Part shown: in pieces, positions 1-64,000 of the stretch | Position numbering within the stretch: position 1 is the stretch's first letter | Layout of the letters: each line of letters begins with the position of its first letter | Origin: Pollenia angustigena | Lineage: Eukaryota > Arthropoda > Insecta > Diptera > Polleniidae | Assembly: GCA_930367215.1 (NCBI GenBank) | Contig: OV884059.1 | Span: 99,746,993 to 99,810,992 of the forward strand | Direction: 5' to 3' | Length of the DNA stretch: 64,000 nucleotides | The notes under the pieces: model-generated | Seen by the model: only the letters and a program-made list of their open reading frames with translations | Database searches by the model: none | Told to the model about the DNA's origin: nothing | Translations under genes and position numbers: made by a program

Positions 1-804
1 GAAACATTTAATTAGATATTGATTAGCAAACATTTATTCTAATAAAACAATGTTATGACTTGTACTCCCTTTTAAAAGCAACACGTGTATAACTTATTCA
101 AATGCAACAAAGGATATGCTCCCTTATTCAAAAAATTATTTCTTTTGTATAAAAAGTTTATTAAACAAATTATATTAAATTCGATTTGAAACCATTATAG
201 ATACCTGTTTTATTTTTACAGATAACGTTAATGGAAATAAAAGTTATTCTTATGAAATGTATAACTAATATTTGCTGCATGTTATTAAATAATTTACTGT
301 GATCTCTATGTGTGATGAATTAAATGAAATATTTAATGTAAAGTTTTTACTTTTAATTTTATATACATACATATGTTTATCTTTATATAATACAGGGACC
401 GTAACAATTATAAGTGATATCAAAAAAGTTCCTTTATAAAAGTTATATTTTGTGAATTAAAAAAAAAAAATCCATATAAAAGAACTATTTTTCACCGTAA
501 AAATAAAAGCAATGTGTGTGTACACCTACGAAATAAAAGAGAAAACGCAGAGCCCTGAATTTTCCCATCGCAGATTTAAAAGCTTAAAAAGAGAAATTTA
601 TTTAGCTGTTATAAAAAAAATAATATAAAATAAAAAAATTAATTGAATACACGAACTACTTGAAACAAATACAACATGAAAGCGCATTTAAATTTTAAAA
701 ACGTTATTTTTCTGCGCAAGAACGTCATTGTAGTAAATGAGCACAAACACTTCCACCCAAACACTCTCTTAACCATCGTAAGGAAAGTTTAAATAAAATA
801 ATGC

Positions 805-1062
805 TTAAACTTTCATATTAGGAATTTTGCCGCTTTGCTTTTCTGGCAGGTGCTTTTCAATTGCATCAATAACTTCTTTTGCAATACCAATATTTTCAGG
901 TGCAGTATTAATATTTTCAGTTGACTGCAAAACATCGTTTTCGTGAGAACGCATTAAACCAGAATTTAGGTTTTTTATGAACAAAATAATATATAAATTT
1001 TTCCGCCGTTCGACTCTTCGTACACGTTGTTCATTCAACTCATGCTTTTCGCTGGCAGCCAA
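805..1062 (-). CDS. Doubtful small ORF, 85 aa
   Basis: An 85-residue ORF that starts with MAAS and is rich in charged residues. No domain, signal peptide or membrane segment is visible. It stands alone with no supporting neighbour. It could be an exon of an unseen gene, a fragment of a mobile-element protein, or chance. I do not recognise it. Confidence 0.2.
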   Translation of the reverse strand: MAASEKHELNEQRVRRVERRKNLYIILFIKNLNSGLMRSHENDVLQSTENINTAPENIGIAKEVIDAIEKHLPEKQSGKIPNMKV

Positions 1063-2360
1063 ATAAATAAACTAAACAAAATTTTGTACTTATTTTGTGT
1101 TAATTTAAAATAAATCAGTCTTTTTTATTATAATTGTAAAATATATAAATTATTCTGTTAAACAATCATTGCAAATATACGTTTTTGTCTCTCTGCCATG
1201 TTAAAACGAGTTTTTATCCGAGCCAGGGGTTCAATTTTGATTAATAGTTCCACCTTTAAGTAGACCGATCACCTCATAATCACTTTCTGAATGGATCTAA
1301 TTCTTTCCGTCAGTTAGCTTGTCTGTTAATGTTACCCTTTACGCAAATCACGGGTCGAAATTTTAAAGATAATTTTATGAAATTCGCTACATACCTCTAA
1401 ATTGCCATAAGGATGCCTAAGGGCCAAATTAAAATTGTGAGAATCTGTAAATACTTTCAGATGTCTCCATACAAAGCTTTTCCTGAAGAATAGGCACATA
1501 GACAATTAACCATCTACAAATGTTAATATTTAAAATAAATTCGGTGCAGAAATATAATATTTCCACCTAAATAACCTCACCAAACTTTAAAAAATCGATC
1601 TATGTACATAGAATTACGAAATGCAAAATTTTAAAATGGCATGTCGAGAGTTCTCATATCCTGATCGTGGTTGGAGTAGGCATATTTAGATGAGAATTTT
1701 TTTATATACGTTGGTGTAATTAAAAAACTTAACGCCAGTTTTTGCAACAACTATACCAACATCGATAACCTTTTTTGTAAAAGATTTGTAAACAGTGTTG
1801 TAATTGTTGTCATTTTTGCTAAAAACGATACCATGTCTTTAAAAACGCTTAACCTTCGCCACAAAAACCCACACTACGATATGGTTGAATATTTAGCACA
1901 TATAACTCTTATATAATTTTAAACTGATAACATAATATTGTTCTGGTGGGTCCATTACTGCCCATGAATCCCAAATTGAAAACACGCAAAAATGTCTCTG
2001 TAAAAACTGTGTGCCGCGTTACCGTTACTAAAGTATCAATTTGACTCTTTTTCTACGGTATTGGTACCCTTTATGACCCTTTTTTAATAACCCTCTTGTA
2101 TATTTTTTAACTGTTTTGTGCCACTTTTTGACCCTTTTTTGGAAATAGCACTCACATTTGTAAGCACTGCTGAATGGTAGTGCTTCAGCTAAATATATGT
2201 ATTCGAAATTAGTATTGCTTAAAATTAAACTTTGGAACAGACTCAAGGAAGAACCTTAAAATTCCATGTTTTGTTCTCTTTATTTGTTCGAAGAGGAGAT
2301 GGTGAAATGGACTTCAAGTGAAGATTTAATAAAAAAATACAGAACGAACATTTCTTAAAA

Positions 2361-2590
2361 GCGATCGAAACATGTCATGGTAACCTGCCGGCCAGGGTTC
2401 GAGCCCGAGCCACGTCAAGAATGAAAGATTATCAATAACAATTTTAATTAATTTTCATGTTGTAAAATTCCTTTCTTCACAAAAATAATTTAATAAAAAT
2501 TAAATTTCATGAACTTAAGCCTAATTAAAAATATTAAGGATTTGGATTGAGAACCATAAATAGTTCAACAAAATAACCACAATACTAATT
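2361..2590 (+). repeat. Truncated copy of dispersed fold-back repeat
   Basis: This segment matches 9113-9343 with scattered differences, including the GGTTCGAGCCC word at 2396-2406 and the AAGCCTAATTA word later. Only the right half of the fold-back repeat is present. Its divergence is clearly higher than between units A and B, so it is an older copy. Confidence 0.65.
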
Positions 2591-3151
2591 ATTGTAGTTA
2601 GTTTACGCAAAAAGTTTGTTTTAAAACATTTTTTACGACTTCACAAATTAGATTTTCGAATTTATTTAAAAAATACAATTTGGTGTTCGTTTCTTAACAA
2701 TGATTTTGCACTCCGAAGGGGTAGCCCTTACTAATGGCATAAAGCAATGAACTTTTCGACAGTGTTGATAGTGGCCTGTAAAATAGCTGACTTCGGTTAA
2801 TATATGGGGCTATTTTTTAAACGGCGACGATTTCCTCAATAAAGCTACGCAAAAATTTAAAAATTCGGAAAAGTTTGCGAATATAGCAAAAATTTTGGGA
2901 AATTTTTAATATTTCAGAAAAGCCATAAATTTATTAAAAGTCCTTAAAAAAAGTTTTTTTCTGAAATTACTATTTTTTTTTTTATAAAAAACCTGGTCTT
3001 TTTATTTTCTTTAAAATGGGAAATACTGCTGATAAAACGCTTGATCCTTTTTTAATATAATACCCTTTTTTGACCCCTTTTTCTGGAAAATCCCATTTTT
3101 GTGACGTTTTTTCGAAAATTTTTAACGGTAACCCTGACTGTGGGTATCATT

Positions 3152-3523
3152 CCTGCAAATAATAGGACCAGTCCAAACACGCGTGTAAAGAGTAGTCCAC
3201 AAGGGACCAGGACTAGTCCAAAAGTAACCTAAACTTATGGAAAAAACCTGGTCTATTTAACATTACGATATCCTCGGAGAGGACCATATAACCCACCTTT
3301 GGACCACTAAGGAGTAGTTTTAAAACTACTCCATGTTATACTCAAGAGGATTAGTTTTGAAGTCGTTTAAAAACGAATGCTTGTCGTTAAAAAACGAAGA
3401 CATGTCGTCTCACTACAAACACTTTTTAACAATGACATGGTCCATGCTTGCATTACATCGGACCAGTCCATGGAGTAGTCCATTTTATCAAAATGGATCA
3501 AGTGGTCCAATTTTATTTGCAGG
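3152..3523. mobile_element. MITE with CCTGCAAATAA inverted ends (unit A)
   Basis: A 372-bp non-coding element. Its left end reads CCTGCAAATAATAGGACCA and its right end is the near inverted complement (TTTGCAGG at 3516-3523). The interior is rich in GGTCC/ACTAGTCC words and an internal palindrome around GGAGTAGTTTTAAAACTACTCC. Imperfect 8-bp flanks (GGTATCAT-like and GGTATGCT) hint at a hAT-type target duplication, but they do not match exactly. The ORFs across it are by-products. Confidence 0.65.
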
Positions 3524-4419
3524 GGTATGCTCGGGCTTAAACGACAATACATTTTTACTTGCTTATTTTATGCAAATGTGTTCTATTAAATAGTTGAATA
3601 CTTGCTATCTAATAAGACACCTTTGTTTTTCGTAATACATATTTTTACTTATTTTAAAAGCATAATTCTAAATTTTACCGCATATTAAACGCGTATAAAA
3701 CAGGCAATGATCCAACTACAAATGGCAACGTAACGTATACAAAACTATTTGGGTTTCATCTTTAATAACAACAGGGGATTGGCTTACAATTTTTTTCGAA
3801 CCACCCTGTTGACAACTTTGTTTTAAGGTAAATTTTCGGGACGCCTGGAAGAGCCTTAACCGCTACCAAACACGACGACCCTGCAAAATAATAACTTGTT
3901 TATATGTGTGAATATTGTATTATTTAAGTGAAATGTTGTACATATAAATACTGTTAAATTGTTGTAAATACATTATATTAGTTTTAATTGCCAATATGTT
4001 CCATTAAAAACGTCCTTAACATAAAGGACTCTTTTAAAACTAAATAAAAATAATAATTTAAGCACAGTTAATGTAAAACAGTGAACAAGTAAACAGCAAT
4101 TACAGAAACAGAAAACAATTAAAAAGAAAATATTGTTAAAAAAAAATTGAAAAAAACCATTTCAACAAATTTAATTACAAGAACAGAATAAATTTGTAGA
4201 TCCAAAAACAGAAACTGTTACTCAAAAAAGGTGCAATCTCATGCAAAAACTGAAAAAAGGAGAATTATTAAACCGACTTTTAATTTAAAATTTTGATTTT
4301 TTACAAAGCGTGACACCGTCAAGTCCTTTAAACTTTTTAAAGGCTCAAGTAATAAAAAAATTACAAGTTTTATTTGCAAACTGCACAGAGGTTTAAAAGA
4401 AATAAATTCGAAAAAAAGA
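3524..4419 (+). promoter_or_regulatory. Upstream region of IR copy 1
   Basis: No gene is seen. From about 3890 to the start codon the sequence is conserved with the region before IR copy 2 (12700-13233) and, more loosely, before IR copy 3 (55718-56256). A roughly 530-bp promoter/5'UTR segment therefore moved with the gene. No clear TATA box or initiator can be singled out in this AT-rich DNA. Confidence 0.4.
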
Positions 4420-6270
4420 ATGAACATTAAAATGCAATTTTATAAATTCATTATTTTATTTGTAATTGTAAGAATTTCCATTGCTAAATTAACTCCACCT
4501 GAAAATAGGAATGAACCTAATTTTCCTTTACGCATCATCAACGAATTAAATCAGAAACTCAATGTAAAATGGAATGCTGTGGTCACTCTAGACTTTAAAC
4601 AGGAAATTGAAGATGCGATTAAATCATTGTATTTGCCCGCACTGTTAATAAATAAGAAATTTCACACAAACATCAAGACATTATATCGCGACCAGCTTCT
4701 CACTGTAGTGTATTTAAAACTTTCATCTTTAAATAATGTCTATGAAATCGTCGAAGAACTCTTAAAACATTCGCAATATACCCATATTTTATGGATTATA
4801 CCGGAAGCCAGCATGACAGATTTGTGGAGTTTAGCAGACAAAAACTGGTTTTCTGGCTATACGAATGTTTTGTATTACACAGATGGAGGATTATTTAGTT
4901 ACCAACCAGTGCCCAACGTAACAGTTTATCGTATAAGACATCTAACAGAGTATGTCGATAGAAAAGAAGTACAAGATTTTCAACGATATCCCTTAAAAGT
5001 ACCCATTATAACATTTCCACCGCGTTGTTATTCTTTTCAAGACAGTTCTGGAAAAACAAAAACTACCGGATATTTATATAAAATGATTAAAATTTTTGCA
5101 GAACAGCATAATTTCCGATTACTTGATATTCAAGGTTATAATATATCCTTGAATAATGAGAAACTTAAACAGGGTGTGAATAACAAAACTTTGGATATTG
5201 TGCCTTTAGGATTGCATATTTCCGATCGATTTGCTGGTAGCAGTAGCGATGTTTTGTGGAATATGAAAGCACTTATTGTGGCACCTTTTCCGCCACCCCT
5301 GTCTAGAACTGAATATTTCTTACATCCCTTCACTGTTACCACCAGAACTTGTATTCTGCTACTGCTGTTATTTTGTGTTTTTGCAGTGTCTTTTATTTAC
5401 TACCGGCAACACCATACGAATGAATTGGACTTTGGCAAATCCGCTTTGTATGTTTTGGCCGTGTTCATTTGTCAATATCACGCAAATTTTAAAGTCGAAA
5501 GGTTTATGCACAAGCTGATTTATTTTCTGATGTTCGTCAATGGTTTCATTCTAAGCAATTTGTATTTGGCCAAATTATCCACTCTATTTGTGCAAGATGT
5601 TTATGAAGCGAAAATAGAAAAATTGGAGGATCTAAATAAAACATCACATCAACTTATAATAACCCAAGATAGTTTAACTTTTTTAGACAAGTTACCTGAT
5701 ATACGAAAATTTGTAGATCAAAAGACCAAACTTGTAAGTAGAGGAGAAATATACCAAGCTCACCGTGACCTGAACCAGTCAAATATGTTCATGGCCGCGG
5801 AAAATAAAGCGGATTTTGTATTATTTCAGCAGCGTTATCTCAAAGTTCCTCGTTTGTATAAAATCAATGAAGCAATCTTGATAATTCAGGAGTATTTTAC
5901 CGCACGGCGAGACTTACCTTATCTTCAGTTATTCAATCGTTATTTGAAATATATAATGGAATCAGGTATTCTAGCTAATTTTATGGAAGATACTAACTAT
6001 GATGGCATTCATAGTGGAGAAATTCGTTTCTTTAGTGAATCTGAAAGCAGCGATGTACTTTTAGATTTTAATTATTTTAAGACTATATTCCTTTTTTTCG
6101 TATTCGGTATGTGTGTTTCTCCAATTGTATTTATAGTGGAATTGTTATATGCTAAATATGTTAAGAAAATCAGCCCTTGTTTTGGAAATCGAATTGGAGT
6201 CAAATTGAAATCAAAAAAAAAAAATTTAAACGTTCCTATTTTCAAAGTTCATAAAAATAATGCGTTTTAA
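4420..6270 (+). CDS. Divergent ionotropic receptor, copy 1 (616 aa)
   Basis: Predicted insect ionotropic receptor, a variant glutamate-receptor-like ligand-gated cation channel subunit used in chemosensation and placed in sensory dendrite membranes. Visible parts: a signal peptide at residues 1-22; a divergent N-terminal domain to about 190; the S1 ligand-binding half at about 193-300, starting KVPIITFPPRCY; TM1 at 309-328 (CILLLLLFCVF); a pore loop at about 338-352; TM2 at 363-386; S2 at about 396-545; TM3 at 553-575; and a short basic cytoplasmic tail. The gene is a single uninterrupted exon, and length and topology fit the fly divergent IRs (Ir20a/Ir52/Ir94-like clade; the exact subfamily is uncertain). 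The start is the first ATG, directly before the signal peptide. It differs from copy 2 mainly at residues 59-147. Confidence 0.88.
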   Translation: MNIKMQFYKFIILFVIVRISIAKLTPPENRNEPNFPLRIINELNQKLNVKWNAVVTLDFKQEIEDAIKSLYLPALLINKKFHTNIKTLYRDQLLTVVYLKLSSLNNVYEIVEELLKHSQYTHILWIIPEASMTDLWSLADKNWFSGYTNVLYYTDGGLFSYQPVPNVTVYRIRHLTEYVDRKEVQDFQRYPLKVPIITFPPRCYSFQDSSGKTKTTGYLYKMIKIFAEQHNFRLLDIQGYNISLNNEKLKQGVNNKTLDIVPLGLHISDRFAGSSSDVLWNMKALIVAPFPPPLSRTEYFLHPFTVTTRTCILLLLLFCVFAVSFIYYRQHHTNELDFGKSALYVLAVFICQYHANFKVERFMHKLIYFLMFVNGFILSNLYLAKLSTLFVQDVYEAKIEKLEDLNKTSHQLIITQDSLTFLDKLPDIRKFVDQKTKLVSRGEIYQAHRDLNQSNMFMAAENKADFVLFQQRYLKVPRLYKINEAILIIQEYFTARRDLPYLQLFNRYLKYIMESGILANFMEDTNYDGIHSGEIRFFSESESSDVLLDFNYFKTIFLFFVFGMCVSPIVFIVELLYAKYVKKISPCFGNRIGVKLKSKKKNLNVPIFKVHKNNAF

Positions 6271-7025
6271 GTAGCACTTGCCTTTAAAATAAGGACTATT
6301 CAAATCGAGAACAACTACGATCATTTAAAAAAAAAATAAACTGAAAATGGCTAAACAAATATTTATCACTCTAGCATTTCATAAGTATATATTTTTTATG
6401 ATATGAAAATATTGTTTCATTTGATTTGTACTTATGAAAACATTGTTAAGAATAATCAAAATGTAAAATTAAATTAAAAAAAATAATACATATCAGTTTT
6501 CAAAAGTTTTTAGGTGAGAGAAAAAACGTTAGAAAATTTAAAATGTTTACAATATTGAAACGAAAAGTACACATTTTGATTAAAATGAAACCAGAAATAT
6601 ATAGCGGTTGAGAAAATTTTGTTTTCCTAAGCACAGCTTCGTTATTTGGTTTTTGGAAATGTCAAAATCTGAAAAATGCAGATAGGCCGTACTAATTAGT
6701 ATGAATATGAAATACATATGAATATTATATACATTAAATAATAACAGTTTTAGTTTCTTTTACTGGTTTAAGTAAAAAAAAAAAGTACTAAATATTTGTT
6801 TAAATTACACTATGCAACAAAATTAATCTTTTATAGTGATTTTTGATGTTTTTTTCTCTTTTTTTGTGCGTAACGGTCCTCTAGGTACAAAACTTTGTCA
6901 TTTGTAAAATTGCATGGTCAAAATTTTGCCATATGCGTTTTAATATAGGGAATAAAGATCTATAAAAAACTCAATTTTGAAATTTTTGCAGATAGGTTAT
7001 TAGGTCTTTAAGATGACGATATATA
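6271..7025. other. Non-coding, downstream of IR copy 1
   Basis: AT-rich DNA with several AATAAA-like words shortly after the stop codon (for example around 6335) that could serve polyadenylation. No other feature is seen. The same sequence lies at 15085-15839 in unit B. Confidence 0.4.
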
Positions 7026-7788
7026 TCGAGGGTTATTTTTCAAATAGTGCTATCTGAAAAATCACAACTTTACAGGAGAGCGAAAAAACTGATTTATTCG
7101 ATAACTCTAGGAGTAATAACTAAACTTTATTTTACAATGTTATTAAAAATGAACGACTAAATCATACATATATTAATGTTTTTTAAATTCATGATATTCG
7201 CGCTTATATGTCTGATAGCACTATTTACAAATTAAAATTTTATCGACTTGAACATTGAAATAAGCAGATAGCACTATTTGAACAAAAATAAAATGAGCTG
7301 CAATGAATACTTTTTAGACTTTAATTAATTAAGTTCCACGATTTTTTATTCAGTCAGTGAACACGTTGCTATAAAAACTCCATAAATAAAAAAATATTTA
7401 CTATAGACAAAAACTCATCGACAAATTTTTTGCAGTTTTTTTTTTTGCAAAATTTCTACAACGAATTTTAAAATTATATTAGTTTATTAAATCTAGACAC
7501 AATTCCTAACCATTTGATGTATAATATGTCTACTTTGTAATAACACTTTTTATCATTTTATTATATGAAGTAATATTTTTTATGTAGATAGCACTTTTTT
7601 ACCAAAAAAAAAAAAACGTGTGTGTTAGATAGCACAAAAAATATTTATGAAAAAAAACGTTTTGGGAAAATTTTTTTTTTTTTTTTCAAATTTAAATGAC
7701 AGATGACCCTTCCGTAAGTGAACACATTTCTGTAAAAAAAAAATTTTTGAAAAATTTCAGATAGCACTATTTGAAAAATAACCCTCGA
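7026..7788. mobile_element. 763-bp MITE with long inverted ends and TA flanks (unit A)
   Basis: The ends are long inverted repeats: the left begins TCGAGGGTTATTTTTCAAAT and the right ends with its complement ACCCTCGA. Both are bordered by TA, as expected for a Tc1/mariner-type MITE. The core word GATAGCACT recurs in the interior (about 7214, 7265, 7586, 7626, 7759), so the end sequence has been partly amplified inside. There is no coding capacity. Confidence 0.75.
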
Positions 7789-8840
7789 TATAAAACATAT
7801 GTACAATGTGATGTTGCATCACCGTCGACTTCTTTATCTTTGCTTATTAATGTCTAAATGGTAATTAAAAAGCTTAAAAGCTTCTAAACTAACGAAAATA
7901 AGAATTAATTTTAAATATATGTGGGTATTCATTTAAATTTTTTTTGGTTGGAAGAAAGAAAAATTACACTCTTATTGACGAGAACGGGGGTTTTTTTTAA
8001 AGTACAAACTGTCAAAATAAAATAATCTGTCAAATAATTCGTGGAAGTAATTGATAATTTTTAAAGATGCCGAATTAAAGTGTTAAAAGTGAATTAATGG
8101 ACTACTTAATTTAAAACGAGGTGAATGGTGTTATTTTCATCATAATATTCGACTACAAAAAAGTTACCTCAAAATGGCGATTGTCTGCCAAAAAGTCGAG
8201 AATTTTATGAACTTCAGCTTCTCTTCATTTTTTTGAACCCATTTCTTTTTTTTTAATTGCTTTTTTCATTGCACACATTCTTTATATGAATTTTTCTTTT
8301 TTAAAGATTAAATGAGAAAGAAGTTATCTTTGAAATGTTGTAACTATAAAAAATAATTTTTAAAATCAGAGTTTTACAATTCAAGAGTTTTTAAAAAGAG
8401 TGGAAAAGTTTCAACGAAAAAGGAATCGACAGAGTTGAAAATATGTGAAAAATATTTTGTTTTGAACCATTTTTTTCATGTAAAAAAATTTAAAAATATT
8501 TTTAATTTTTACAATAAAATAGAGAAATCACTCGTTAACCTAAGATAACGTTGGACTAGCACAACTGCGAAAAAATTTTTAATTTTTGGATTTACTGAAT
8601 AGAAAAAAGAAAATCCATTTAGCTTTCCACATTTTAATTTAAAAAGATTAAATTTGGTTGTAAATGGAGTGCAAGTTATTTTCGGGAATACAAAATTTAT
8701 TATAAAGATTTTTGTATGACGTGATAAATATTTGATAAATACACTGGAATTTATTGTTGAGGGAAAGCTAGCTTCTTGGTTGCTTAGGCCAGATCATCAG
8801 GAAACCTTTTCCAAAGATTTTAGAAAAGCTAAATATTTTT
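7789..8840. other. Non-coding stretch of unit A
   Basis: AT-rich with homopolymer runs, no gene seen. Near 8785 it contains GCTTAGGCCAGATCATCAGG, a word also found at 51809. This marks the edge of a dispersed repeat. Confidence 0.4.
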
Positions 8841-9303
8841 AATCCAAATTTTTTAATATTTTTAATTAGGCTTAAGTTCATAAAATTTAATTTTTCATTA
8901 AATTATTTTTATGAAGAAAGGAAAGGAAAAACAGAAGTAAGGAAAAAACATGTAAAATCAATGAAAATGGATAATCATTCAGGAAAGCTAATTTCGATCT
9001 ACCAAATGTTAGAATACAATTTGGTTTAAGGATTGATGTTTGACTATTGACGTCAGCAGTCGTCGATTGCTGCGAGTGTAAGACGGCAAATCCATCTGAG
9101 GAGATCGAGTGGTTGCGATCGAAACATGTCATGGTAACCTGCCGGCCGGGGTTCGAGCCCCAGCCACGTCAAGAATAAAAGATTATCAATAACAATTTTA
9201 ATTAATTTTCATGTTGTAATATTCCTTTCTTCATAAAAATAATTTAATGAAAAATAAAATTTCATGAACTTAAGCCTAATTAAGAATATTAAAAATTTGG
9301 ATT
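8841..9303. repeat. Fold-back repeat with tRNA-like B box (unit A)
   Basis: Inverted arms of about 83 bp: 8841-8923 pairs with 9222-9303 and carries the word TAATTAGGCTTAAGTTCAT and its complement. The loop contains GGTTCGAGCCC at 9150-9160, a match to the RNA polymerase III B-box consensus, preceded by CCTGCCGGCC. It may derive from a tRNA-related SINE, but no proper A box or cloverleaf can be made. In unit B the giant palindrome has inserted into the right arm of this same repeat. Confidence 0.6.
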
Positions 9304-10660
9304 AAAAAACATAAAAATTTCAACAAAATAACCACAATACTAATTTTTAAAGCTAAATATATTATACAAATAAAACCCTAAAGCGAATAAAAATTTTAAA
9401 TACTCAAAGTCTTACTTATAACAATATCAAAGCTTAAACAAAACACAATTTTCTTACTTCTTATCTATAATAACGGAGGAATAATGATTACTCAAGGTTA
9501 CCAAACACTATGGAAAGAACCTGGAGTTCATCATTTCGATAATTCGAAAATTTGATCTTACAAAAGAACTTTTTGATAACGAATACTTTTAACTAGCTTT
9601 CGATTTGACACCAGATCATAATAATAATTATTATTGCGGCAATTGAATAAACCAGGGAACTTTTTGTATTAACGGGCATTTTGGAAAACCAATTACTGAA
9701 GCAATAACGGGCTTACTTTAAACGCGTAATATTATTCAAACACTATGAATTCATTAAATATTGAACATACTTTGCACTCCAATAATATAACAAAATATAA
9801 AATTAAAGGTGTATTTGCTTGTAATTTATTACCATTACAACCAGCTATAAAACTCTAATTTTACATTGCTAACACTGATCCATTATAAAATCCTGGAAAG
9901 AATTGGGTTTCTCTTTATTTAAAAAAAAAAAAATAATCTGCCGAGTTCTTTGTTCTGCTGATCAACATCCAAATAAATCTTTTTGGTTACTTTTAAATAA
10001 TAATTGTTAAACTTTAATCTATAGTTACCCTGGAATTCAATTCTATGTCGTGTTTATTGTTGTTTATTTATTAGTTTAAGATCTTAAAATATAAGTTTTA
10101 AACATATTTTAAAACTGTTTAATTATTTTAATTTATATGATAATGATATTTTAGTTGTAAATTTATTTAAGTATATTTTGAGGAATTCCTAAGAATTAAA
10201 TAAAGATATAAAATTTTAAAACATAATTGTTGTTTTCTTATATGACGCTTTCTACGTTCCGTACGACCTCTGAAAGCATTTTGTTCATGTCGTCATACAG
10301 ATATTCTATCTAAAATATAATCCTGTCCGCCAAAGTGCGTTAAGAATATTTGCTCATCGATGAGAGGGGGGGGTATAAGCACTTCTATTAAATGAATCCC
10401 TACTCTCTTGTTTTCTTGATCATTGTCAATTATGCATGATTTGGTTGTTCATAACGGCTTTGTTGATAGATAATTGACAATAAGAAATTTTGTTTTTAAG
10501 TTTTGCTAAAGCCATTTTTCGAATAACCTAATAACCTAATTTTGGTACAATAAACCGGTTATTTTAATAATGTGTAATTTAGAAACGTTTTCCTTACTTT
10601 TGCTGCAAATATTCATGTAATTTTAGTATTTTTCTAATTGTTATATTTGGAAAAACTAAA
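9304..10660. other. Non-coding stretch of unit A
   Basis: AT-rich sequence with no ORF of note and no repeat structure that I recognise. It is repeated nearly unchanged at 41574-42930 in the distal part of unit B. Confidence 0.4.
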
Positions 10661-11110
10661 GTTTCTACGCGGGAAAGAATTGCCGGGAATCCCGGGACAT
10701 TTTTTAATTAATTCCGGGAAAATTTTTCCGGGAATTTCAAATTAAATTTTTTGAGAATTTAATTTGTTAGCATCGTTTAAATCAAAAACGAGCACTAAAA
10801 ATATATTCTGTACTAAAATTACTAAAAACTACCTACAAATCGAACTATTTTTCCTACGCCAATAAGTCAACGGTCTTTTTAATTTCTGATGAATTGTCTA
10901 AAAAGCTTCTTGAAGTAGAAAATGAAAATGTACACGATACACCATCACCAACACCAGATCATGATCCAAAGTCTTAAAAAAAAGAATTTGACGTCTAACG
11001 TTTTTACTATAAAACCAACGTCTGAAGGAAGCAAGAGCACGTGTTCGTTAGCAGGCAATATACATACATTTCAACAAGGATTAGAAATAGAATCTCTGAT
11101 GAGCTTTTAA
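10661..11110 (+). repeat. CCCGGGA-rich module, probable transposon relic (unit A)
   Basis: Begins GTTTCTACGCGGGAAAG and contains several CCGGGAAT words. A reading frame at about 10852-10978 could encode a fragment ending in a stretch like SKKLLEVENENVHDT, followed by a stop. Related sequence lies inside both arms of the giant palindrome (19820-20322 and 39647-40145). This is probably debris of an unidentified DNA transposon; a family cannot be named from sequence alone. Confidence 0.45.
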
Positions 11111-11574
11111 ATGCTTTAATAATACAAAAAAAATTTTCTTGAAAGACAATTAATTTTACAAGTTGCTATTAATGATAACTACTAAATATTAATAAGTTTT
11201 AATAATTCGTGATCTCCAAAAATTAAATATTTACGTTAGGGTGGCAGTGAAGTGTATGAACGAAATTTTTTTGCTGAATTTCAAAGAAGCGTACATGGAA
11301 TATTGTGCTAATTGGTCTTGACAATAAATATAAAGAGTTTGAGCGAAATCGGAGAATTTTAAGTGCTGCCCCAAAGAGGTCAAAGGTAAAATTTCAGTAA
11401 ATTCGTTATCTTCATTAAGTATTCATATAGAATTTTATCTGTTTCTTCCTGGCTCAGCGTGAAATTTGTAAAATGTATTCCTTCGTGTGATAAGAATATT
11501 CAGCAAAACTTTTGAAAAAATTAGTCCTCCCATTGTCCTGTGGATCAAACAAACCTCGGTTTTATATGTATTAC
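11111..11574. repeat. Dispersed TTAGGGTGG repeat fragment (unit A)
   Basis: From about 11230 the sequence reads ACGTTAGGGTGGCAGTG, followed by a segment containing AAGTGCTGCCCCAAAGAG. The complement of that segment recurs at about 48350-48380, and a shorter match starts at 45186. It is likely a fragment of a dispersed non-autonomous element. No coding capacity. Confidence 0.4.
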
Positions 11575-11910
11575 AAACGGCGACGATTTCCTCAATAAAG
11601 CTACGCAAAAATTTAAAAATTCGGAAAAGTTTGCGAATATAGCAAAAATTTTGGGAAATTTTTAATATTTCAAAAAAGCCATAAATTTATTAAAAGTCCT
11701 TAAAAAAAGTTTTTTTCTGAAATTACTATTTTTTTTTTTTTTATAAAAAACCTGGTCTTTTTATTTTCTTTAAAATGGGAAATACTGCTGATAAAACGCT
11801 TGATCCTTTTTTAATATAATACCCTTTTTTGACCCCTTTTTCTGGAAAATCCCATTTTTGTGACGTTTTTTCGAAAATTTTTAACGGTAACCCTGACTGT
11901 GGGTATCATT

Positions 11911-12282
11911 CTTGCAAATAATAGGACCAGTCCAAACACGCGTGTAAAGAGTAGTCCACAAGGGACCAGGACTAGTCCAAAAGTAACCCAAACTTATGGA
12001 AAAAACCTGGTCTATTTAACATTACGATATCCTCGGAGAGGACCATATAACCCACCTTTGGACCACTAAGGAGTAGTTTTAAAACTACTCCATGTTATAC
12101 TCAAGAGGATTAGTTTTGAAGTCGTTTAAAAACGAATGCTTGTCGTTAAAAAACGAAGACATGTCGTCTCACTACAAACACTCTTTAACAATGACATGGT
12201 CCATGCTTGCATTACATCGGACCAGTCCATGGAGTAGTCCATTTTATCAAAATGGATCAAGTGGTCCAATTTTATTTGCAGG
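11911..12282. mobile_element. MITE with CCTGCAAATAA-type ends (unit B)
   Basis: Unit B counterpart of the element at 3152-3523, also 372 bp. One end base differs (CTTGCAAATA). It was present before the segmental duplication. Confidence 0.65.
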
Positions 12283-13233
12283 GGTATGCTCGGGCTTAAA
12301 CGACAATACATTTTTACTTGCTTATTTTATGCAAATGTGTTCTATTAAATAGTTGAATACTTGCTATCTAATAAGACACCTTTGTTTTTCGTAATACATA
12401 TTTTTACTTATTTTAAAAGCATAATTCTAAATTTTACCGCATATTAAACGCGTATAAAACAGGCAATGATCCAACTACAAATGGCAACGTAACGTATACA
12501 AAACTATTTGGGTTTCATCTTTAATAACAACAGGGGATTGGCTTACAATTTTTTTCGAACCACCCTGTTGACAACTTTGTTTTAAGGTAAATTTTCGGGA
12601 CGCCTGGAAGAGCCTTAACGTAGTTTTATATTTCACGATGTCATGGGGGCCGAAATATTTAAAGATGACCGCTACCAAACACGACGACCCTGCAAAATAA
12701 TAACTTGTTTATATGTGTGAATATTGTATTATTTAAGTGAAATTGTTGTACATACATATAAATACTGTTTAATTGTTGTAAATACATTATATTAGTTTTA
12801 ATTGCCAATATGTTCCATTAAAAACGTCCTTAACATAAAGGACTCTTTTAAAAGTAAATAAAAATAATAATTTAAGCACAGTCAATGTAAAACAGTGAAC
12901 AAGTAAACAGCAATTACAGAAACAGAAAACATTAAAAAAGAAAATATTGTTAAAAAAAAATTGAAAAAAACCATTTCAACAAATTTAATTACAAGAACAA
13001 AATAAATTTGTAGATCCAAAAACAGAAACTGTTACTCAAAAAAGGTGCAATCTCATGCAAAAACTGAAAAAAGGAGAATTATTAAACCGACTTTTAATTT
13101 AAAATTTTGATTTTTTACAAAGCGTGACACCGTCAAGTCCTTTAAACTTTTTAAAGGCTCAAGTAATAAAAAAACTACAAGTTTTATTTGCAAACTGCAC
13201 AGAGGTTTAAAAGAAATAAATTCGAAAAAAAGA
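12283..13233 (+). promoter_or_regulatory. Upstream region of IR copy 2
   Basis: Counterpart of 3524-4419. It retains about 50 bp (12619-12668) missing from unit A, so one copy has suffered an indel. No distinct promoter motif can be singled out. Confidence 0.4.
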
Positions 13234-15084
13234 ATGAACATTAAAATGCAATTTTATAAATTCATTATTTTATTTGTAATTGTAAGAATTTCCATTGCTA
13301 AATTAACTCCACCTGAAAATAGAAATGAACCTAATTTTCCTTTACGCATCATCAACGAATTAAATCAGAAACTCAATGTAAAATGGAATGCTGTGGTCAC
13401 TCTAGACTTTAAAGAGGAAATTGAAGATGCGCTGAAATCATTGAGTTTGCCTGTACTATTAATAACTAAGAAATTTGACACAAACATCAAGACATTATAT
13501 CGCGACCAGCTTCTCACTGTAGTGTATTTAAAATTTTCATCTTTAAATAAAGTCTATGAAATCGTCGAAGAACTGTTAAAACATTCTCAATATATCCATA
13601 TTTTATGGATTATTCCGGAAGCCAGCATGAAAGACTTGTGGAGTTTAGCAGACAAAAACTGGTTTGCTGGCTATACGAATGTTTTGTATTACACAGATGG
13701 AGGATTATTTAGTTACCAACCAGTGCCCAACGTAACAGTTTATCGTATAAGACATCTAACAGAGTATGTCGATAGAAAAGAAGTACAAGATTTTCAACGA
13801 TATCCCTTAAAAGTACCCATTATAACATTTCCACCGCGTTGTTATTCTTTTCAAGACAGTTCTGGAAAAACAAAAACTACCGGATATTTATATAAAATGA
13901 TTAAAATTTTTGCAGAACAGCATAATTTCCGATTAATTGATATTCAAGGTTATAATATATCCTTGAATAATGAGAAACTTAAACAGGGTGTGAATAACAA
14001 AACTTTGGATATTGTGCCTTTAGGATTGCATATTTCCGATCGATTTGCTGGTAGCAGTAGCGATGTTTTGTGGAATATGAAAGCACTTATTGTGGCACCT
14101 TTTCCGCCACCCCTGTCTAGAACTGAATATTTCTTACATCCCTTCACTGTTACCACCAGAACTTGTATTCTGCTACTGCTGTTATTTTGTGTTTTTGCAG
14201 TGTCTTTTATTTACTACCGGCAACACCATACGAATGAATTGGACTTTGGCAAATCCGCTTTGTATGTTTTGGCCGTGTTCATTTGTCAATATCACGCAAA
14301 TTTTAAAGTCGAAAGGTTTATGCACAAGCTGATTTATTTTCTGATGTTCGTCAATGGTTTCATTCTAAGCAATTTGTATTTGACCAAATTATCCACTCTA
14401 TTTGTGCAAGATGTTTATGAAGCGAAAATAGAAAAATTGGAGGATCTAAATAAAACATCACATCAACTTATAATAACCCAAGATAGTTTAACTTTTTTAG
14501 ACAAGTTACCTGATAAACGAAAATTTGTAGATCAAAAGACCAAACTTGTAAGTAGAGGAGAAATATACCAAGCTCACCGTGACCTGAACCAGTCAAATAT
14601 GTTCATGGCCGCGGAAAATAAAGCGGATTTTGTATTATTTCAGCAGCGTTATCTCAAAGTTCCTCGTTTGTATAAAATCAATGAAGCAATCTTGATAATT
14701 CAGGAGTATTTTACCGCACGGCGAGACTTACCTTATCTTCAGTTATTCAATCGTTATTTGAAATATATAATGGAATCAGGTATTCTAGCTAATTTTATGG
14801 AAGATACTAACTATGATGGCATTCATAGTGGAGAAATTCGTTTCTTTAGTGAATCTGAAAGCAGCGATGTACTTTTAGATTTTAATTATTTTAAGACTAT
14901 ATTCCTTTTTTTCGTATTCGGTATGTGTGTTTCTCTAATTGTATTTATAGTGGAATTGTTATATGCTAAATATGTTAAGAAAATCAGCCCTTGTTTTGGA
15001 AATCGAATTGGAGTCAAATTGAAATCAAAAAAAAAAAATTTAAACGTTCCTATTTTCAAAGTTCATAAAAATAATGCGTTTTAA
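13234..15084 (+). CDS. Divergent ionotropic receptor, copy 2 (616 aa)
   Basis: Same length, signal peptide, TM1, pore loop, TM2 and TM3 positions as copy 1, and intact. About seventeen residues differ between the two. Most lie in the N-terminal domain at residues 60-146 (for example ALKSLSLPVLLITKKFDT here against AIKSLYLPALLINKKFHT in copy 1). In that stretch copy 2 resembles copy 3 more than copy 1. Later differences are few: LIDI, LTKL in TM2, PDKRK and SLIV in TM3. It should be a functional chemoreceptor subunit if expressed. It lies 3.3 kb upstream of the giant palindrome. Confidence 0.88.
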   Translation: MNIKMQFYKFIILFVIVRISIAKLTPPENRNEPNFPLRIINELNQKLNVKWNAVVTLDFKEEIEDALKSLSLPVLLITKKFDTNIKTLYRDQLLTVVYLKFSSLNKVYEIVEELLKHSQYIHILWIIPEASMKDLWSLADKNWFAGYTNVLYYTDGGLFSYQPVPNVTVYRIRHLTEYVDRKEVQDFQRYPLKVPIITFPPRCYSFQDSSGKTKTTGYLYKMIKIFAEQHNFRLIDIQGYNISLNNEKLKQGVNNKTLDIVPLGLHISDRFAGSSSDVLWNMKALIVAPFPPPLSRTEYFLHPFTVTTRTCILLLLLFCVFAVSFIYYRQHHTNELDFGKSALYVLAVFICQYHANFKVERFMHKLIYFLMFVNGFILSNLYLTKLSTLFVQDVYEAKIEKLEDLNKTSHQLIITQDSLTFLDKLPDKRKFVDQKTKLVSRGEIYQAHRDLNQSNMFMAAENKADFVLFQQRYLKVPRLYKINEAILIIQEYFTARRDLPYLQLFNRYLKYIMESGILANFMEDTNYDGIHSGEIRFFSESESSDVLLDFNYFKTIFLFFVFGMCVSLIVFIVELLYAKYVKKISPCFGNRIGVKLKSKKKNLNVPIFKVHKNNAF

Positions 15085-15839
15085 GTAGCACTTGCCTTTA
15101 AAATAAGGACTATTCAAATCGAGAACAACTACGATCATTTAAAAAAAAAATAAACTGAAAATGGCTAAACAAATATTTATCACTCTAGCATTTCATAAGT
15201 ATATATTTTTTATGATATGAAAATATTGTTTCATTTGATTTGTACTTATGAAAACATTGTTAAGAATAATCAAAATGTAAAATTAAATTAAAAAAAATAA
15301 TACATATCAGTTTTCAAAAGTTTTTAGGTGAGAGAAAAAACGTTAGAAAATTTAAAATGTTTACAATATTGAAACGAAAAGTACACATTTTGATTAAAAT
15401 GAAACCAGAAATATATAGCGGTTGAGAAAATTTTGTTTTCCTAAGCACAGCTTCGTTATTTGGTTTTTGGAAATGTCAAAATCTGAAAAATGCAGATAGG
15501 CCGTACTAATTAGTATGAATATGAAATACATATGAATATTATATACATTAAATAATAACAGTTTTAGTTTCTTTTACTGGTTTAAGTAAAAAAAAAAAGT
15601 ACTAAATATTTGTTTAAATTACACTATGCAACAAAATTAATCTTTTATAGTGATTTTTGATGTTTTTTTCTCTTTTTTTGTGCGTAACGGTCCTCTAGGT
15701 ACAAAACTTTGTCATTTGTAAAATTGCATGGTCAAAATTTTGCCATATGCGTTTTAATATAGGGAATAAAGATCTATAAAAAACTCAATTTTGAAATTTT
15801 TGCAGATAGGTTATTAGGTCTTTAAGATGACGATATATA
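15085..15839. other. Non-coding, downstream of IR copy 2
   Basis: Counterpart of 6271-7025 with AATAAA-like words after the stop. Nothing else is recognised. Confidence 0.4.
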
Positions 15840-16602
15840 TCGAGGGTTATTTTTCAAATAGTGCTATCTGAAAAATCACAACTTTACAGGAGAGCGAAAA
15901 AACTGATTTATTCGATAACTCTAGGAGTAATAACTAAACTTTATTTTACAATGTTATTAAAAATGAACGACTAAATCATACATATATTAATGTTTTTTAA
16001 ATTCATGATATTCGCGCTTATATGTCTGATAGCACTATTTACAAATTAAAATTTTATCGACTTGAACATTGAAATAAGCAGATAGCACTATTTGAACAAA
16101 AATAAAATGAGCTGCAATGAATACTTTTTAGACTTTAATTAATTAAGTTCCACGATTTTTTATTCAGTCAGTGAACACGTTGCTATAAAAACTCCATAAA
16201 TAAAAAAATATTTACTATAGACAAAAACTCATCGACAAATTTTTTGCAGTTTTTTTTTTTGCAAAATTTCTACAACGAATTTTAAAATTATATTAGTTTA
16301 TTAAATCTAGACACAATTCCTAACCATTTGATGTATAATATGTCTACTTTGTAATAACACTTTTTATCATTTTATTATATGAAGTAATATTTTTTATGTA
16401 GATAGCACTTTTTTACCAAAAAAAAAAAAACGTGTGTGTTAGATAGCACAAAAAATATTTATGAAAAAAAACGTTTTGGGAAAATTTTTTTTTTTTTTTT
16501 CAAATTTAAATGACAGATGACCCTTCCGTAAGTGAACACATTTCTGTAAAAAAAAAATTTTTGAAAAATTTCAGATAGCACTATTTGAAAAATAACCCTC
16601 GA
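15840..16602. mobile_element. 763-bp MITE with long inverted ends (unit B)
   Basis: Counterpart of the element at 7026-7788, identical in length, with the same TCGAGGG/CCCTCGA ends and TA borders. Confidence 0.75.
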
Positions 16603-17525
16603 TATAAAACATATGTACAATGTGATGTTGCATCACCGTCGACTTCTTTATCTTTGCTTATTAATGTCTAAATGGTAATTAAAAAGCTTAAAAGCTTCTA
16701 AACTAACGAAAATAAGAATTAATTTTAAATATATGTGGGTATTCATTTAAATTTTTTTTGGTTGGAAGAAAGAAAAATTACACTCTTATTGACGAGAACG
16801 GGGGTTTTTTTTAAAGTACAAACTGTCAAAATAAAATAATCTGTCAAATAATTCGTGGAAGTAATTGATAATTTTTAAAGATGCCGAATTAAAGTGTTAA
16901 AAGTGAATTAATTGATTACTTAATTTAAAACGAGGTGAATGGTGTTATTTTCATCATAATATTCGACTACAAAAAAGTTACCTCAAAATGGCGATTGTCT
17001 GCCAAAAAGTCGAGAATTTTATGAACTTCAGCTTCTCTTCATTTTTTTGAACCCATTTCTTTTTTTTTAATTGCTTTTTTCATTGCACACATTCTTTATA
17101 TGAATTTTTCTTTTTTAAAGATTAAATGAGAAAGAAGTTATCTTTGAAATGTTGTAACTATAAAAAATAATTTTTAAAATCAGAGTTTTACAATTCAAGA
17201 GTTTTTAAAAAGAGTGGAAAAGTTTCAACGAAAAAGGAATCGACAGAGTTGAAAATATGTGAAAAATATTTTGTTTTGAACCATTTTTTTCATGTAAAAA
17301 AATTTAAAAATATTTTTAATTTTTACAATAAAATAGAGAAATCACTCGTTAACCTAAGATAACGTTGGACTAGCACAACTGCGAAAAAATTTTTAATTTT
17401 TGGATTTACTGAATAGAAAAAAGAAAATCCATTTAGCTTTCCACATTTTAATTTAAAAAGATTAAATTTGGTTGTAAATGGAGTGCAAGTTATTTTCGGG
17501 AATACAAAATTTATTATAAAGATTT

Positions 17526-18191
17526 TTGTATGACGTGATAAATATTTGATAAATACACTGGAATTTATTGTTGAGGGAAAGCTAGCTTCTTGGTTGCTTA
17601 GGCCAGATCATCAGGAAACCTTTTCCAAAGATTTTAGAAAAGCTAAATATTTTTAATCCAAATTTTTTAATATTTTTAATTAGGCTTAAGTTCATAAAAT
17701 TTAATTTTTCATTAAATTATTTTTATGAAGAAAGGAAAGGAAAAACAGAAGTAAGGAAAAAACATGTAAAATCAATGAAAATGGATAATCATTCAGGAAA
17801 GCTAATTTCGATCTACCAAATGTTAGAATACAATTTGGTTTAAGGATTGATGTTTGACTTGTATGACGTGATAAATATTTGATAAATACACTGGAATTTA
17901 TTGTTGAGGGAAAGCTAGCTTCTTGGTTGCTTAGGCCAGATCACCAGGAAACCTTTTCCAAAGATTTTAGAAAAGCTAGATATTTTTAATCCAAATTTTT
18001 TAATATTTTTAATTAGGCTTAAGTTCATAAAATTTAATTTTTCATTAAATTATTTTTATGAAGAAAGGAAAGGAAAAACAGAAGTAAGGAAAAAACATGT
18101 AAAATCAATGAAAATGGATAATCATTCAGGAAAGCTAATTTCGATCTACCAAATGTTAGAATACAATTTGGTTTAAGGATTGATGTTTGAC
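17526..18191. repeat. 333-bp internal tandem duplication in unit B
   Basis: The segment starting TTGTATGACGTGATAAAT at 17526 recurs at 17859, and both copies end near TGTTTGACT. Unit A has only one copy (from about 8711). The event is therefore younger than the segmental duplication. The two copies differ at only a couple of positions (ATCATC/ATCACC, CTAAAT/CTAGAT). Confidence 0.85.
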
Positions 18192-18417
18192 TATTGACGT
18201 CAGCAGTCGTCGATTGCTGCGAGTGTAAGACGGCAAATCCATCTGAGGAGATCGAGTGGTTGCGATCGAAACATGTCATGGTAACCTGCCGGCCGGGGTT
18301 CGAGCCCCAGCCACGTCAAGAATAAAAGATTATCAATAACAATTTTAATTAATTTTCATGTTGTAAAATTCCTTTCTTCATAAAAATAATTTAATGAAAA
18401 ATAAAATTTCATGAACT

Positions 18418-18425
18418 TAAGCCTA
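18418..18425 (+). repeat. 8-bp target-site duplication, left (TAAGCCTA)
   Basis: TAAGCCTA here is repeated at 41541-41548 directly outside the other end of the insertion. Unit A carries the uninterrupted site (AACTTAAGCCTAATTAAG near 9268), which proves this is a true target duplication of 8 bp. Confidence 0.93.
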
Positions 18426-20990
18426 GTAGTATGTTATTGCCCGTCCTACGGCACTTTTTCCATACAAATTTGGGATCATCCCTAGATGGGAGTATGTACA
18501 CATTTCTAATAGGAGGAGGTATAAATATGTTGTATTTGGCTCCCTAGAAAATATGATTCATGCCTGGATTTGAGTAAGTAGTTCTAATTGTGTAAGCAAA
18601 ATAATTTTTATTTATCCGTCTGTCCGTTTGAATGGCTGGTTTAAAAATAAAATAATTTGTGTTTGCATCTTTAAAATTTTTTTTGTATGTAACAAATGAG
18701 AATAAGTTAAACCCGTGTTTCCATCCCTGGGATGAAACTTTTTTTTGTAATTAAACCTTTTTAATTTTCGAATGTGGGATGATGCCTACGCTACGTTGGT
18801 TTGAGTCGGCATATATGATCGGTTGATCGGTTTGCTACGGTCGAGTTAATTAAGGTCATTAATTCATCTTTTGCTATATGTGTGAATGTTAATGCAACAC
18901 TAAAATGTTTAAGTCAATTTCTTATTGGAATCATCCCAGCACTACATTATATGTCTTATGAGATGACTGAGCCGTATATGTGTGTATATTAGACTACCTG
19001 ATCCATTTTAATTAAATGGACTACTCCCTGGACTGGTTCCAATGTAATGCAAGCATGGACCATATCATTCTTAAAAATTGTTTGTAGTAAGACGACATGT
19101 CTTCGATTTTTAACTACTTGTAATCCACAGCTGGGTTATATGGTCCTGCCACAGGACATCGTAATGTTAAATAGACCATGTTTTTACCTACGTTGGGGTT
19201 TCTTTTGGACTAGTCCTAGTCCCTTATGAGGCTTTATTTTACACGCGTGTTTGAACTAGTCCTACCATTTGCAGGGTTGCAATTTGTTAGCACCTCCACT
19301 TCTATTGTCTGTGTATGTGTGTGCGTGAATGTGGTTATCGTGGCTGTGTGTGTGTGTGTGTGTATATATGCAACTGTCGTGGTTGAGGTGCAGGGTGTTT
19401 GTTAGATGTTCGTAAAGAGTAGGGTGTGTGTAGATACAACCATGTCGGATGGTACATTTTTTGTAATATGAAACCCTTTTATTTTTCAAATAAATTGTAC
19501 ATACGTGACAAATTTAAATTTCATAAAGATTTTTTTTATAAAGTCCTTATTTCAAAATTCTTGAAAAAAACAAAGAAATTTGAGTATTAGTTGAGCAGAT
19601 GTGTAGGTGTTGTAATTTTTCATTATATGAAATAAAATAATGCAAGAATTAAAACTAAGAAAAACAATAAATAAATATTTTTTAAAACCTGCTGATTATA
19701 TCTTTTTATAATTGTCTTTTTTTGTAATATGAAACATTTTTATTTTTCGAATGAATTCTTCATTTGAACGTGATAAATTTAAATTTCATAAAGCTTTTTT
19801 TTATAACTGTCCTAATTAGGGTTTCTAATTTCCCGGGATTTTTCTATTCCCGGGAAACGAGACAAAAAAATCTTATTCCCGGGATTCTAAGAATAAAACA
19901 ATAGTTTTATTAAATGAGTTCAAGACAATTCAAAGGCTTTATAAAATTTTTTAGAATTTGATATAGCCTTTTCAAGATGATCTTTAAAGATAGTAGATGA
20001 TCATCATCTGGTGTTGGTGTGTCGTGTACATTTTTATTTTCGACTTTAAGAAGCTTTTTAGACATTTCATCATGAATTAAAAAGGACTATTGATTTATTG
20101 GCGTAGGGAAAGAAGTTTGATTTGTAAGCACTATTTAGTAAAGAATATATTGTTATTAATCGTTTTTGATGTTATCGATGATAAATTTCAAATTAAAATT
20201 TCAAAAATTTAATTTGAAATTCCCGAAAATTCCAGGAACAAAATTTACACACCCCCCCCCCCCCCCCCCCGGGATTTATTTAAAAAAGTCCCAGGATTCT
20301 TTCCCGCGTAGAAACTCTAGTCCTAATCTCAAAGTTCTTGGAAAAATAATGAAATATGAGTCATGCATAGGCAGGTGTTTACAATTCTTGGAAAAACAAA
20401 GAAGCCGCTGATGCTGCGGTTTTTGATTATATGAAATAAACTAATGCAATAATTTAAACTAAGAAAAAAATAAATAAATATTTTAAAAAATCTGCTAATT
20501 TTTTTGTAATATAAAACCTTTTTATTTTTCGAATGAATTCTACATATGTACGGACAAATTTAAATTTCATAAATCTTTTTTTTGAATGAGTCCTCATCTC
20601 AAAATTCTTGGAAAAACAATGAAATATGAGACATGCAAGTGCAGCTGTTTAGAATTCTTGGAAAAAACAAAGAAACCGCTGATGCTGCGGTTTTTGATTA
20701 GGACTGTAGTCTCAAAATTCTCAGAAAAACAAATTCTCGGAAAAACAAAGGAATATGAGACATGCAGATGTTTAGAATTCTTGGAAAAACAAAGAAACCG
20801 CTGATGTTGCGGTTTTTGATTATGTTTTTCTTCTTTATTAATTTTTGAGCTTTTGATTATATAAACTTATGTGACACTTACCCCTAACTTATTACTCCCC
20901 TCATCAACAATTTTGGATATTAATACGACTACTCCTGAGGAGACAGAATCATTCTTGTTCTGATAGTTAAATCAGTGTGTTCTATACTTA
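18426..20990. repeat. Terminal region of left arm: degenerate tandem repeats
   Basis: Non-coding. After about 530 bp of unique tip comes a truncated copy of the ACTAGTCC MITE (about 18990-19270), a (TG)n run (19345-19366), and then repeats of a roughly 250-bp module. The module starts TTTGTAATATGAAAC (about 19463, 19722, 20500; a weaker copy near 18750) and includes AATTCTTGGAAAAACAAAG and, in distal copies, CCGCTGATGCTGCGG stems (about 20405, 20672, 20798). The CCCGGGA module is embedded at 19820-20322, with a C19 run at 20252-20270. Short ORFs here are by-products. Confidence 0.6.
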
Positions 20991-20999
20991 AAAAGTGAA
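20960..20999 (+). promoter_or_regulatory. Possible initiator before the polymerase gene
   Basis: The 40 bp before the ATG contain ATCAGTGTG, which fits the arthropod initiator core TCAGT, and the start codon context GAAATGG is favourable. This is weak evidence; no transcript data are available. Confidence 0.25.
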
Positions 21000-23900
21000 A
21001 TGGCTGGCGGTTTTATTTGTGAGTTTTGTGATAAAGTATTCACTTTGAATACAAATTTAAGAAGACATGTTCGATTGCATCATGATGGACCATCATCATC
21101 GTTTAAATGCCAAACATGTAATTTACATTTTTCGGATCGTAAGGAATGGCACCGACACACACATTCTAATACAAAAGGTGACGACAATGATGAAGAAACT
21201 AATATTTACTGTGAAGATTGTGAAAAATATATAAAAAAAAACAAATTGGCATTACCATATAAGATCAAATGCACATAAACTTAACTGTGCTGGGAAAGCA
21301 GATAATAATAGTGATGTTAAATGCATAAAATCATCATTTAACAATAGAATTGTCACATTTTTAATTGAAAACAACAATAAAAATAATTTAATACCTGAAA
21401 AATTTTTAACGGAAATAAGAGAGAAATTAATAAAATTATTAACAGACACCATGCAAAAACACGGAAACATAAAATTTAATATGGAACTGTATGGTGAATA
21501 TGTGCTGATTAAGGAAGGTGAAGATTCTTGTATGGTGGATATAAAATCCCATCAGACTAAAATGAACATTCTTACTATGCTTTCAACAAGAGATGATATC
21601 CTAAATGTTTACAACGAACAATGTAATATTATAATAAAAAAGATGAGTGAATTTCAGGAGCGTGATAGTGGTTGGGCATTAATTGAAATAACACGTTTGG
21701 AGATGAATATAAATCAATATAAGTGTATCAGAGGATCACAATACCTTCCTTTACCAGCAAAAATAATGCAGAAAAAAGCATGTGTCAACGTACAAAATCG
21801 AGACGAGTACTGCTTCAAGTGGGCTATAATATCAGCACTATACCCAGTCGATCCTGATTATACAAAGAGATGTTCATCGTATAAAATAAATAATATTGAA
21901 GATGACATCATTTTGCTGAATAATGGAATCAAATTAAATTTCACCAACTTAAATTTCCCTCTTCCGATTAATCAAATAAAAGATTTCGAGATTATGAATC
22001 CTGAAATAAGTGTGAATGTGTTTGGACTAGAAGATGATGCTGTAGTGGGACCATACTACTTTACCAAAGAAGAAAAGTCCAAACACATCAACTTATTACT
22101 GCTAGAGGATGGTGAAAGATTCCATTATGTATGGATCAAAAATATTTCAAAGTAGGTTCACAATATTTATATTCTATTTATATATGAATATATTATATTA
22201 ATTTAAATCATTTTCTTTTTTCCTATTAATTACAGATTGCTAAGTAGTCAACTTACAAAACATGGAGATCAAGTATACATCTGCAATATATGCTTAATCC
22301 ATTTTCATACAGATACGTCGTTAATAAAACATAAAGAGGAATGTAATAAAATGGTTACAAGGATGCCTAGTATAGATAAAAGTAAGCTTAGTTTTAAAAA
22401 TTTTAAAAAGCAAATGGATGTGCCTTTTGTTGTATACGCTGATTTTGAATGTATTCTGGAAACAGTAAACATTCAAAATTCTAAGAACGTAAAATCAACA
22501 CAAAAGCATATTCCATTTGCTTATAGTTATTTTATTAAATGTTCGTATAACTCAGACTTAGATATTTTTAAAATTTATACTGGAACTGATGCGCCACGAC
22601 ATTTTTTTAAAACTTTAGTTGACGACATTTTAGCTATTTACACTAGTCATCTAAGTGTTATTAAACCAATGAATTCCTTAACACCCCTGCAACAGATACA
22701 ACATTATGAAAGCAAGACTTGTTATATTTGTACGAAATCTTTATCTAATGAAGATAAAGTAGCTGACCATTGTCATCTAACTGGTCAATATAGGGGTGCT
22801 GCTCATAATCAATGTAATTTAGAATATCAAATTACAAATTTCATCCCTATATTCTTTCATAATCTTTCGGCATATGATTGCCATCTGTTTGTAAGAGAGC
22901 TTTCAACAATTGAAGGCGATATAAATATTATACCTTTAAATAAGGAGCTTTATGTGTCTATATCAAAAAGAATTTCTATAAATGAAAAAGATACAATTGA
23001 GTTACGTTTTCTCGATTCATTTAGGTTTATGCCATCGAGTATAGCAAAATTAGCAAGTTATTTGTCCGACAGTGATTTAACGGTAGTAAAATCAAGCTAT
23101 CCAAATGATGAAGAATTTAATTTAATGAAACGTAAGGGTGTCTTTCCGTATGATTATTTAGATTCGATGAATCGTCTTGAAGAAATTCAATTACCACCTC
23201 GGTCAATATTTTTCAATAAATTAAATAATGAGTCGTGTAGTGTGGAGGATTATGAACATGCACAAAAAGTATGGAAAACATTTAAATGTAGAACATTAAA
23301 AGATTATCTACTTTTATATTTAAAAGTAGATATTCTTTTACTTTGCGATATATTTGAAAATTTCCGTAAAGTTTGTGCAAACATTTATAATTTAGATCCA
23401 TGTCAATATTATACTACCCCAGGTTTATCCTGGGATGCAATGTTGAAAACAACTGCAATAGAATTGGAGTTGTTGACTGATATTAATATATATAATTTTG
23501 TCCTTCGGGGCATTAGGGGAGGTATTGTTCAATGTTCTAATCGACATTCAATTGCTAATAACAAATATATTAGTGATTATGATTCTAACAAAGAATCAAA
23601 CTACTTAATATATTTAGATGTTAATAACTTGTATGGCTATGCAATGTCACAATACCTCCCCTATAAAAATTTTAAATGGGTTGAAAATTATAACCATTTC
23701 AACGTTAATAATATAGCAAAAGATTCTCCATTAGGATATATATTAGAGGTAGATCTAGAATATCCATCTACATTACACGACTATCATAATGATTTACCAT
23801 TTTGTGCTGAGAATAAAAAAATTGAAACCATGAAACAAAAGAAACTAATAACTGATTTAAATAGTAGAACTAATTACATAATACATTATCGAAATCTTCA

Positions 23901-24903
23901 GCAATGTATTCAACATGGTTTAGTTTTAAAGAAAATACATAGAATTCTTCAATTTGACCAATCAAATTGGTTACAAAAATATATTGATTTAAATAACCAT
24001 CACAGAACACTAGCAAAAAATTCATTTGAACAAAATTTTTTTAAATTGTTGAATAATGCAGTATACGGGAAAACTATGGAAAATGTTGATAAGAGGAAAG
24101 ACATTAAAATAGTATGTCAATGGGAGAATAGAGGAAAACGTTTAGGAGCCCGTGCTCTTATAGCTAAACCAAATTTCCATAGTTCACTTCAAATTCATGA
24201 AGATATGCATGCTATCCAAATGAATAGAATTAAAACTGAATACAACAAACCTATTTATGTTGGATTTGCAGTCTTAGAAATATCCAAATTTAAAATGTAT
24301 AGTTTTCATTATGATTACATAAAGCCTAAATATCGTGAAAACATTAAACTCAATTATATGGATACTGATTCCTTTATTTACGACATTAAAACAGATGATC
24401 TATACAGAGATATTAAAAACGACATAAATACTCATTTTGATACATCTGCATATCCGATAGATAATGTCTACAATATCCCACTTCTTAATAAAAAAGTTTT
24501 AGGGATGATGAAGGATGAGTGTAATGGTAAAATTATTAAGGAATTCATTGGGTTAAGAGCTAAAATGTACTCAGTGAAAATTGATAGAGAAGATAAGGAA
24601 ATTAAAAGAATTAAGGGCGTTAAGCATTGTGTAACCAGTAAATTAAGTATAAATGACTTTAGAAAATGTCTTTTAGAAAAAAAATTATACTATAATTCAA
24701 TGTATATATTTAGATCTAAGATACATCAAATTTATACTCAAAATATAAGAAAACTAACATTAAGTTATTTAGATGATAAGAGATTTATTAGAGATAATGG
24801 CGTTGATACTTTTGCATGGGGTCATTATAGAATAAATTACTATTCTGGACCTATGGAAGAGGATAACGACATTCTTCTCAATGTAAATATAGATTTTAAT
24901 TAA
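21000..24903 (+). CDS. C2H2 zinc-finger/family B DNA polymerase (left arm; one intron, one frameshift)
   Basis: DNA polymerase of the protein-primed (pPolB) type, expected to replicate the element. Exon 1 (21000-22151) encodes two C2H2 fingers (CEFC.., CQTC..) and a third (CEDC..). Exon 2 (22236-24903) encodes Exo I YADFEC (exon residues 68-72), an HNH/endonuclease VII-like motif (C162, C165, DHCH 177-180, YRG 185-187, C193N), Exo II NLSAYD (209-214), Exo III YLLLYLKVD (357-365), Pol A DVNNLYG (461-467), Pol B KLLNNAVYG (603-611), Pol C YMDTDS (707-712) and KMY (776-778). All catalytic residues needed are present. An A9 run at about 21233-21241 puts the first 92 codons out of frame with the rest; A8 would be in frame. 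Joined length would be near 1270 aa. A terminal protein domain is not visible. Confidence 0.85.
22152..22235 (+). other. 84-bp spliceosomal intron in the polymerase gene
   Basis: The donor is CAAA|GTAGGT and the acceptor is TTACAG|ATTG. The intron is AT-rich with a pyrimidine-rich tract (TTTTCTTTTTTCC) before the AG. Splicing joins codon AA|A and restores one frame from the zinc-finger part into the polymerase, while the unspliced frame stops at TAG 22153-22155. The same intron is kept in the right arm (37733-37816). Confidence 0.8.
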
Positions 24904-25164
24904 GTTTAAGTTTTTTAGATAATAAAAAAAATTGTAAATAAAAAAATTATGAAAAAAGAAGACATTAAAATGTTGTTTTTATTTCAAACCATATTTATTT
25001 AATAAAAATATTAAACAAAAAAAAAAAAAAAAAAAACCACAACTAACTCTAATCTTACCCCAAAAAAGCCTTGTTGTTGTTTTTATTTGTTTTTCTGTAT
25101 ATCTGGAGAACGGCAAGTGCCAAAGTTTCCAAATTAGATACAAAATATTGGTTTTATTACACCT
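24904..25164. other. 3' flank of polymerase gene with poly(A) run
   Basis: After the stop codon come AATAAAAA words and then an A21 run (25017-25037). The segment ends with a short unique stretch before the satellite. The A-run may reflect a polyadenylation remnant or simple expansion. The mirror run in the right arm has 22 T. Confidence 0.45.
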
Positions 25165-25465
25165 AATCTGCTTTCGATCTGCTTTTAATCAGCTTTTGAT
25201 CAGCTTTTGATCTGCTTTCGACCTGCTTTTGATCTGCTTTTGATCAGCTTTTGATCTGCTTTTGATCTGCTTTGTATCTGCTTTTGATCTGCTTTGTATC
25301 TGCTTTTGATCTGCTTTGTATCTGCTTTTGATCTGCTTTTGATCTGCTTTGTATCTGCTTTTGATCTGCTTTGTATCTGCTTTTGATCTGCTTTATATCT
25401 GCTTTTGATCTGCTTTGCATCTGCTTTTGATCTGCTTTATATCTGCTTTCGATCTGTTTTATATA
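25165..25465. repeat. 11-bp-period satellite (left arm)
   Basis: About 27 tandem copies of an 11-bp word of the type ATCTGCTTTTG, often alternating with ATCTGCTTTGT to give a 22-bp higher-order unit. It lies between the ends of the polymerase and ATPase genes, which converge on it. The period is close to one DNA helical turn. It is not coding in a useful frame. The mirror array is at 27390-27685. Confidence 0.85.
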
Positions 25466-25474
25466 TAATCTTAC

Positions 25475-26037
25475 TTATAATTGAATAAAATTATTAAATT
25501 CCTTTCTATAACGACCACCATTAATTGGATCTTCCATACTACCATCAATAAAACCATAATTATCTTTCCAACATTCCTTACAAATTGTTATAAACTGTTT
25601 AAATGACATATCACTGATAACATGATTATTAAATATATGCTTTAAATTCATTTCATCTTGTTTAAATATTATAATCATATTTGCATTATCACGTATCAAA
25701 TGTTTAGGAATTTTCGTAGATGTTTGACATAATACAATCTATATGTTTATATCTACCCATACAAAAGTAATCTCTTACAGTGTCTTGTATACCACAAATT
25801 ACATCATCGAATGTTATTATAGAGTGTGGATTTGCTTTAGCTGGACTTAAAACTTTTTCATTTTCCGAGAATGTAAATAGATTTTGAATATATGTATATG
25901 TTTTTCAAACAAAGACCATTAGGACTTTCTATAAGACTAATCATTACATAAGTCTTACGACAGTTTGATGGTTCAACAATTAATGCTGTTATTGAGCTTG
26001 GTAATAGTGTGCTATGTACAATATTAGCTTTTTTCAT
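25475..26037 (-). pseudogene. A32-type packaging ATPase relic (left arm)
   Basis: The minus strand reads, from 26037 down, MKKANIV..., then a degenerate P-loop VEPSNCRKTYVM (a canonical loop would have Gly where E and R stand), then IYIYSKS, a Walker B-like IITFDDVICG, RDYFCMGRYKHID, an LCQTSTKIPKHLIRDNAN segment and a C-terminal KECWKDNYGF...NGGRYRKEF. Two frame disruptions (near 25860 and near 25725) split it into three pieces. The motif order matches FtsK/HerA-family genome-packaging ATPases of Polintons and related viruses. The lost P-loop glycines and broken frames mean it cannot work as it stands. The same lesions occur in the right arm. Confidence 0.75.
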
Positions 26038-26646
26038 TTTTATCCAAATAAAATAGATGAAACTGTTAAAGATGTTGAAACTAAAATACAACTGCTAACA
26101 AATAAAATTAACCATGCTATCGTTAATAACATAGAAAAGCTGTATAAAGATGTTGAAGTCATTACCACTGCTAACAAAGATTTCGAAAAGAAAATATCAG
26201 ACTTAAAAAATGAAATTAATCAAGCTATCGTTAATAACATTGAAAAGTTCTATAAAGATGTAGAAGCTATTAGTATTGCCATTCCAAATCATATAAAGAA
26301 GGAGGAAAATGTTATTGAACAATCAGTTGAGAAACAAATATTAAAAGTAAATAAAGAATATATGAAAAAAGTGGATGAAAGAGTTAATAAAGTAGAAGAA
26401 TATATTTTAAAATTGGATGGCATAGATGAAAGATTTAACAATATTGAAGATTACCTTTTTAAAAATATTGATAAACGTCCTCCGATAAAGATAAAACAAT
26501 ATACATATGTGTCTATATATATTTGGAATAATAATAAGATTTTCCTCCTTCTTTATATGATTTGGAATGGCAATACTAATAGCTTCTACATCTTTATAGA
26601 ACTTTTCAATGTTATTAACGATAGCTTGATTAATTTCATTTTTTAA
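26014..26646 (+). CDS. Coiled-coil ORF running through the palindrome centre (210 aa)
   Basis: Residues about 14-165 are heptad-rich and charged, with an internal duplication (INHAIVNNIEKLYKDVEVI followed by INQAIVNNIEKFYKDVEAI). It begins divergently from, and overlaps, the ATPase start. The frame crosses the left-arm end (26310), continues coding-like through the loop to about 26538, and then reads antisense into the right arm, so the natural C-terminus has been lost. The function is unknown; coiled-coil proteins of viruses include fibre and structural proteins, but nothing here decides that. Confidence 0.5.
   Translation: MYNISFFHFYPNKIDETVKDVETKIQLLTNKINHAIVNNIEKLYKDVEVITTANKDFEKKISDLKNEINQAIVNNIEKFYKDVEAISIAIPNHIKKEENVIEQSVEKQILKVNKEYMKKVDERVNKVEEYILKLDGIDERFNNIEDYLFKNIDKRPPIKIKQYTYVSIYIWNNNKIFLLLYMIWNGNTNSFYIFIELFNVINDSLINFIF
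26311..26538. other. 228-bp asymmetric loop at the palindrome centre
   Basis: The only part of the element without an inverted partner. It carries the continuation of the coiled-coil frame from the left arm. Next to the arm ends a short inverted match (TTATT 26312-26316 with AATAA 26533-26537) lies one mismatch beyond the arms, consistent with microhomology at a template switch. Confidence 0.85.
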
Positions 26647-26835
26647 GTCTGATATTTTCTTTTCGAAATCTTTGTTAGCAGTGGTAATGACTTCAACATC
26701 TTTATACAGCTTTTCTATGTTATTAACGATAGCATGGTTAATTTTATTTGTTAGCAGTTGTATTTTAGTTTCAACATCTTTAACAGTTTCATCTATTTTA
26801 TTTGGATAAAAATGAAAAAAGCTAATATTGTACAT
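26407..26835 (-). pseudogene. Mirror copy of the coiled-coil ORF (right arm, truncated)
   Basis: Identical to the first 100 or so residues of the plus-strand ORF starting at 26014, then diverging at the arm/loop border (26539) into unrelated residues. This copy lacks the downstream coil that the left copy keeps in the loop, so it looks like the derived, truncated one. Confidence 0.55.
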
Positions 26836-27374
26836 AGCACACTATTACCAAGCTCAATAACAGCATTAATTGTTGAACCATCAAACTGTCGTAAGACTTA
26901 TGTAATGATTAGTCTTATAGAAAGTCCTAATGGTCTTTGTTTGAAAAACATATACATATATTCAAAATCTATTTACATTCTCGGAAAATGAAAAAGTTTT
27001 AAGTCCAGCTAAAGCAAATCCACACTCTATAATAACATTCGATGATGTAATTTGTGGTATACAAGACACTGTAAGAGATTACTTTTGTATGGGTAGATAT
27101 AAACATATAGATTGTATTATGTCAAACATCTACGAAAATTCCTAAACATTTGATACGTGATAATGCAAATATGATTATAATATTTAAACAAGATGAAATG
27201 AATTTAAAGCATATATTTAATAATCATGTTATCAGTGATATGTCATTTAAACAGTTTATAACAATTTGTAAGGAATGTTGGAAAGATAATTATGGTTTTA
27301 TTGATGGTAGTATGGAAGATCCAATTAATGGTGGTCGTTATAGAAAGGAATTTAATAATTTTATTCAATTATAA
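26812..27374 (+). pseudogene. A32-type packaging ATPase relic (right arm)
   Basis: Mirror copy of 25475-26037 with the same degenerate P-loop and the same frame disruptions. Because both arms share every lesion, the gene was already broken before the arms were duplicated, or the arms have since been homogenised. Confidence 0.75.
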
Positions 27375-27389
27375 GTAAGATTATATATA

Positions 27390-27685
27390 AAACAGATCGA
27401 AAGCAGATATAAAGCAGATCAAAAGCAGATGCAAAGCAGATCAAAAGCAGATATAAAGCAGATCAAAAGCAGATACAAAGCAGATCAAAAGCAGATACAA
27501 AGCAGATCAAAAGCAGATCAAAAGCAGATACAAAGCAGATCAAAAGCAGATACAAAGCAGATCAAAAGCAGATACAAAGCAGATCAAAAGCAGATCAAAA
27601 GCTGATCAAAAGCAGATCAAAAGCAGGTCGAAAGCAGATCAAAAGCTGATCAAAAGCTGATTAAAAGCAGATCGAAAGCAGATTA
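27390..27685. repeat. 11-bp-period satellite (right arm)
   Basis: Mirror of the left-arm array, here read as AAAGCAGATCA-type words. Copy number appears equal to the left array by eye. Confidence 0.85.
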
Positions 27686-27947
27686 GGTGTAATAAAACCA
27701 ATATTTTGTATCTAATTTGGAAACTTTGGCACTTGCCGTTCTCCAGATATACAGAAAAACAAATAAAAACAACAACAAGGCTTTTTTGGGGTAAGATTAG
27801 AGTTAGTTGTGGTTTTTTTTTTTTTTTTTTTTTTGTTTAATATTTTTATTAAATAAATATGGTTTGAAATAAAAACAACATTTTAATGTCTTCTTTTTTC
27901 ATAATTTTTTTATTTACAATTTTTTTTATTATCTAAAAAACTTAAAC

Positions 27948-30418
27948 TTAATTAAAATCTATATTTACATTGAGAAGAATGTCGTTATCCTCTTCCATAG
28001 GTCCAGAATAGTAATTTATTCTATAATGACCCCATGCAAAAGTATCAACGCCATTATCTCTAATAAATCTCTTATCATCTAAATAACTTAATGTTAGTTT
28101 TCTTATATTTTGAGTATAAATTTGATGTATCTTAGATCTAAATATATACATTGAATTATAGTATAATTTTTTTTCTAAAAGACATTTTCTAAAGTCATTT
28201 ATACTTAATTTACTGGTTACACAATGCTTAACGCCCTTAATTCTTTTAATTTCCTTATCTTCTCTATCAATTTTCACTGAGTACATTTTAACTCTTAACC
28301 CAATGAATTCCTTAATAATTTTACCATTACACTCATCCTTCATCATCCCTAAAACTTTTTTATTAAGAAGTGGGATATTGTAGACATTATCTATCGGATA
28401 TGCAGATGTATCAAAATGAGTATTTATGTCGTTTTTAATATCTCTGTATAGATCATCTGTTTTAATGTCGTAAATAAAGGAATCAGTATCCATATAATTG
28501 AGTTTAATGTTTTCACGATATTTAGGCTTTATGTAATCATAATGAAAACTATACATTTTAAATTTGGATATTTCTAAGACTGCAAATCCAACATAAATAG
28601 GTTTGTTGTATTCAGTTTTAATTCTATTCATTTGGATAGCATGCATATCTTCATGAATTTGAAGTGAACTATGGAAATTTGGTTTAGCTATAAGAGCACG
28701 GGCTCCTAAACGTTTTCCTCTATTCTCCCATTGACATACTATTTTAATGTCTTTCCTCTTATCAACATTTTCCATAGTTTTCCCGTATACTGCATTATTC
28801 AACAATTTAAAAAAATTTTGTTCAAATGAATTTTTTGCTAGTGTTCTGTGATGGTTATTTAAATCAATATATTTTTGTAACCAATTTGATTGGTCAAATT
28901 GAAGAATTCTATGTATTTTCTTTAAAACTAAACCATGTTGAATACATTGCTGAAGATTTCGATAATGTATTATGTAATTAGTTCTACTATTTAAATCAGT
29001 TATTAGTTTCTTTTGTTTCATGGTTTCAATTTTTTTATTCTCAGCACAAAATGGTAAATCATTATGATAGTCGTGTAATGTAGATGGATATTCTAGATCT
29101 ACCTCTAATATATATCCTAATGGAGAATCTTTTGCTATATTATTAACGTTGAAATGGTTATAATTTTCAACCCATTTAAAATTTTTATAGGGGAGGTATT
29201 GTGACATTGCATAGCCATACAAGTTATTAACATCTAAATATATTAAGTAGTTTGATTCTTTGTTAGAATCATAATCACTAATATATTTGTTATTAGCAAT
29301 TGAATGTCGATTAGAACATTGAACAATACCTCCCCTAATGCCCCGAAGGACAAAATTATATATATTAATATCAGTCAACAACTCCAATTCTATTGCAGTT
29401 GTTTTCAACATTGCATCCCAGGATAAACCTGGGGTAGTATAATATTGACATGGATCTAAATTATAAATGTTTGCACAAACTTTACGGAAATTTTCAAATA
29501 TATCGCAAAGTAAAAGAATATCTACTTTTAAATATAAAAGTAGATAATCTTTTAATGTTCTACATTTAAATGTTTTCCATACTTTTTGTGCATGTTCATA
29601 ATCCTCCACACTACACGACTCATTATTTAATTTATTGAAAAATATTGACCGAGGTGGTAATTGAATTTCTTCAAGACGATTCATCGAATCTAAATAATCA
29701 TACGGAAAGACACCCTTACGTTTCATTAAATTAAATTCTTCATCATTTGGATAGCTGGATTTTACTACCGTTAAATCACTGTCGGACAAATAACTTGCTA
29801 ATTTTGCTATACTCGATGGCATAAACCTAAATGAATCGAGAAAACGTAACTCAATTGTATCTTTTTCATTTATAGAAATTCTTTTTGATATAGACACATA
29901 AAGCTCCTTATTTAAAGGTATAATATTTATATCGCCTTCAATTGTTGAAAGCTCTCTTACAAACAGATGGCAATCATATGCCGAAAGATTATGAAAGAAT
30001 ATAGGGATGAAATTTGTAATTTGATATTCTAAATTACATTGATTATGAGCAGCACCCCTATATTGACCAGTTAGATGACAATGGTCAGCTACTTTATCTT
30101 CATTAGATAAAGATTTCGTACAAATATAACAAGTCTTGCTTTCATAATGTTGTATCTGTTGCAGGGGTGTTAAGGAATTCATTGGTTTAATAACACTTAG
30201 ATGACTAGTGTAAATAGCTAAAATGTCGTCAACTAAAGTTTTAAAAAAATGTCGTGGCGCATCAGTTCCAGTATAAATTTTAAAAATATCTAAGTCTGAG
30301 TTATACGAACATTTAATAAAATAACTATAAGCAAATGGAATATGCTTTTGTGTTGATTTTACGTTCTTAGAATTTTGAATGTTTACTGTTTCCAGAATAC
30401 ATTCAAAATCAGCGTATA
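27948..30418 (-). pseudogene. Polymerase gene, right arm, 3' portion of exon 2
   Basis: Encodes the polymerase from within Exo I (ADFEC) to the C-terminus, nearly identical to the left-arm copy, with Pol A, B and C motifs intact. It is cut off from its 5' part by the LTR element, so it has no start of its own. Residues read upstream of ADFEC in this frame belong to the LTR. Confidence 0.85.
30415..30418 (+). repeat. Target duplication of the LTR element, left (TATA)
   Basis: TATA here and at 37532-37535. The left arm of the palindrome shows the single original site GCGTATACAAC (as complement), which confirms a 4-bp duplication. Confidence 0.9.
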
Positions 30419-31333
30419 AGTTAAGGAACGGTCTAATGTGATGATAGTAAAATGCAAATACGAATCTTACTCTTGTTACTACGCAAACATTTTCATTGAT
30501 CTTCTCTTTCATTGATATTTTATGATCCGTTATTGCTTTAGCAATAGTAAAATAAGTTATTCACTTTTTAATTCATACTCTTGTTACTACGCAAACATTT
30601 TCATTGATCTTCTCTTTCATTGATATTTTATGATCCGTTATTGCTTTAGCAATAGTAAAAGAAATTATTCATTGTTTTTTATTCATTGAAAATAAAAGTC
30701 AGTCAGATCTCGATCTCGTTAAAGCAAAGACAAAGTTTCTAACTATCGTAGAAATTATTAAAGGAAATTAATTAAATTTAAAAAGAATGAACTTAAAATA
30801 AAATGCAAAAGTGTAAAATTTAAGTGAATGAAAAAATTTAAAATTAGAATTTAACTAATGAAGAAAAATATTAAAATTAAATTGGAAAGGATAAACTTAA
30901 GTAAAATAAAATTATAGAAGAGATAAACTTAAAGTAAAATAAAATTTAAAACTATGAAATGTAAATGTTAATGACAAAAGAAAGTTAAAATTAAATTTAA
31001 TAAAAGGCCATAGAAATCTACATAGTAGAAAGGTAAAAATATAAAAACTTAAAATTTGAACTACTTAAAACAATTTAAATTAGACTAATAAAAACTAAAT
31101 TTAATAAGAATACCTTTAAAATTAAAAACTAAATTTAATAAGAATACTTTTAAAATTCTACATAGTGGAAGGAAATAAAATACGAAAGAGCTAAAAATTA
31201 GAATCACTAAATTCAATTTAAATTAGTGTGATAAGAAATTAAAAAGAACTTTAATAAACTAAAATATAACTTCAATCAAATATAAAAAGGCTTTTATTGC
31301 TCAGGATGGACCATTCACACTTAAAAATTAATT
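30419..31333 (+). repeat. 5' LTR (915 bp)
   Basis: Begins AGTTAAGGAACGGTC and ends TTAATT. It contains a 108-bp tandem duplication (30469 and 30577, starting ACTCTTGTTACTACGC). The AT-rich R/U5 side has TATAAAAAGG-like words near 31280. Confidence 0.92.
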
Positions 31334-31346
31334 GGCGCCCAACGTG
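31333..31346 (+). other. Primer binding site, tRNA-Lys type
   Basis: TGGCGCCCAACGTG is complementary to the 3' end of insect tRNA-Lys, with its first T overlapping the last LTR base, as in gypsy-type elements. The complementarity to tRNA-Lys is from general knowledge of the tRNA 3' sequence. Confidence 0.8.
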
Positions 31347-32076
31347 ATTAACCAAAAAAAAAAATACCACAACAATAACAAAACCGTGTTCAAAATTAAA
31401 ATTGTTTTAATATAAAAGAAGATTAATATAGTTTTAATAAATTCCAAATATCATGAGACTTCTAACAAACTAAGCAAATTCTTTTAACCAAATAAAAACA
31501 AATCCCAAACAACACCATTGTCGCCAACATTGTCCATCGCCCAACAAGCCAGAGGTAGAAGTAGTTGACCGTTTAATCAAACCACCAGCATCGGGGTAAC
31601 TAATTTAAAGGCTAAGCCAAATAGGAACCAGCACCATTGGTCATAAATTTTTTTTAGTAATATAAAGGTATTATATTTCGTACTATAAATTAAATTAGTA
31701 CTAAGTTAACATTTAAAATTGTGAACGGCAGGGAGAAAAATATTTATAGATATTTTTATTTTATTATAAATATAAATTATATTTGACTAAAAATTCAAAA
31801 TCAAAAATTATTAAAAAAAATAGAGTTGCAAAAAGAGGACATTAAAAAAATATATTTTTCTCTCTTCTTAAAAACTAAATTTAAATTAAACAAAACTTAA
31901 TTTATTTTAAAAAAAGTAATAATTACCTACGTTGAGTTAGAAGCCCGTCTTTGCTATTAATTAACAATAAAGAATAAGATGATACGAAAATATTTTCGGG
32001 TGTAATTTTTCTCCTTTTTCGTGGCTAAAAACTCTAAACTCTTTGACGTATAGTGCTGATTATAGATTAGTTATTT
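31347..32076 (+). other. Leader between primer site and gag
   Basis: About 730 bp of AT-rich untranslated leader without a long ORF. It probably holds packaging and dimerisation signals, but none can be pinpointed by eye. Confidence 0.4.
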
Positions 32077-33513
32077 ATGAACTGCCTTGGGAAAACCATT
32101 GAAGACATTGATAGGACTATTAATCTACTTCAAGGCCTTGACATTAACGACGGAAAAACAAAACGGGAAACCATGGACGAACAGGCTTTACGGGCGATTG
32201 TTAATAGTGCTGTTACGCAGGCAACAGAACGGACCCGATCAGAGTTTCGGAACGTAGTTGACCAGTTAAATGCAAGAATTGATGCTCTTCAACCCCCATC
32301 TGCTGCAGAAGAATACAAAGATATCGAAATCACTGAAGGTGTAGAGTGCGACGAACCGCTTGACATTGTTAAGTCTCTCCCCGAGTTTAAAGGCGAAGGT
32401 TTTAGGTATATTTCTTGGCGTCAAGCCGCGGTTACAGCCCACAAATTGTTTGAGCGATATCAGGGTAGTTCCAAATACTATCAGGCTGTCGCCATAATAA
32501 GAAATAAAATTGTAGGGAGGGCAGACTCTGTTTTAAGTAGCTACAATACTGTTTTGAACTTCTATGCCATACTTAATAGATTAGATTTTGCGTACTCTGA
32601 TAAAACTTCTATTTACACATTAGAGCAAGAACTTTCAACCTTAAGACAAGGCCAAAGGCCTATAATTGAATTTTATAGTGACATTGAAAGTAAACTAACC
32701 TCCATAATAAACAAGGTTATAATGTCTTATGAGGGAGATTCTACATTGATTCAGTCCCTTAACCAGAAATATAGGATGGATGCACTCCGAGTTTTTATTT
32801 CGGGTCTCAATAAACCCCTATGCGATACCTTGTTTGCATGTAGACCAGTAGATCTGCCTACTGCTTTGGCGATGGCGCAGGAATTAGAAACAAACCAAAA
32901 TAGGTATCGTTTTGCAACAATTTATAATAACGGGCTCGGCAGCGTGCAGCAGGGATATTTTCAGCAGACGCACTCAGGGTTTCATAACTTAAATGCTTCT
33001 GTTCGTAATATCCAGCCATCTAGTTATTACCAGAGACCACCAATTAGAAACTCACTTTCACACAGTCAAGTCCAACAACAGCAGTATGTTCAGCCACAAC
33101 AGTTTTACCCAACGCCCTCTCCGTTTTATCCGAAACCACCAGTGGGAAACCCGTCTTTTAGCAATCAAATGCGACAACCTTTTATTCAGCCACGACAATT
33201 TCACTCCAAGTCCCAATCGAACTCTCGAGTAGACTGCCGGCCACCAAATGTCCAAAGCCATAATTTACCCCATTCACAGGCATTAGATTCTGATGTCAGT
33301 ATGCGTACGCTCAGGTCTACAGCCGGACCAACTTTTCAGAATAGGCAAATCGTAAATCATCTAGAGCATGAAGAGCAACCGGAGCACTCATGGGAGGAGG
33401 AATCAAACCTTATCAATTTTCGGGAAAACCAAACCGGACAAGACATATCCTTCGAAGATGAGATACATTTTTTAGGGGTAACTCAGTCCTTCCCTACATC
33501 GAAGGAAAAATAG
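32077..33513 (+). CDS. Gag polyprotein of the LTR element (478 aa)
   Basis: Structural protein of the virus-like particle. The central part (about residues 100-285, LPEFKGEGFRYISW to LAMAQELE) has the helical capsid-like pattern of gypsy/errantivirus Gag. The region about 290-400 is Q/P/S-rich. No CCHC zinc knuckle is present, as is common in errantiviral Gag. The frame is intact. Its end overlaps pol by about 50 bp, including a slippery heptamer. Confidence 0.85.
   Translation: MNCLGKTIEDIDRTINLLQGLDINDGKTKRETMDEQALRAIVNSAVTQATERTRSEFRNVVDQLNARIDALQPPSAAEEYKDIEITEGVECDEPLDIVKSLPEFKGEGFRYISWRQAAVTAHKLFERYQGSSKYYQAVAIIRNKIVGRADSVLSSYNTVLNFYAILNRLDFAYSDKTSIYTLEQELSTLRQGQRPIIEFYSDIESKLTSIINKVIMSYEGDSTLIQSLNQKYRMDALRVFISGLNKPLCDTLFACRPVDLPTALAMAQELETNQNRYRFATIYNNGLGSVQQGYFQQTHSGFHNLNASVRNIQPSSYYQRPPIRNSLSHSQVQQQQYVQPQQFYPTPSPFYPKPPVGNPSFSNQMRQPFIQPRQFHSKSQSNSRVDCRPPNVQSHNLPHSQALDSDVSMRTLRSTAGPTFQNRQIVNHLEHEEQPEHSWEEESNLINFRENQTGQDISFEDEIHFLGVTQSFPTSKEK
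33468..33474 (+). promoter_or_regulatory. -1 ribosomal frameshift site TTTTTTA
   Basis: In the gag frame the bases read T TTT TTA, a canonical slippery heptamer, 39 bp before the gag stop. Pol is open in the -1 frame from just upstream (its last stop is TGA at 33459-33461). A downstream pseudoknot was not assessed. Confidence 0.7.
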
Positions 33514-36500
33514 GGGGTAATAATATTAAACTTTTGGTGGATACTGGATCTACCAAAAGTTATTTAAAAAACATTAGGAATCTAAAAGGTATAAAGAAAC
33601 TTTCAAGGCCCTTTCTAGTAAAATCGGTGCATGGAGCTAGCAGAATTGACCACTCAACTGTGGTAAATGTATTTAACAGAACTGAAACATTTTACATACT
33701 AGAAAATTTACCAATATTCGATGGTATAGTGGGTTTTAACTTCATTAAAAAAATAAATGGGATAATCGATACGGGTAAAAATATAATGTTTTTCGAAGGG
33801 GGGCACGAAACGTTAAAGTACTTGAATCTAGACGCAACAAATAACTTGACGCTGGACACAATTCCGAAAAATATTGAAGGGGAATTTTACAATATAATTC
33901 ATGAAAATTCGGCGGTCTTTGCGAATCCTAATGAAGCCCTTCCTTACAACACCAAAATATCGGCGACAATTAGAACAAAAGATGAGGAACCAATATATTC
34001 CAGATACCAATCGTACCCAATCTCAATGATTGATTTTGTTAACAAGGAGGTAGAAGAACTCCTAAGGAATGGTATAATAAGACCATCGCGTTCTCCTTAT
34101 AATAGCCCAGTTTGGGTAGTAGAAAAAAAAGGGTTCGACGAATTCGGTAATCCTAATAAACGTCTTGTGTTCGATTTTACGAAATTAAACTCGAAGACTA
34201 TTTGCGACAAATACCCTATTCCTGATCCCTCTATCATTATGGCGAATCTTGGAAGAGCAAAGTTTTTTACAACACTGGATTTAAAGAGTGGTTTTCACCA
34301 AATCAACTTAATTGAGCGTGATAGGGAAAAAACCGCTTTCAGTGTGAATAACGGTAAATACGAATTTTGCCGCTTGCCGTTTGGCTTGAAAAATGCGCCA
34401 AGCATTTTCCAACGCGCCATCGATGATATTTTGCGGGAAGAGATAGGAAAGTGTTGTCATGTCTACATTGATGACATCATAATATTTTCCGACTCTGAGC
34501 GGAATCATATATATGATATCAACAAAATTTTTAAAAAATTGCTTAATGCAAACATGCGCGTATCATTGGAGAAATCTAAGTTTTTTAAAACCTCCGTGGA
34601 ATATCTCGGGTTTATTGTCTCAACTAAGGGTATTAAAACGTGCCCAAGTAAGGTTGAGGCTATAGTTAATTACGAAATCCCTTCTACTTTGAGAGGACTT
34701 AGATCGTTCCTGGGACTCGCAGGTTATTATAGGCGATTCGTAAAGGATTATGCATCTATCGCGAAGCCATTAACCAAATACTTACGAGGAGAGAATGGTC
34801 ATATAGGCGCTCGACAATCAAAGTTAATTAAAATCGAATTGGATAGGGAAGCTTTAGCCGCATTTAAAAAGTTAAAGAAGCTGCTTGCCTCTGAGGATGT
34901 CCTACTTCTGTACCCTAATTTCCAAAAACCATTCGATCTTACGACGGACGCGTCCTCTCATGCAATTGGTGCAGTTCTTTCACAAGGTGGACGTCCAATT
35001 ACGATGATTTCAAGGACCCTGTCACCAGCAGAAGAGAATTACGCCACCAATGAAAGGGAGCTATTGGCGATTGTATGGGCACTTAAGTCACTTCGACACT
35101 ACCTTTATGGAACAAAAAACCTAAATATTTTTACAGACCACCAACCCTTGACCTTTTCCGTATCTGACAGAAACCCAAATTCAAAAATTAAGCGCTGGAA
35201 AGCATTTATTGAAGAGTATTCACCATCGTTCTTTTACAAACCGGGTAGAGATAACGTCGTTGCGGACGCTTTATCGAGACAATTTTTAAATATGGCAGCA
35301 GATTTAGAATCATCGGCTTCTATTCAAGCCTGTGCTAGTGAGATATCACTTACTGAAGTTATACCTAGTGTTGAGAATCCAGTAAATTCTTTTAGAAACC
35401 AAATTATCCTTATCAAGGAAAACTTCGTAAAGAAAGAAACAAAAGTAATATTTAGAGACCGTATCCGTCATCGAATCTCATACAGAACTATTGAAGACCT
35501 TTTAGACTCGATTCATACATCAATAAGCCCTCATGTTGTAAATGCAATACATTGTGACTTACACAGTCTGGCACAAATACAGCATTTTTTGATATCAAAT
35601 TATCCTTCGGTCAAATTCCGATATACTAAAAAGTTTGTCACCGACATATTAAATCCAAGTGACCAATTGGAAATACTTAACAACGAACACAACAGGGCTC
35701 ATCGATCCCTTAGGGAAAATACCCACCAAATTCTCCAAGATTATTACTTTCCCAATATTAAGAAAGAATTGAAGCGTATCATAGCAACTTGTAAGACATG
35801 TCAGGAAGCAAAATACTCGAGGCACCCACAGAGACAGGAAATAGCCGCAACCCCAATACCTTCTTCCATAGGAGAAATACTTCACATTGACATTTACAAT
35901 ACGAACAAACTTTTCTTTTTAACTTGCTTGGACAAGTTTTCTAAATTCGCTGTTGTTAAGCCTATTGCTTCAAGGGCTATCATTGATGTAAGGCCAGCAC
36001 TTTTGGAAACATTAAATTTTTTCGGGAACACAAGGGTAGTAGTATGCGACAACGAAAAGTCTCTTAACTCTGAGACAGTTAGATCGATGGTTAAAAATAA
36101 CTTTGGTGCCGATATCTATGCAATTCCACCCCTCCATAGCACATCCAATGGGCAAGTGGAACGCTTTCATAGCACATTGGCAGAAATCGCAAGATGTCTT
36201 AGATTAGACGACAACTCCACCGATCCACTCGACCTTATTCTCATTGCCACATCGAAATATAATAGGACAATTCACTCCACTGTTGGAATGAGACCTATCG
36301 ACATAATCCAGGCTATACCACAGGACTTAAGGGAAAAAGTCCAGTCGAGAATTACGGCTAAACAGAACTCCGACTTAAATTACCATAACAGAAACACAAC
36401 CACAAGGACATACAATCCCGGAGATAAGGTCTATGTGAGAGTCAACAAGCGTTTAGGGAATAAATTTAGTAAGGTCTTCAATGAAAAGATAGTCCAACAA

Positions 36501-36599
36501 GACTTGGGGACCACACTTAAAATCGACAACAGAATTGTTCATAAAGACAGTATTAAATTTCTTGCCTCGGCCTATAATGTTTCAGACGGGGACGTCTGA
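33468..36599 (+). CDS. Pol polyprotein (protease-RT-RNase H-integrase)
   Basis: Enzymes for reverse transcription and integration, expected to be made by -1 frameshifting from gag, so there is no ATG of its own. Domains in order: aspartic protease with VDTGS (33537-33551); reverse transcriptase with the catalytic YIDD (about 34462-34473); RNase H with TDASSHAIG (about 34940) and TDHQPL; integrase zinc-binding HNRAH...CKTC (about 35690-35800); and the integrase core D (HIDIYN, about 35885), D (VVCDNE, about 36045), E (GQVERFH, about 36155). No stop or frameshift was seen. The order RT-RNaseH-IN is Ty3/gypsy-type. Confidence 0.92.
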   Translation, partial: FFRGNSVLPYIEGKIGGNNIKLLVDTGSTKSYLKNIRNLKGIKKLSRPFLVKSVHGASRIDHSTVVNVFNRTETFYILENLPIFDGIVGFNFIKKINGIIDTGKNIMFFEGGHETLKYLNLDATNNLTLDTIPKNIEGEFYNIIHENSAVFANPNEALPYNTKISATIRTKDEEPIYSRYQSYPISMIDFVNKEVEELLRNGIIRPSRSPYNSPVWVVEKKGFDEFGNPNKRLVFDFTKLNSKTICDKYPIPDPSIIMANLGRAKFFTTLDLKSGFHQINLIERDREKTAFSVNNGKYEFCRLPFGLKNAPSIFQRAIDDILREEIGKCCHVYIDDIIIFSDSERNHIYDINKIFKKLLNANMRVSLEKSKFFKTSVEYLGFIVSTKGIKTCPSKVEAIVNYEIPSTLRGLRSFLGLAGYYRRFVKDYASIAKPLTKYLRGENGHIGARQSKLIKIELDREALAAFKKLKKLLASEDVLLLYPNFQKPFDLTTDASSHAIGAVLSQGGRPITMISRTLSPAEENYATNERELLAIVWALKSLRHYLYGTKNLNIFTDHQPLTFSVSDRNPNSKIKRWKAFIEEYSPSFFYKPGRDNVVADALSRQFLNMAADLESSASIQACASEISLTEVIPSVENPVNSFRNQIILIKENFVKKETKVIFRDRIRHRISYRTIEDLLDSIHTSISPHVVNAIHCDLHSLAQIQHFLISNYPSVKFRYTKKFVTDILNPSDQLEILNNEHNRAHRSLRENTHQILQDYYFPNIKKELKRIIATCKTCQEAKYSRHPQRQEIAATPIPSSIGEILHIDIYNTNKLFFLTCLDKFSKFAVVKPIASRAIIDVRPALLETLNFFGNTRVVVCDNEKSLNSETVRSMVKNNFGADIYAIPPLHSTSNGQVERFHSTLAEIARCLRLDDNSTDPLDLILIATSKYNRTIHSTVGMRPIDIIQAIPQDLREKVQSRITAKQNSDLNYHNRNTTTRTYNPGDKVYVRVNKRLGNKFSKVFNEKIVQQDLGTTLKIDNRIVHKDSIKFLASAYNVSDGDV

Positions 36600-36604
36600 A
36601 TCTT

Positions 36605-36615
36605 AAAAGGGGGAG
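36605..36615 (+). other. Polypurine tract
   Basis: AAAAGGGGGAG lies one base before the 3' LTR (36617) and just after the pol stop. It is the plus-strand primer site for reverse transcription. Confidence 0.85.
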
Positions 36616-36616
36616 T

Positions 36617-37531
36617 AGTTAAGGAACGGTCTAATGTGATGATAGTAAAATGCAAATACGAATCTTACTCTTGTTACTACGCAAACATTTTCATTGATCT
36701 TCTCTTTCATTGATATTTTATGATCCGTTATTGCTTTAGCAATAGTAAAATAAGTTATTCACTTTTTAATTCATACTCTTGTTACTACGCAAACATTTTC
36801 ATTGATCTTCTCTTTCATTGATATTTTATGATCCGTTATTGCTTTAGCAATAGTAAAAGAAATTATTCATTGTTTTTTATTCATTGAAAATAAAAGTCAG
36901 TCAGATCTCGATCTCGTTAAAGCAAAGACAAAGTTTCTAACTATCGTAGAAATTATTAAAGGAAATTAATTAAATTTAAAAAGAATGAACTTAAAATAAA
37001 ATGCAAAAGTGTAAAATTTAAGTGAATGAAAAAATTTAAAATTAGAATTTAACTAATGAAGAAAAATATTAAAATTAAATTGGAAAGGATAAACTTAAGT
37101 AAAATAAAATTATAGAAGAGATAAACTTAAAGTAAAATAAAATTTAAAACTATGAAATGTAAATGTTAATGACAAAAGAAAGTTAAAATTAAATTTAATA
37201 AAAGGCCATAGAAATCTACATAGTAGAAAGGTAAAAATATAAAAACTTAAAATTTGAACTACTTAAAACAATTTAAATTAGACTAATAAAAACTAAATTT
37301 AATAAGAATACCTTTAAAATTAAAAACTAAATTTAATAAGAATACTTTTAAAATTCTACATAGTGGAAGGAAATAAAATACGAAAGAGCTAAAAATTAGA
37401 ATCACTAAATTCAATTTAAATTAGTGTGATAAGAAATTAAAAAGAACTTTAATAAACTAAAATATAACTTCAATCAAATATAAAAAGGCTTTTATTGCTC
37501 AGGATGGACCATTCACACTTAAAAATTAATT
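36617..37531 (+). repeat. 3' LTR (915 bp)
   Basis: Same length as, and apparently identical to, the 5' LTR, including the 108-bp duplication (36667 and 36775). It is followed by the TATA target duplicate at 37532-37535. Confidence 0.92.
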
Positions 37532-38967
37532 TATACAACAAAAGGCACATCCATTTGCTTTTTAAAATTTTTAAAACTAAGCTTACTTTTATCTATACTA
37601 GGCATCCTTGTAACCATTTTATTACATTCCTCTTTATGTTTTATTAACGATGTATCTGTATGAAAATGGATTAAGCATATATTGCAGATGTATACTTGAT
37701 CTCCATGTTTTGTAAGTTGACTACTTAGCAATCTGTAATTAATAGGAAAAAAGAAAATGATTTAAATTAATATAATATATTCATATATAAATAGAATATA
37801 AATATTGTGAACCTACTTTGAAATATTTTTGATCCATACATAATGGAATCTTTCACCATCCTCTAGCAGTAATAAGTTGATGTGTTTGGACTTTTCTTCT
37901 TTGGTAAAGTAGTATGGTCCCACTACAGCATCATCTTCTAGTCCAAACACATTCACACTTATTTCAGGATTCATAATCTCGAAATCTTTTATTTGATTAA
38001 TCGGAAGAGGGAAATTTAAGTTGGTGAAATTTAATTTGATTCCATTATTCAGCAAAATGATGTCATCTTCAATATTATTTATTTTATACGATGAACATCT
38101 CTTTGTATAATCAGGATCGACTGGGTATAGTGCTGATATTATAGCCCACATGAAGCAGTACTCGTCTCGATTTTGTACGTTGACACATGCTTTTTTCTGC
38201 ATTATTTTTGCTGGTAAAGGAAGGTATTGTGATCCTCTGATACACTTATATTGATTTATATTCATCTCCAAACGTGTTATTTCAATTAATGCCCAACCAC
38301 TATCACGCTCCTGAACTCACTCATCTTTTTTATTATAATATTACATTGTTCGTTGTAAACATTTAGGATATCATCTCTTGTTGAAAGCATAGTAAGAATG
38401 TTCATTTTAGTCTGATGGGATTTTATATCCACCATACAAGAATCTTCACCTTCCTTAATCAGCACATATTCACCATACAGTTCCATATTAAATTTTATGT
38501 TTCCGTGTTTTTGCATGGTGTCTGTTAATAATTTTATTAATTTCTCTCTTATTTCCGTTAAAAATTTTTCAGGTATTAAATTATTTTTATTGTTGTTTTC
38601 AATTAAAAATGTGACAATTCTATTGTTAAATGATGATTTTATGCATTTAACATCACTATTATTATCTGCTTTCCCAGCACAGTTAAGTTTATGTGCATTT
38701 GATCTTATATGGTAATGCCAATTTGTTTTTTTTTATATATTTTTCACAATCTTCACAGTAAATATTAGTTTCTTCATCATTGTCGTCACCTTTTGTATTA
38801 GAATGTGTGTGTCGGTGCCATTCCTTACGATCCGAAAAATGTAAATTACATGTTTGGCATTTAAACGATGATGATGGTCCATCATGATGCAATCGAACAT
38901 GTCTTCTTAAATTTGTATTCAAAGTGAATACTTTATCACAAAACTCACAAATAAAACCGCCAGCCAT
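37532..38967 (-). pseudogene. Polymerase gene, right arm, 5' portion
   Basis: Contains exon 1 (38967 down to 37817), the intron (37816-37733) and the first codons of exon 2 up to the LTR insertion inside Exo I. Besides the shared A9 frameshift (T9 on the plus strand near 38726-38734), it carries its own 1-bp deletion near 38314 (GAGTTCAGG against GAATTTCAGG on the left), which splits the 234-codon frame. This copy is dead three times over. Confidence 0.85.
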
Positions 38968-41540
38968 TTCACTTTTTAAGTATAGAACACACTGATTTAA
39001 CTATCAGAACAAGAATGATTCTGTCTCCTCAGGAGTAGTCGTATTTATATCCAAAATTGTTGATGAGGGGAGTAATAAGTTAGGGGTAAGTGTCACATAA
39101 GTTTATATAATCAAAAGCTCAAAAATTAATAAAGAAGAAAAACATAATCAAAAACCGCAACATCAGCGGTTTCTTTGTTTTTCCAAGAATTCTAAACATC
39201 TGCATGTCTCATATTCCTTTGTTTTTCCGAGAATTTGTTTTTCTGAGAATTTTGAGACTACAGTCCTAATCAAAAACCGCAGCATCAGCGGTTTCTTTGT
39301 TTTTTCCAAGAATTCTAAACAGCTGCACTTGCATGTCTCATATTTCATTGTTTTTCCAAGAATTTTGAGATGAGGACTCATTCAAAAAAAAGATTTATGA
39401 AATTTAAATTTGTCCGTACATATGTAGAATTCATTCGAAAAATAAAAAGGTTTTATATTACAAAAAAATTAGCAGATTTTTTAAAATATTTATTTATTTT
39501 TTTCTTAGTTTAAATTATTGCATTAGTTTATTTCATATAATCAAAAACCGCAGCATCAGCGGCTTCTTTGTTTTTCCAAGAATTGTAAACACCTGCCTAT
39601 GCATGACTCATATTTCATTATTTTTCCAAGAACTTTGAGATTAGGACTAGAGTTTCTACGCGGGAAAGAATCCTGGGACTTTTTTAAATAAATCCCGGGG
39701 GGGGGGGGGGGTGTGTAAAATTTGTTCCTGGAATTTTCGGGAATTTCAAATTAAATTTTTTGAAATTTTAATTTGAAATTTATCATCGATAACATCAAAA
39801 ACGATTAATAACAATATATTCTTTACTAAATAGTGCTTACAAATCAAACTTCTTTCCCTACGCCAATAAATCAATAGTCCTTTTTAATTCATGATGAAAT
39901 GTCTAAAAAGCTTCTTAAAGTCGAAAATAAAAATGTACACGACACACCAACACCAGATGATGATCATCTACTATCTTTAAAGATCATCTTGAAAAGGCTA
40001 TATCAAATTCTAAAAAATTTTATAAAGCCTTTGAATTGTCTTGAACTCATTTAATAAAACTATTGTTTTATTCTTAGAATCCCGGGAATAAGATTTTTTT
40101 GTCTCGTTTCCCGGGAATAGAAAAATCCCGGGAAATTAGAAACCCTAATTAGGACAGTTATAAAAAAAAGCTTTATGAAATTTAAATTTATCACGTTCAA
40201 ATGAAGAATTCATTCGAAAAATAAAAATGTTTCATATTACAAAAAAAAGACAATTATAAAAAGATATAATCAGCAGGTTTTAAAAAATATTTATTTATTG
40301 TTTTTCTTAGTTTTAATTCTTGCATTATTTTATTTCATATAATGAAAAATTACAACACCTACACATCTGCTCAACTAATACTCAAATTTCTTTGTTTTTT
40401 TCAAGAATTTTGAAATAAGGACTTTATAAAAAAAATCTTTATGAAATTTAAATTTGTCACGTATGTACAATTTATTTGAAAAATAAAAGGGTTTCATATT
40501 ACAAAAAATGTACCATCCGACATGGTTGTATCTACACACACCCTACTCTTTACGAACATCTAACAAACACCCTGCACCTCAACCACGACAGTTGCATATA
40601 TACACACACACACACACACAGCCACGATAACCACATTCACGCACACACATACACAGACAATAGAAGTGGAGGTGCTAACAAATTGCAACCCTGCAAATGA
40701 TAGGACTAGTTCAAACACGCGTGTAAAATAAAGCCTCATAAGGGACTAGGACTAGTCCAAAAGAAACCCCAACGTAGGTAAAAACATGGTCTATTAAACA
40801 TTACGATGTCCTGTGGCAGGACCATATAACCCAGCTGTGGATTACAAGTAGTTAAAAATCGAAGACATGTCGTCTTACTACAAACAATTTTTAAGAATGA
40901 TATGGTCCATGCTTGCATTACATTGGAACCAGTCCAGGGAGTAGTCCATTTAATTAAAATGGATCAGGTAGTCTAATATACACACATATACGGCTCAGTC
41001 ATCTCATAAGACATATAATGTAGTGCTGGGATGATTCCAATAAGAAATTGACTTAAACATTTTAGTGTTGCATTAACATTCACACATATAGCAAAAGATG
41101 AATTAATGACCTTAATTAACTCGACCGTAGCAAACCGATCAACCGATCATATATGCCGACTCAAACCAACGTAGCGTAGGCATCATCCCACATTCGAAAA
41201 TTAAAAAGGTTTAATTACAAAAAAAAAGTTTCATCCCAGGGATGGAAACACGGGTTTAACTTATTCTCATTTGTTACATACAAAAAAAATTTTAAAGATG
41301 CAAACACAAATTATTTTATTTTTAAACCAGCCATTCAAACGGACAGACGGATAAATAAAAATTATTTTGCTTACACAATTAGAACTACTTACTCAAATCC
41401 AGGCATGAATCATATTTTCTAGGGAGCCAAATACAACATATTTATACCTCCTCTTATTAGAAATGTGTACATACTCCCATCTAGGGATGATCCCAAATTT
41501 GTATGGAAAAAGTGCCGTAGGACGGGCAATAACATACTAC
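38968..41540. repeat. Terminal region of right arm: degenerate tandem repeats
   Basis: Mirror of 18426-20990. Same TTTGTAATATGAAAC-type modules, CCGCATCAGCGG-like stems, CCCGGGA module (39647-40145), (CA)n run (about 40600-40620) and truncated ACTAGTCC MITE (40690-40960). The G-run near 39697 is 15 long, against C19 on the left. Confidence 0.6.
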
Positions 41541-41548
41541 TAAGCCTA
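41541..41548 (+). repeat. 8-bp target-site duplication, right (TAAGCCTA)
   Basis: Exact partner of 18418-18425. Sequence of unit B resumes directly after it. Confidence 0.93.
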
Positions 41549-43849
41549 ATTAAGAATATTAAAAATTTGAATTAAAAAACATAAAAATTTCAACAAAATA
41601 ACCACAATACTAATTTTTAAAGCTAAATATATTATACAAATAAAACCCTAAAGCGAATAAAAATTTTAAATACTCAAAGTCTTACTTATAACAATATCAA
41701 AGCTTAAACAAAACACAATTTTCTTACTTCTTATCTATAATAACGGAGGAATAATGATTACTCAAGGTTACCAAACACTATGGAAAGAACCTGGAGTTCA
41801 TCATTTCGATAATTCGAAAATTTGATCTTACAAAAGAACTTTTTGATAACGAATACTTTTAACTAGCTTTCGATTTGACACCAGATCATAATAATAATTA
41901 TTATTGCGGCAATTGAATAAACCAGGGAACTTTTTGTATTAACGGGCATTTTGGAAAACCAATTACCGAAGCAATAACGGGCTTACTTTAAACGCGTATT
42001 ATTATTCAAACACTATGAATTCATTAAATATTGAACATACTTTGCACTCCAATAATATAACAAAATATAAAATTAAAGGTGTATTTGCTTGTAATTTATT
42101 ACCATTACAACCAGCTATAAAACTCTAATTTTACATTGCTAACACTGATCCATTATAAAATCCTGGAAAGAATTGGGTTTCTCTTTATTTAAAAAAAAAA
42201 AAATAATCTGCCGAGTTCTTTGTTCTGCTGATCAACATCCAAATAAATCTTTTTGGTTACTTTTAAATAATAATTGTTAAACTTTAATCTATAGTTACCC
42301 TGGAATTCAATTCTATGTCGTGTTTATTGTTGTTTATTTATTAGTTTAAGATCTTAAAATATAAGTTTTAAACATATTTTAAAACTCTTTAATTATTTTA
42401 ATTTATATGATAATGATATTTTAGTTGTAAATTTATTTAAGTATATTTTGAGGAATTCCTAAGAATTAAATAAAGATATAAAATTTTAAAACATAATTGT
42501 TGTTTTCTTATATGACGCTTTCTACGTTCCGTACGACCTCTGAAAGCATTTTGTCCATGTCGTCATACAGATATTCTATCTAAAATATAATCCTGTCCGC
42601 CAAAGTGCGTTAAGAATATTTGCTCATCGATGAGAGGGGGGGGTATAAGCACTTCTATTAAATGAATCCCTACTCTCTTGTTTTCTTGATCATTGTCAAT
42701 TATGCATGATTTGGTTGTTCATAACGGCTTTGTTGATAGATAATTGACAATAAGAAATTTTGTTTTTAAGTTTTGCTAAAGCCATTTTTCGAATAACCTA
42801 ATAACCTAATTTTGGTACAATAAACCGGTTATTTTAATAATGTGTAATTTAGAAACGTTTTCCTTACTTTTGCTGCAAATATTCATGTAATTTTAGTATT
42901 TTTCTAATTGTTATATTTGGAAAAACTAAAGTTTCTACGCGGGAAAGAATTGCCGGGAATCCCGGGACATTTTTTAATTAATTCCGGGAAAATTTTTCCG
43001 GGAATTTCAAATTAAATTTTTTGAGAATTTAATTTGTTAGCATCGTTTAAATCAAAAACGAGCACTAAAAATATATTCTGTACTAAAATTACTAAAAACT
43101 ACCTACAAATCGAACTATTTTTCCTACGCCAATAAGTCAACGGTCTTTTTAATTTCTGATGAATTGTCTAAAAAGCTTCTTGAAGTAGAAAATGAAAATG
43201 TACACGATACACCATCACCAACACCAGATCATGATCCAAAGCCTTAAAAAAAAGAATTTGACGTCTAACGTTTTTACTATAAAACCAACGTCTCAAGGAA
43301 GCAAGAGCACGTGTTCGTTAGCAGGCAATATACATACATTTCAACAAGGATTAGAAATAGAATCTCTGATGAGCTTTTAAATGCTTTAATAATACTAAAA
43401 AAAATTTTCTTGAAAGAAAATTAATTTTACAAGTTGCTATTAATGATAACTACTAAATATTAATAAGTTTTAATAATTCGTGATCTCCAAAAATTAAATA
43501 TTTACGTTAGGGTGGCAGTGAAGTGTATGAACGAAATTTTTTTGCTGAATTTCAAAGAAGCGTACATGGAATATTGTGCTAATTGGTCTTGACAATAAAT
43601 ATAAAGAGTTTGAGCGAAATCGGAGAATTTTAAGTGCTGCCCCAAAGAGGTCAAAGGTAAAATTTCAGTAAATTCGTTATCTTCATTAAGTATTCATATA
43701 GAATTTTATCTGTTTCTTCCTGGCTCAGCGTGAAATTTGTAAAATGTATTCCTTCGTGTGATAAGAATATTCAGCAAAACTTTTGAAAAAATTAGTCCTC
43801 CCATTGTCCTGTGGATCAAACAAACCTCGGTTTTATATGTATTACAAAC
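41549..43849. repeat. Tandem segmental duplication, unit B, distal part
   Basis: Matches 9274-11578 of unit A with scattered substitutions. It includes the CCCGGGA module at 42931-43380 and the TTAGGGTGG repeat at about 43505. No functional gene is seen. It ends at AAAC 43846-43849, after which the sequence is unique. Confidence 0.88.
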
Positions 43850-44143
43850 AGTTTGTTTTAAATAAGCTGAAATATGTAAATAAACTTTTTGTTAAAAAAG
43901 CGCCAATCCTTCACTCTTGTTGAAGACAAAATGACACATATTGCATATTGAACTAAATATGAATTAAAACATGTTTTTATAAAGCCTTATTTGCTCATGC
44001 AAATATTAAAAGCATTATTATTAAATTATAAGCATGTGAATTGCTAAATTAATAAATGATATCATTTTAAGGAAACTTAAGTAATCATCGCTTCATAAAT
44101 TTTAAAAAACAAGTTTATGTTAAATCTTAAACTTTAGTTAGAA

Positions 44144-44945
44144 TTACAACAAAATTTGTATTACTTTGAATAGATGTTTCCTCTGATCCTCATCTTTGGT
44201 GATTTTTTTATTGCATGGCTTAATTCCTCTTTCGATGCAGTCGTCTTTTATTTTTAATTTCCCAATTATATATTTTGCCCTTCGATATTCGGGTAAATCA
44301 TTCCATAAACTTGGCTCTACTTTTAAAAACATCTGTAGAAATTTTAAAAGCTCGCTAGTATTCTTTGAGAACAATTCCTCCTGAATTAATAAGTTTTTTC
44401 GGAATTACTTCATCTTCATCCAGATTATTTTCTGAGACATTAACTTCCATCTTTGTAACAAACTTGGCTTTAGTTTAAAAATCTATTCTATCATCGTATA
44501 ACGAAAAGCCTACACATTCTTCATTCAAATGGTTAAGTGGTTAAGAAATTTTGCTTTATCTGCTATATTTTGGTTAATTTTTTGTTATTTCCAAATTTCT
44601 CAAGAATTCAATGTCGTTTAAAAGAGCTTGGCCTGCTTTATCAGCATTAAACTAGAATTGCGAATAGCACTTAACAAAAAATCAAGATTAAACCTTAAAC
44701 TTCGATTTCGGTTAATGTAGTAAATTGTTTTCGAAAAATAAGTATTTTCAAATAATAACTGGCCTTTGCCATCCATCTGGCTAAATGTGTAGCTCCAGGT
44801 TTCGTTAATTAAATGCCTTTTGGCGGACTTCCGCCTCAGAATATTATTATTATCAGTTCTAAAAATTCTTTAAAGTCATTGCGTGGAAAGCCTTCTAAAG
44901 GTTTCTCTTTTGCAAATCTAAAAATGTTATCTCCGTTACCATCTT
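44144..44945 (-). pseudogene. Relic of an uncharacterised arthropod repeat gene
   Basis: The minus strand shows, from 44945 down, NGDNIFRFAKEKPLEGFPR, then after a stop KPGATHLARWMAKA, and further on a frame ending YRRAKYIIGKLKIKDDC.ERG..PCNKKITKDEDQRKH (44144-44374). Several stops and frame changes separate the pieces. The motifs PGA.H.ARWMAK and ERG...TKDE.Q resemble, from memory, a multi-copy uncharacterised protein common in arthropod genomes and probably mobile-element-associated. A clear pseudogene; the family name is unknown to me. Confidence 0.55.
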
Positions 44946-47266
44946 AAATTTCATTGAATTTTGAATATGACAATCCTGTCAAAAAACCATCCTGTGACGT
45001 TTTGCTAGTTTTAAATAATTTTTATTTATATTTGCAGATCATTGCACTTTATTATGTAATTTACCCATTATTAAAAATAAAAAAATTTGCATTAAATTTA
45101 ACCCAATAATTTTTACCCAATGGGCTTAAATTCTTAAATTTGTTTAAAGAACTTATTGTCATACCAAGTCATACAATATATCACGTTAGGGTGGTCGTTA
45201 ACTGTATGGTGTGAGGCATTGTTTTTTTTTACAATTCAGTTAAATAAATTTAATTTTAACATCATATCATTTGATTTTTTTTATTGTGTTGATTTAGAAT
45301 TTGGTTTAAAAACATCGGGTTTTTTTTTTGTATTTTGTGCTACATAAATAAAAGTTGGTGGGTACATTTATATTCGTTTGTGAAGAAAATTGTGTTAAAA
45401 GAAGGGAGCCTATAAATTGCTCTTTAAGAAATTGTTCCTTAAAATTTAGGCTGGAAAGGACAATTGTGTTGGTAAGTGTTGGTTGTTGATGGTTCGTTTT
45501 TCCGTGGTATTGATTTTAAAATTTTTCTTTTGTGCAGAAATTTTTGTGGCTGCACAGGCCACGTGTGGCAGAAAACGGCGGAATACTCTTCATACTGTGG
45601 GTATATGTTCTATTGTTTGGATTCACCATCGGTTCAAGCCCTAATTTTGGTGACCATAAACCTAATATAAAGTGCATACGTTTAGTTTTCCACCCCCTCG
45701 TCTAAAAGGAGCACTGTTGAGCTCATACCTTTAGCAAAATTGCAACAAACAACTTAGAAATAACATATTTCGCAGTATAGTTTTCTAAGCATATTTAACT
45801 CGTCTGTTTTTGTCTTTGTTTCTTGTTTATTTAAACAAGGAAATTATCTGGATTTTCCTACTTGAAGGTTAATTTGTAAAGCTACTACGTATTATCGGAC
45901 TAGTCTTTCTTAAAAATTACCTAAATAATATTTTTATTTTCCCCTCCCCCTTTTAATTCAATACTTTAATTTCATTTCATTTTAATACCATTGTTCAATA
46001 ATGACACTAGTTAATATCATTATTTGACAATTTAATTTTTTTTTAATTTTTATTTATTTGTAATTTCTATGAGTTTTATGGTTTTTAATTTATACTCTGT
46101 TAAAGAAAATGTTAACTCGGGGGTTTTTTTACGTTCGTTTTTTTTTTTTTTTTTTTTTTTTTGTTTTATTTATTTTAAACATACATATCTATTAAAACTT
46201 TGAGTGATTATTTAAACTAATTAACATTATCAAAGCAAAACTCAAACTTCCAGGAGACTGCAGGCCTGAAGTCTTCGTGGGATTTAAAGTTGGTGAGTCA
46301 CTATTAATTATATTTGAATTTTCACTCTTACAATACTAAATATAAAATACGAATTTTAAAATATACGATGTTAGTTTTATGAATAGTAAATTATTGATAA
46401 CCATGTATTTTTTTTATTTTGTTTAAAATTTAACATAATACATATTTTAGAATTCCGAACCAAAATGTTTTGGTTTTTTTTTATATTTAGTGCATAACTT
46501 AAACATTTTTTTTTTCTTTTTTTTTGTTTTGTGTTAATACCGATAATAACTTTAATTTTAAAATATTAACATTTTCTTGATATGTTAACCCTAGTAACAG
46601 TATTAAATGACCATAATTTTGTCTTTACGATTATACATTAATAGGACAGCATTTACGAATTTTTAAATATTATTCACTAGTGGCAAATTGTTTTTTTTTT
46701 ATTTTTGTTTAGTTAAAAATTGTACATTTGTTTTATTAGACTAGAGTATACATCATACATTTAAAATAGTCAATTCTTTTATAATTATTATTTATTTTTT
46801 TTTTATATGAAAAAATAAAACAACTTGAATTTTTATGGTGCAAAATGAATTGCTAAAATATTTTGATTTTTAGTTCATGAAAGGTTAAGGGTAGTTATAT
46901 GTAGATCAGTGATGGGCTATCTGGGAAGAAGTTTTAGACAAAGATAGCATGGTTGGGTGGGTAGAGAAAATACAAGAGGATTTTTTACACCTTTTCCTCT
47001 TCTACTACTTTTCTCCTTTATTTACCTTGGATCAGCTTTATTATTAGTATTTCGCATTTTTTTTTGGTTTTGCTGTCGATTTTGTAGCTACCTAAATTTT
47101 AGTTTGTGTGGCGATCAATAAGCTATTTCTATAGGGGTAAGAACCACCCCATTTTCCACTAGCACGGCCGGTTATAAAGGTAGCACAACCCCTTGAGAAA
47201 TACGCCCTCGCGGTTTGGTTCGTTACAATGGATCAAATGTTTTTTCTATTTTTCCATGCTCTAACC
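44946..47266. other. Intergenic, T-rich, no recognised gene
   Basis: Long runs of T (for example T22 at 46141-46162). Small ORFs around 45156-45670 have no recognisable domain. Splice-like signals (a GTAAGT donor at about 45470 and a TTTTGTGCAG acceptor ending about 45537) and a GC-richer stretch near 46240-46290 could be untranslated exons, but this is speculative. A TTAGGGTGG fragment lies at 45186. Confidence 0.35.
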
Positions 47267-47876
47267 CCCCAATTCGGTGGGTATTGATAAAAAAACAACT
47301 CCAAAAAATTTTTAGGACGATCGGCGAAGGCTAAGCCGTCCCTCAAGCCCGCCAAAGTTTGAGAAAAATCGTAAAGTCCGACTTGTATGCCTTATATTTA
47401 GGAAAATATTAATTTTACATAAAAATCGTGTTCTAAGAAGTTATTGTTAGTAAAGTTTCCAACAACTTTTGGCTTAACAAGTTTTCTCTAAAACTCATAT
47501 TGAACAAAACCTAATTAAAATAAAAAGTAAACAGCAGCATTGATGCGAATTTTTTCTTTAGAACTGATTTTTCTTACACACGTCAATTCAGCTTTAATAT
47601 TTGTGTTTGTGTGCGTTTGCTTAAAAAAAAAATTGTCAAACGCATATCATTTGTTTCTAACGTACCACGGTTTATAAAGTTGGTGCAATTGTACTTTTTT
47701 GATACAATTCAAAGCCAAAAAGTACGGTGGTACCCCCGTGACTCATTTGGTACTATTTCCAAATTTTTCAAACCTAAATATTTATAATTGATATAAAATG
47801 GCAACTCGTATTACCTGCCCTAAAAATTTGTTTTAGTTGTTTTTTTATCAATACCCACCAAATTGGCGAGTGAGAC
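47267..47876. mobile_element. Probable MITE with about 48-bp inverted ends
   Basis: The left end reads CCAATTCGGTGGGTATTGAT, continuing with AAAAAAACAACT and AAATTTTTAGG. The right end (to about 47876) is its near-perfect complement. The interior has no ORF. Target duplication is not clear. Confidence 0.5.
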
Positions 47877-49157
47877 CTAAATAAATCCAACTTTTGATTT
47901 TAACGGTCACCCTAATATCAAGTATATGTATTTCAAATCTGGTGCGAAAATCTCCGCAAAATTTAACCCAATCTAGTTCTGTAATCGGGTAAATCAAAAA
48001 CAGTGTCGTTCCTAAGGTAACGGTAATAAACTCAAGTCAGTGGCTCCAGTAATTAATGGCAATTTACTTACTCAAACTTAATATATTCGAATTTTCTTTT
48101 TTGACTTGGTTCGCTTCAGCCCTCCATTTCAAAAAAGAAAAACTTGCTGAATTTAAAGCTTTGTATGCATTTAAGAAATTGGGTTATTTTGCCCCTTATA
48201 AGCTCAGAAGGGTACATTTTTCCAAAAAATATTCATAAAATATTCTAACTACCCTTCATCAAATTAATGAAAAATGTTCGTGCCAATCCAAGAACAACGA
48301 AGAAAATTCCTAATAAAAAAATATAGAATTTACTTAAATTTGAACTTTGAGCTCTTTGGGGCAGCACTTAAAGTGGTCCGATATTGCTGAAAATTTTACC
48401 AGTTATATTTTAGACTAATCGGCACTAAACTAAACGGCTGGGCATTTGCGAAAATCGAAAGTTAAAATTTCGGTGCCACCATAATATACATACATACATT
48501 GTAATATGTATGTACATATGAATTTAACAATTTATTTAGTTTTGTTTTGGTTTTTTGTGCAATTAACAAAGCTAATTTTTTTATACTGTTAATTACACTT
48601 TAACCTACTAACCTGGCCCTCATGCACATCTCGACTGGCTTTGATAAACTCGACTGGCCAAAATAAACTTCTCCGAATAATCACAGCTGCCCCTTGGTAG
48701 GTTAAAAACGCAAATATCCACATGGATCTCAATGTCCCATTAGTTAAAACTATGATTTCGAAATATGCAGTAAAATACTTAAAAAGGCTCGAATTTCATC
48801 CGAATCCAGTGGCTCGAAATATTTTAAATGATAGCGGCCACACTCGCTTAAGGAGAAGAGACACTGCAGCACTTATCCATTTAGATGAGCGATAAACACA
48901 TATATAAATGTGAACAAAACCTGTGATGACGAAAAATTTTGTCTGGCACTGGCAGGACATGGAATAAAGTATTAGGCAAAGATTTGATTAATTATTGTTA
49001 GTTCATATTATATATATGAAGATTCAATAAATAAATAATGAAAAAAAAATTGTATGCGTATAAGTAATATTAAATAGTCTTATAATGAATATTACTTATA
49101 CGTAACGTAAAATGTTTCCTTGCTGAGAACAAAATTTTGCACGCAGAGAAAACAATA
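47877..49157. other. Intergenic with dispersed repeat fragments
   Basis: Contains the complement of the AAGTGCTGCCCCAAAGAG segment at about 48355-48375 and otherwise AT-rich DNA. No credible gene; the 60-aa ORF at 48056 has no domain. Confidence 0.35.
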
Positions 49158-49732
49158 GGGCGATTCTATTCTGACGGGTGCAACATTTAGACGCTTTAAA
49201 CGTCTTTTACTAATAGAAAGAAACACATTTGCAATTAAGTTATTTCTAGAAGGGGTAACATTTTTTTATATACTATTGTTATCTATTTACAAGAATTTTG
49301 AAACGATCAAATAGCCACGAGAGAGTTTTAAAGTGCATGACGAGTGCAACCAAATCGGCCCACTTTCATAAGATCATACCACAAAAACACAAAACTCTGT
49401 TAATTTTTAAACTTTTATTGTATTTTTCTTTTTTATTGTGAAAGATGAGATATCAGACGATGATTATCAAATCAAACATCGTAGAGAAATATAATCCAAT
49501 AATAAGAAATTTTCTCTTTAAGCCATGACGGGTCCAACATTTAATGAATTTTCTGTTCGCGCCAAATCTATGAATCTTAATGATTCGAAGTGCACAACAA
49601 ATTTATATTTTAGCTTACGTCTAAAAAAATTATATTATTATAAAATATATTTTACTTTAAATTGGCATCAAAAAGTGTCAAATAGTGTGATTTGAAAATT
49701 GATGCTAAAAGTTGTCTAGAATAGAATCGCCC
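49158..49732. mobile_element. 575-bp MITE with GGGCGATTCTATTCT ends
   Basis: 15-bp perfect inverted ends, GGGCGATTCTATTCT and its complement, flanked by AATA on both sides (49154-49157 and 49733-49736), a plausible 4-bp target duplication. Internally GACGGGT.CAACATTTA occurs twice (49173 and 49525). Confidence 0.65.
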
Positions 49733-49825
49733 AATAGTTACTATAATTAAAAGATGTTTTCTGCAATGGCCACACACAAGTTAAAGTTAATTATATTAAA
49801 CTTGAGTCACCGTACAAAATTGGCT

Positions 49826-50010
49826 TTAACAAAAATTGTAGTTGATTTTTATATAAATTGTGTCCTTGTTAAAAAACTTGCTTATTGGTGTCTTTCTTTC
49901 TTTAATGTGAAATTATCCGTGACATTATCAAGAGATTTCACAATGATTAAAGGTTAACCATCAAAAGCCGAGATGGCTAAGGTAAAATATTTAATAAGAG
50001 GAAGAAGCGC
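49826..50010 (+). repeat. Left partner of a distant inverted repeat
   Basis: Aligns with the complement of 53060-53575: both read ACAAAAATTGTA.TTGATTTT, CTTATTGGTGTCTTT-type words, GACATTATCAA.AGATTTCAC and GCCGAGATGG. The right partner has about 300 bp extra in the middle. Probably two opposite copies of one degraded element. The frames across it (for example 49754-49957) share a DFTM.KG segment but are broken. Confidence 0.5.
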
Positions 50011-50304
50011 TCGATTTGAAAAGTAATCAAGGAAGATCCTTTTAAAACGGCAAGGATCTAAAAATAGATCTAAAAACTCGGACTGGTAAAGATTTTTGCC
50101 TCAACACTATTCGCAATATACACATAAATACGACTATTATGTAAGGATTGCTAGAAAGTACCGATTTATAAAGGGTCAGTTAGCCGGAATTTACAGTAAA
50201 TTAACCTTACCGGAAAAAAGTAAGACCAATCTATTTCTTACATAAAAATGAAGCAGCTGATTTGGAACGTTACTGTTAAATACTCCCGACTAACTGAGCC
50301 TTAA

Positions 50305-51055
50305 CGCTTTCACGTCCATAAGGAAACCCTGGTTATTTTTTAATATCCAATGAATTTTTTTAGTTGATTTTTATACAAAATAAACTAAAATTATAAAGAA
50401 ATAAAAATCTTGTGGTTAGATTTTGTGGAATTTTTTAGAATTATTTTTCCCAGTGGAAACAAATTCAATGTAAAAAGAAGAATTTATAATTGTTGGCGAA
50501 ATGTACTAGAGTGAAAATTTACTCTTTCTACTGATAATGCGTTTTTTTACATGTTCACAATACTAATTTCTTCTAAAAAGCCTCGATCTTGTTCATCTAG
50601 GTTAAGTTCATCTTCCCTATCACTATAATCCGCCATTAGCAGCTGTACTATCTTATTTTCGCGTAAATTTAACTCCCTACACTTCTGCTTGTCATTGAAA
50701 AATATTTTTCATAGAGTAAATAAACAAAATTTAACAACTATTGACAAGTTATACATTTGTTTTATTATTTATCATTTCTCTTAAACATCACATAATATTT
50801 ATCACTTATAAAACCTAAAAGCATAATAATATCCATGACAACACAATCCAAATCGAAATGTCCTTACGGCAAAAAAAATTGGATTTTCTTTTCTTGATTA
50901 TTCTATACACGTTTAAGTATCTTTTTACTTTTATTTACAGTAAATCATCAATGTTGTACGACATCAAAATGTCAAAATAAATATTCAAGAAAAATTCTTT
51001 AATACAATAATCAATTTAAGTTTTGGGAGAAATATTTCCCATTGACGTGAAAGGG
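50305..51055. mobile_element. 751-bp piggyBac-type MITE (TTAA)
   Basis: Flanked by TTAA (50301-50304 and 51056-51059). Ends CGCTTTCACGTCC and the complement of CCCTTTCACGTC are inverted with one difference in the tip. TTAA specificity and CCCTTT tips fit the piggyBac superfamily. No transposase remains. Confidence 0.65.
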
Positions 51056-51059
51056 TTAA

Positions 51060-52524
51060 GCCTTACAAATAAAAACAATTGAAGCAACTTTGAGATGGAA
51101 TATTATGATTAAATTCCTCTTTTCCCAGTAAAAACTTCGCTTACTTTTTCGAAATAAAAAGCCTTCTTTCACACTCTATTTAGTAGCTTTCTTATAAAAC
51201 TACTACTTCTATTTTGGATAAACTCCCACACTAACAGCAGTTGTAATACTTTACAAAACACTCATAGAATAAACTCGAGAAGCCAATATCGTGTAAGCGT
51301 TCAAGTTTTTAAATCCCGAGTGAAAGTTACTTAATAAAATAACCTTAATGTAAATAACTAAATAAACAAATAAGTGAAAAAAAACGTTAAATAAAGTGAA
51401 CTGAAATAACATTTATCATCGAAACAACCTTGAATAATTACCCTAGCATTTACGATAGCAAGTGTATGTTTGTTGGTTACAGAGATTTATTAAATTACCT
51501 CTTCTTTTACATATGTATATACCCTTAACCCTTTGTGTTAAAACCTAATTAAAAATAAAATCCCCCTAAACTAAAAACCACATATTTAATCCAAATTGAA
51601 AATAAATAGCATCCTAACCTTAAACTAATCGTATTTAATGTAACCCTAATTCAAAGTGCTATAACATTTATATTTATATATAATTCTAATGAAGAAAAAT
51701 TCAATAAACACATAACCTTGTCTCGGTTTGATAATATATGTACATATAAAGAAGTATTTAATTTACGGTTTAGTAAAAGCTAGTTTATATGCGCATTTTA
51801 CTGGGTGCTTAGGCCAGATCATCAGGAAATCTCTTTAAAAAGATTTAAGAAAAGCTTAAGATAATTTAGATACATATAAAACTGCCTTTTTCGGGAAATT
51901 CTCAATATTTTTCTTAACTAATAATCCAAAGTTACACGAAATGAGTTGTATAAATAAATTAGAGACAAAAAAACAAAGTTTTTAAATTAATGGCATTTCT
52001 ATCATTGATACTTGGATTTGTCCGATTATGCGTTGGACACAAAAATGTGCCTTATTTTTTTTTCTTCATTCGGATTTTACAGTTAATATTGGAAAAATAA
52101 GCTGTTGTAGAAAAAGTAAAAAACAAGTAATTGATAAATTTTTTTTTTAATTTAGAGCACTTTCGGTCTTGCAAACGCTTGTGCAATTTTGGGATGCGTA
52201 TACTTTTTGGGTAATTTTGCATACACCAGTAAAGGAGTAGGGTATACAAATTAATGTTATAGGGTGTCCATCAGTTTGATCCTATGTGCAATATTACGCA
52301 CTTAAATCACTACAAATAATTAACAAACGATACAAATCTTTGAAATTATAAAGCTTTTTTTTTTAATTAAAGGAATGCTCATCTAATTGTTTTGTTTAAC
52401 TTAAAATCGTTCCATTAGTTAGAAAAATATATTTACCAAAAAAGTTTTTAATTTACAAATAGGATCTGGGAATTAAATTCTCATGGTGAGTAACATTTTT
52501 GTTATAAATTTTCATATTAATTCG
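51060..52524. other. Intergenic, AT-rich
   Basis: No gene recognised. At 51809-51865 there is a diverged copy of GCTTAGGCCAGATCATCAGG and neighbours, otherwise found in the duplicated unit (8785, 17601, 17928). Several long A/T runs. Confidence 0.4.
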
Positions 52525-52699
52525 AATGTGTATTCCAAGTAGGGAGATCGATTATTCGACTTTTCTCAATGACTGGTTTTCGAATATTCCTAATAGTTGC
52601 TATTTGAAAAAATGGCTTTTGGTTAAGCGTTTTAAAAATCTGGACTTAGTATTAAGGGACAGGGGTAAAGCACCCCCCCGCCCCTTCTATGTTATTACT

Positions 52700-53055
52700 T
52701 ACGGGTGATACGGGAAAAATTCCGTGATGACATTAACAGATCCTGGGGGAACAGAACGAATTGCAGGGTGTCAAGGGCACTATGGCCCATATTGGACGTG
52801 GGGGCAACCAGGGTTCTACTGGGATTGCACAGGGGTGGTCTTAGAACACTTATGCGGCTGTTTCTGTTGATGGGACTGTATAGAGGGAAATAGTTCTACG
52901 TGGTACCTACTAACTTTCTTAATTCTATCCACCTCATACGTAAGAAAAATATATATATACGTTTTTTCATTGAAGGGATTCACAATGGACCGCATTGGTC
53001 TCCGAGTGGATGTGTGCCCTTAGGCACATAACCCTTCTTAACCTAACCTAACGCT
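52700..53055 (+). mobile_element. Non-LTR retrotransposon (LINE) 3' fragment
   Basis: A frame at 52705-52893 encodes WGNRTNCRVSRALWP.LD and RVLLGLHRG.LRTLM, resembling the C-terminal end of Jockey/I-type LINE ORF2 (conserved C.hS..hWP...R...LL.L.R). It is GC-richer than its surroundings. After the stop a 3' untranslated part ends with GTGTGCCCTTAGGCACATAA and CCTAACCTAAC at 53055. 5'-truncated, as is usual for LINEs. Confidence 0.55.
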
Positions 53056-53059
53056 TTTT

Positions 53060-53571
53060 CCCCTCATTAAATATCTTACCTGGACCATCTCGGCTTTTTT
53101 TGGTTAACCTTTACTCATCGTGAAATCTTTTGATAATGTCGCAGACTGTGTTCTTACATTTTTCAATCAATTCGAATTTCTCTCCCAGTTTTACCTTCTT
53201 AATATAATATTTCTATTAGCTGCTCAATTTTAACAGATGATTGCATTCTATGTGGGACCATTTAAAATATTTTTCTTTACTAATAATGTAAAGTTATCAC
53301 TGATTGATGAAGGCCAAATGTGTCTTGCTTTACAATTGCTGGGGGGCTGTAATATAAAACTTGTTCCATGATTTTATTGAAAATCGCTTCCAAACTCTTT
53401 CTATCCAAAATTTGACGGATGTTAAGCTTACAAAAATCGGCTTTTTTTTATTAAGCTATCGAAAAACGTGTTTTTATTCACATTAAACGAAAGAAAGCGA
53501 TTTACAAAGACACCAATAAACAAGTTTTTTAAAAGTGACACAATTTATATAAAAATCAATTACAATTTTTG
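53060..53571 (-). repeat. Right partner of a distant inverted repeat
   Basis: Complementary match of 49826-50010 (see there), with about 300 bp of additional sequence in the middle. Next to GCCGAGATGGTCCAG on the minus strand lies GTAAGA, a good donor site, so the source element may have had a spliced gene. It abuts the TTAA element starting at 53576. Confidence 0.5.
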
Positions 53572-53575
53572 TTAA

Positions 53576-55416
53576 CCCATTAAGGCCCGAGCCATGATCC
53601 CATTGAGCTATAATGATGAAGCTTTTAAAATTTTATTGTTTATACCTAAATATGAAAAAAAAAAATTTTTTTTGGGCAAATCGGATACTTGGGAGCCCAG
53701 ATAACCCCCGTTGTGAAAACGCAACGTTGGGCCTTAACGATATAACAATTGAGCGTATTTGCAAACATTTTTAATTAAAATTTTTTATTCACGTCTTTAG
53801 GAAGAAACAATTAAAAAAGATATTCATATACATATCATTTTTAATTCAATTATGTTATGCTCCAAAGCACTTTGGGTGCACTGCTACGTCACATTTCTCA
53901 CATTTGTAATTGATCGGTCCATAATTTACCATAGGCCCCATATAAATAAATTTTGTTCTGTAACAGTTTTATATGACTAGAAATCACACTGTCAACTTTC
54001 GTAAAGATCGGTTCATAATTTACCACAGGTCCAATATAATGCCCACTCCTTAAATATCCTAGCTGTCAGTGGATGGTATCAAATATTTGGCATAGCCGAA
54101 TATAGCACTCTTACTGGTTTTCTTTAATATCCTGGGAGGGGATAATTTCACACTACTTGTTCGATTTTCTCTTACTGCACCTATTGAAGTAACCCTGGGG
54201 GAAATTTGTGTCAATTGTTCCAACAGACTCGTCCTGGGATTTGTGAAAATAAAACAAGTTCAAAAAGATAGAAATTATGACCAGTAAAAGGAGAACTTAT
54301 CATCTAACTGGTATATTAAGAACAAAAAGGGTACAGTCTTCACCGATGGTGTGACACTTTTTTTGGGACTTGTTTTATTGAAATATGACAACCCCATGTT
54401 AAAGTGATAGGTCTTAATCATATAAAGTGTTAGAACTAGAACCGGTTTCTATCACCAAAGACCTATCACGGGACAACTTTGGTGTAAGTTCGCTTCCCTC
54501 TAGGAAAATAACACACTTTGGGCATAAGAAAAAAAAATATATTGTCATAGAGAATTTACCTACTGCGAAATATCCTGCATTTTAAAAATTGGCCATTAGT
54601 TTGTAAAAGGTGAAAAAAATAACAACAACTTATAATTAACATGTATACAAGTTTTTATTATGTTGTTTTAAATAGCAAGTGATTGTATAAATATATTTTA
54701 TTTGAAAATTTTATGTAATTTGTATATGGTATAGGCCCAGTGTTGCGCTTTCGCATCACGGATGAATCCAATCATAAAAAAAGTCTCAAATGTCTATAGA
54801 TGATTGGATTTTTGAGTAGAAATATTATTGTTCGCATGTTAGCTACCTCCTTCAGAAGGTTCAGATAGGTATATTATATATTACTTTGTTTTTTTTAACT
54901 TTTTCCAGAAGTTCCCAAAAAAAGAGGAAAAATTAAAAATTTTATAAAACAAACTTATGTATGATACAAATCCAAAAACAGGTCGATTAGATATTAAGTT
55001 CAATTTTATTTCACTGTGCTTTATAACAATATCACGTAACAACAAAGTTAAATGCTTTTTTTTAGCAATTTTAAATAGCTTGGATTTGATTCGTAACAGT
55101 TTAAGCTGAACTTAAACGATTTTCAAGAGAGCAACTTATATTGGAGCCATGGTAAGCTATGAACCAATCATCCCAAAATTATGCAGAGTTATTTCTGGTA
55201 TTAAAAAATATAAATTTCAATACAGCGGAGAAATTAGTTTAAGCGGTTGCAGTGAATTTCAGAAGGCTGCTAAAGATATTAAGTTATTTAGATAATAATT
55301 AGATATTAAGTTAAATTTTATTTCACTGTGCTTTATAACAATATCACGTAACAACAAAATGCCTGAGGGAAGGTTTAAGTGAACGTTGCGAAAACGCAAC
55401 GCAGGGCCTTAATGGG
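53576..55416. mobile_element. 1.84-kb TTAA element with CCCATTAAGGCCC ends
   Basis: Flanked by TTAA (53572-53575, 55417-55420). The left end CCCATTAAGGCCC and the right end are inverted. Subterminal GAAAACGCAACG words occur at about 53717 and 55389. No transposase ORF. It contains a nested fragment of the fly repeat that ends GGCATAGCCGAATATAGCAC (about 53870-54122). Confidence 0.65.
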
Positions 55417-55717
55417 TTAAACAAAACATTTCAAAGAATTTAATCAGATATTTTATTTGGCATATCCTGTGCAAAATTTTACAATACATGATGTTTGTTT
55501 CCGACATTTGAAAACAGCACATTTACGTTACTTTTTTAATGGTCAAAAAAAGTATTGAAATTACATTTTTTATGTATTCTTTCGGTTGCTACAGTTGCTT
55601 GAACTTTCGTAAGTCCAAGATGGACCAATCCTCGTGGCATATTTGGGTCGGTTAGAATTTTATTTAAAAAAATCTCCGAAAATCGGTAATGACCGTTATT
55701 TTGGAAACACCCATATG

Positions 55718-56256
55718 TGAATATTGTATTATTTATGTGAAATTGTTGTGCATATTAACATTGTTACATTGTTGTAAATACATTGTATTACTTTTAATTG
55801 CCAAATTGTTCCATTATATCCAGTACAAAACTTCATTCACATAAAGGACTCATACAAAAGAACATATTAATAATAATTTCAACACAGTCAATTCAAAACA
55901 GTAAACAAGTCAACAACAATAAAAAAAGTGGAAAAAATAAAAACAGTCAAAAAAACAAAAAAAAAGAAAACATTGTTAAAAAAATAAAACAAAAAATTTT
56001 AAAAAACTTAAAGGAAACACCAAAATAATTTTCAAGCCCAAAAACAAAAGTTGTAGACTAAAAACCAGCATTCGCTAGCAAAAACTAAAAAAAGGAGAAT
56101 TATAAACCGACATTGTATTTAAAATTTGCATCTTTAACAAAGCAGAAGGCGTCACGTCAAGTCCTTTACATTTTTATAGGCTCAAGTACTAAAAAAAACA
56201 TCAAGTTTTATTTGCAAACAGCAAAGAGGTTTAAAGTAATAAATTTCAAAAAAAGA
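55718..56256 (+). promoter_or_regulatory. Upstream region of IR copy 3
   Basis: Diverged but clearly related to 3890-4419 and 12700-13233 (for example TGTGAATATTGTATTATTTA and the ACATAAAGGACTC word). The ancestral duplication that made copy 3 therefore included about 540 bp of 5' sequence. A frame open upstream of the signal-peptide ATG (from 56113) is conserved only as DNA; it is not supported as protein. Confidence 0.5.
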
Positions 56257-58086
56257 ATGAACATAAAAATGCAATTTTACAAATTCATTATTTTATTTCT
56301 AATTGTAAGAATTTCCATTGCTAAATTAACTCCACCTAAAAATAGAAATGAAAGTAATTTTCCTTTAGGCATCGTCAATGAATTAAATCAGAAACTCGAT
56401 ATAAAATGGAATGCTGTGGTTACTTTAGAGTTTAAACAGGAAATTGAAGATGCGCTTAAATCATTGAGTTTGCCTGTACTGTTAATCACAAAGAAACTTG
56501 ACACAAACATCAAAACTTTATATCGCGACCAGCTTCTCACTATAGTGTACTTACAATTTTCATCTTTAAATAATGTCTATGAAATCGTCGAAGAACTTTT
56601 AAAACATTCACAATTTACCCATATTTTATGGATAATGCCGGAAGCCAGCATGACAGACTTGTTGAGCTTAGCAGACAAAAATTGGTTTTCTGCTTATACG
56701 AATGTTTTGTATTACACAGATGAAGGATTATTTAGTTACCAACCAGTGCCCAACATAACAATTTATCGTATAAGACATCTAAAAGAGTATGTCGATAGAA
56801 AAGAAGTACAAGATTTTCAACAATATCCCTTAAAAGTTCCCATTCTGGCAATTCCCCCACGTTGTTATACTTTTCAAGATCGTTCTGGAAAAACAATAAC
56901 TACTGGATATTTATTTAAAATTATTAAAATTTTTGCACAATACTATAACTTACGCTTAATAGATATTCAAGGTTATAATATGTCCTTGGATTATGAGAAA
57001 CTTACACAGGGTGTGAATAACAAAACTTTGGATATTGTGCCTTTTGGATTGTTTATGTTCGATCGTTTTGCAGGCAGCAGTAGCGATGTTATGTGGAATA
57101 TGAAATTGCTTATTGCAGCACCTTATCCCCCACCCCTGTCAAGAACTGAATATTTCCTACATCCGTTCACTGTTGCCACCAGGACTTGTATTCTTCTACT
57201 GCTGTTGTTTTGTGTTTTTGCAGTTTCTTTTATTTACTACCGGCAACACTATACGAATAAAATAGATTTTGGCAAATCCGCTTTGTATGTTCTGGCCGTG
57301 TTCATCTGTCAATATCACGCAAATTATAAAGTCGAAACTTTTATGCACAAGCTGATTTATTTTCTTATGTTCATCAATGGTTTCATTTTGACCAATTTGT
57401 ATTTGGCCAAATTATCCACTCAATTCGTTCAAGACATTTATGGAGCGAAAATTGAAAAATTGGAGGACTTAAACAAACCTTCATATCAACTTCTAATAAT
57501 TCAAGCTGATTATAATTTTTTAGCCCAGTTACCTGAAATGCGTGAACTCATAATCAACAACACAAAAATTATAAGTGGAATCGAAGTTATGCAAGCCCAC
57601 CGCGACCTGAATAATTCATATTTGCTCATGGCATTTGAAAACAAATTGGACTTCGTATTCTCTCAGCAGCGTTATCTAAAAGTTCCTCGTTTGTATAAAA
57701 TCAATGAAGCAATCTTGATAACGCAGGAGTATTTTACCGCACGACGAGATTTACCTTATCTTCAGTTATTCAATCGTTATTTGAAATACATAATGGAATC
57801 AGGTATTCTAGCTAAATTTATGGAAGATTCTAACGTCGATGGCATTCATAGTGGAGAAATTCATTTCTTTAGTGAATCTGAAAGCAGCGATGTACTTTTA
57901 GATTTTAATTATTTTAAGACTATATTCCTTTTTTTCGTATTCGGTATGTGTGTTTCTCTAATTGTATTTATAGTGGAATTGTTATATGCTAAATATGTTA
58001 AGAAAATCAGCACTGGTTTTGGAAATCGAATTGGAGTCAAATTAAAATCAAGCAAATTATGTAAACTTTCCTGTTTAGAAAGTTAA
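56257..58086 (+). CDS. Divergent ionotropic receptor, copy 3 (609 aa)
   Basis: Paralogue of the tandem pair. The start is set at the ATG before MQFYKFIILFL, matching copies 1 and 2; an in-frame ATG 144 bp upstream would add 48 residues that bury the signal peptide. It has the same domain order: signal peptide 1-22, S1 from about 193, TM1 about 309-328, pore loop, TM2 about 363-386, S2, TM3 about 553-575. The S2 part near residues 405-455 is notably diverged (PSYQLLIIQADYNF, GIEVMQAHRDL), while the last 120 residues before the tail are nearly identical to the other copies. The tail ends ...SSKLCKLSCLES instead of the lysine-rich tail. The gene is intact. Confidence 0.87.
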   Translation: MNIKMQFYKFIILFLIVRISIAKLTPPKNRNESNFPLGIVNELNQKLDIKWNAVVTLEFKQEIEDALKSLSLPVLLITKKLDTNIKTLYRDQLLTIVYLQFSSLNNVYEIVEELLKHSQFTHILWIMPEASMTDLLSLADKNWFSAYTNVLYYTDEGLFSYQPVPNITIYRIRHLKEYVDRKEVQDFQQYPLKVPILAIPPRCYTFQDRSGKTITTGYLFKIIKIFAQYYNLRLIDIQGYNMSLDYEKLTQGVNNKTLDIVPFGLFMFDRFAGSSSDVMWNMKLLIAAPYPPPLSRTEYFLHPFTVATRTCILLLLLFCVFAVSFIYYRQHYTNKIDFGKSALYVLAVFICQYHANYKVETFMHKLIYFLMFINGFILTNLYLAKLSTQFVQDIYGAKIEKLEDLNKPSYQLLIIQADYNFLAQLPEMRELIINNTKIISGIEVMQAHRDLNNSYLLMAFENKLDFVFSQQRYLKVPRLYKINEAILITQEYFTARRDLPYLQLFNRYLKYIMESGILAKFMEDSNVDGIHSGEIHFFSESESSDVLLDFNYFKTIFLFFVFGMCVSLIVFIVELLYAKYVKKISTGFGNRIGVKLKSSKLCKLSCLES

Positions 58087-59037
58087 TAAGCATAATCCGT
58101 TTTAAGTAGCATAACAATTGTTTAAATCGAGTAAAACTACGATATCTTAAAAAACAATTGAAAATATTTATTGATTAATAAATATCACTATATTTCTTGA
58201 ACATGTTCGAATGTATAAGTAGTCCGAACGAAGGGCTAAGAAAATCGATTAAAACTTCTAGTCTTGAAATGGATTTATAAAATATTATATTATTACATAT
58301 GATTGATCAGTACTATATATTATGTAGTTATATAAGATTTTATTACTTTGTCACATAACTTGTGATTGATTTTTAAAAAAATAGTTCTGTTTATTAATCA
58401 TCTATGAAATGAATAAAATGGAAAATATAAAAATAAAAAATCTTTATAATAACTTAATACTGGAAAAATAAACACTTAACTACCATGTAGGAAGTCAAAG
58501 TCTACAAACTTAAAAAAAATTGTTCTCTTGTAAAAAATATTAATCATTGAGGCCAATCACACTGTGTCACAAATTTTGAACAAAGCCGTGACCACTGAAT
58601 CCGAAGATCAAAAGTAGACAGTTTTCGAGATATTCCAAAATAACCGTTAATTGTGATTTTAAAAAAGATGACGTCACTTCAATAAAAGTATCTTTGAAAA
58701 TATTCAATGGACTTTTGATTTATATTTCCTTTTGAAAGATAATAAAATTACTAAAACAACCACATATCGTTCAGAAGGTGCATTTTTAACCACATAGTAA
58801 CTCCTTTTTTAAGTAAGATATAAAAATGAATGTAAATTTAAAAAAATAAACAAAAACAAAATCGTGTTTAAAACTGCACCAATTTTCTCATATTTTTTTC
58901 AAAAAATCTTAAATGATGTCTTCATAATTATGGCTCCTGAAATTCTCCAGAAAGCTTGTTACAACCAAACCAAATGACTTCCATGCCTATGACACATCTT
59001 CAGACAAAATCTAAACAAATTTGAAATCTTTCAGTAG
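58087..59037. other. Intergenic, AT-rich
   Basis: No gene seen. A segment near 58700-58760 (ATAATAAAATTACTAAAAC) is the inverted relative of 62735-62775, another scattered repeat pair. Confidence 0.4.
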
Positions 59038-59471
59038 CTATGTTATCCGTGAATCCACAAAAATTTTAATATTAAAGAAGAGGTCTTTAATTTTTGCATC
59101 TGATACGTTGGGAAAAACTGTTTTCAGGTATTCAAATTTGACACTGTTTCTTCTTTTTAGCAAAGCTCTGACGAATCTTTTGTATAAGCCAAGTTTAATA
59201 TTCTTTTTTATCAGAGCTTTGTAAATGAAATTATATTGGCCAAGCGTAAAATTTACTCTATCCGGCCAATATTTTCGATCATAGTGTTCATGACGCGCAC
59301 GGCTGTCCCATTTACACAAAAACAGCAATAGTTTGTGTTGCCTTGTTGCAAACCATTCACCATGGCAACAACTTTTAGATCGGCACAGATTTTCCAGTTA
59401 TAAAAAAACATTAATTTCTTAACCCTTTCGCTACATTGTATACATATGGATACACTCAACTGTGGAGGCAT
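59038..59471 (-). pseudogene. Relic of a widespread arthropod repeat gene (CCF.C.WDSR type)
   Basis: The minus strand encodes ICADLKVVAMVNGLQQGNT, then CCF, then after a frame change LCKWDSRARHEHYDRKYWP, IKLGLYKRFVRAL and FP.VSDAKIKDL. From memory these match a multi-copy uncharacterised arthropod protein with motifs YTKYCCFLC.WDSR, HIKLGL and LS.AKI. The frame is shifted between the halves and the 5' side is interrupted by the TTAA element at 59423. Non-functional. Confidence 0.55.
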
Positions 59472-59647
59472 CAGACAATCTCCAGGTCATAGAATTGGCT
59501 TAGATAGCGGCACGTTATTGTTTTTTAAGATCTTATGAATTATTTTTAATGAAAAACTCTTGGATTTTTGCAAAATTGAGAAAAATATAGCATTTAAAAA
59601 AAAAAACGTTTTTTTATATAAATTTTTTTTTGAAAAATACATTTTTT

Positions 59648-61073
59648 ATACCCTCCACCACAATTAGTTGTGAAGAGGGTATATTCAGTTTGTCATTCCG
59701 TGTGAAACTTTTTTACTATTCATCTCAGACCCTATAAAGTATGTATATTCTGGGTCCTTGAGTAATTTTAAGTCGATTTAGCCATGTCCGTCTGTCTGTC
59801 CGTCTGTCCGTCTGTCCGTCTGTCCGTCTGTTGAAAACACGCTCACTTTCGAAAAACTCAAAAGAAATCAACAAACTTGGTGTCAAATTGCTTGTAGTTA
59901 TCCTAAGCAGTTTGGGATTGAAATTCAGCAAAATCGGTTCAATAGGATCTGAGCTATGAATCAAAATGTGGAACCACCACCTAAAAAAAATTGATAATTT
60001 TGTTACAAAAACTAACATAAATGGTGGAAAAATGCACAGAATGATATAAGATTTCGCAACAGTTCGTTTTATTCAACTGGAAATCACCCTGTTAAATTTC
60101 GTGAAGATCCGTCAATAATTTACCCTAGGCCCCATATAAGCCCTACTCCCGGAAAACAGTATATTAAACCTAAAACCCTAACTAACAATGCTATCACTAC
60201 AGATTTTGGCAAGTCACAGTTACATAGGACTAAAAATTAAACTGTTAAGTTTCGTGATGATCGGTCCATAATTTACCATAGGCCCCATATAAAACCTACT
60301 TCCGGAAAACAACTTAGTACGCCTAAAAACGTAAAAAATAATGCTATCATAACAAAATTTGGTACATCAAAGTTTTATTGGACAAGAAATAAAATTGTGT
60401 TATTTCGTGAAGATCGGTCCATAACTTACCCTGGGCCCCATATAAACCTTACTCCCGGAAAACAGTTTAGTACGCCTAAATCCGTAAAAAATAATGCTAT
60501 CATAACAAAATTTGGTACATCAAAGTTTTGTAGGTCAAGAAATAAAACTGTGTAATTTCGTGAAGATCGGTCCATAATTTACCCTGGGCCCCATATAAAC
60601 CCTACTCCCGGAAAACAGTTTAGTACGCCTAAAACCGTAAAAAATAATGCAATCATAACAAATTTTGGCCCGTCACAGTTTTATAGGACTATAAATGATA
60701 CTGTGAAATTTCGTGAAGATCGGAACATAATTTACCCTAGGCCCCATAGAAACCCTACTCCCGGAAAACAGTTCAGTACACCTAAAACCATAATTAATAA
60801 TGCTATCATAACAGAAATTGGTACGTCACAGTTTTAAAGGACTAGAAATGACGCTGTGAAATTTCGTGATGATCGGTCCATAATTTACCCTAGGCCCCAT
60901 ATAAACCCTTCTACCGGAAAACAGTTTGGTTGCCTTAAACCATAATTAATAACAAATCGTCACAGTTTAAGATTATAATAACATCATACAGATATTACTC
61001 CTTAAACATTCGAACTGTCGGTGGAGGGTATCAAAGATTCGGCACAGCCGAATATAGCACTCTAACTTGTTTT
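59648..61073. mobile_element. Dispersed fly repeat carrying a 153-bp minisatellite
   Basis: Starts TATACCCTCCACCA and ends GGCACAGCCGAATATAGCAC followed by TTGTTTT. It has a (GTCTGTCC)n tract at 59791-59830 typical of dipteran repeats. From about 60110 to 60930 six copies of a 152-153-bp unit (word TTTACC.TAGGCCCCATATAA; starts about 60112, 60262, 60415, 60568, 60720, 60873). Non-autonomous; related fragments lie at 53870-54122 and, inverted, 62140-62340. Confidence 0.65.
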
Positions 61074-61091
61074 ATTTCAAAAAACATGTAT

Positions 61092-61832
61092 ACAGTCAGC
61101 GTCAAAAGAAAGTGTACACCGAACAGTTCCACATTTATAAGTCCGTAGATGTTAAAAGGGGGAGAGTACAAAAAATCTGTTTTTATGTTTTTGAAGTGTA
61201 TTCAGTACTTGTTTATTTTAATAAAAAAAATTTGTCATTTATTTCTTCTTCATGTTCAAATTAACATTAATCTCAGAAAACGCCTTATTTTACGCGTCAA
61301 AAAAAAGTGTACAATCTCATATTATTTCCATGTTTCTGCGTCATAAAGGTAACTTGACCCCTAGTTTTTTGTTTTTTTCTTCTTAAAATCATATTACGAT
61401 GTTTAATTATCTTTCCTATCTATACTGATCAATTAAAAGTCATGTTAACTTTAGTTTGTAAATAACATGTTAACATGGGTAAGCAGACTACAGTAGAAAC
61501 TCGTAATTTAGTGGTAAAATTGGCATCTTAAGGCAAATCTTTGAGAGAAATAGGCAGTACTATTGGCAGATGTCATAATTATGTGAAAAAAAATTATAAG
61601 GTAAGTACAAAAATGTGAAAAATGTTAAAGAACTTCCACCCTCTAGCAGACCTAAAACTTTGTCCGACGTGGAGAAGAGGACCAAAGTGCGAAAAGTAAA
61701 GGCTAATCCCTGGCGCAGTACAGTAAAAATAGCAGAGGAACGAGCAATAACATTAGGAGCAAGTGTTAGCTAAGCACTACATGAACATGGGATATATCTT
61801 AGTGTTCCCAGAAAAAAGCCACTTGTATCTGT
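61092..61832 (+). pseudogene. Tc1-type transposase relic
   Basis: From ATG 61475 the frame reads MGKQTTVETRNLVVKLAS, stop, GKSLREIGSTIGR, then after disruptions PPSSRPKTLSDVEKR, TKVRKVKANPWRSTVKIAEE, a stop, and LHEHG...PRKKPLVS: the paired HTH region of Tc1 transposases. The catalytic DDE part is missing. Upstream, GTCAGCGTCAAAAGAAAGTG (61094) with a second similar word at 61294 are probably terminal sequences. Confidence 0.65.
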
Positions 61833-61976
61833 AAAATTCAAAAAAATCGTCTGGAATATGCGAAAAAGCAACACAACAAAAATATTTTTTCTTATGGGCC
61901 AAAAAATATTAATTTATCTTCGTTTTTATGCTTTTTCGCATATTCCAGACGATTTTTTTGAATTTTACAGATATTT
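61833..61976. repeat. Snap-back hairpin at the Tc1 relic
   Basis: About 44 bp (61831-61874) are repeated perfectly inverted at about 61932-61976, with a spacer of about 58 bp. The arm includes TCGTCTGGAATATGCGAAA from the transposase sequence, so the transposon reading frame was copied back on itself. Confidence 0.8.
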
Positions 61977-62606
61977 TTTGCATCAATAGTTTTTTGTTTT
62001 AAGCCTGAAAAAAGCTGTGCAGATTTTTTAAACATAGTATGTATCCATATGGATACAAACGCAAGTTATGGTGTTGAATTATATACACACAACGGATATA
62101 AAATAATATTAAGTTTGATGCTGCTGAGTGGTTTTTATATGGGGCATTTTGCAAATTATGGACCGATCATCACGAAATTTATAAGTGCGGTTTCTAGTCT
62201 TATAAAACTGTGAAGTAATAAATTTTATTCTGATAGCATTATTAATTAAGGTTTTATGCGTTATATACTGTTTTCCGGGATTATGGCTTATATGGGTCTA
62301 AAAGTAAATTATGGTCCGATTTTCGCGAAATTTTACAGCATGGTTTCCGCTCGAATAAAACGAATTTTTGCAAAATCTTTTAGAATTCCGTGCATTATTC
62401 CGTTATTTATGTTAGTTTTTTTTTAACAAAATTTCTTTACCATAACCGAAAGATGTATCCATATGGATACAGTCCAAAAAATACATTTAGGGTGCATTTT
62501 TTTCACAAGTGAGTATTGATTGTTGTTATTAGGGCCAATAATAATACAAATCCAAAAAATTGGATTTTTTTAGTAACCCAGTAAAAACTTGTAGCGAAAG
62601 GGTTAA

Positions 62607-64000
62607 GGTTTGGTTAAAAAAAAATAACTTGAAAAGAGCAAAATTGCAAAAAATCATAAAATTTTTCATGAAGTTTGAACTTTTGTCCACTGTCACTCTG
62701 TCACTTCTTGACCAATTTTTACAAGCTAACCATGGTTATTTTAGTAATTTCATTATCTTTCATTTAAAAAGAAGAAATATCTAATCCTTCTTATTCTTTT
62801 TAAGATATTTGCATTTAAGTGACATCATATTTATTAACCCACGGTCTTAAACATGTTTTTATTTTCACATTCGTAACGCATGAGTCTAGCCAGACCCAAC
62901 CAATCTTTGAATATAAATAAATTTGTTAATTTAATGTTATATTATACACATTTATAATTTAAATAAAATATTAAAATTATTATATGAAATTATATGCGTA
63001 CATATTCATATTATTTTTATTTATTATATACAAATTAACATGTTTTAACAAAATATTTCTAAAAACTGAAAAATAGATTGTTTTATTTTATAAAATGTAT
63101 ATCAGATGTTTGTAATATGCAATACTATTTTATTTGTTATAAAAAAGGGAAATAAAATAAATGTATTAGCTTTACGGATTTTTACTTTAATTTTAGAATT
63201 ATAGAATAATTTTAATTTTCCAATGTGCACAATTTGACAAAAAAAATTTTTTGGAGTATGTATAAGAATATTCGATTATCAATAATAAATAGAACCAATT
63301 CGCTTGCAATTTTTCTAAAAAACTGCAAAATAAAACCAAAGTCCATCTTTCGGTGGATAGTTTTGTTGGTAAATGGTGTTGACTCTGCATTGTCAAACCG
63401 GAATTTTATGCAATGGATACTTGAAAGTAAATTGACACAGTTACCGTTTTTTGGCACTTATGTAGCTGAAAATTAAAAACAATCTTCATGGAATCCAAAC
63501 AATGATGGTAATAGAAATAGGAAGTTTGGTAGCGACCTAACGAGCCTTCTTATATGGAAAAATTACCGCAACATTTTTGCGACCAATATAACAGTACGGC
63601 TTTGAGAGCAAAAAAATAACATTTTCACCTTGAATGACTTCCATTAAAACAAATTCCATATGCCAATTAAGTTAATCAGTGGTCGACGTTCGCGTGTTCT
63701 ACCATCATGAAAGTATCAGTGCAATTTAGCGGTAATAAGACTTTGCTCCCCTGAATATAGGTGAGTTCTCTGAACACAACACAATTTCAGAACACTTTTG
63801 TTGGAAATACTACCTGCCAGCAAAATTCCTATTTATGTATCTAATTTTTTTACCAATTTGTTTTAGTGATGATCAAATGCAATATTTGGTGTGCAAAATC
63901 TCTTGGGCCCAACTCCGAAACGCATATTATTTTGACGCTGCGTATAGCAACATTAAGTTGCTGCTTATTCTATTTTGGTCCAACTTTACTATAGAAATAA
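62607..64000. other. Right flank, no recognised gene
   Basis: AT-rich DNA. Overlapping small ORFs on both strands at 63199-63476 have no domain. The first 170 bp include the repeat pair described for 58700. Sequence after 63480 is slightly less AT-rich but gives no coding or RNA signal that I can support. Confidence 0.35.

Follow-up and report, generated by a model that had tools for sequence, protein, structure and literature searches.

A 64,000-nt stretch of the Pollenia angustigena genome (assembly GCA_930367215.1, contig OV884059.1, 99,746,993-99,810,992 of the forward strand; hereafter the window) contains an element that is a palindrome over its whole length and that carries a DNA polymerase B (PolB) gene of the Maverick type in each arm. 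With modest confidence, it is interpreted as a non-autonomous insect Maverick/Polinton derivative, cut down to its polymerase-bearing half in mirrored duplicate, that arose by fold-back replication and was then integrated by an integrase supplied in trans. The unusual feature is the whole-element palindrome; the ends, a possible 6-bp target-site duplication, and the polymerase match those of known Mavericks. These three features also support the suggestion of an earlier note on this DNA that a relative of Polintons is involved.

The earlier note had described nearly the entire element as an inverted repeat. Self-comparison and arm alignment confirmed mirrored arms around a loop, but 30419-37531 proved to be an LTR retrotransposon that is present in the right arm only. 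The full interval comprises 23,117 bp, and the element proper, without this retrotransposon, 16,000 bp. Two 7.9-kb arms, with 11 substitutions and 6 indels between them, enclose a loop of 216 bp (Table 1). The outer inverted arms (18426-22436 and 37532-41540) were aligned over 4006 bases with 8 substitutions and 5 indels, and the inner arms (22433-26316 and 26533-30418) over 3884 bases with 3 substitutions and 1 indel, 4 bases being counted in both alignments. The Gypsy-type retrotransposon (7.1 kb, identical 915-bp LTRs, 4-bp duplication TATA) is a young, later insertion that splits the right arm and is no part of the palindromic element. In the outer arm, 18988-19275 and 19999-20355 are similar to dispersed repeats of the flank.

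Table 1. Features of the palindromic element and its flanks (window coordinates).
Feature	Position	Strand	Details
Empty site TAAGCCTA	9271..9278		Within tandem duplicate of flank
Left target-site duplication AAGCCT	18419..18424		6-bp reading; the 8-bp reading TAAGCCTA is 18418-18425
Left arm of palindrome	18425..26316	+	Begins 5'-AGTAGTATG; self-comparison, arm alignment
Outer arm	18425..20966		Terminal repeat, then repeat-rich stretch; recognised genes absent
Two-C2H2-finger frame, N-terminal part of polymerase gene	20967..21275	+	Pfam zf-C2H2 5.9e-07
Polymerase gene, N-terminal region	21235..22152	+	
DNA polymerase B frame, protein-primed type, with endonuclease-VII zinc insert	22207..24903	+	PF02945, relatives, motifs, model
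11-bp tandem repeat, about 27 copies, inner arm	25166..25460		Mirror copy at 27389-27683
Loop-crossing frame	26008..26643	+	212 aa; start in left arm, stop in right arm
Fold-back junction, left side	26306..26316	+	Imperfect 11-bp inverted repeat, mismatch at 26311
Loop	26317..26532		216 bp, present once
Fold-back junction, right side	26533..26543	-	Mismatch at 26538
Right arm, inner part	26533..30418	-	Holds second polymerase frame; self-comparison, arm alignment
Second polymerase frame	27951..30560	-	Portion past 30418 belongs to LTR element
Gypsy-type LTR retrotransposon	30419..37531	+	LTRs 30419-31333 and 36617-37531; frames 32077-33513 and 33786-36599
Right arm, outer part	37532..41541	-	Terminates ACTACT-3'
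Right target-site duplication AAGCCT	41542..41547		6-bp reading

The presence of a PolB gene, as earlier claimed, is borne out by homologues, conserved motifs, and the predicted fold; in each arm the gene includes C2H2 finger and endonuclease VII parts. The C2H2 frame leaves its reading frame at an A9 run (21233-21241), with equal frame length in both arms. A GT-AG intron at 22152-22235, suggested by splice motifs and homologues, probably follows the N-terminal region, such that the polymerase frame, open from 22207, would be coding from about 22236. A total of 5936 of the 7983 candidates scored matched the polymerase at E<=0.001, and among the 120 relatives listed were many named insect proteins, several of them with PF03175 (taken here to be DNA_pol_B_2) or PF02945. 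For an insect Maverick POLB, PMC5803895 reports POLB2 together with a weak endonuclease VII match. The fold predicted by AlphaFold is nearest to phi29 polymerase, which accounted for the first nine PDB matches to the model (E 1.5e-17 to 1.2e-15), the next match having an E of 2.2e-07; two of the five structure models made were poor (mean pLDDT 63.6 and 53.6). Searches by sequence gave less. No Pfam polymerase model matched the polymerase frame itself, even at E<=10, PDB returned only matches with E of 0.17 and 0.63, and PHROGs gave endonuclease VII as its best match (1.7e-07), the remainder being weak. Further, a phage collection searched with PolB yielded no match, and a scan of viral contigs for close relatives was empty. 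The polymerase is nevertheless of the Maverick type.

Other Maverick genes were not recovered. Integrase, ATPase, protease, and capsid genes were absent from the pieces tested with Pfam (16 of the 45 pieces of the half-element), and neither rve nor another integrase was found in the element frames tested, the rve match at 33786-36599 belonging to the LTR element. An A32-type ATPase in the element was rejected: the Walker-A pattern is absent from all six frames across 18425-26640, and Pfam was silent in the frames tested. Because these four kinds of gene were not found, the element is classed as a non-autonomous derivative rather than as an autonomous Maverick.

The tips were confirmed to be exactly complementary. 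With <=3 mismatches allowed, the 22-bp tip was found at both element ends but at no other position of the window (0 occurrences in 100 shuffles). The perfect 8-bp duplication noted earlier, TAAGCCTA, can indeed be read perfectly, but it is not forced; since the target both starts and ends with TA, readings of 8, 6, and 4 bp are equivalent and equally perfect. With the boundary shifted by a single base, the duplication becomes the 6-bp AAGCCT and the element ends 5'-AGTAGT...ACTACT-3'. In PMC8097293, 5'-(AGT)2//(ACT)2-3' is the commonest end motif given for vertebrate Mavericks, two further end motifs are described, and a 6-bp duplication forms part of the signature. The ends in the 6-bp reading thus match a Maverick motif, albeit one of vertebrate and not insect Mavericks. 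The chance of such a match is approximately 0.0003 for six specified bases at a single position, and several times this value when the other published motifs and the choice of boundary are also counted; the chance of the boundary ambiguity itself is approximately 0.12. The proposal that a new integration route had been adopted was therefore not supported and was set aside, as the 6-bp duplication with AGTAGT ends fits equally well and agrees in full with what is expected of a Maverick. More generally, it should be cautioned that an "8-bp duplication" may be a 6-bp duplication where target and element share their first and last bases.

The empty site reported earlier in a duplicate of the flank was recovered by self-comparison; around it, the duplicate matches the left flank over 567 bp at 99.5% and the right flank over 2309 bp at 99.6%. 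Because the duplicate is empty, the flank duplication, whose tandem seam lies at 11.58 kb, is older than the insertion, provided that it is a true duplication and does not reflect two haplotypes. Moreover, the arms are less diverged from each other (11 substitutions in 7890 bases) than the flank duplicates are (49 in 8760; Fisher p 3e-06), which indicates that the arms are younger or have been made alike again by conversion.

The center of the element suggests how the palindrome may have formed. The inner ends of the arms (AAAATgTTATT and AATAAgATTTT) form an inverted repeat of 11 bp that is perfect except at one position, and this mismatch is 1 of the 11 arm substitutions; the chance that any of these lies 6 bp or less from the inner end is 0.8%, as computed after the coincidence was noticed. 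The 212-aa frame extends from the arm into the loop and is perhaps a gene that was cut when the palindrome formed; its Pfam matches were weak only, several of them coiled-coil in kind, and 0 of 1737 candidates were related to it at E<=0.001. The same natural terminus at both ends, together with a loop bounded by a short inverted repeat, is the arrangement expected of a snap-back product. We infer a fold-back step that preceded integration, with integrase provided in trans. Replication of a linear Maverick copy by its own protein-primed PolB would have stalled approximately 8.1 kb from the polymerase-bearing end, whereupon the new strand would have folded back on itself at the short imperfect inverted repeat and been extended to its own start. 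The resulting hairpin would yield a linear inverted dimer of 16 kb, both of whose ends are authentic termini but which lacks the integrase, ATPase, protease, and capsid genes, and integrase from an intact relative could then have inserted this dimer with a normal 6-bp duplication. The Gypsy-type element would have entered the right arm afterwards.

The earlier note had argued that the palindromic form itself most likely inserted, since the duplication flanks both arm tips. This is possible and is the reading preferred here, but a duplication on both sides is no proof of it: Mavericks end in inverted repeats in any case, and the flanks therefore also fit copying of one half in place from the other terminus. 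In such a scenario, which is plausible yet carries well under even odds, an ordinary short-repeat Maverick inserted first and its right half was later replaced by an inverted copy of the left. The route would be a break in the right half, repair that used the left terminal repeat, homologous to the right one, as the start of inward copying, and closure by short homology. The terminal inverted repeats would supply the needed homology and the outcome would have the same flanks, duplication, and loop. An apparent A9 frameshift and two dispersed-repeat-like stretches are common to both arms; they fit a chromosome-resident progenitor and count against fold-back before insertion. Formation in place predicts that the original terminal repeat is no less diverged than the copied part; substitutions in the terminal 1.4 kb (3/1400) and in the rest of the arms (8/6490) do not differ (p 0.42). 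Divergence along the arms thus speaks neither for nor against formation in place, and favors neither order of the two events, palindrome formation and insertion. If the flank duplication is a true one, its age would leave a short time for both events, a point against formation in place.

An unlikely alternative, which overlaps with the preferred fold-back reading, is a standing lineage of palindromic PolB-only Maverick satellites in which the form is inherited and not a one-off. Maverick-type ends on both sides, a size of approximately 16 kb, and the very large number of polymerase genes of the same type (see above) are consistent with this, and the absence of the exact tip from viral contigs, where exact matches only were sought, argues against it. 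Far less probable is a transposon of another class (hAT, MULE, P, Merlin, or fold-back type) with an 8-bp duplication, a captured PolB, and a transposase acting in trans. The 8-bp reading of TAAGCCTA is perfect, and fold-back elements come to mind in view of the very long terminal repeats and the internal 11-bp tandem repeats; however, no transposase was found in the frames tested by Pfam, the polymerase is of the Maverick type, and the 6-bp reading yields a Maverick end motif at the low chance given above. The earlier suggestion that such a transposon had captured viral genes thus found no positive support. Lastly, long-read data are known to include palindromic artefacts, but a self-folded read or duplicated arm is most improbable and an assembly duplication was ruled out given the differences between the arms, the LTR element with its own duplication in one arm only, and the flank with matching target duplication that continues on both sides.

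So far as is known, the replication and excision of Mavericks have been inferred mostly from gene content. If the fold-back reading is true, the element would record in the genome both protein-primed replication outside the chromosome by strand displacement and the action of an integrase in trans. A tentative extension, held at somewhat less than even odds, is that animal Mavericks replicate extrachromosomally as linear DNA with protein priming and shed snap-back palindromic satellites of packaging size, natural at both termini, which integrate in trans and are able to live on as PolB-only Maverick parasites. Palindromes with the same loop at several sites would indicate a mobile satellite, and a sole copy may indicate a product of in-place repair. 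One copy only was seen in the window, so that mobility of the palindromic form is a proposal. No title on a palindromic or snap-back Maverick stood among the literature matches listed from openly licensed PMC articles.

Several known systems resemble the element in part. In copy-back or snap-back defective genomes of adenoviruses and other viruses, the growing strand folds back, genes are lost, and the ends become alike; unlike the element, these genomes are not inserted in chromosomes, and the likeness is by analogy. Fold-back (FB) transposons, which are MULE-type, share very long inverted repeats and internal short tandem repeats with the element but differ in their 9-bp duplications and in the absence of PolB, while hAT, MULE, P, and Merlin elements have 8- or 9-bp duplications. 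A yeast hairpin plasmid is said to work alike, a protein-primed linear plasmid reportedly having given rise to a hairpin or palindromic derivative whose two sides bear one and the same natural end; it is cytoplasmic and not integrated, unlike the element. Hairpin elements are mentioned, and the title of Kikuchi et al. 1985 on the yeast plasmid is cited, in PMC4443254. Of the two viral contigs matched by polymerase alignment, IMGVR_UViG_3300028392_002905 encodes a related PolB, which is 38% identical over the best segment, is matched by query residues 10-877, and shows endonuclease VII and C2H2 domains at scores under the Pfam cut-off. It differs in having an integrase core adjoining PolB (rve, 6.7e-08), which speaks for the Maverick reading of the polymerase, and a weak capsid match, and no inverted repeat was found in 14,949 of its 17,398 bases. 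Animal Mavericks/Polintons, including Sf Maverick 1 and 2, share the endonuclease-VII PolB, the 6-bp duplication in one of its equivalent readings, and the size, and differ in the integrase, ATPase, protease, and capsid genes not found in the pieces tested here. Vertebrate Mavericks share the (AGT)2//(ACT)2 ends. Their sizes span 12.7-24.6 kb (PMC8097293), a range that includes the 16.0 kb of the element, and their terminal repeats of 46-1447 bp (same paper) contrast with the 7.9-kb arms described here.

The palindrome claimed for this element is real, its inverted arms being recovered both by self-comparison of the window and by piecewise alignment, and a whole-element palindrome is a new variant of Maverick derivative. 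A total of 8 substitutions and 5 indels were found over 4006 aligned bases of the outer arm pair, and 3 substitutions and 1 indel over 3884 aligned bases of the inner pair (4 bases fall in both pieces). The earlier note had placed the palindrome at 18426-41540; its inverted arms are borne out, but 7113 bp of that interval is a Gypsy-type LTR retrotransposon confined to the right arm and, because it is present in one arm only, later than the palindrome. This very recent insertion has 915-bp direct repeats identical to each other, is flanked by a 4-bp duplication, TATA, and includes a frame whose Pfam domains, reverse transcriptase, RNase H, and integrase, follow the order typical of Gypsy elements. 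Its frames are 478 and 937 aa long, and its G+C content (about 39%) exceeds that of its surroundings. After removal of the LTR element and the extra TATA, the element measures 16,000 bp.

Features of the element and its flanks (window coordinates)
Feature	Position	Location	Basis
Outer inverted arm pair, target duplication counted in	18417-22436 / 37532-41549		window self-comparison
Inner inverted arm pair	22433-26316 / 26533-30418		window self-comparison
Loop, present once	26317-26532	between arms	window self-comparison
Gypsy-type LTR retrotransposon	30419-37531	outer/inner right-arm break	repeats, duplication, domains
Two-C2H2-finger frame	20967-21275	left arm, tip inward	Pfam
Middle polymerase frame	21235-22152	left arm, tip inward	reading frame
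Probable GT-AG intron	22152-22235	left arm	splice motifs, homologues
Large polymerase frame	22207-24900	left arm, tip inward	reading frame, relatives, structure
11-bp tandem repeat	25166-25460; mirror 27389-27683	past polymerase gene	
Flank unit 1	2819-11578		self-comparison
Flank unit 2	11575-43849	includes element	self-comparison
Frames of 609-616 aa	4420-6270; 13234-15084; 56257-58086		
MITE-like dispersed repeat	3152-3511; 11913-12270		
Relative of MITE-like repeat	18988-19275	in both arms	
Diverged tandem array	60080-60952; inverted relative 62127-62433		self-comparison

Each arm carries one polymerase gene, directed from the tip (the outer end of the arm) inward. The middle and large frames are in phase across an 84-bp probable intron, whose position rests on its splice motifs and on homologues that are continuous there. 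An A9 run puts the finger and middle frames out of phase; this break is common to both arms, since the right-arm frame is of equal length. The right-arm copy further differs by a 1-base indel within the gene and is interrupted by the LTR element. For the large frame, 5936 of 7983 scored candidates were relatives at E<=0.001; among the 120 listed, the top named ones belong to Lucilia and Stomoxys, and several carry endonuclease VII or PF03175 (DNA_pol_B_2). Judged by its nearest proteins, the host resembles a calyptrate fly. Pfam matches in the large frame itself were limited to endonuclease VII and weak fingers, with no polymerase model among them. Its alignment with 15 relatives picked from the 120 contains many invariant columns, including the DTDS of polymerase motif C. 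Five AlphaFold models of the polymerase had mean pLDDT values of 82.8, 82.3, 78.8, 63.6, and 53.6; the first nine PDB matches of the best were phi29 DNA polymerase (E 1.5e-17 to 1.2e-15), the next match following at E 2.2e-07. Maverick polymerases of Spodoptera are described as having POLB2 and a weak endonuclease-VII match (PMC5803895). The 11-bp tandem repeat (ATCTGCTTTTG) comprises about 27 copies.

The element is real and largely explained as a non-autonomous Maverick derivative. Integrase, ATPase, protease, and capsid domains were not detected by Pfam in the element frames tested (16 of 45 pieces of at least 45 aa from 18425-26640, plus four mirrored right-arm pieces), and all six frames of 18425-26640 lacked a Walker-A pattern; an A32-type ATPase, raised previously by comparison with Polintons, thus found no match. 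A 212-aa frame spanning the loop, with its start in the left arm and its end in the right, gave weak matches only, several to coiled-coil families, and none of 1737 candidate relatives reached E<=0.001. The outer 2.5 kb of the arm is rich in repeats and contains no recognised gene; two stretches there resemble dispersed repeats found in the flank, with 69-71% similarity across alignments of about 360-380 columns. The MITE-like repeat has ends resembling inverted CCTGCAAATAA/TTATTTGCAGG, and its relative in the arms is diverged. The polymerase alignment search also led to two viral contigs. In IMGVR_UViG_3300028392_002905 (L001), an integrase core (rve 6.7e-08) adjoins the related polymerase (6 of 13 listed frames scanned); in the other, no integrase was found in 4 of 10 listed frames scanned. 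The PolB gene at L001:8819-13648 has weak C2H2 and endonuclease-VII matches, its integrase neighbor lying on the opposite strand.

The empty site reported earlier was seen at 9271-9278, in the first of two tandem flank units. These units, either a genuine duplication or possibly two haplotypes placed one after the other, meet at a 4-base overlap (AAAC). Over 8760 aligned bases they show 49 differences, leaving out 12620-12669 and 17860-18192, which are extra in the second unit. The duplication is 8.8 kb (sides 2819-18425 and 41541-43849), with 0.56% divergence. The arms are less diverged (11 substitutions in 7890; Fisher p 3e-06), so their separation, or last conversion to likeness, postdates that of the units. 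The three frames of 609-616 aa may be fly genes for divergent ionotropic receptors; the two scanned gave weak ligand-gated ion channel matches below the Pfam cut-off. The sole match of the flanking receptor-like gene at E<=1e-50 was from Calliphora vicina (54% identity over 55%). The diverged tandem array has a spacing near 153 bp.

The inner arm ends form an 11-bp inverted repeat with a single mismatch (AAAATgTTATT / AATAAgATTTT), which counts among just 11 arm substitutions; the chance of any substitution within 6 bp of the inner arm end, computed post hoc, is 0.8%. This repeat could be a trace of fold-back priming, in which a growing strand would prime on itself. In a protein-primed linear replicon, the outcome would be first a hairpin and later an inverted dimer carrying natural ends on both sides; integrase, which such a dimer lacks, would have to be supplied in trans. 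Snap-back virus genomes and the hairpin plasmid of yeast arise via such hairpins and inverted dimers with natural ends. Alternatively, in-place copying from one terminal repeat after insertion would leave the same structure, and the frameshift and repeat stretches common to both arms lean mildly toward a resident progenitor. Arm divergence fails to discriminate between fold-back and in-place copying (terminal 1.4 kb versus rest, 3/1400 versus 8/6490, p 0.42; outer versus inner pieces, 8/4006 versus 3/3884, p 0.23). Insertion as a palindrome, as proposed before, is the favoured reading, but the flanking duplication would look alike after in-place copying.

The boundaries read T AAGCCT A GTAGTATG on the left and CATACTAC T AAGCCT A on the right. 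Because the target both starts and ends with TA, three placements are equivalent. An 8-bp duplication leaves the element with ends GTAGTATG, a 6-bp one, AAGCCT, leaves AGTAGTATG, which gives 5'-AGTAGT...ACTACT-3', and a 4-bp one leaves TAGTAGTATG. The 8-bp duplication claimed earlier reads perfectly but is not compelled, and it is probably a 6-bp one, judging from the terminal motif. The chance of six given bases at one position is about 0.0003, some times higher counting two other published motifs, and that of a 6-bp target also permitting an 8-bp reading is about 0.12. Vertebrate Mavericks have 6-bp duplications and, most commonly, the end motif 5'-(AGT)2//(ACT)2-3', according to one study (PMC8097293). 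Given this motif and the 6-bp reading, the element is read as 18425-41541 with Maverick ends, AGTAGT//ACTACT, like those of that study, where the motif is described for vertebrate rather than insect Mavericks.
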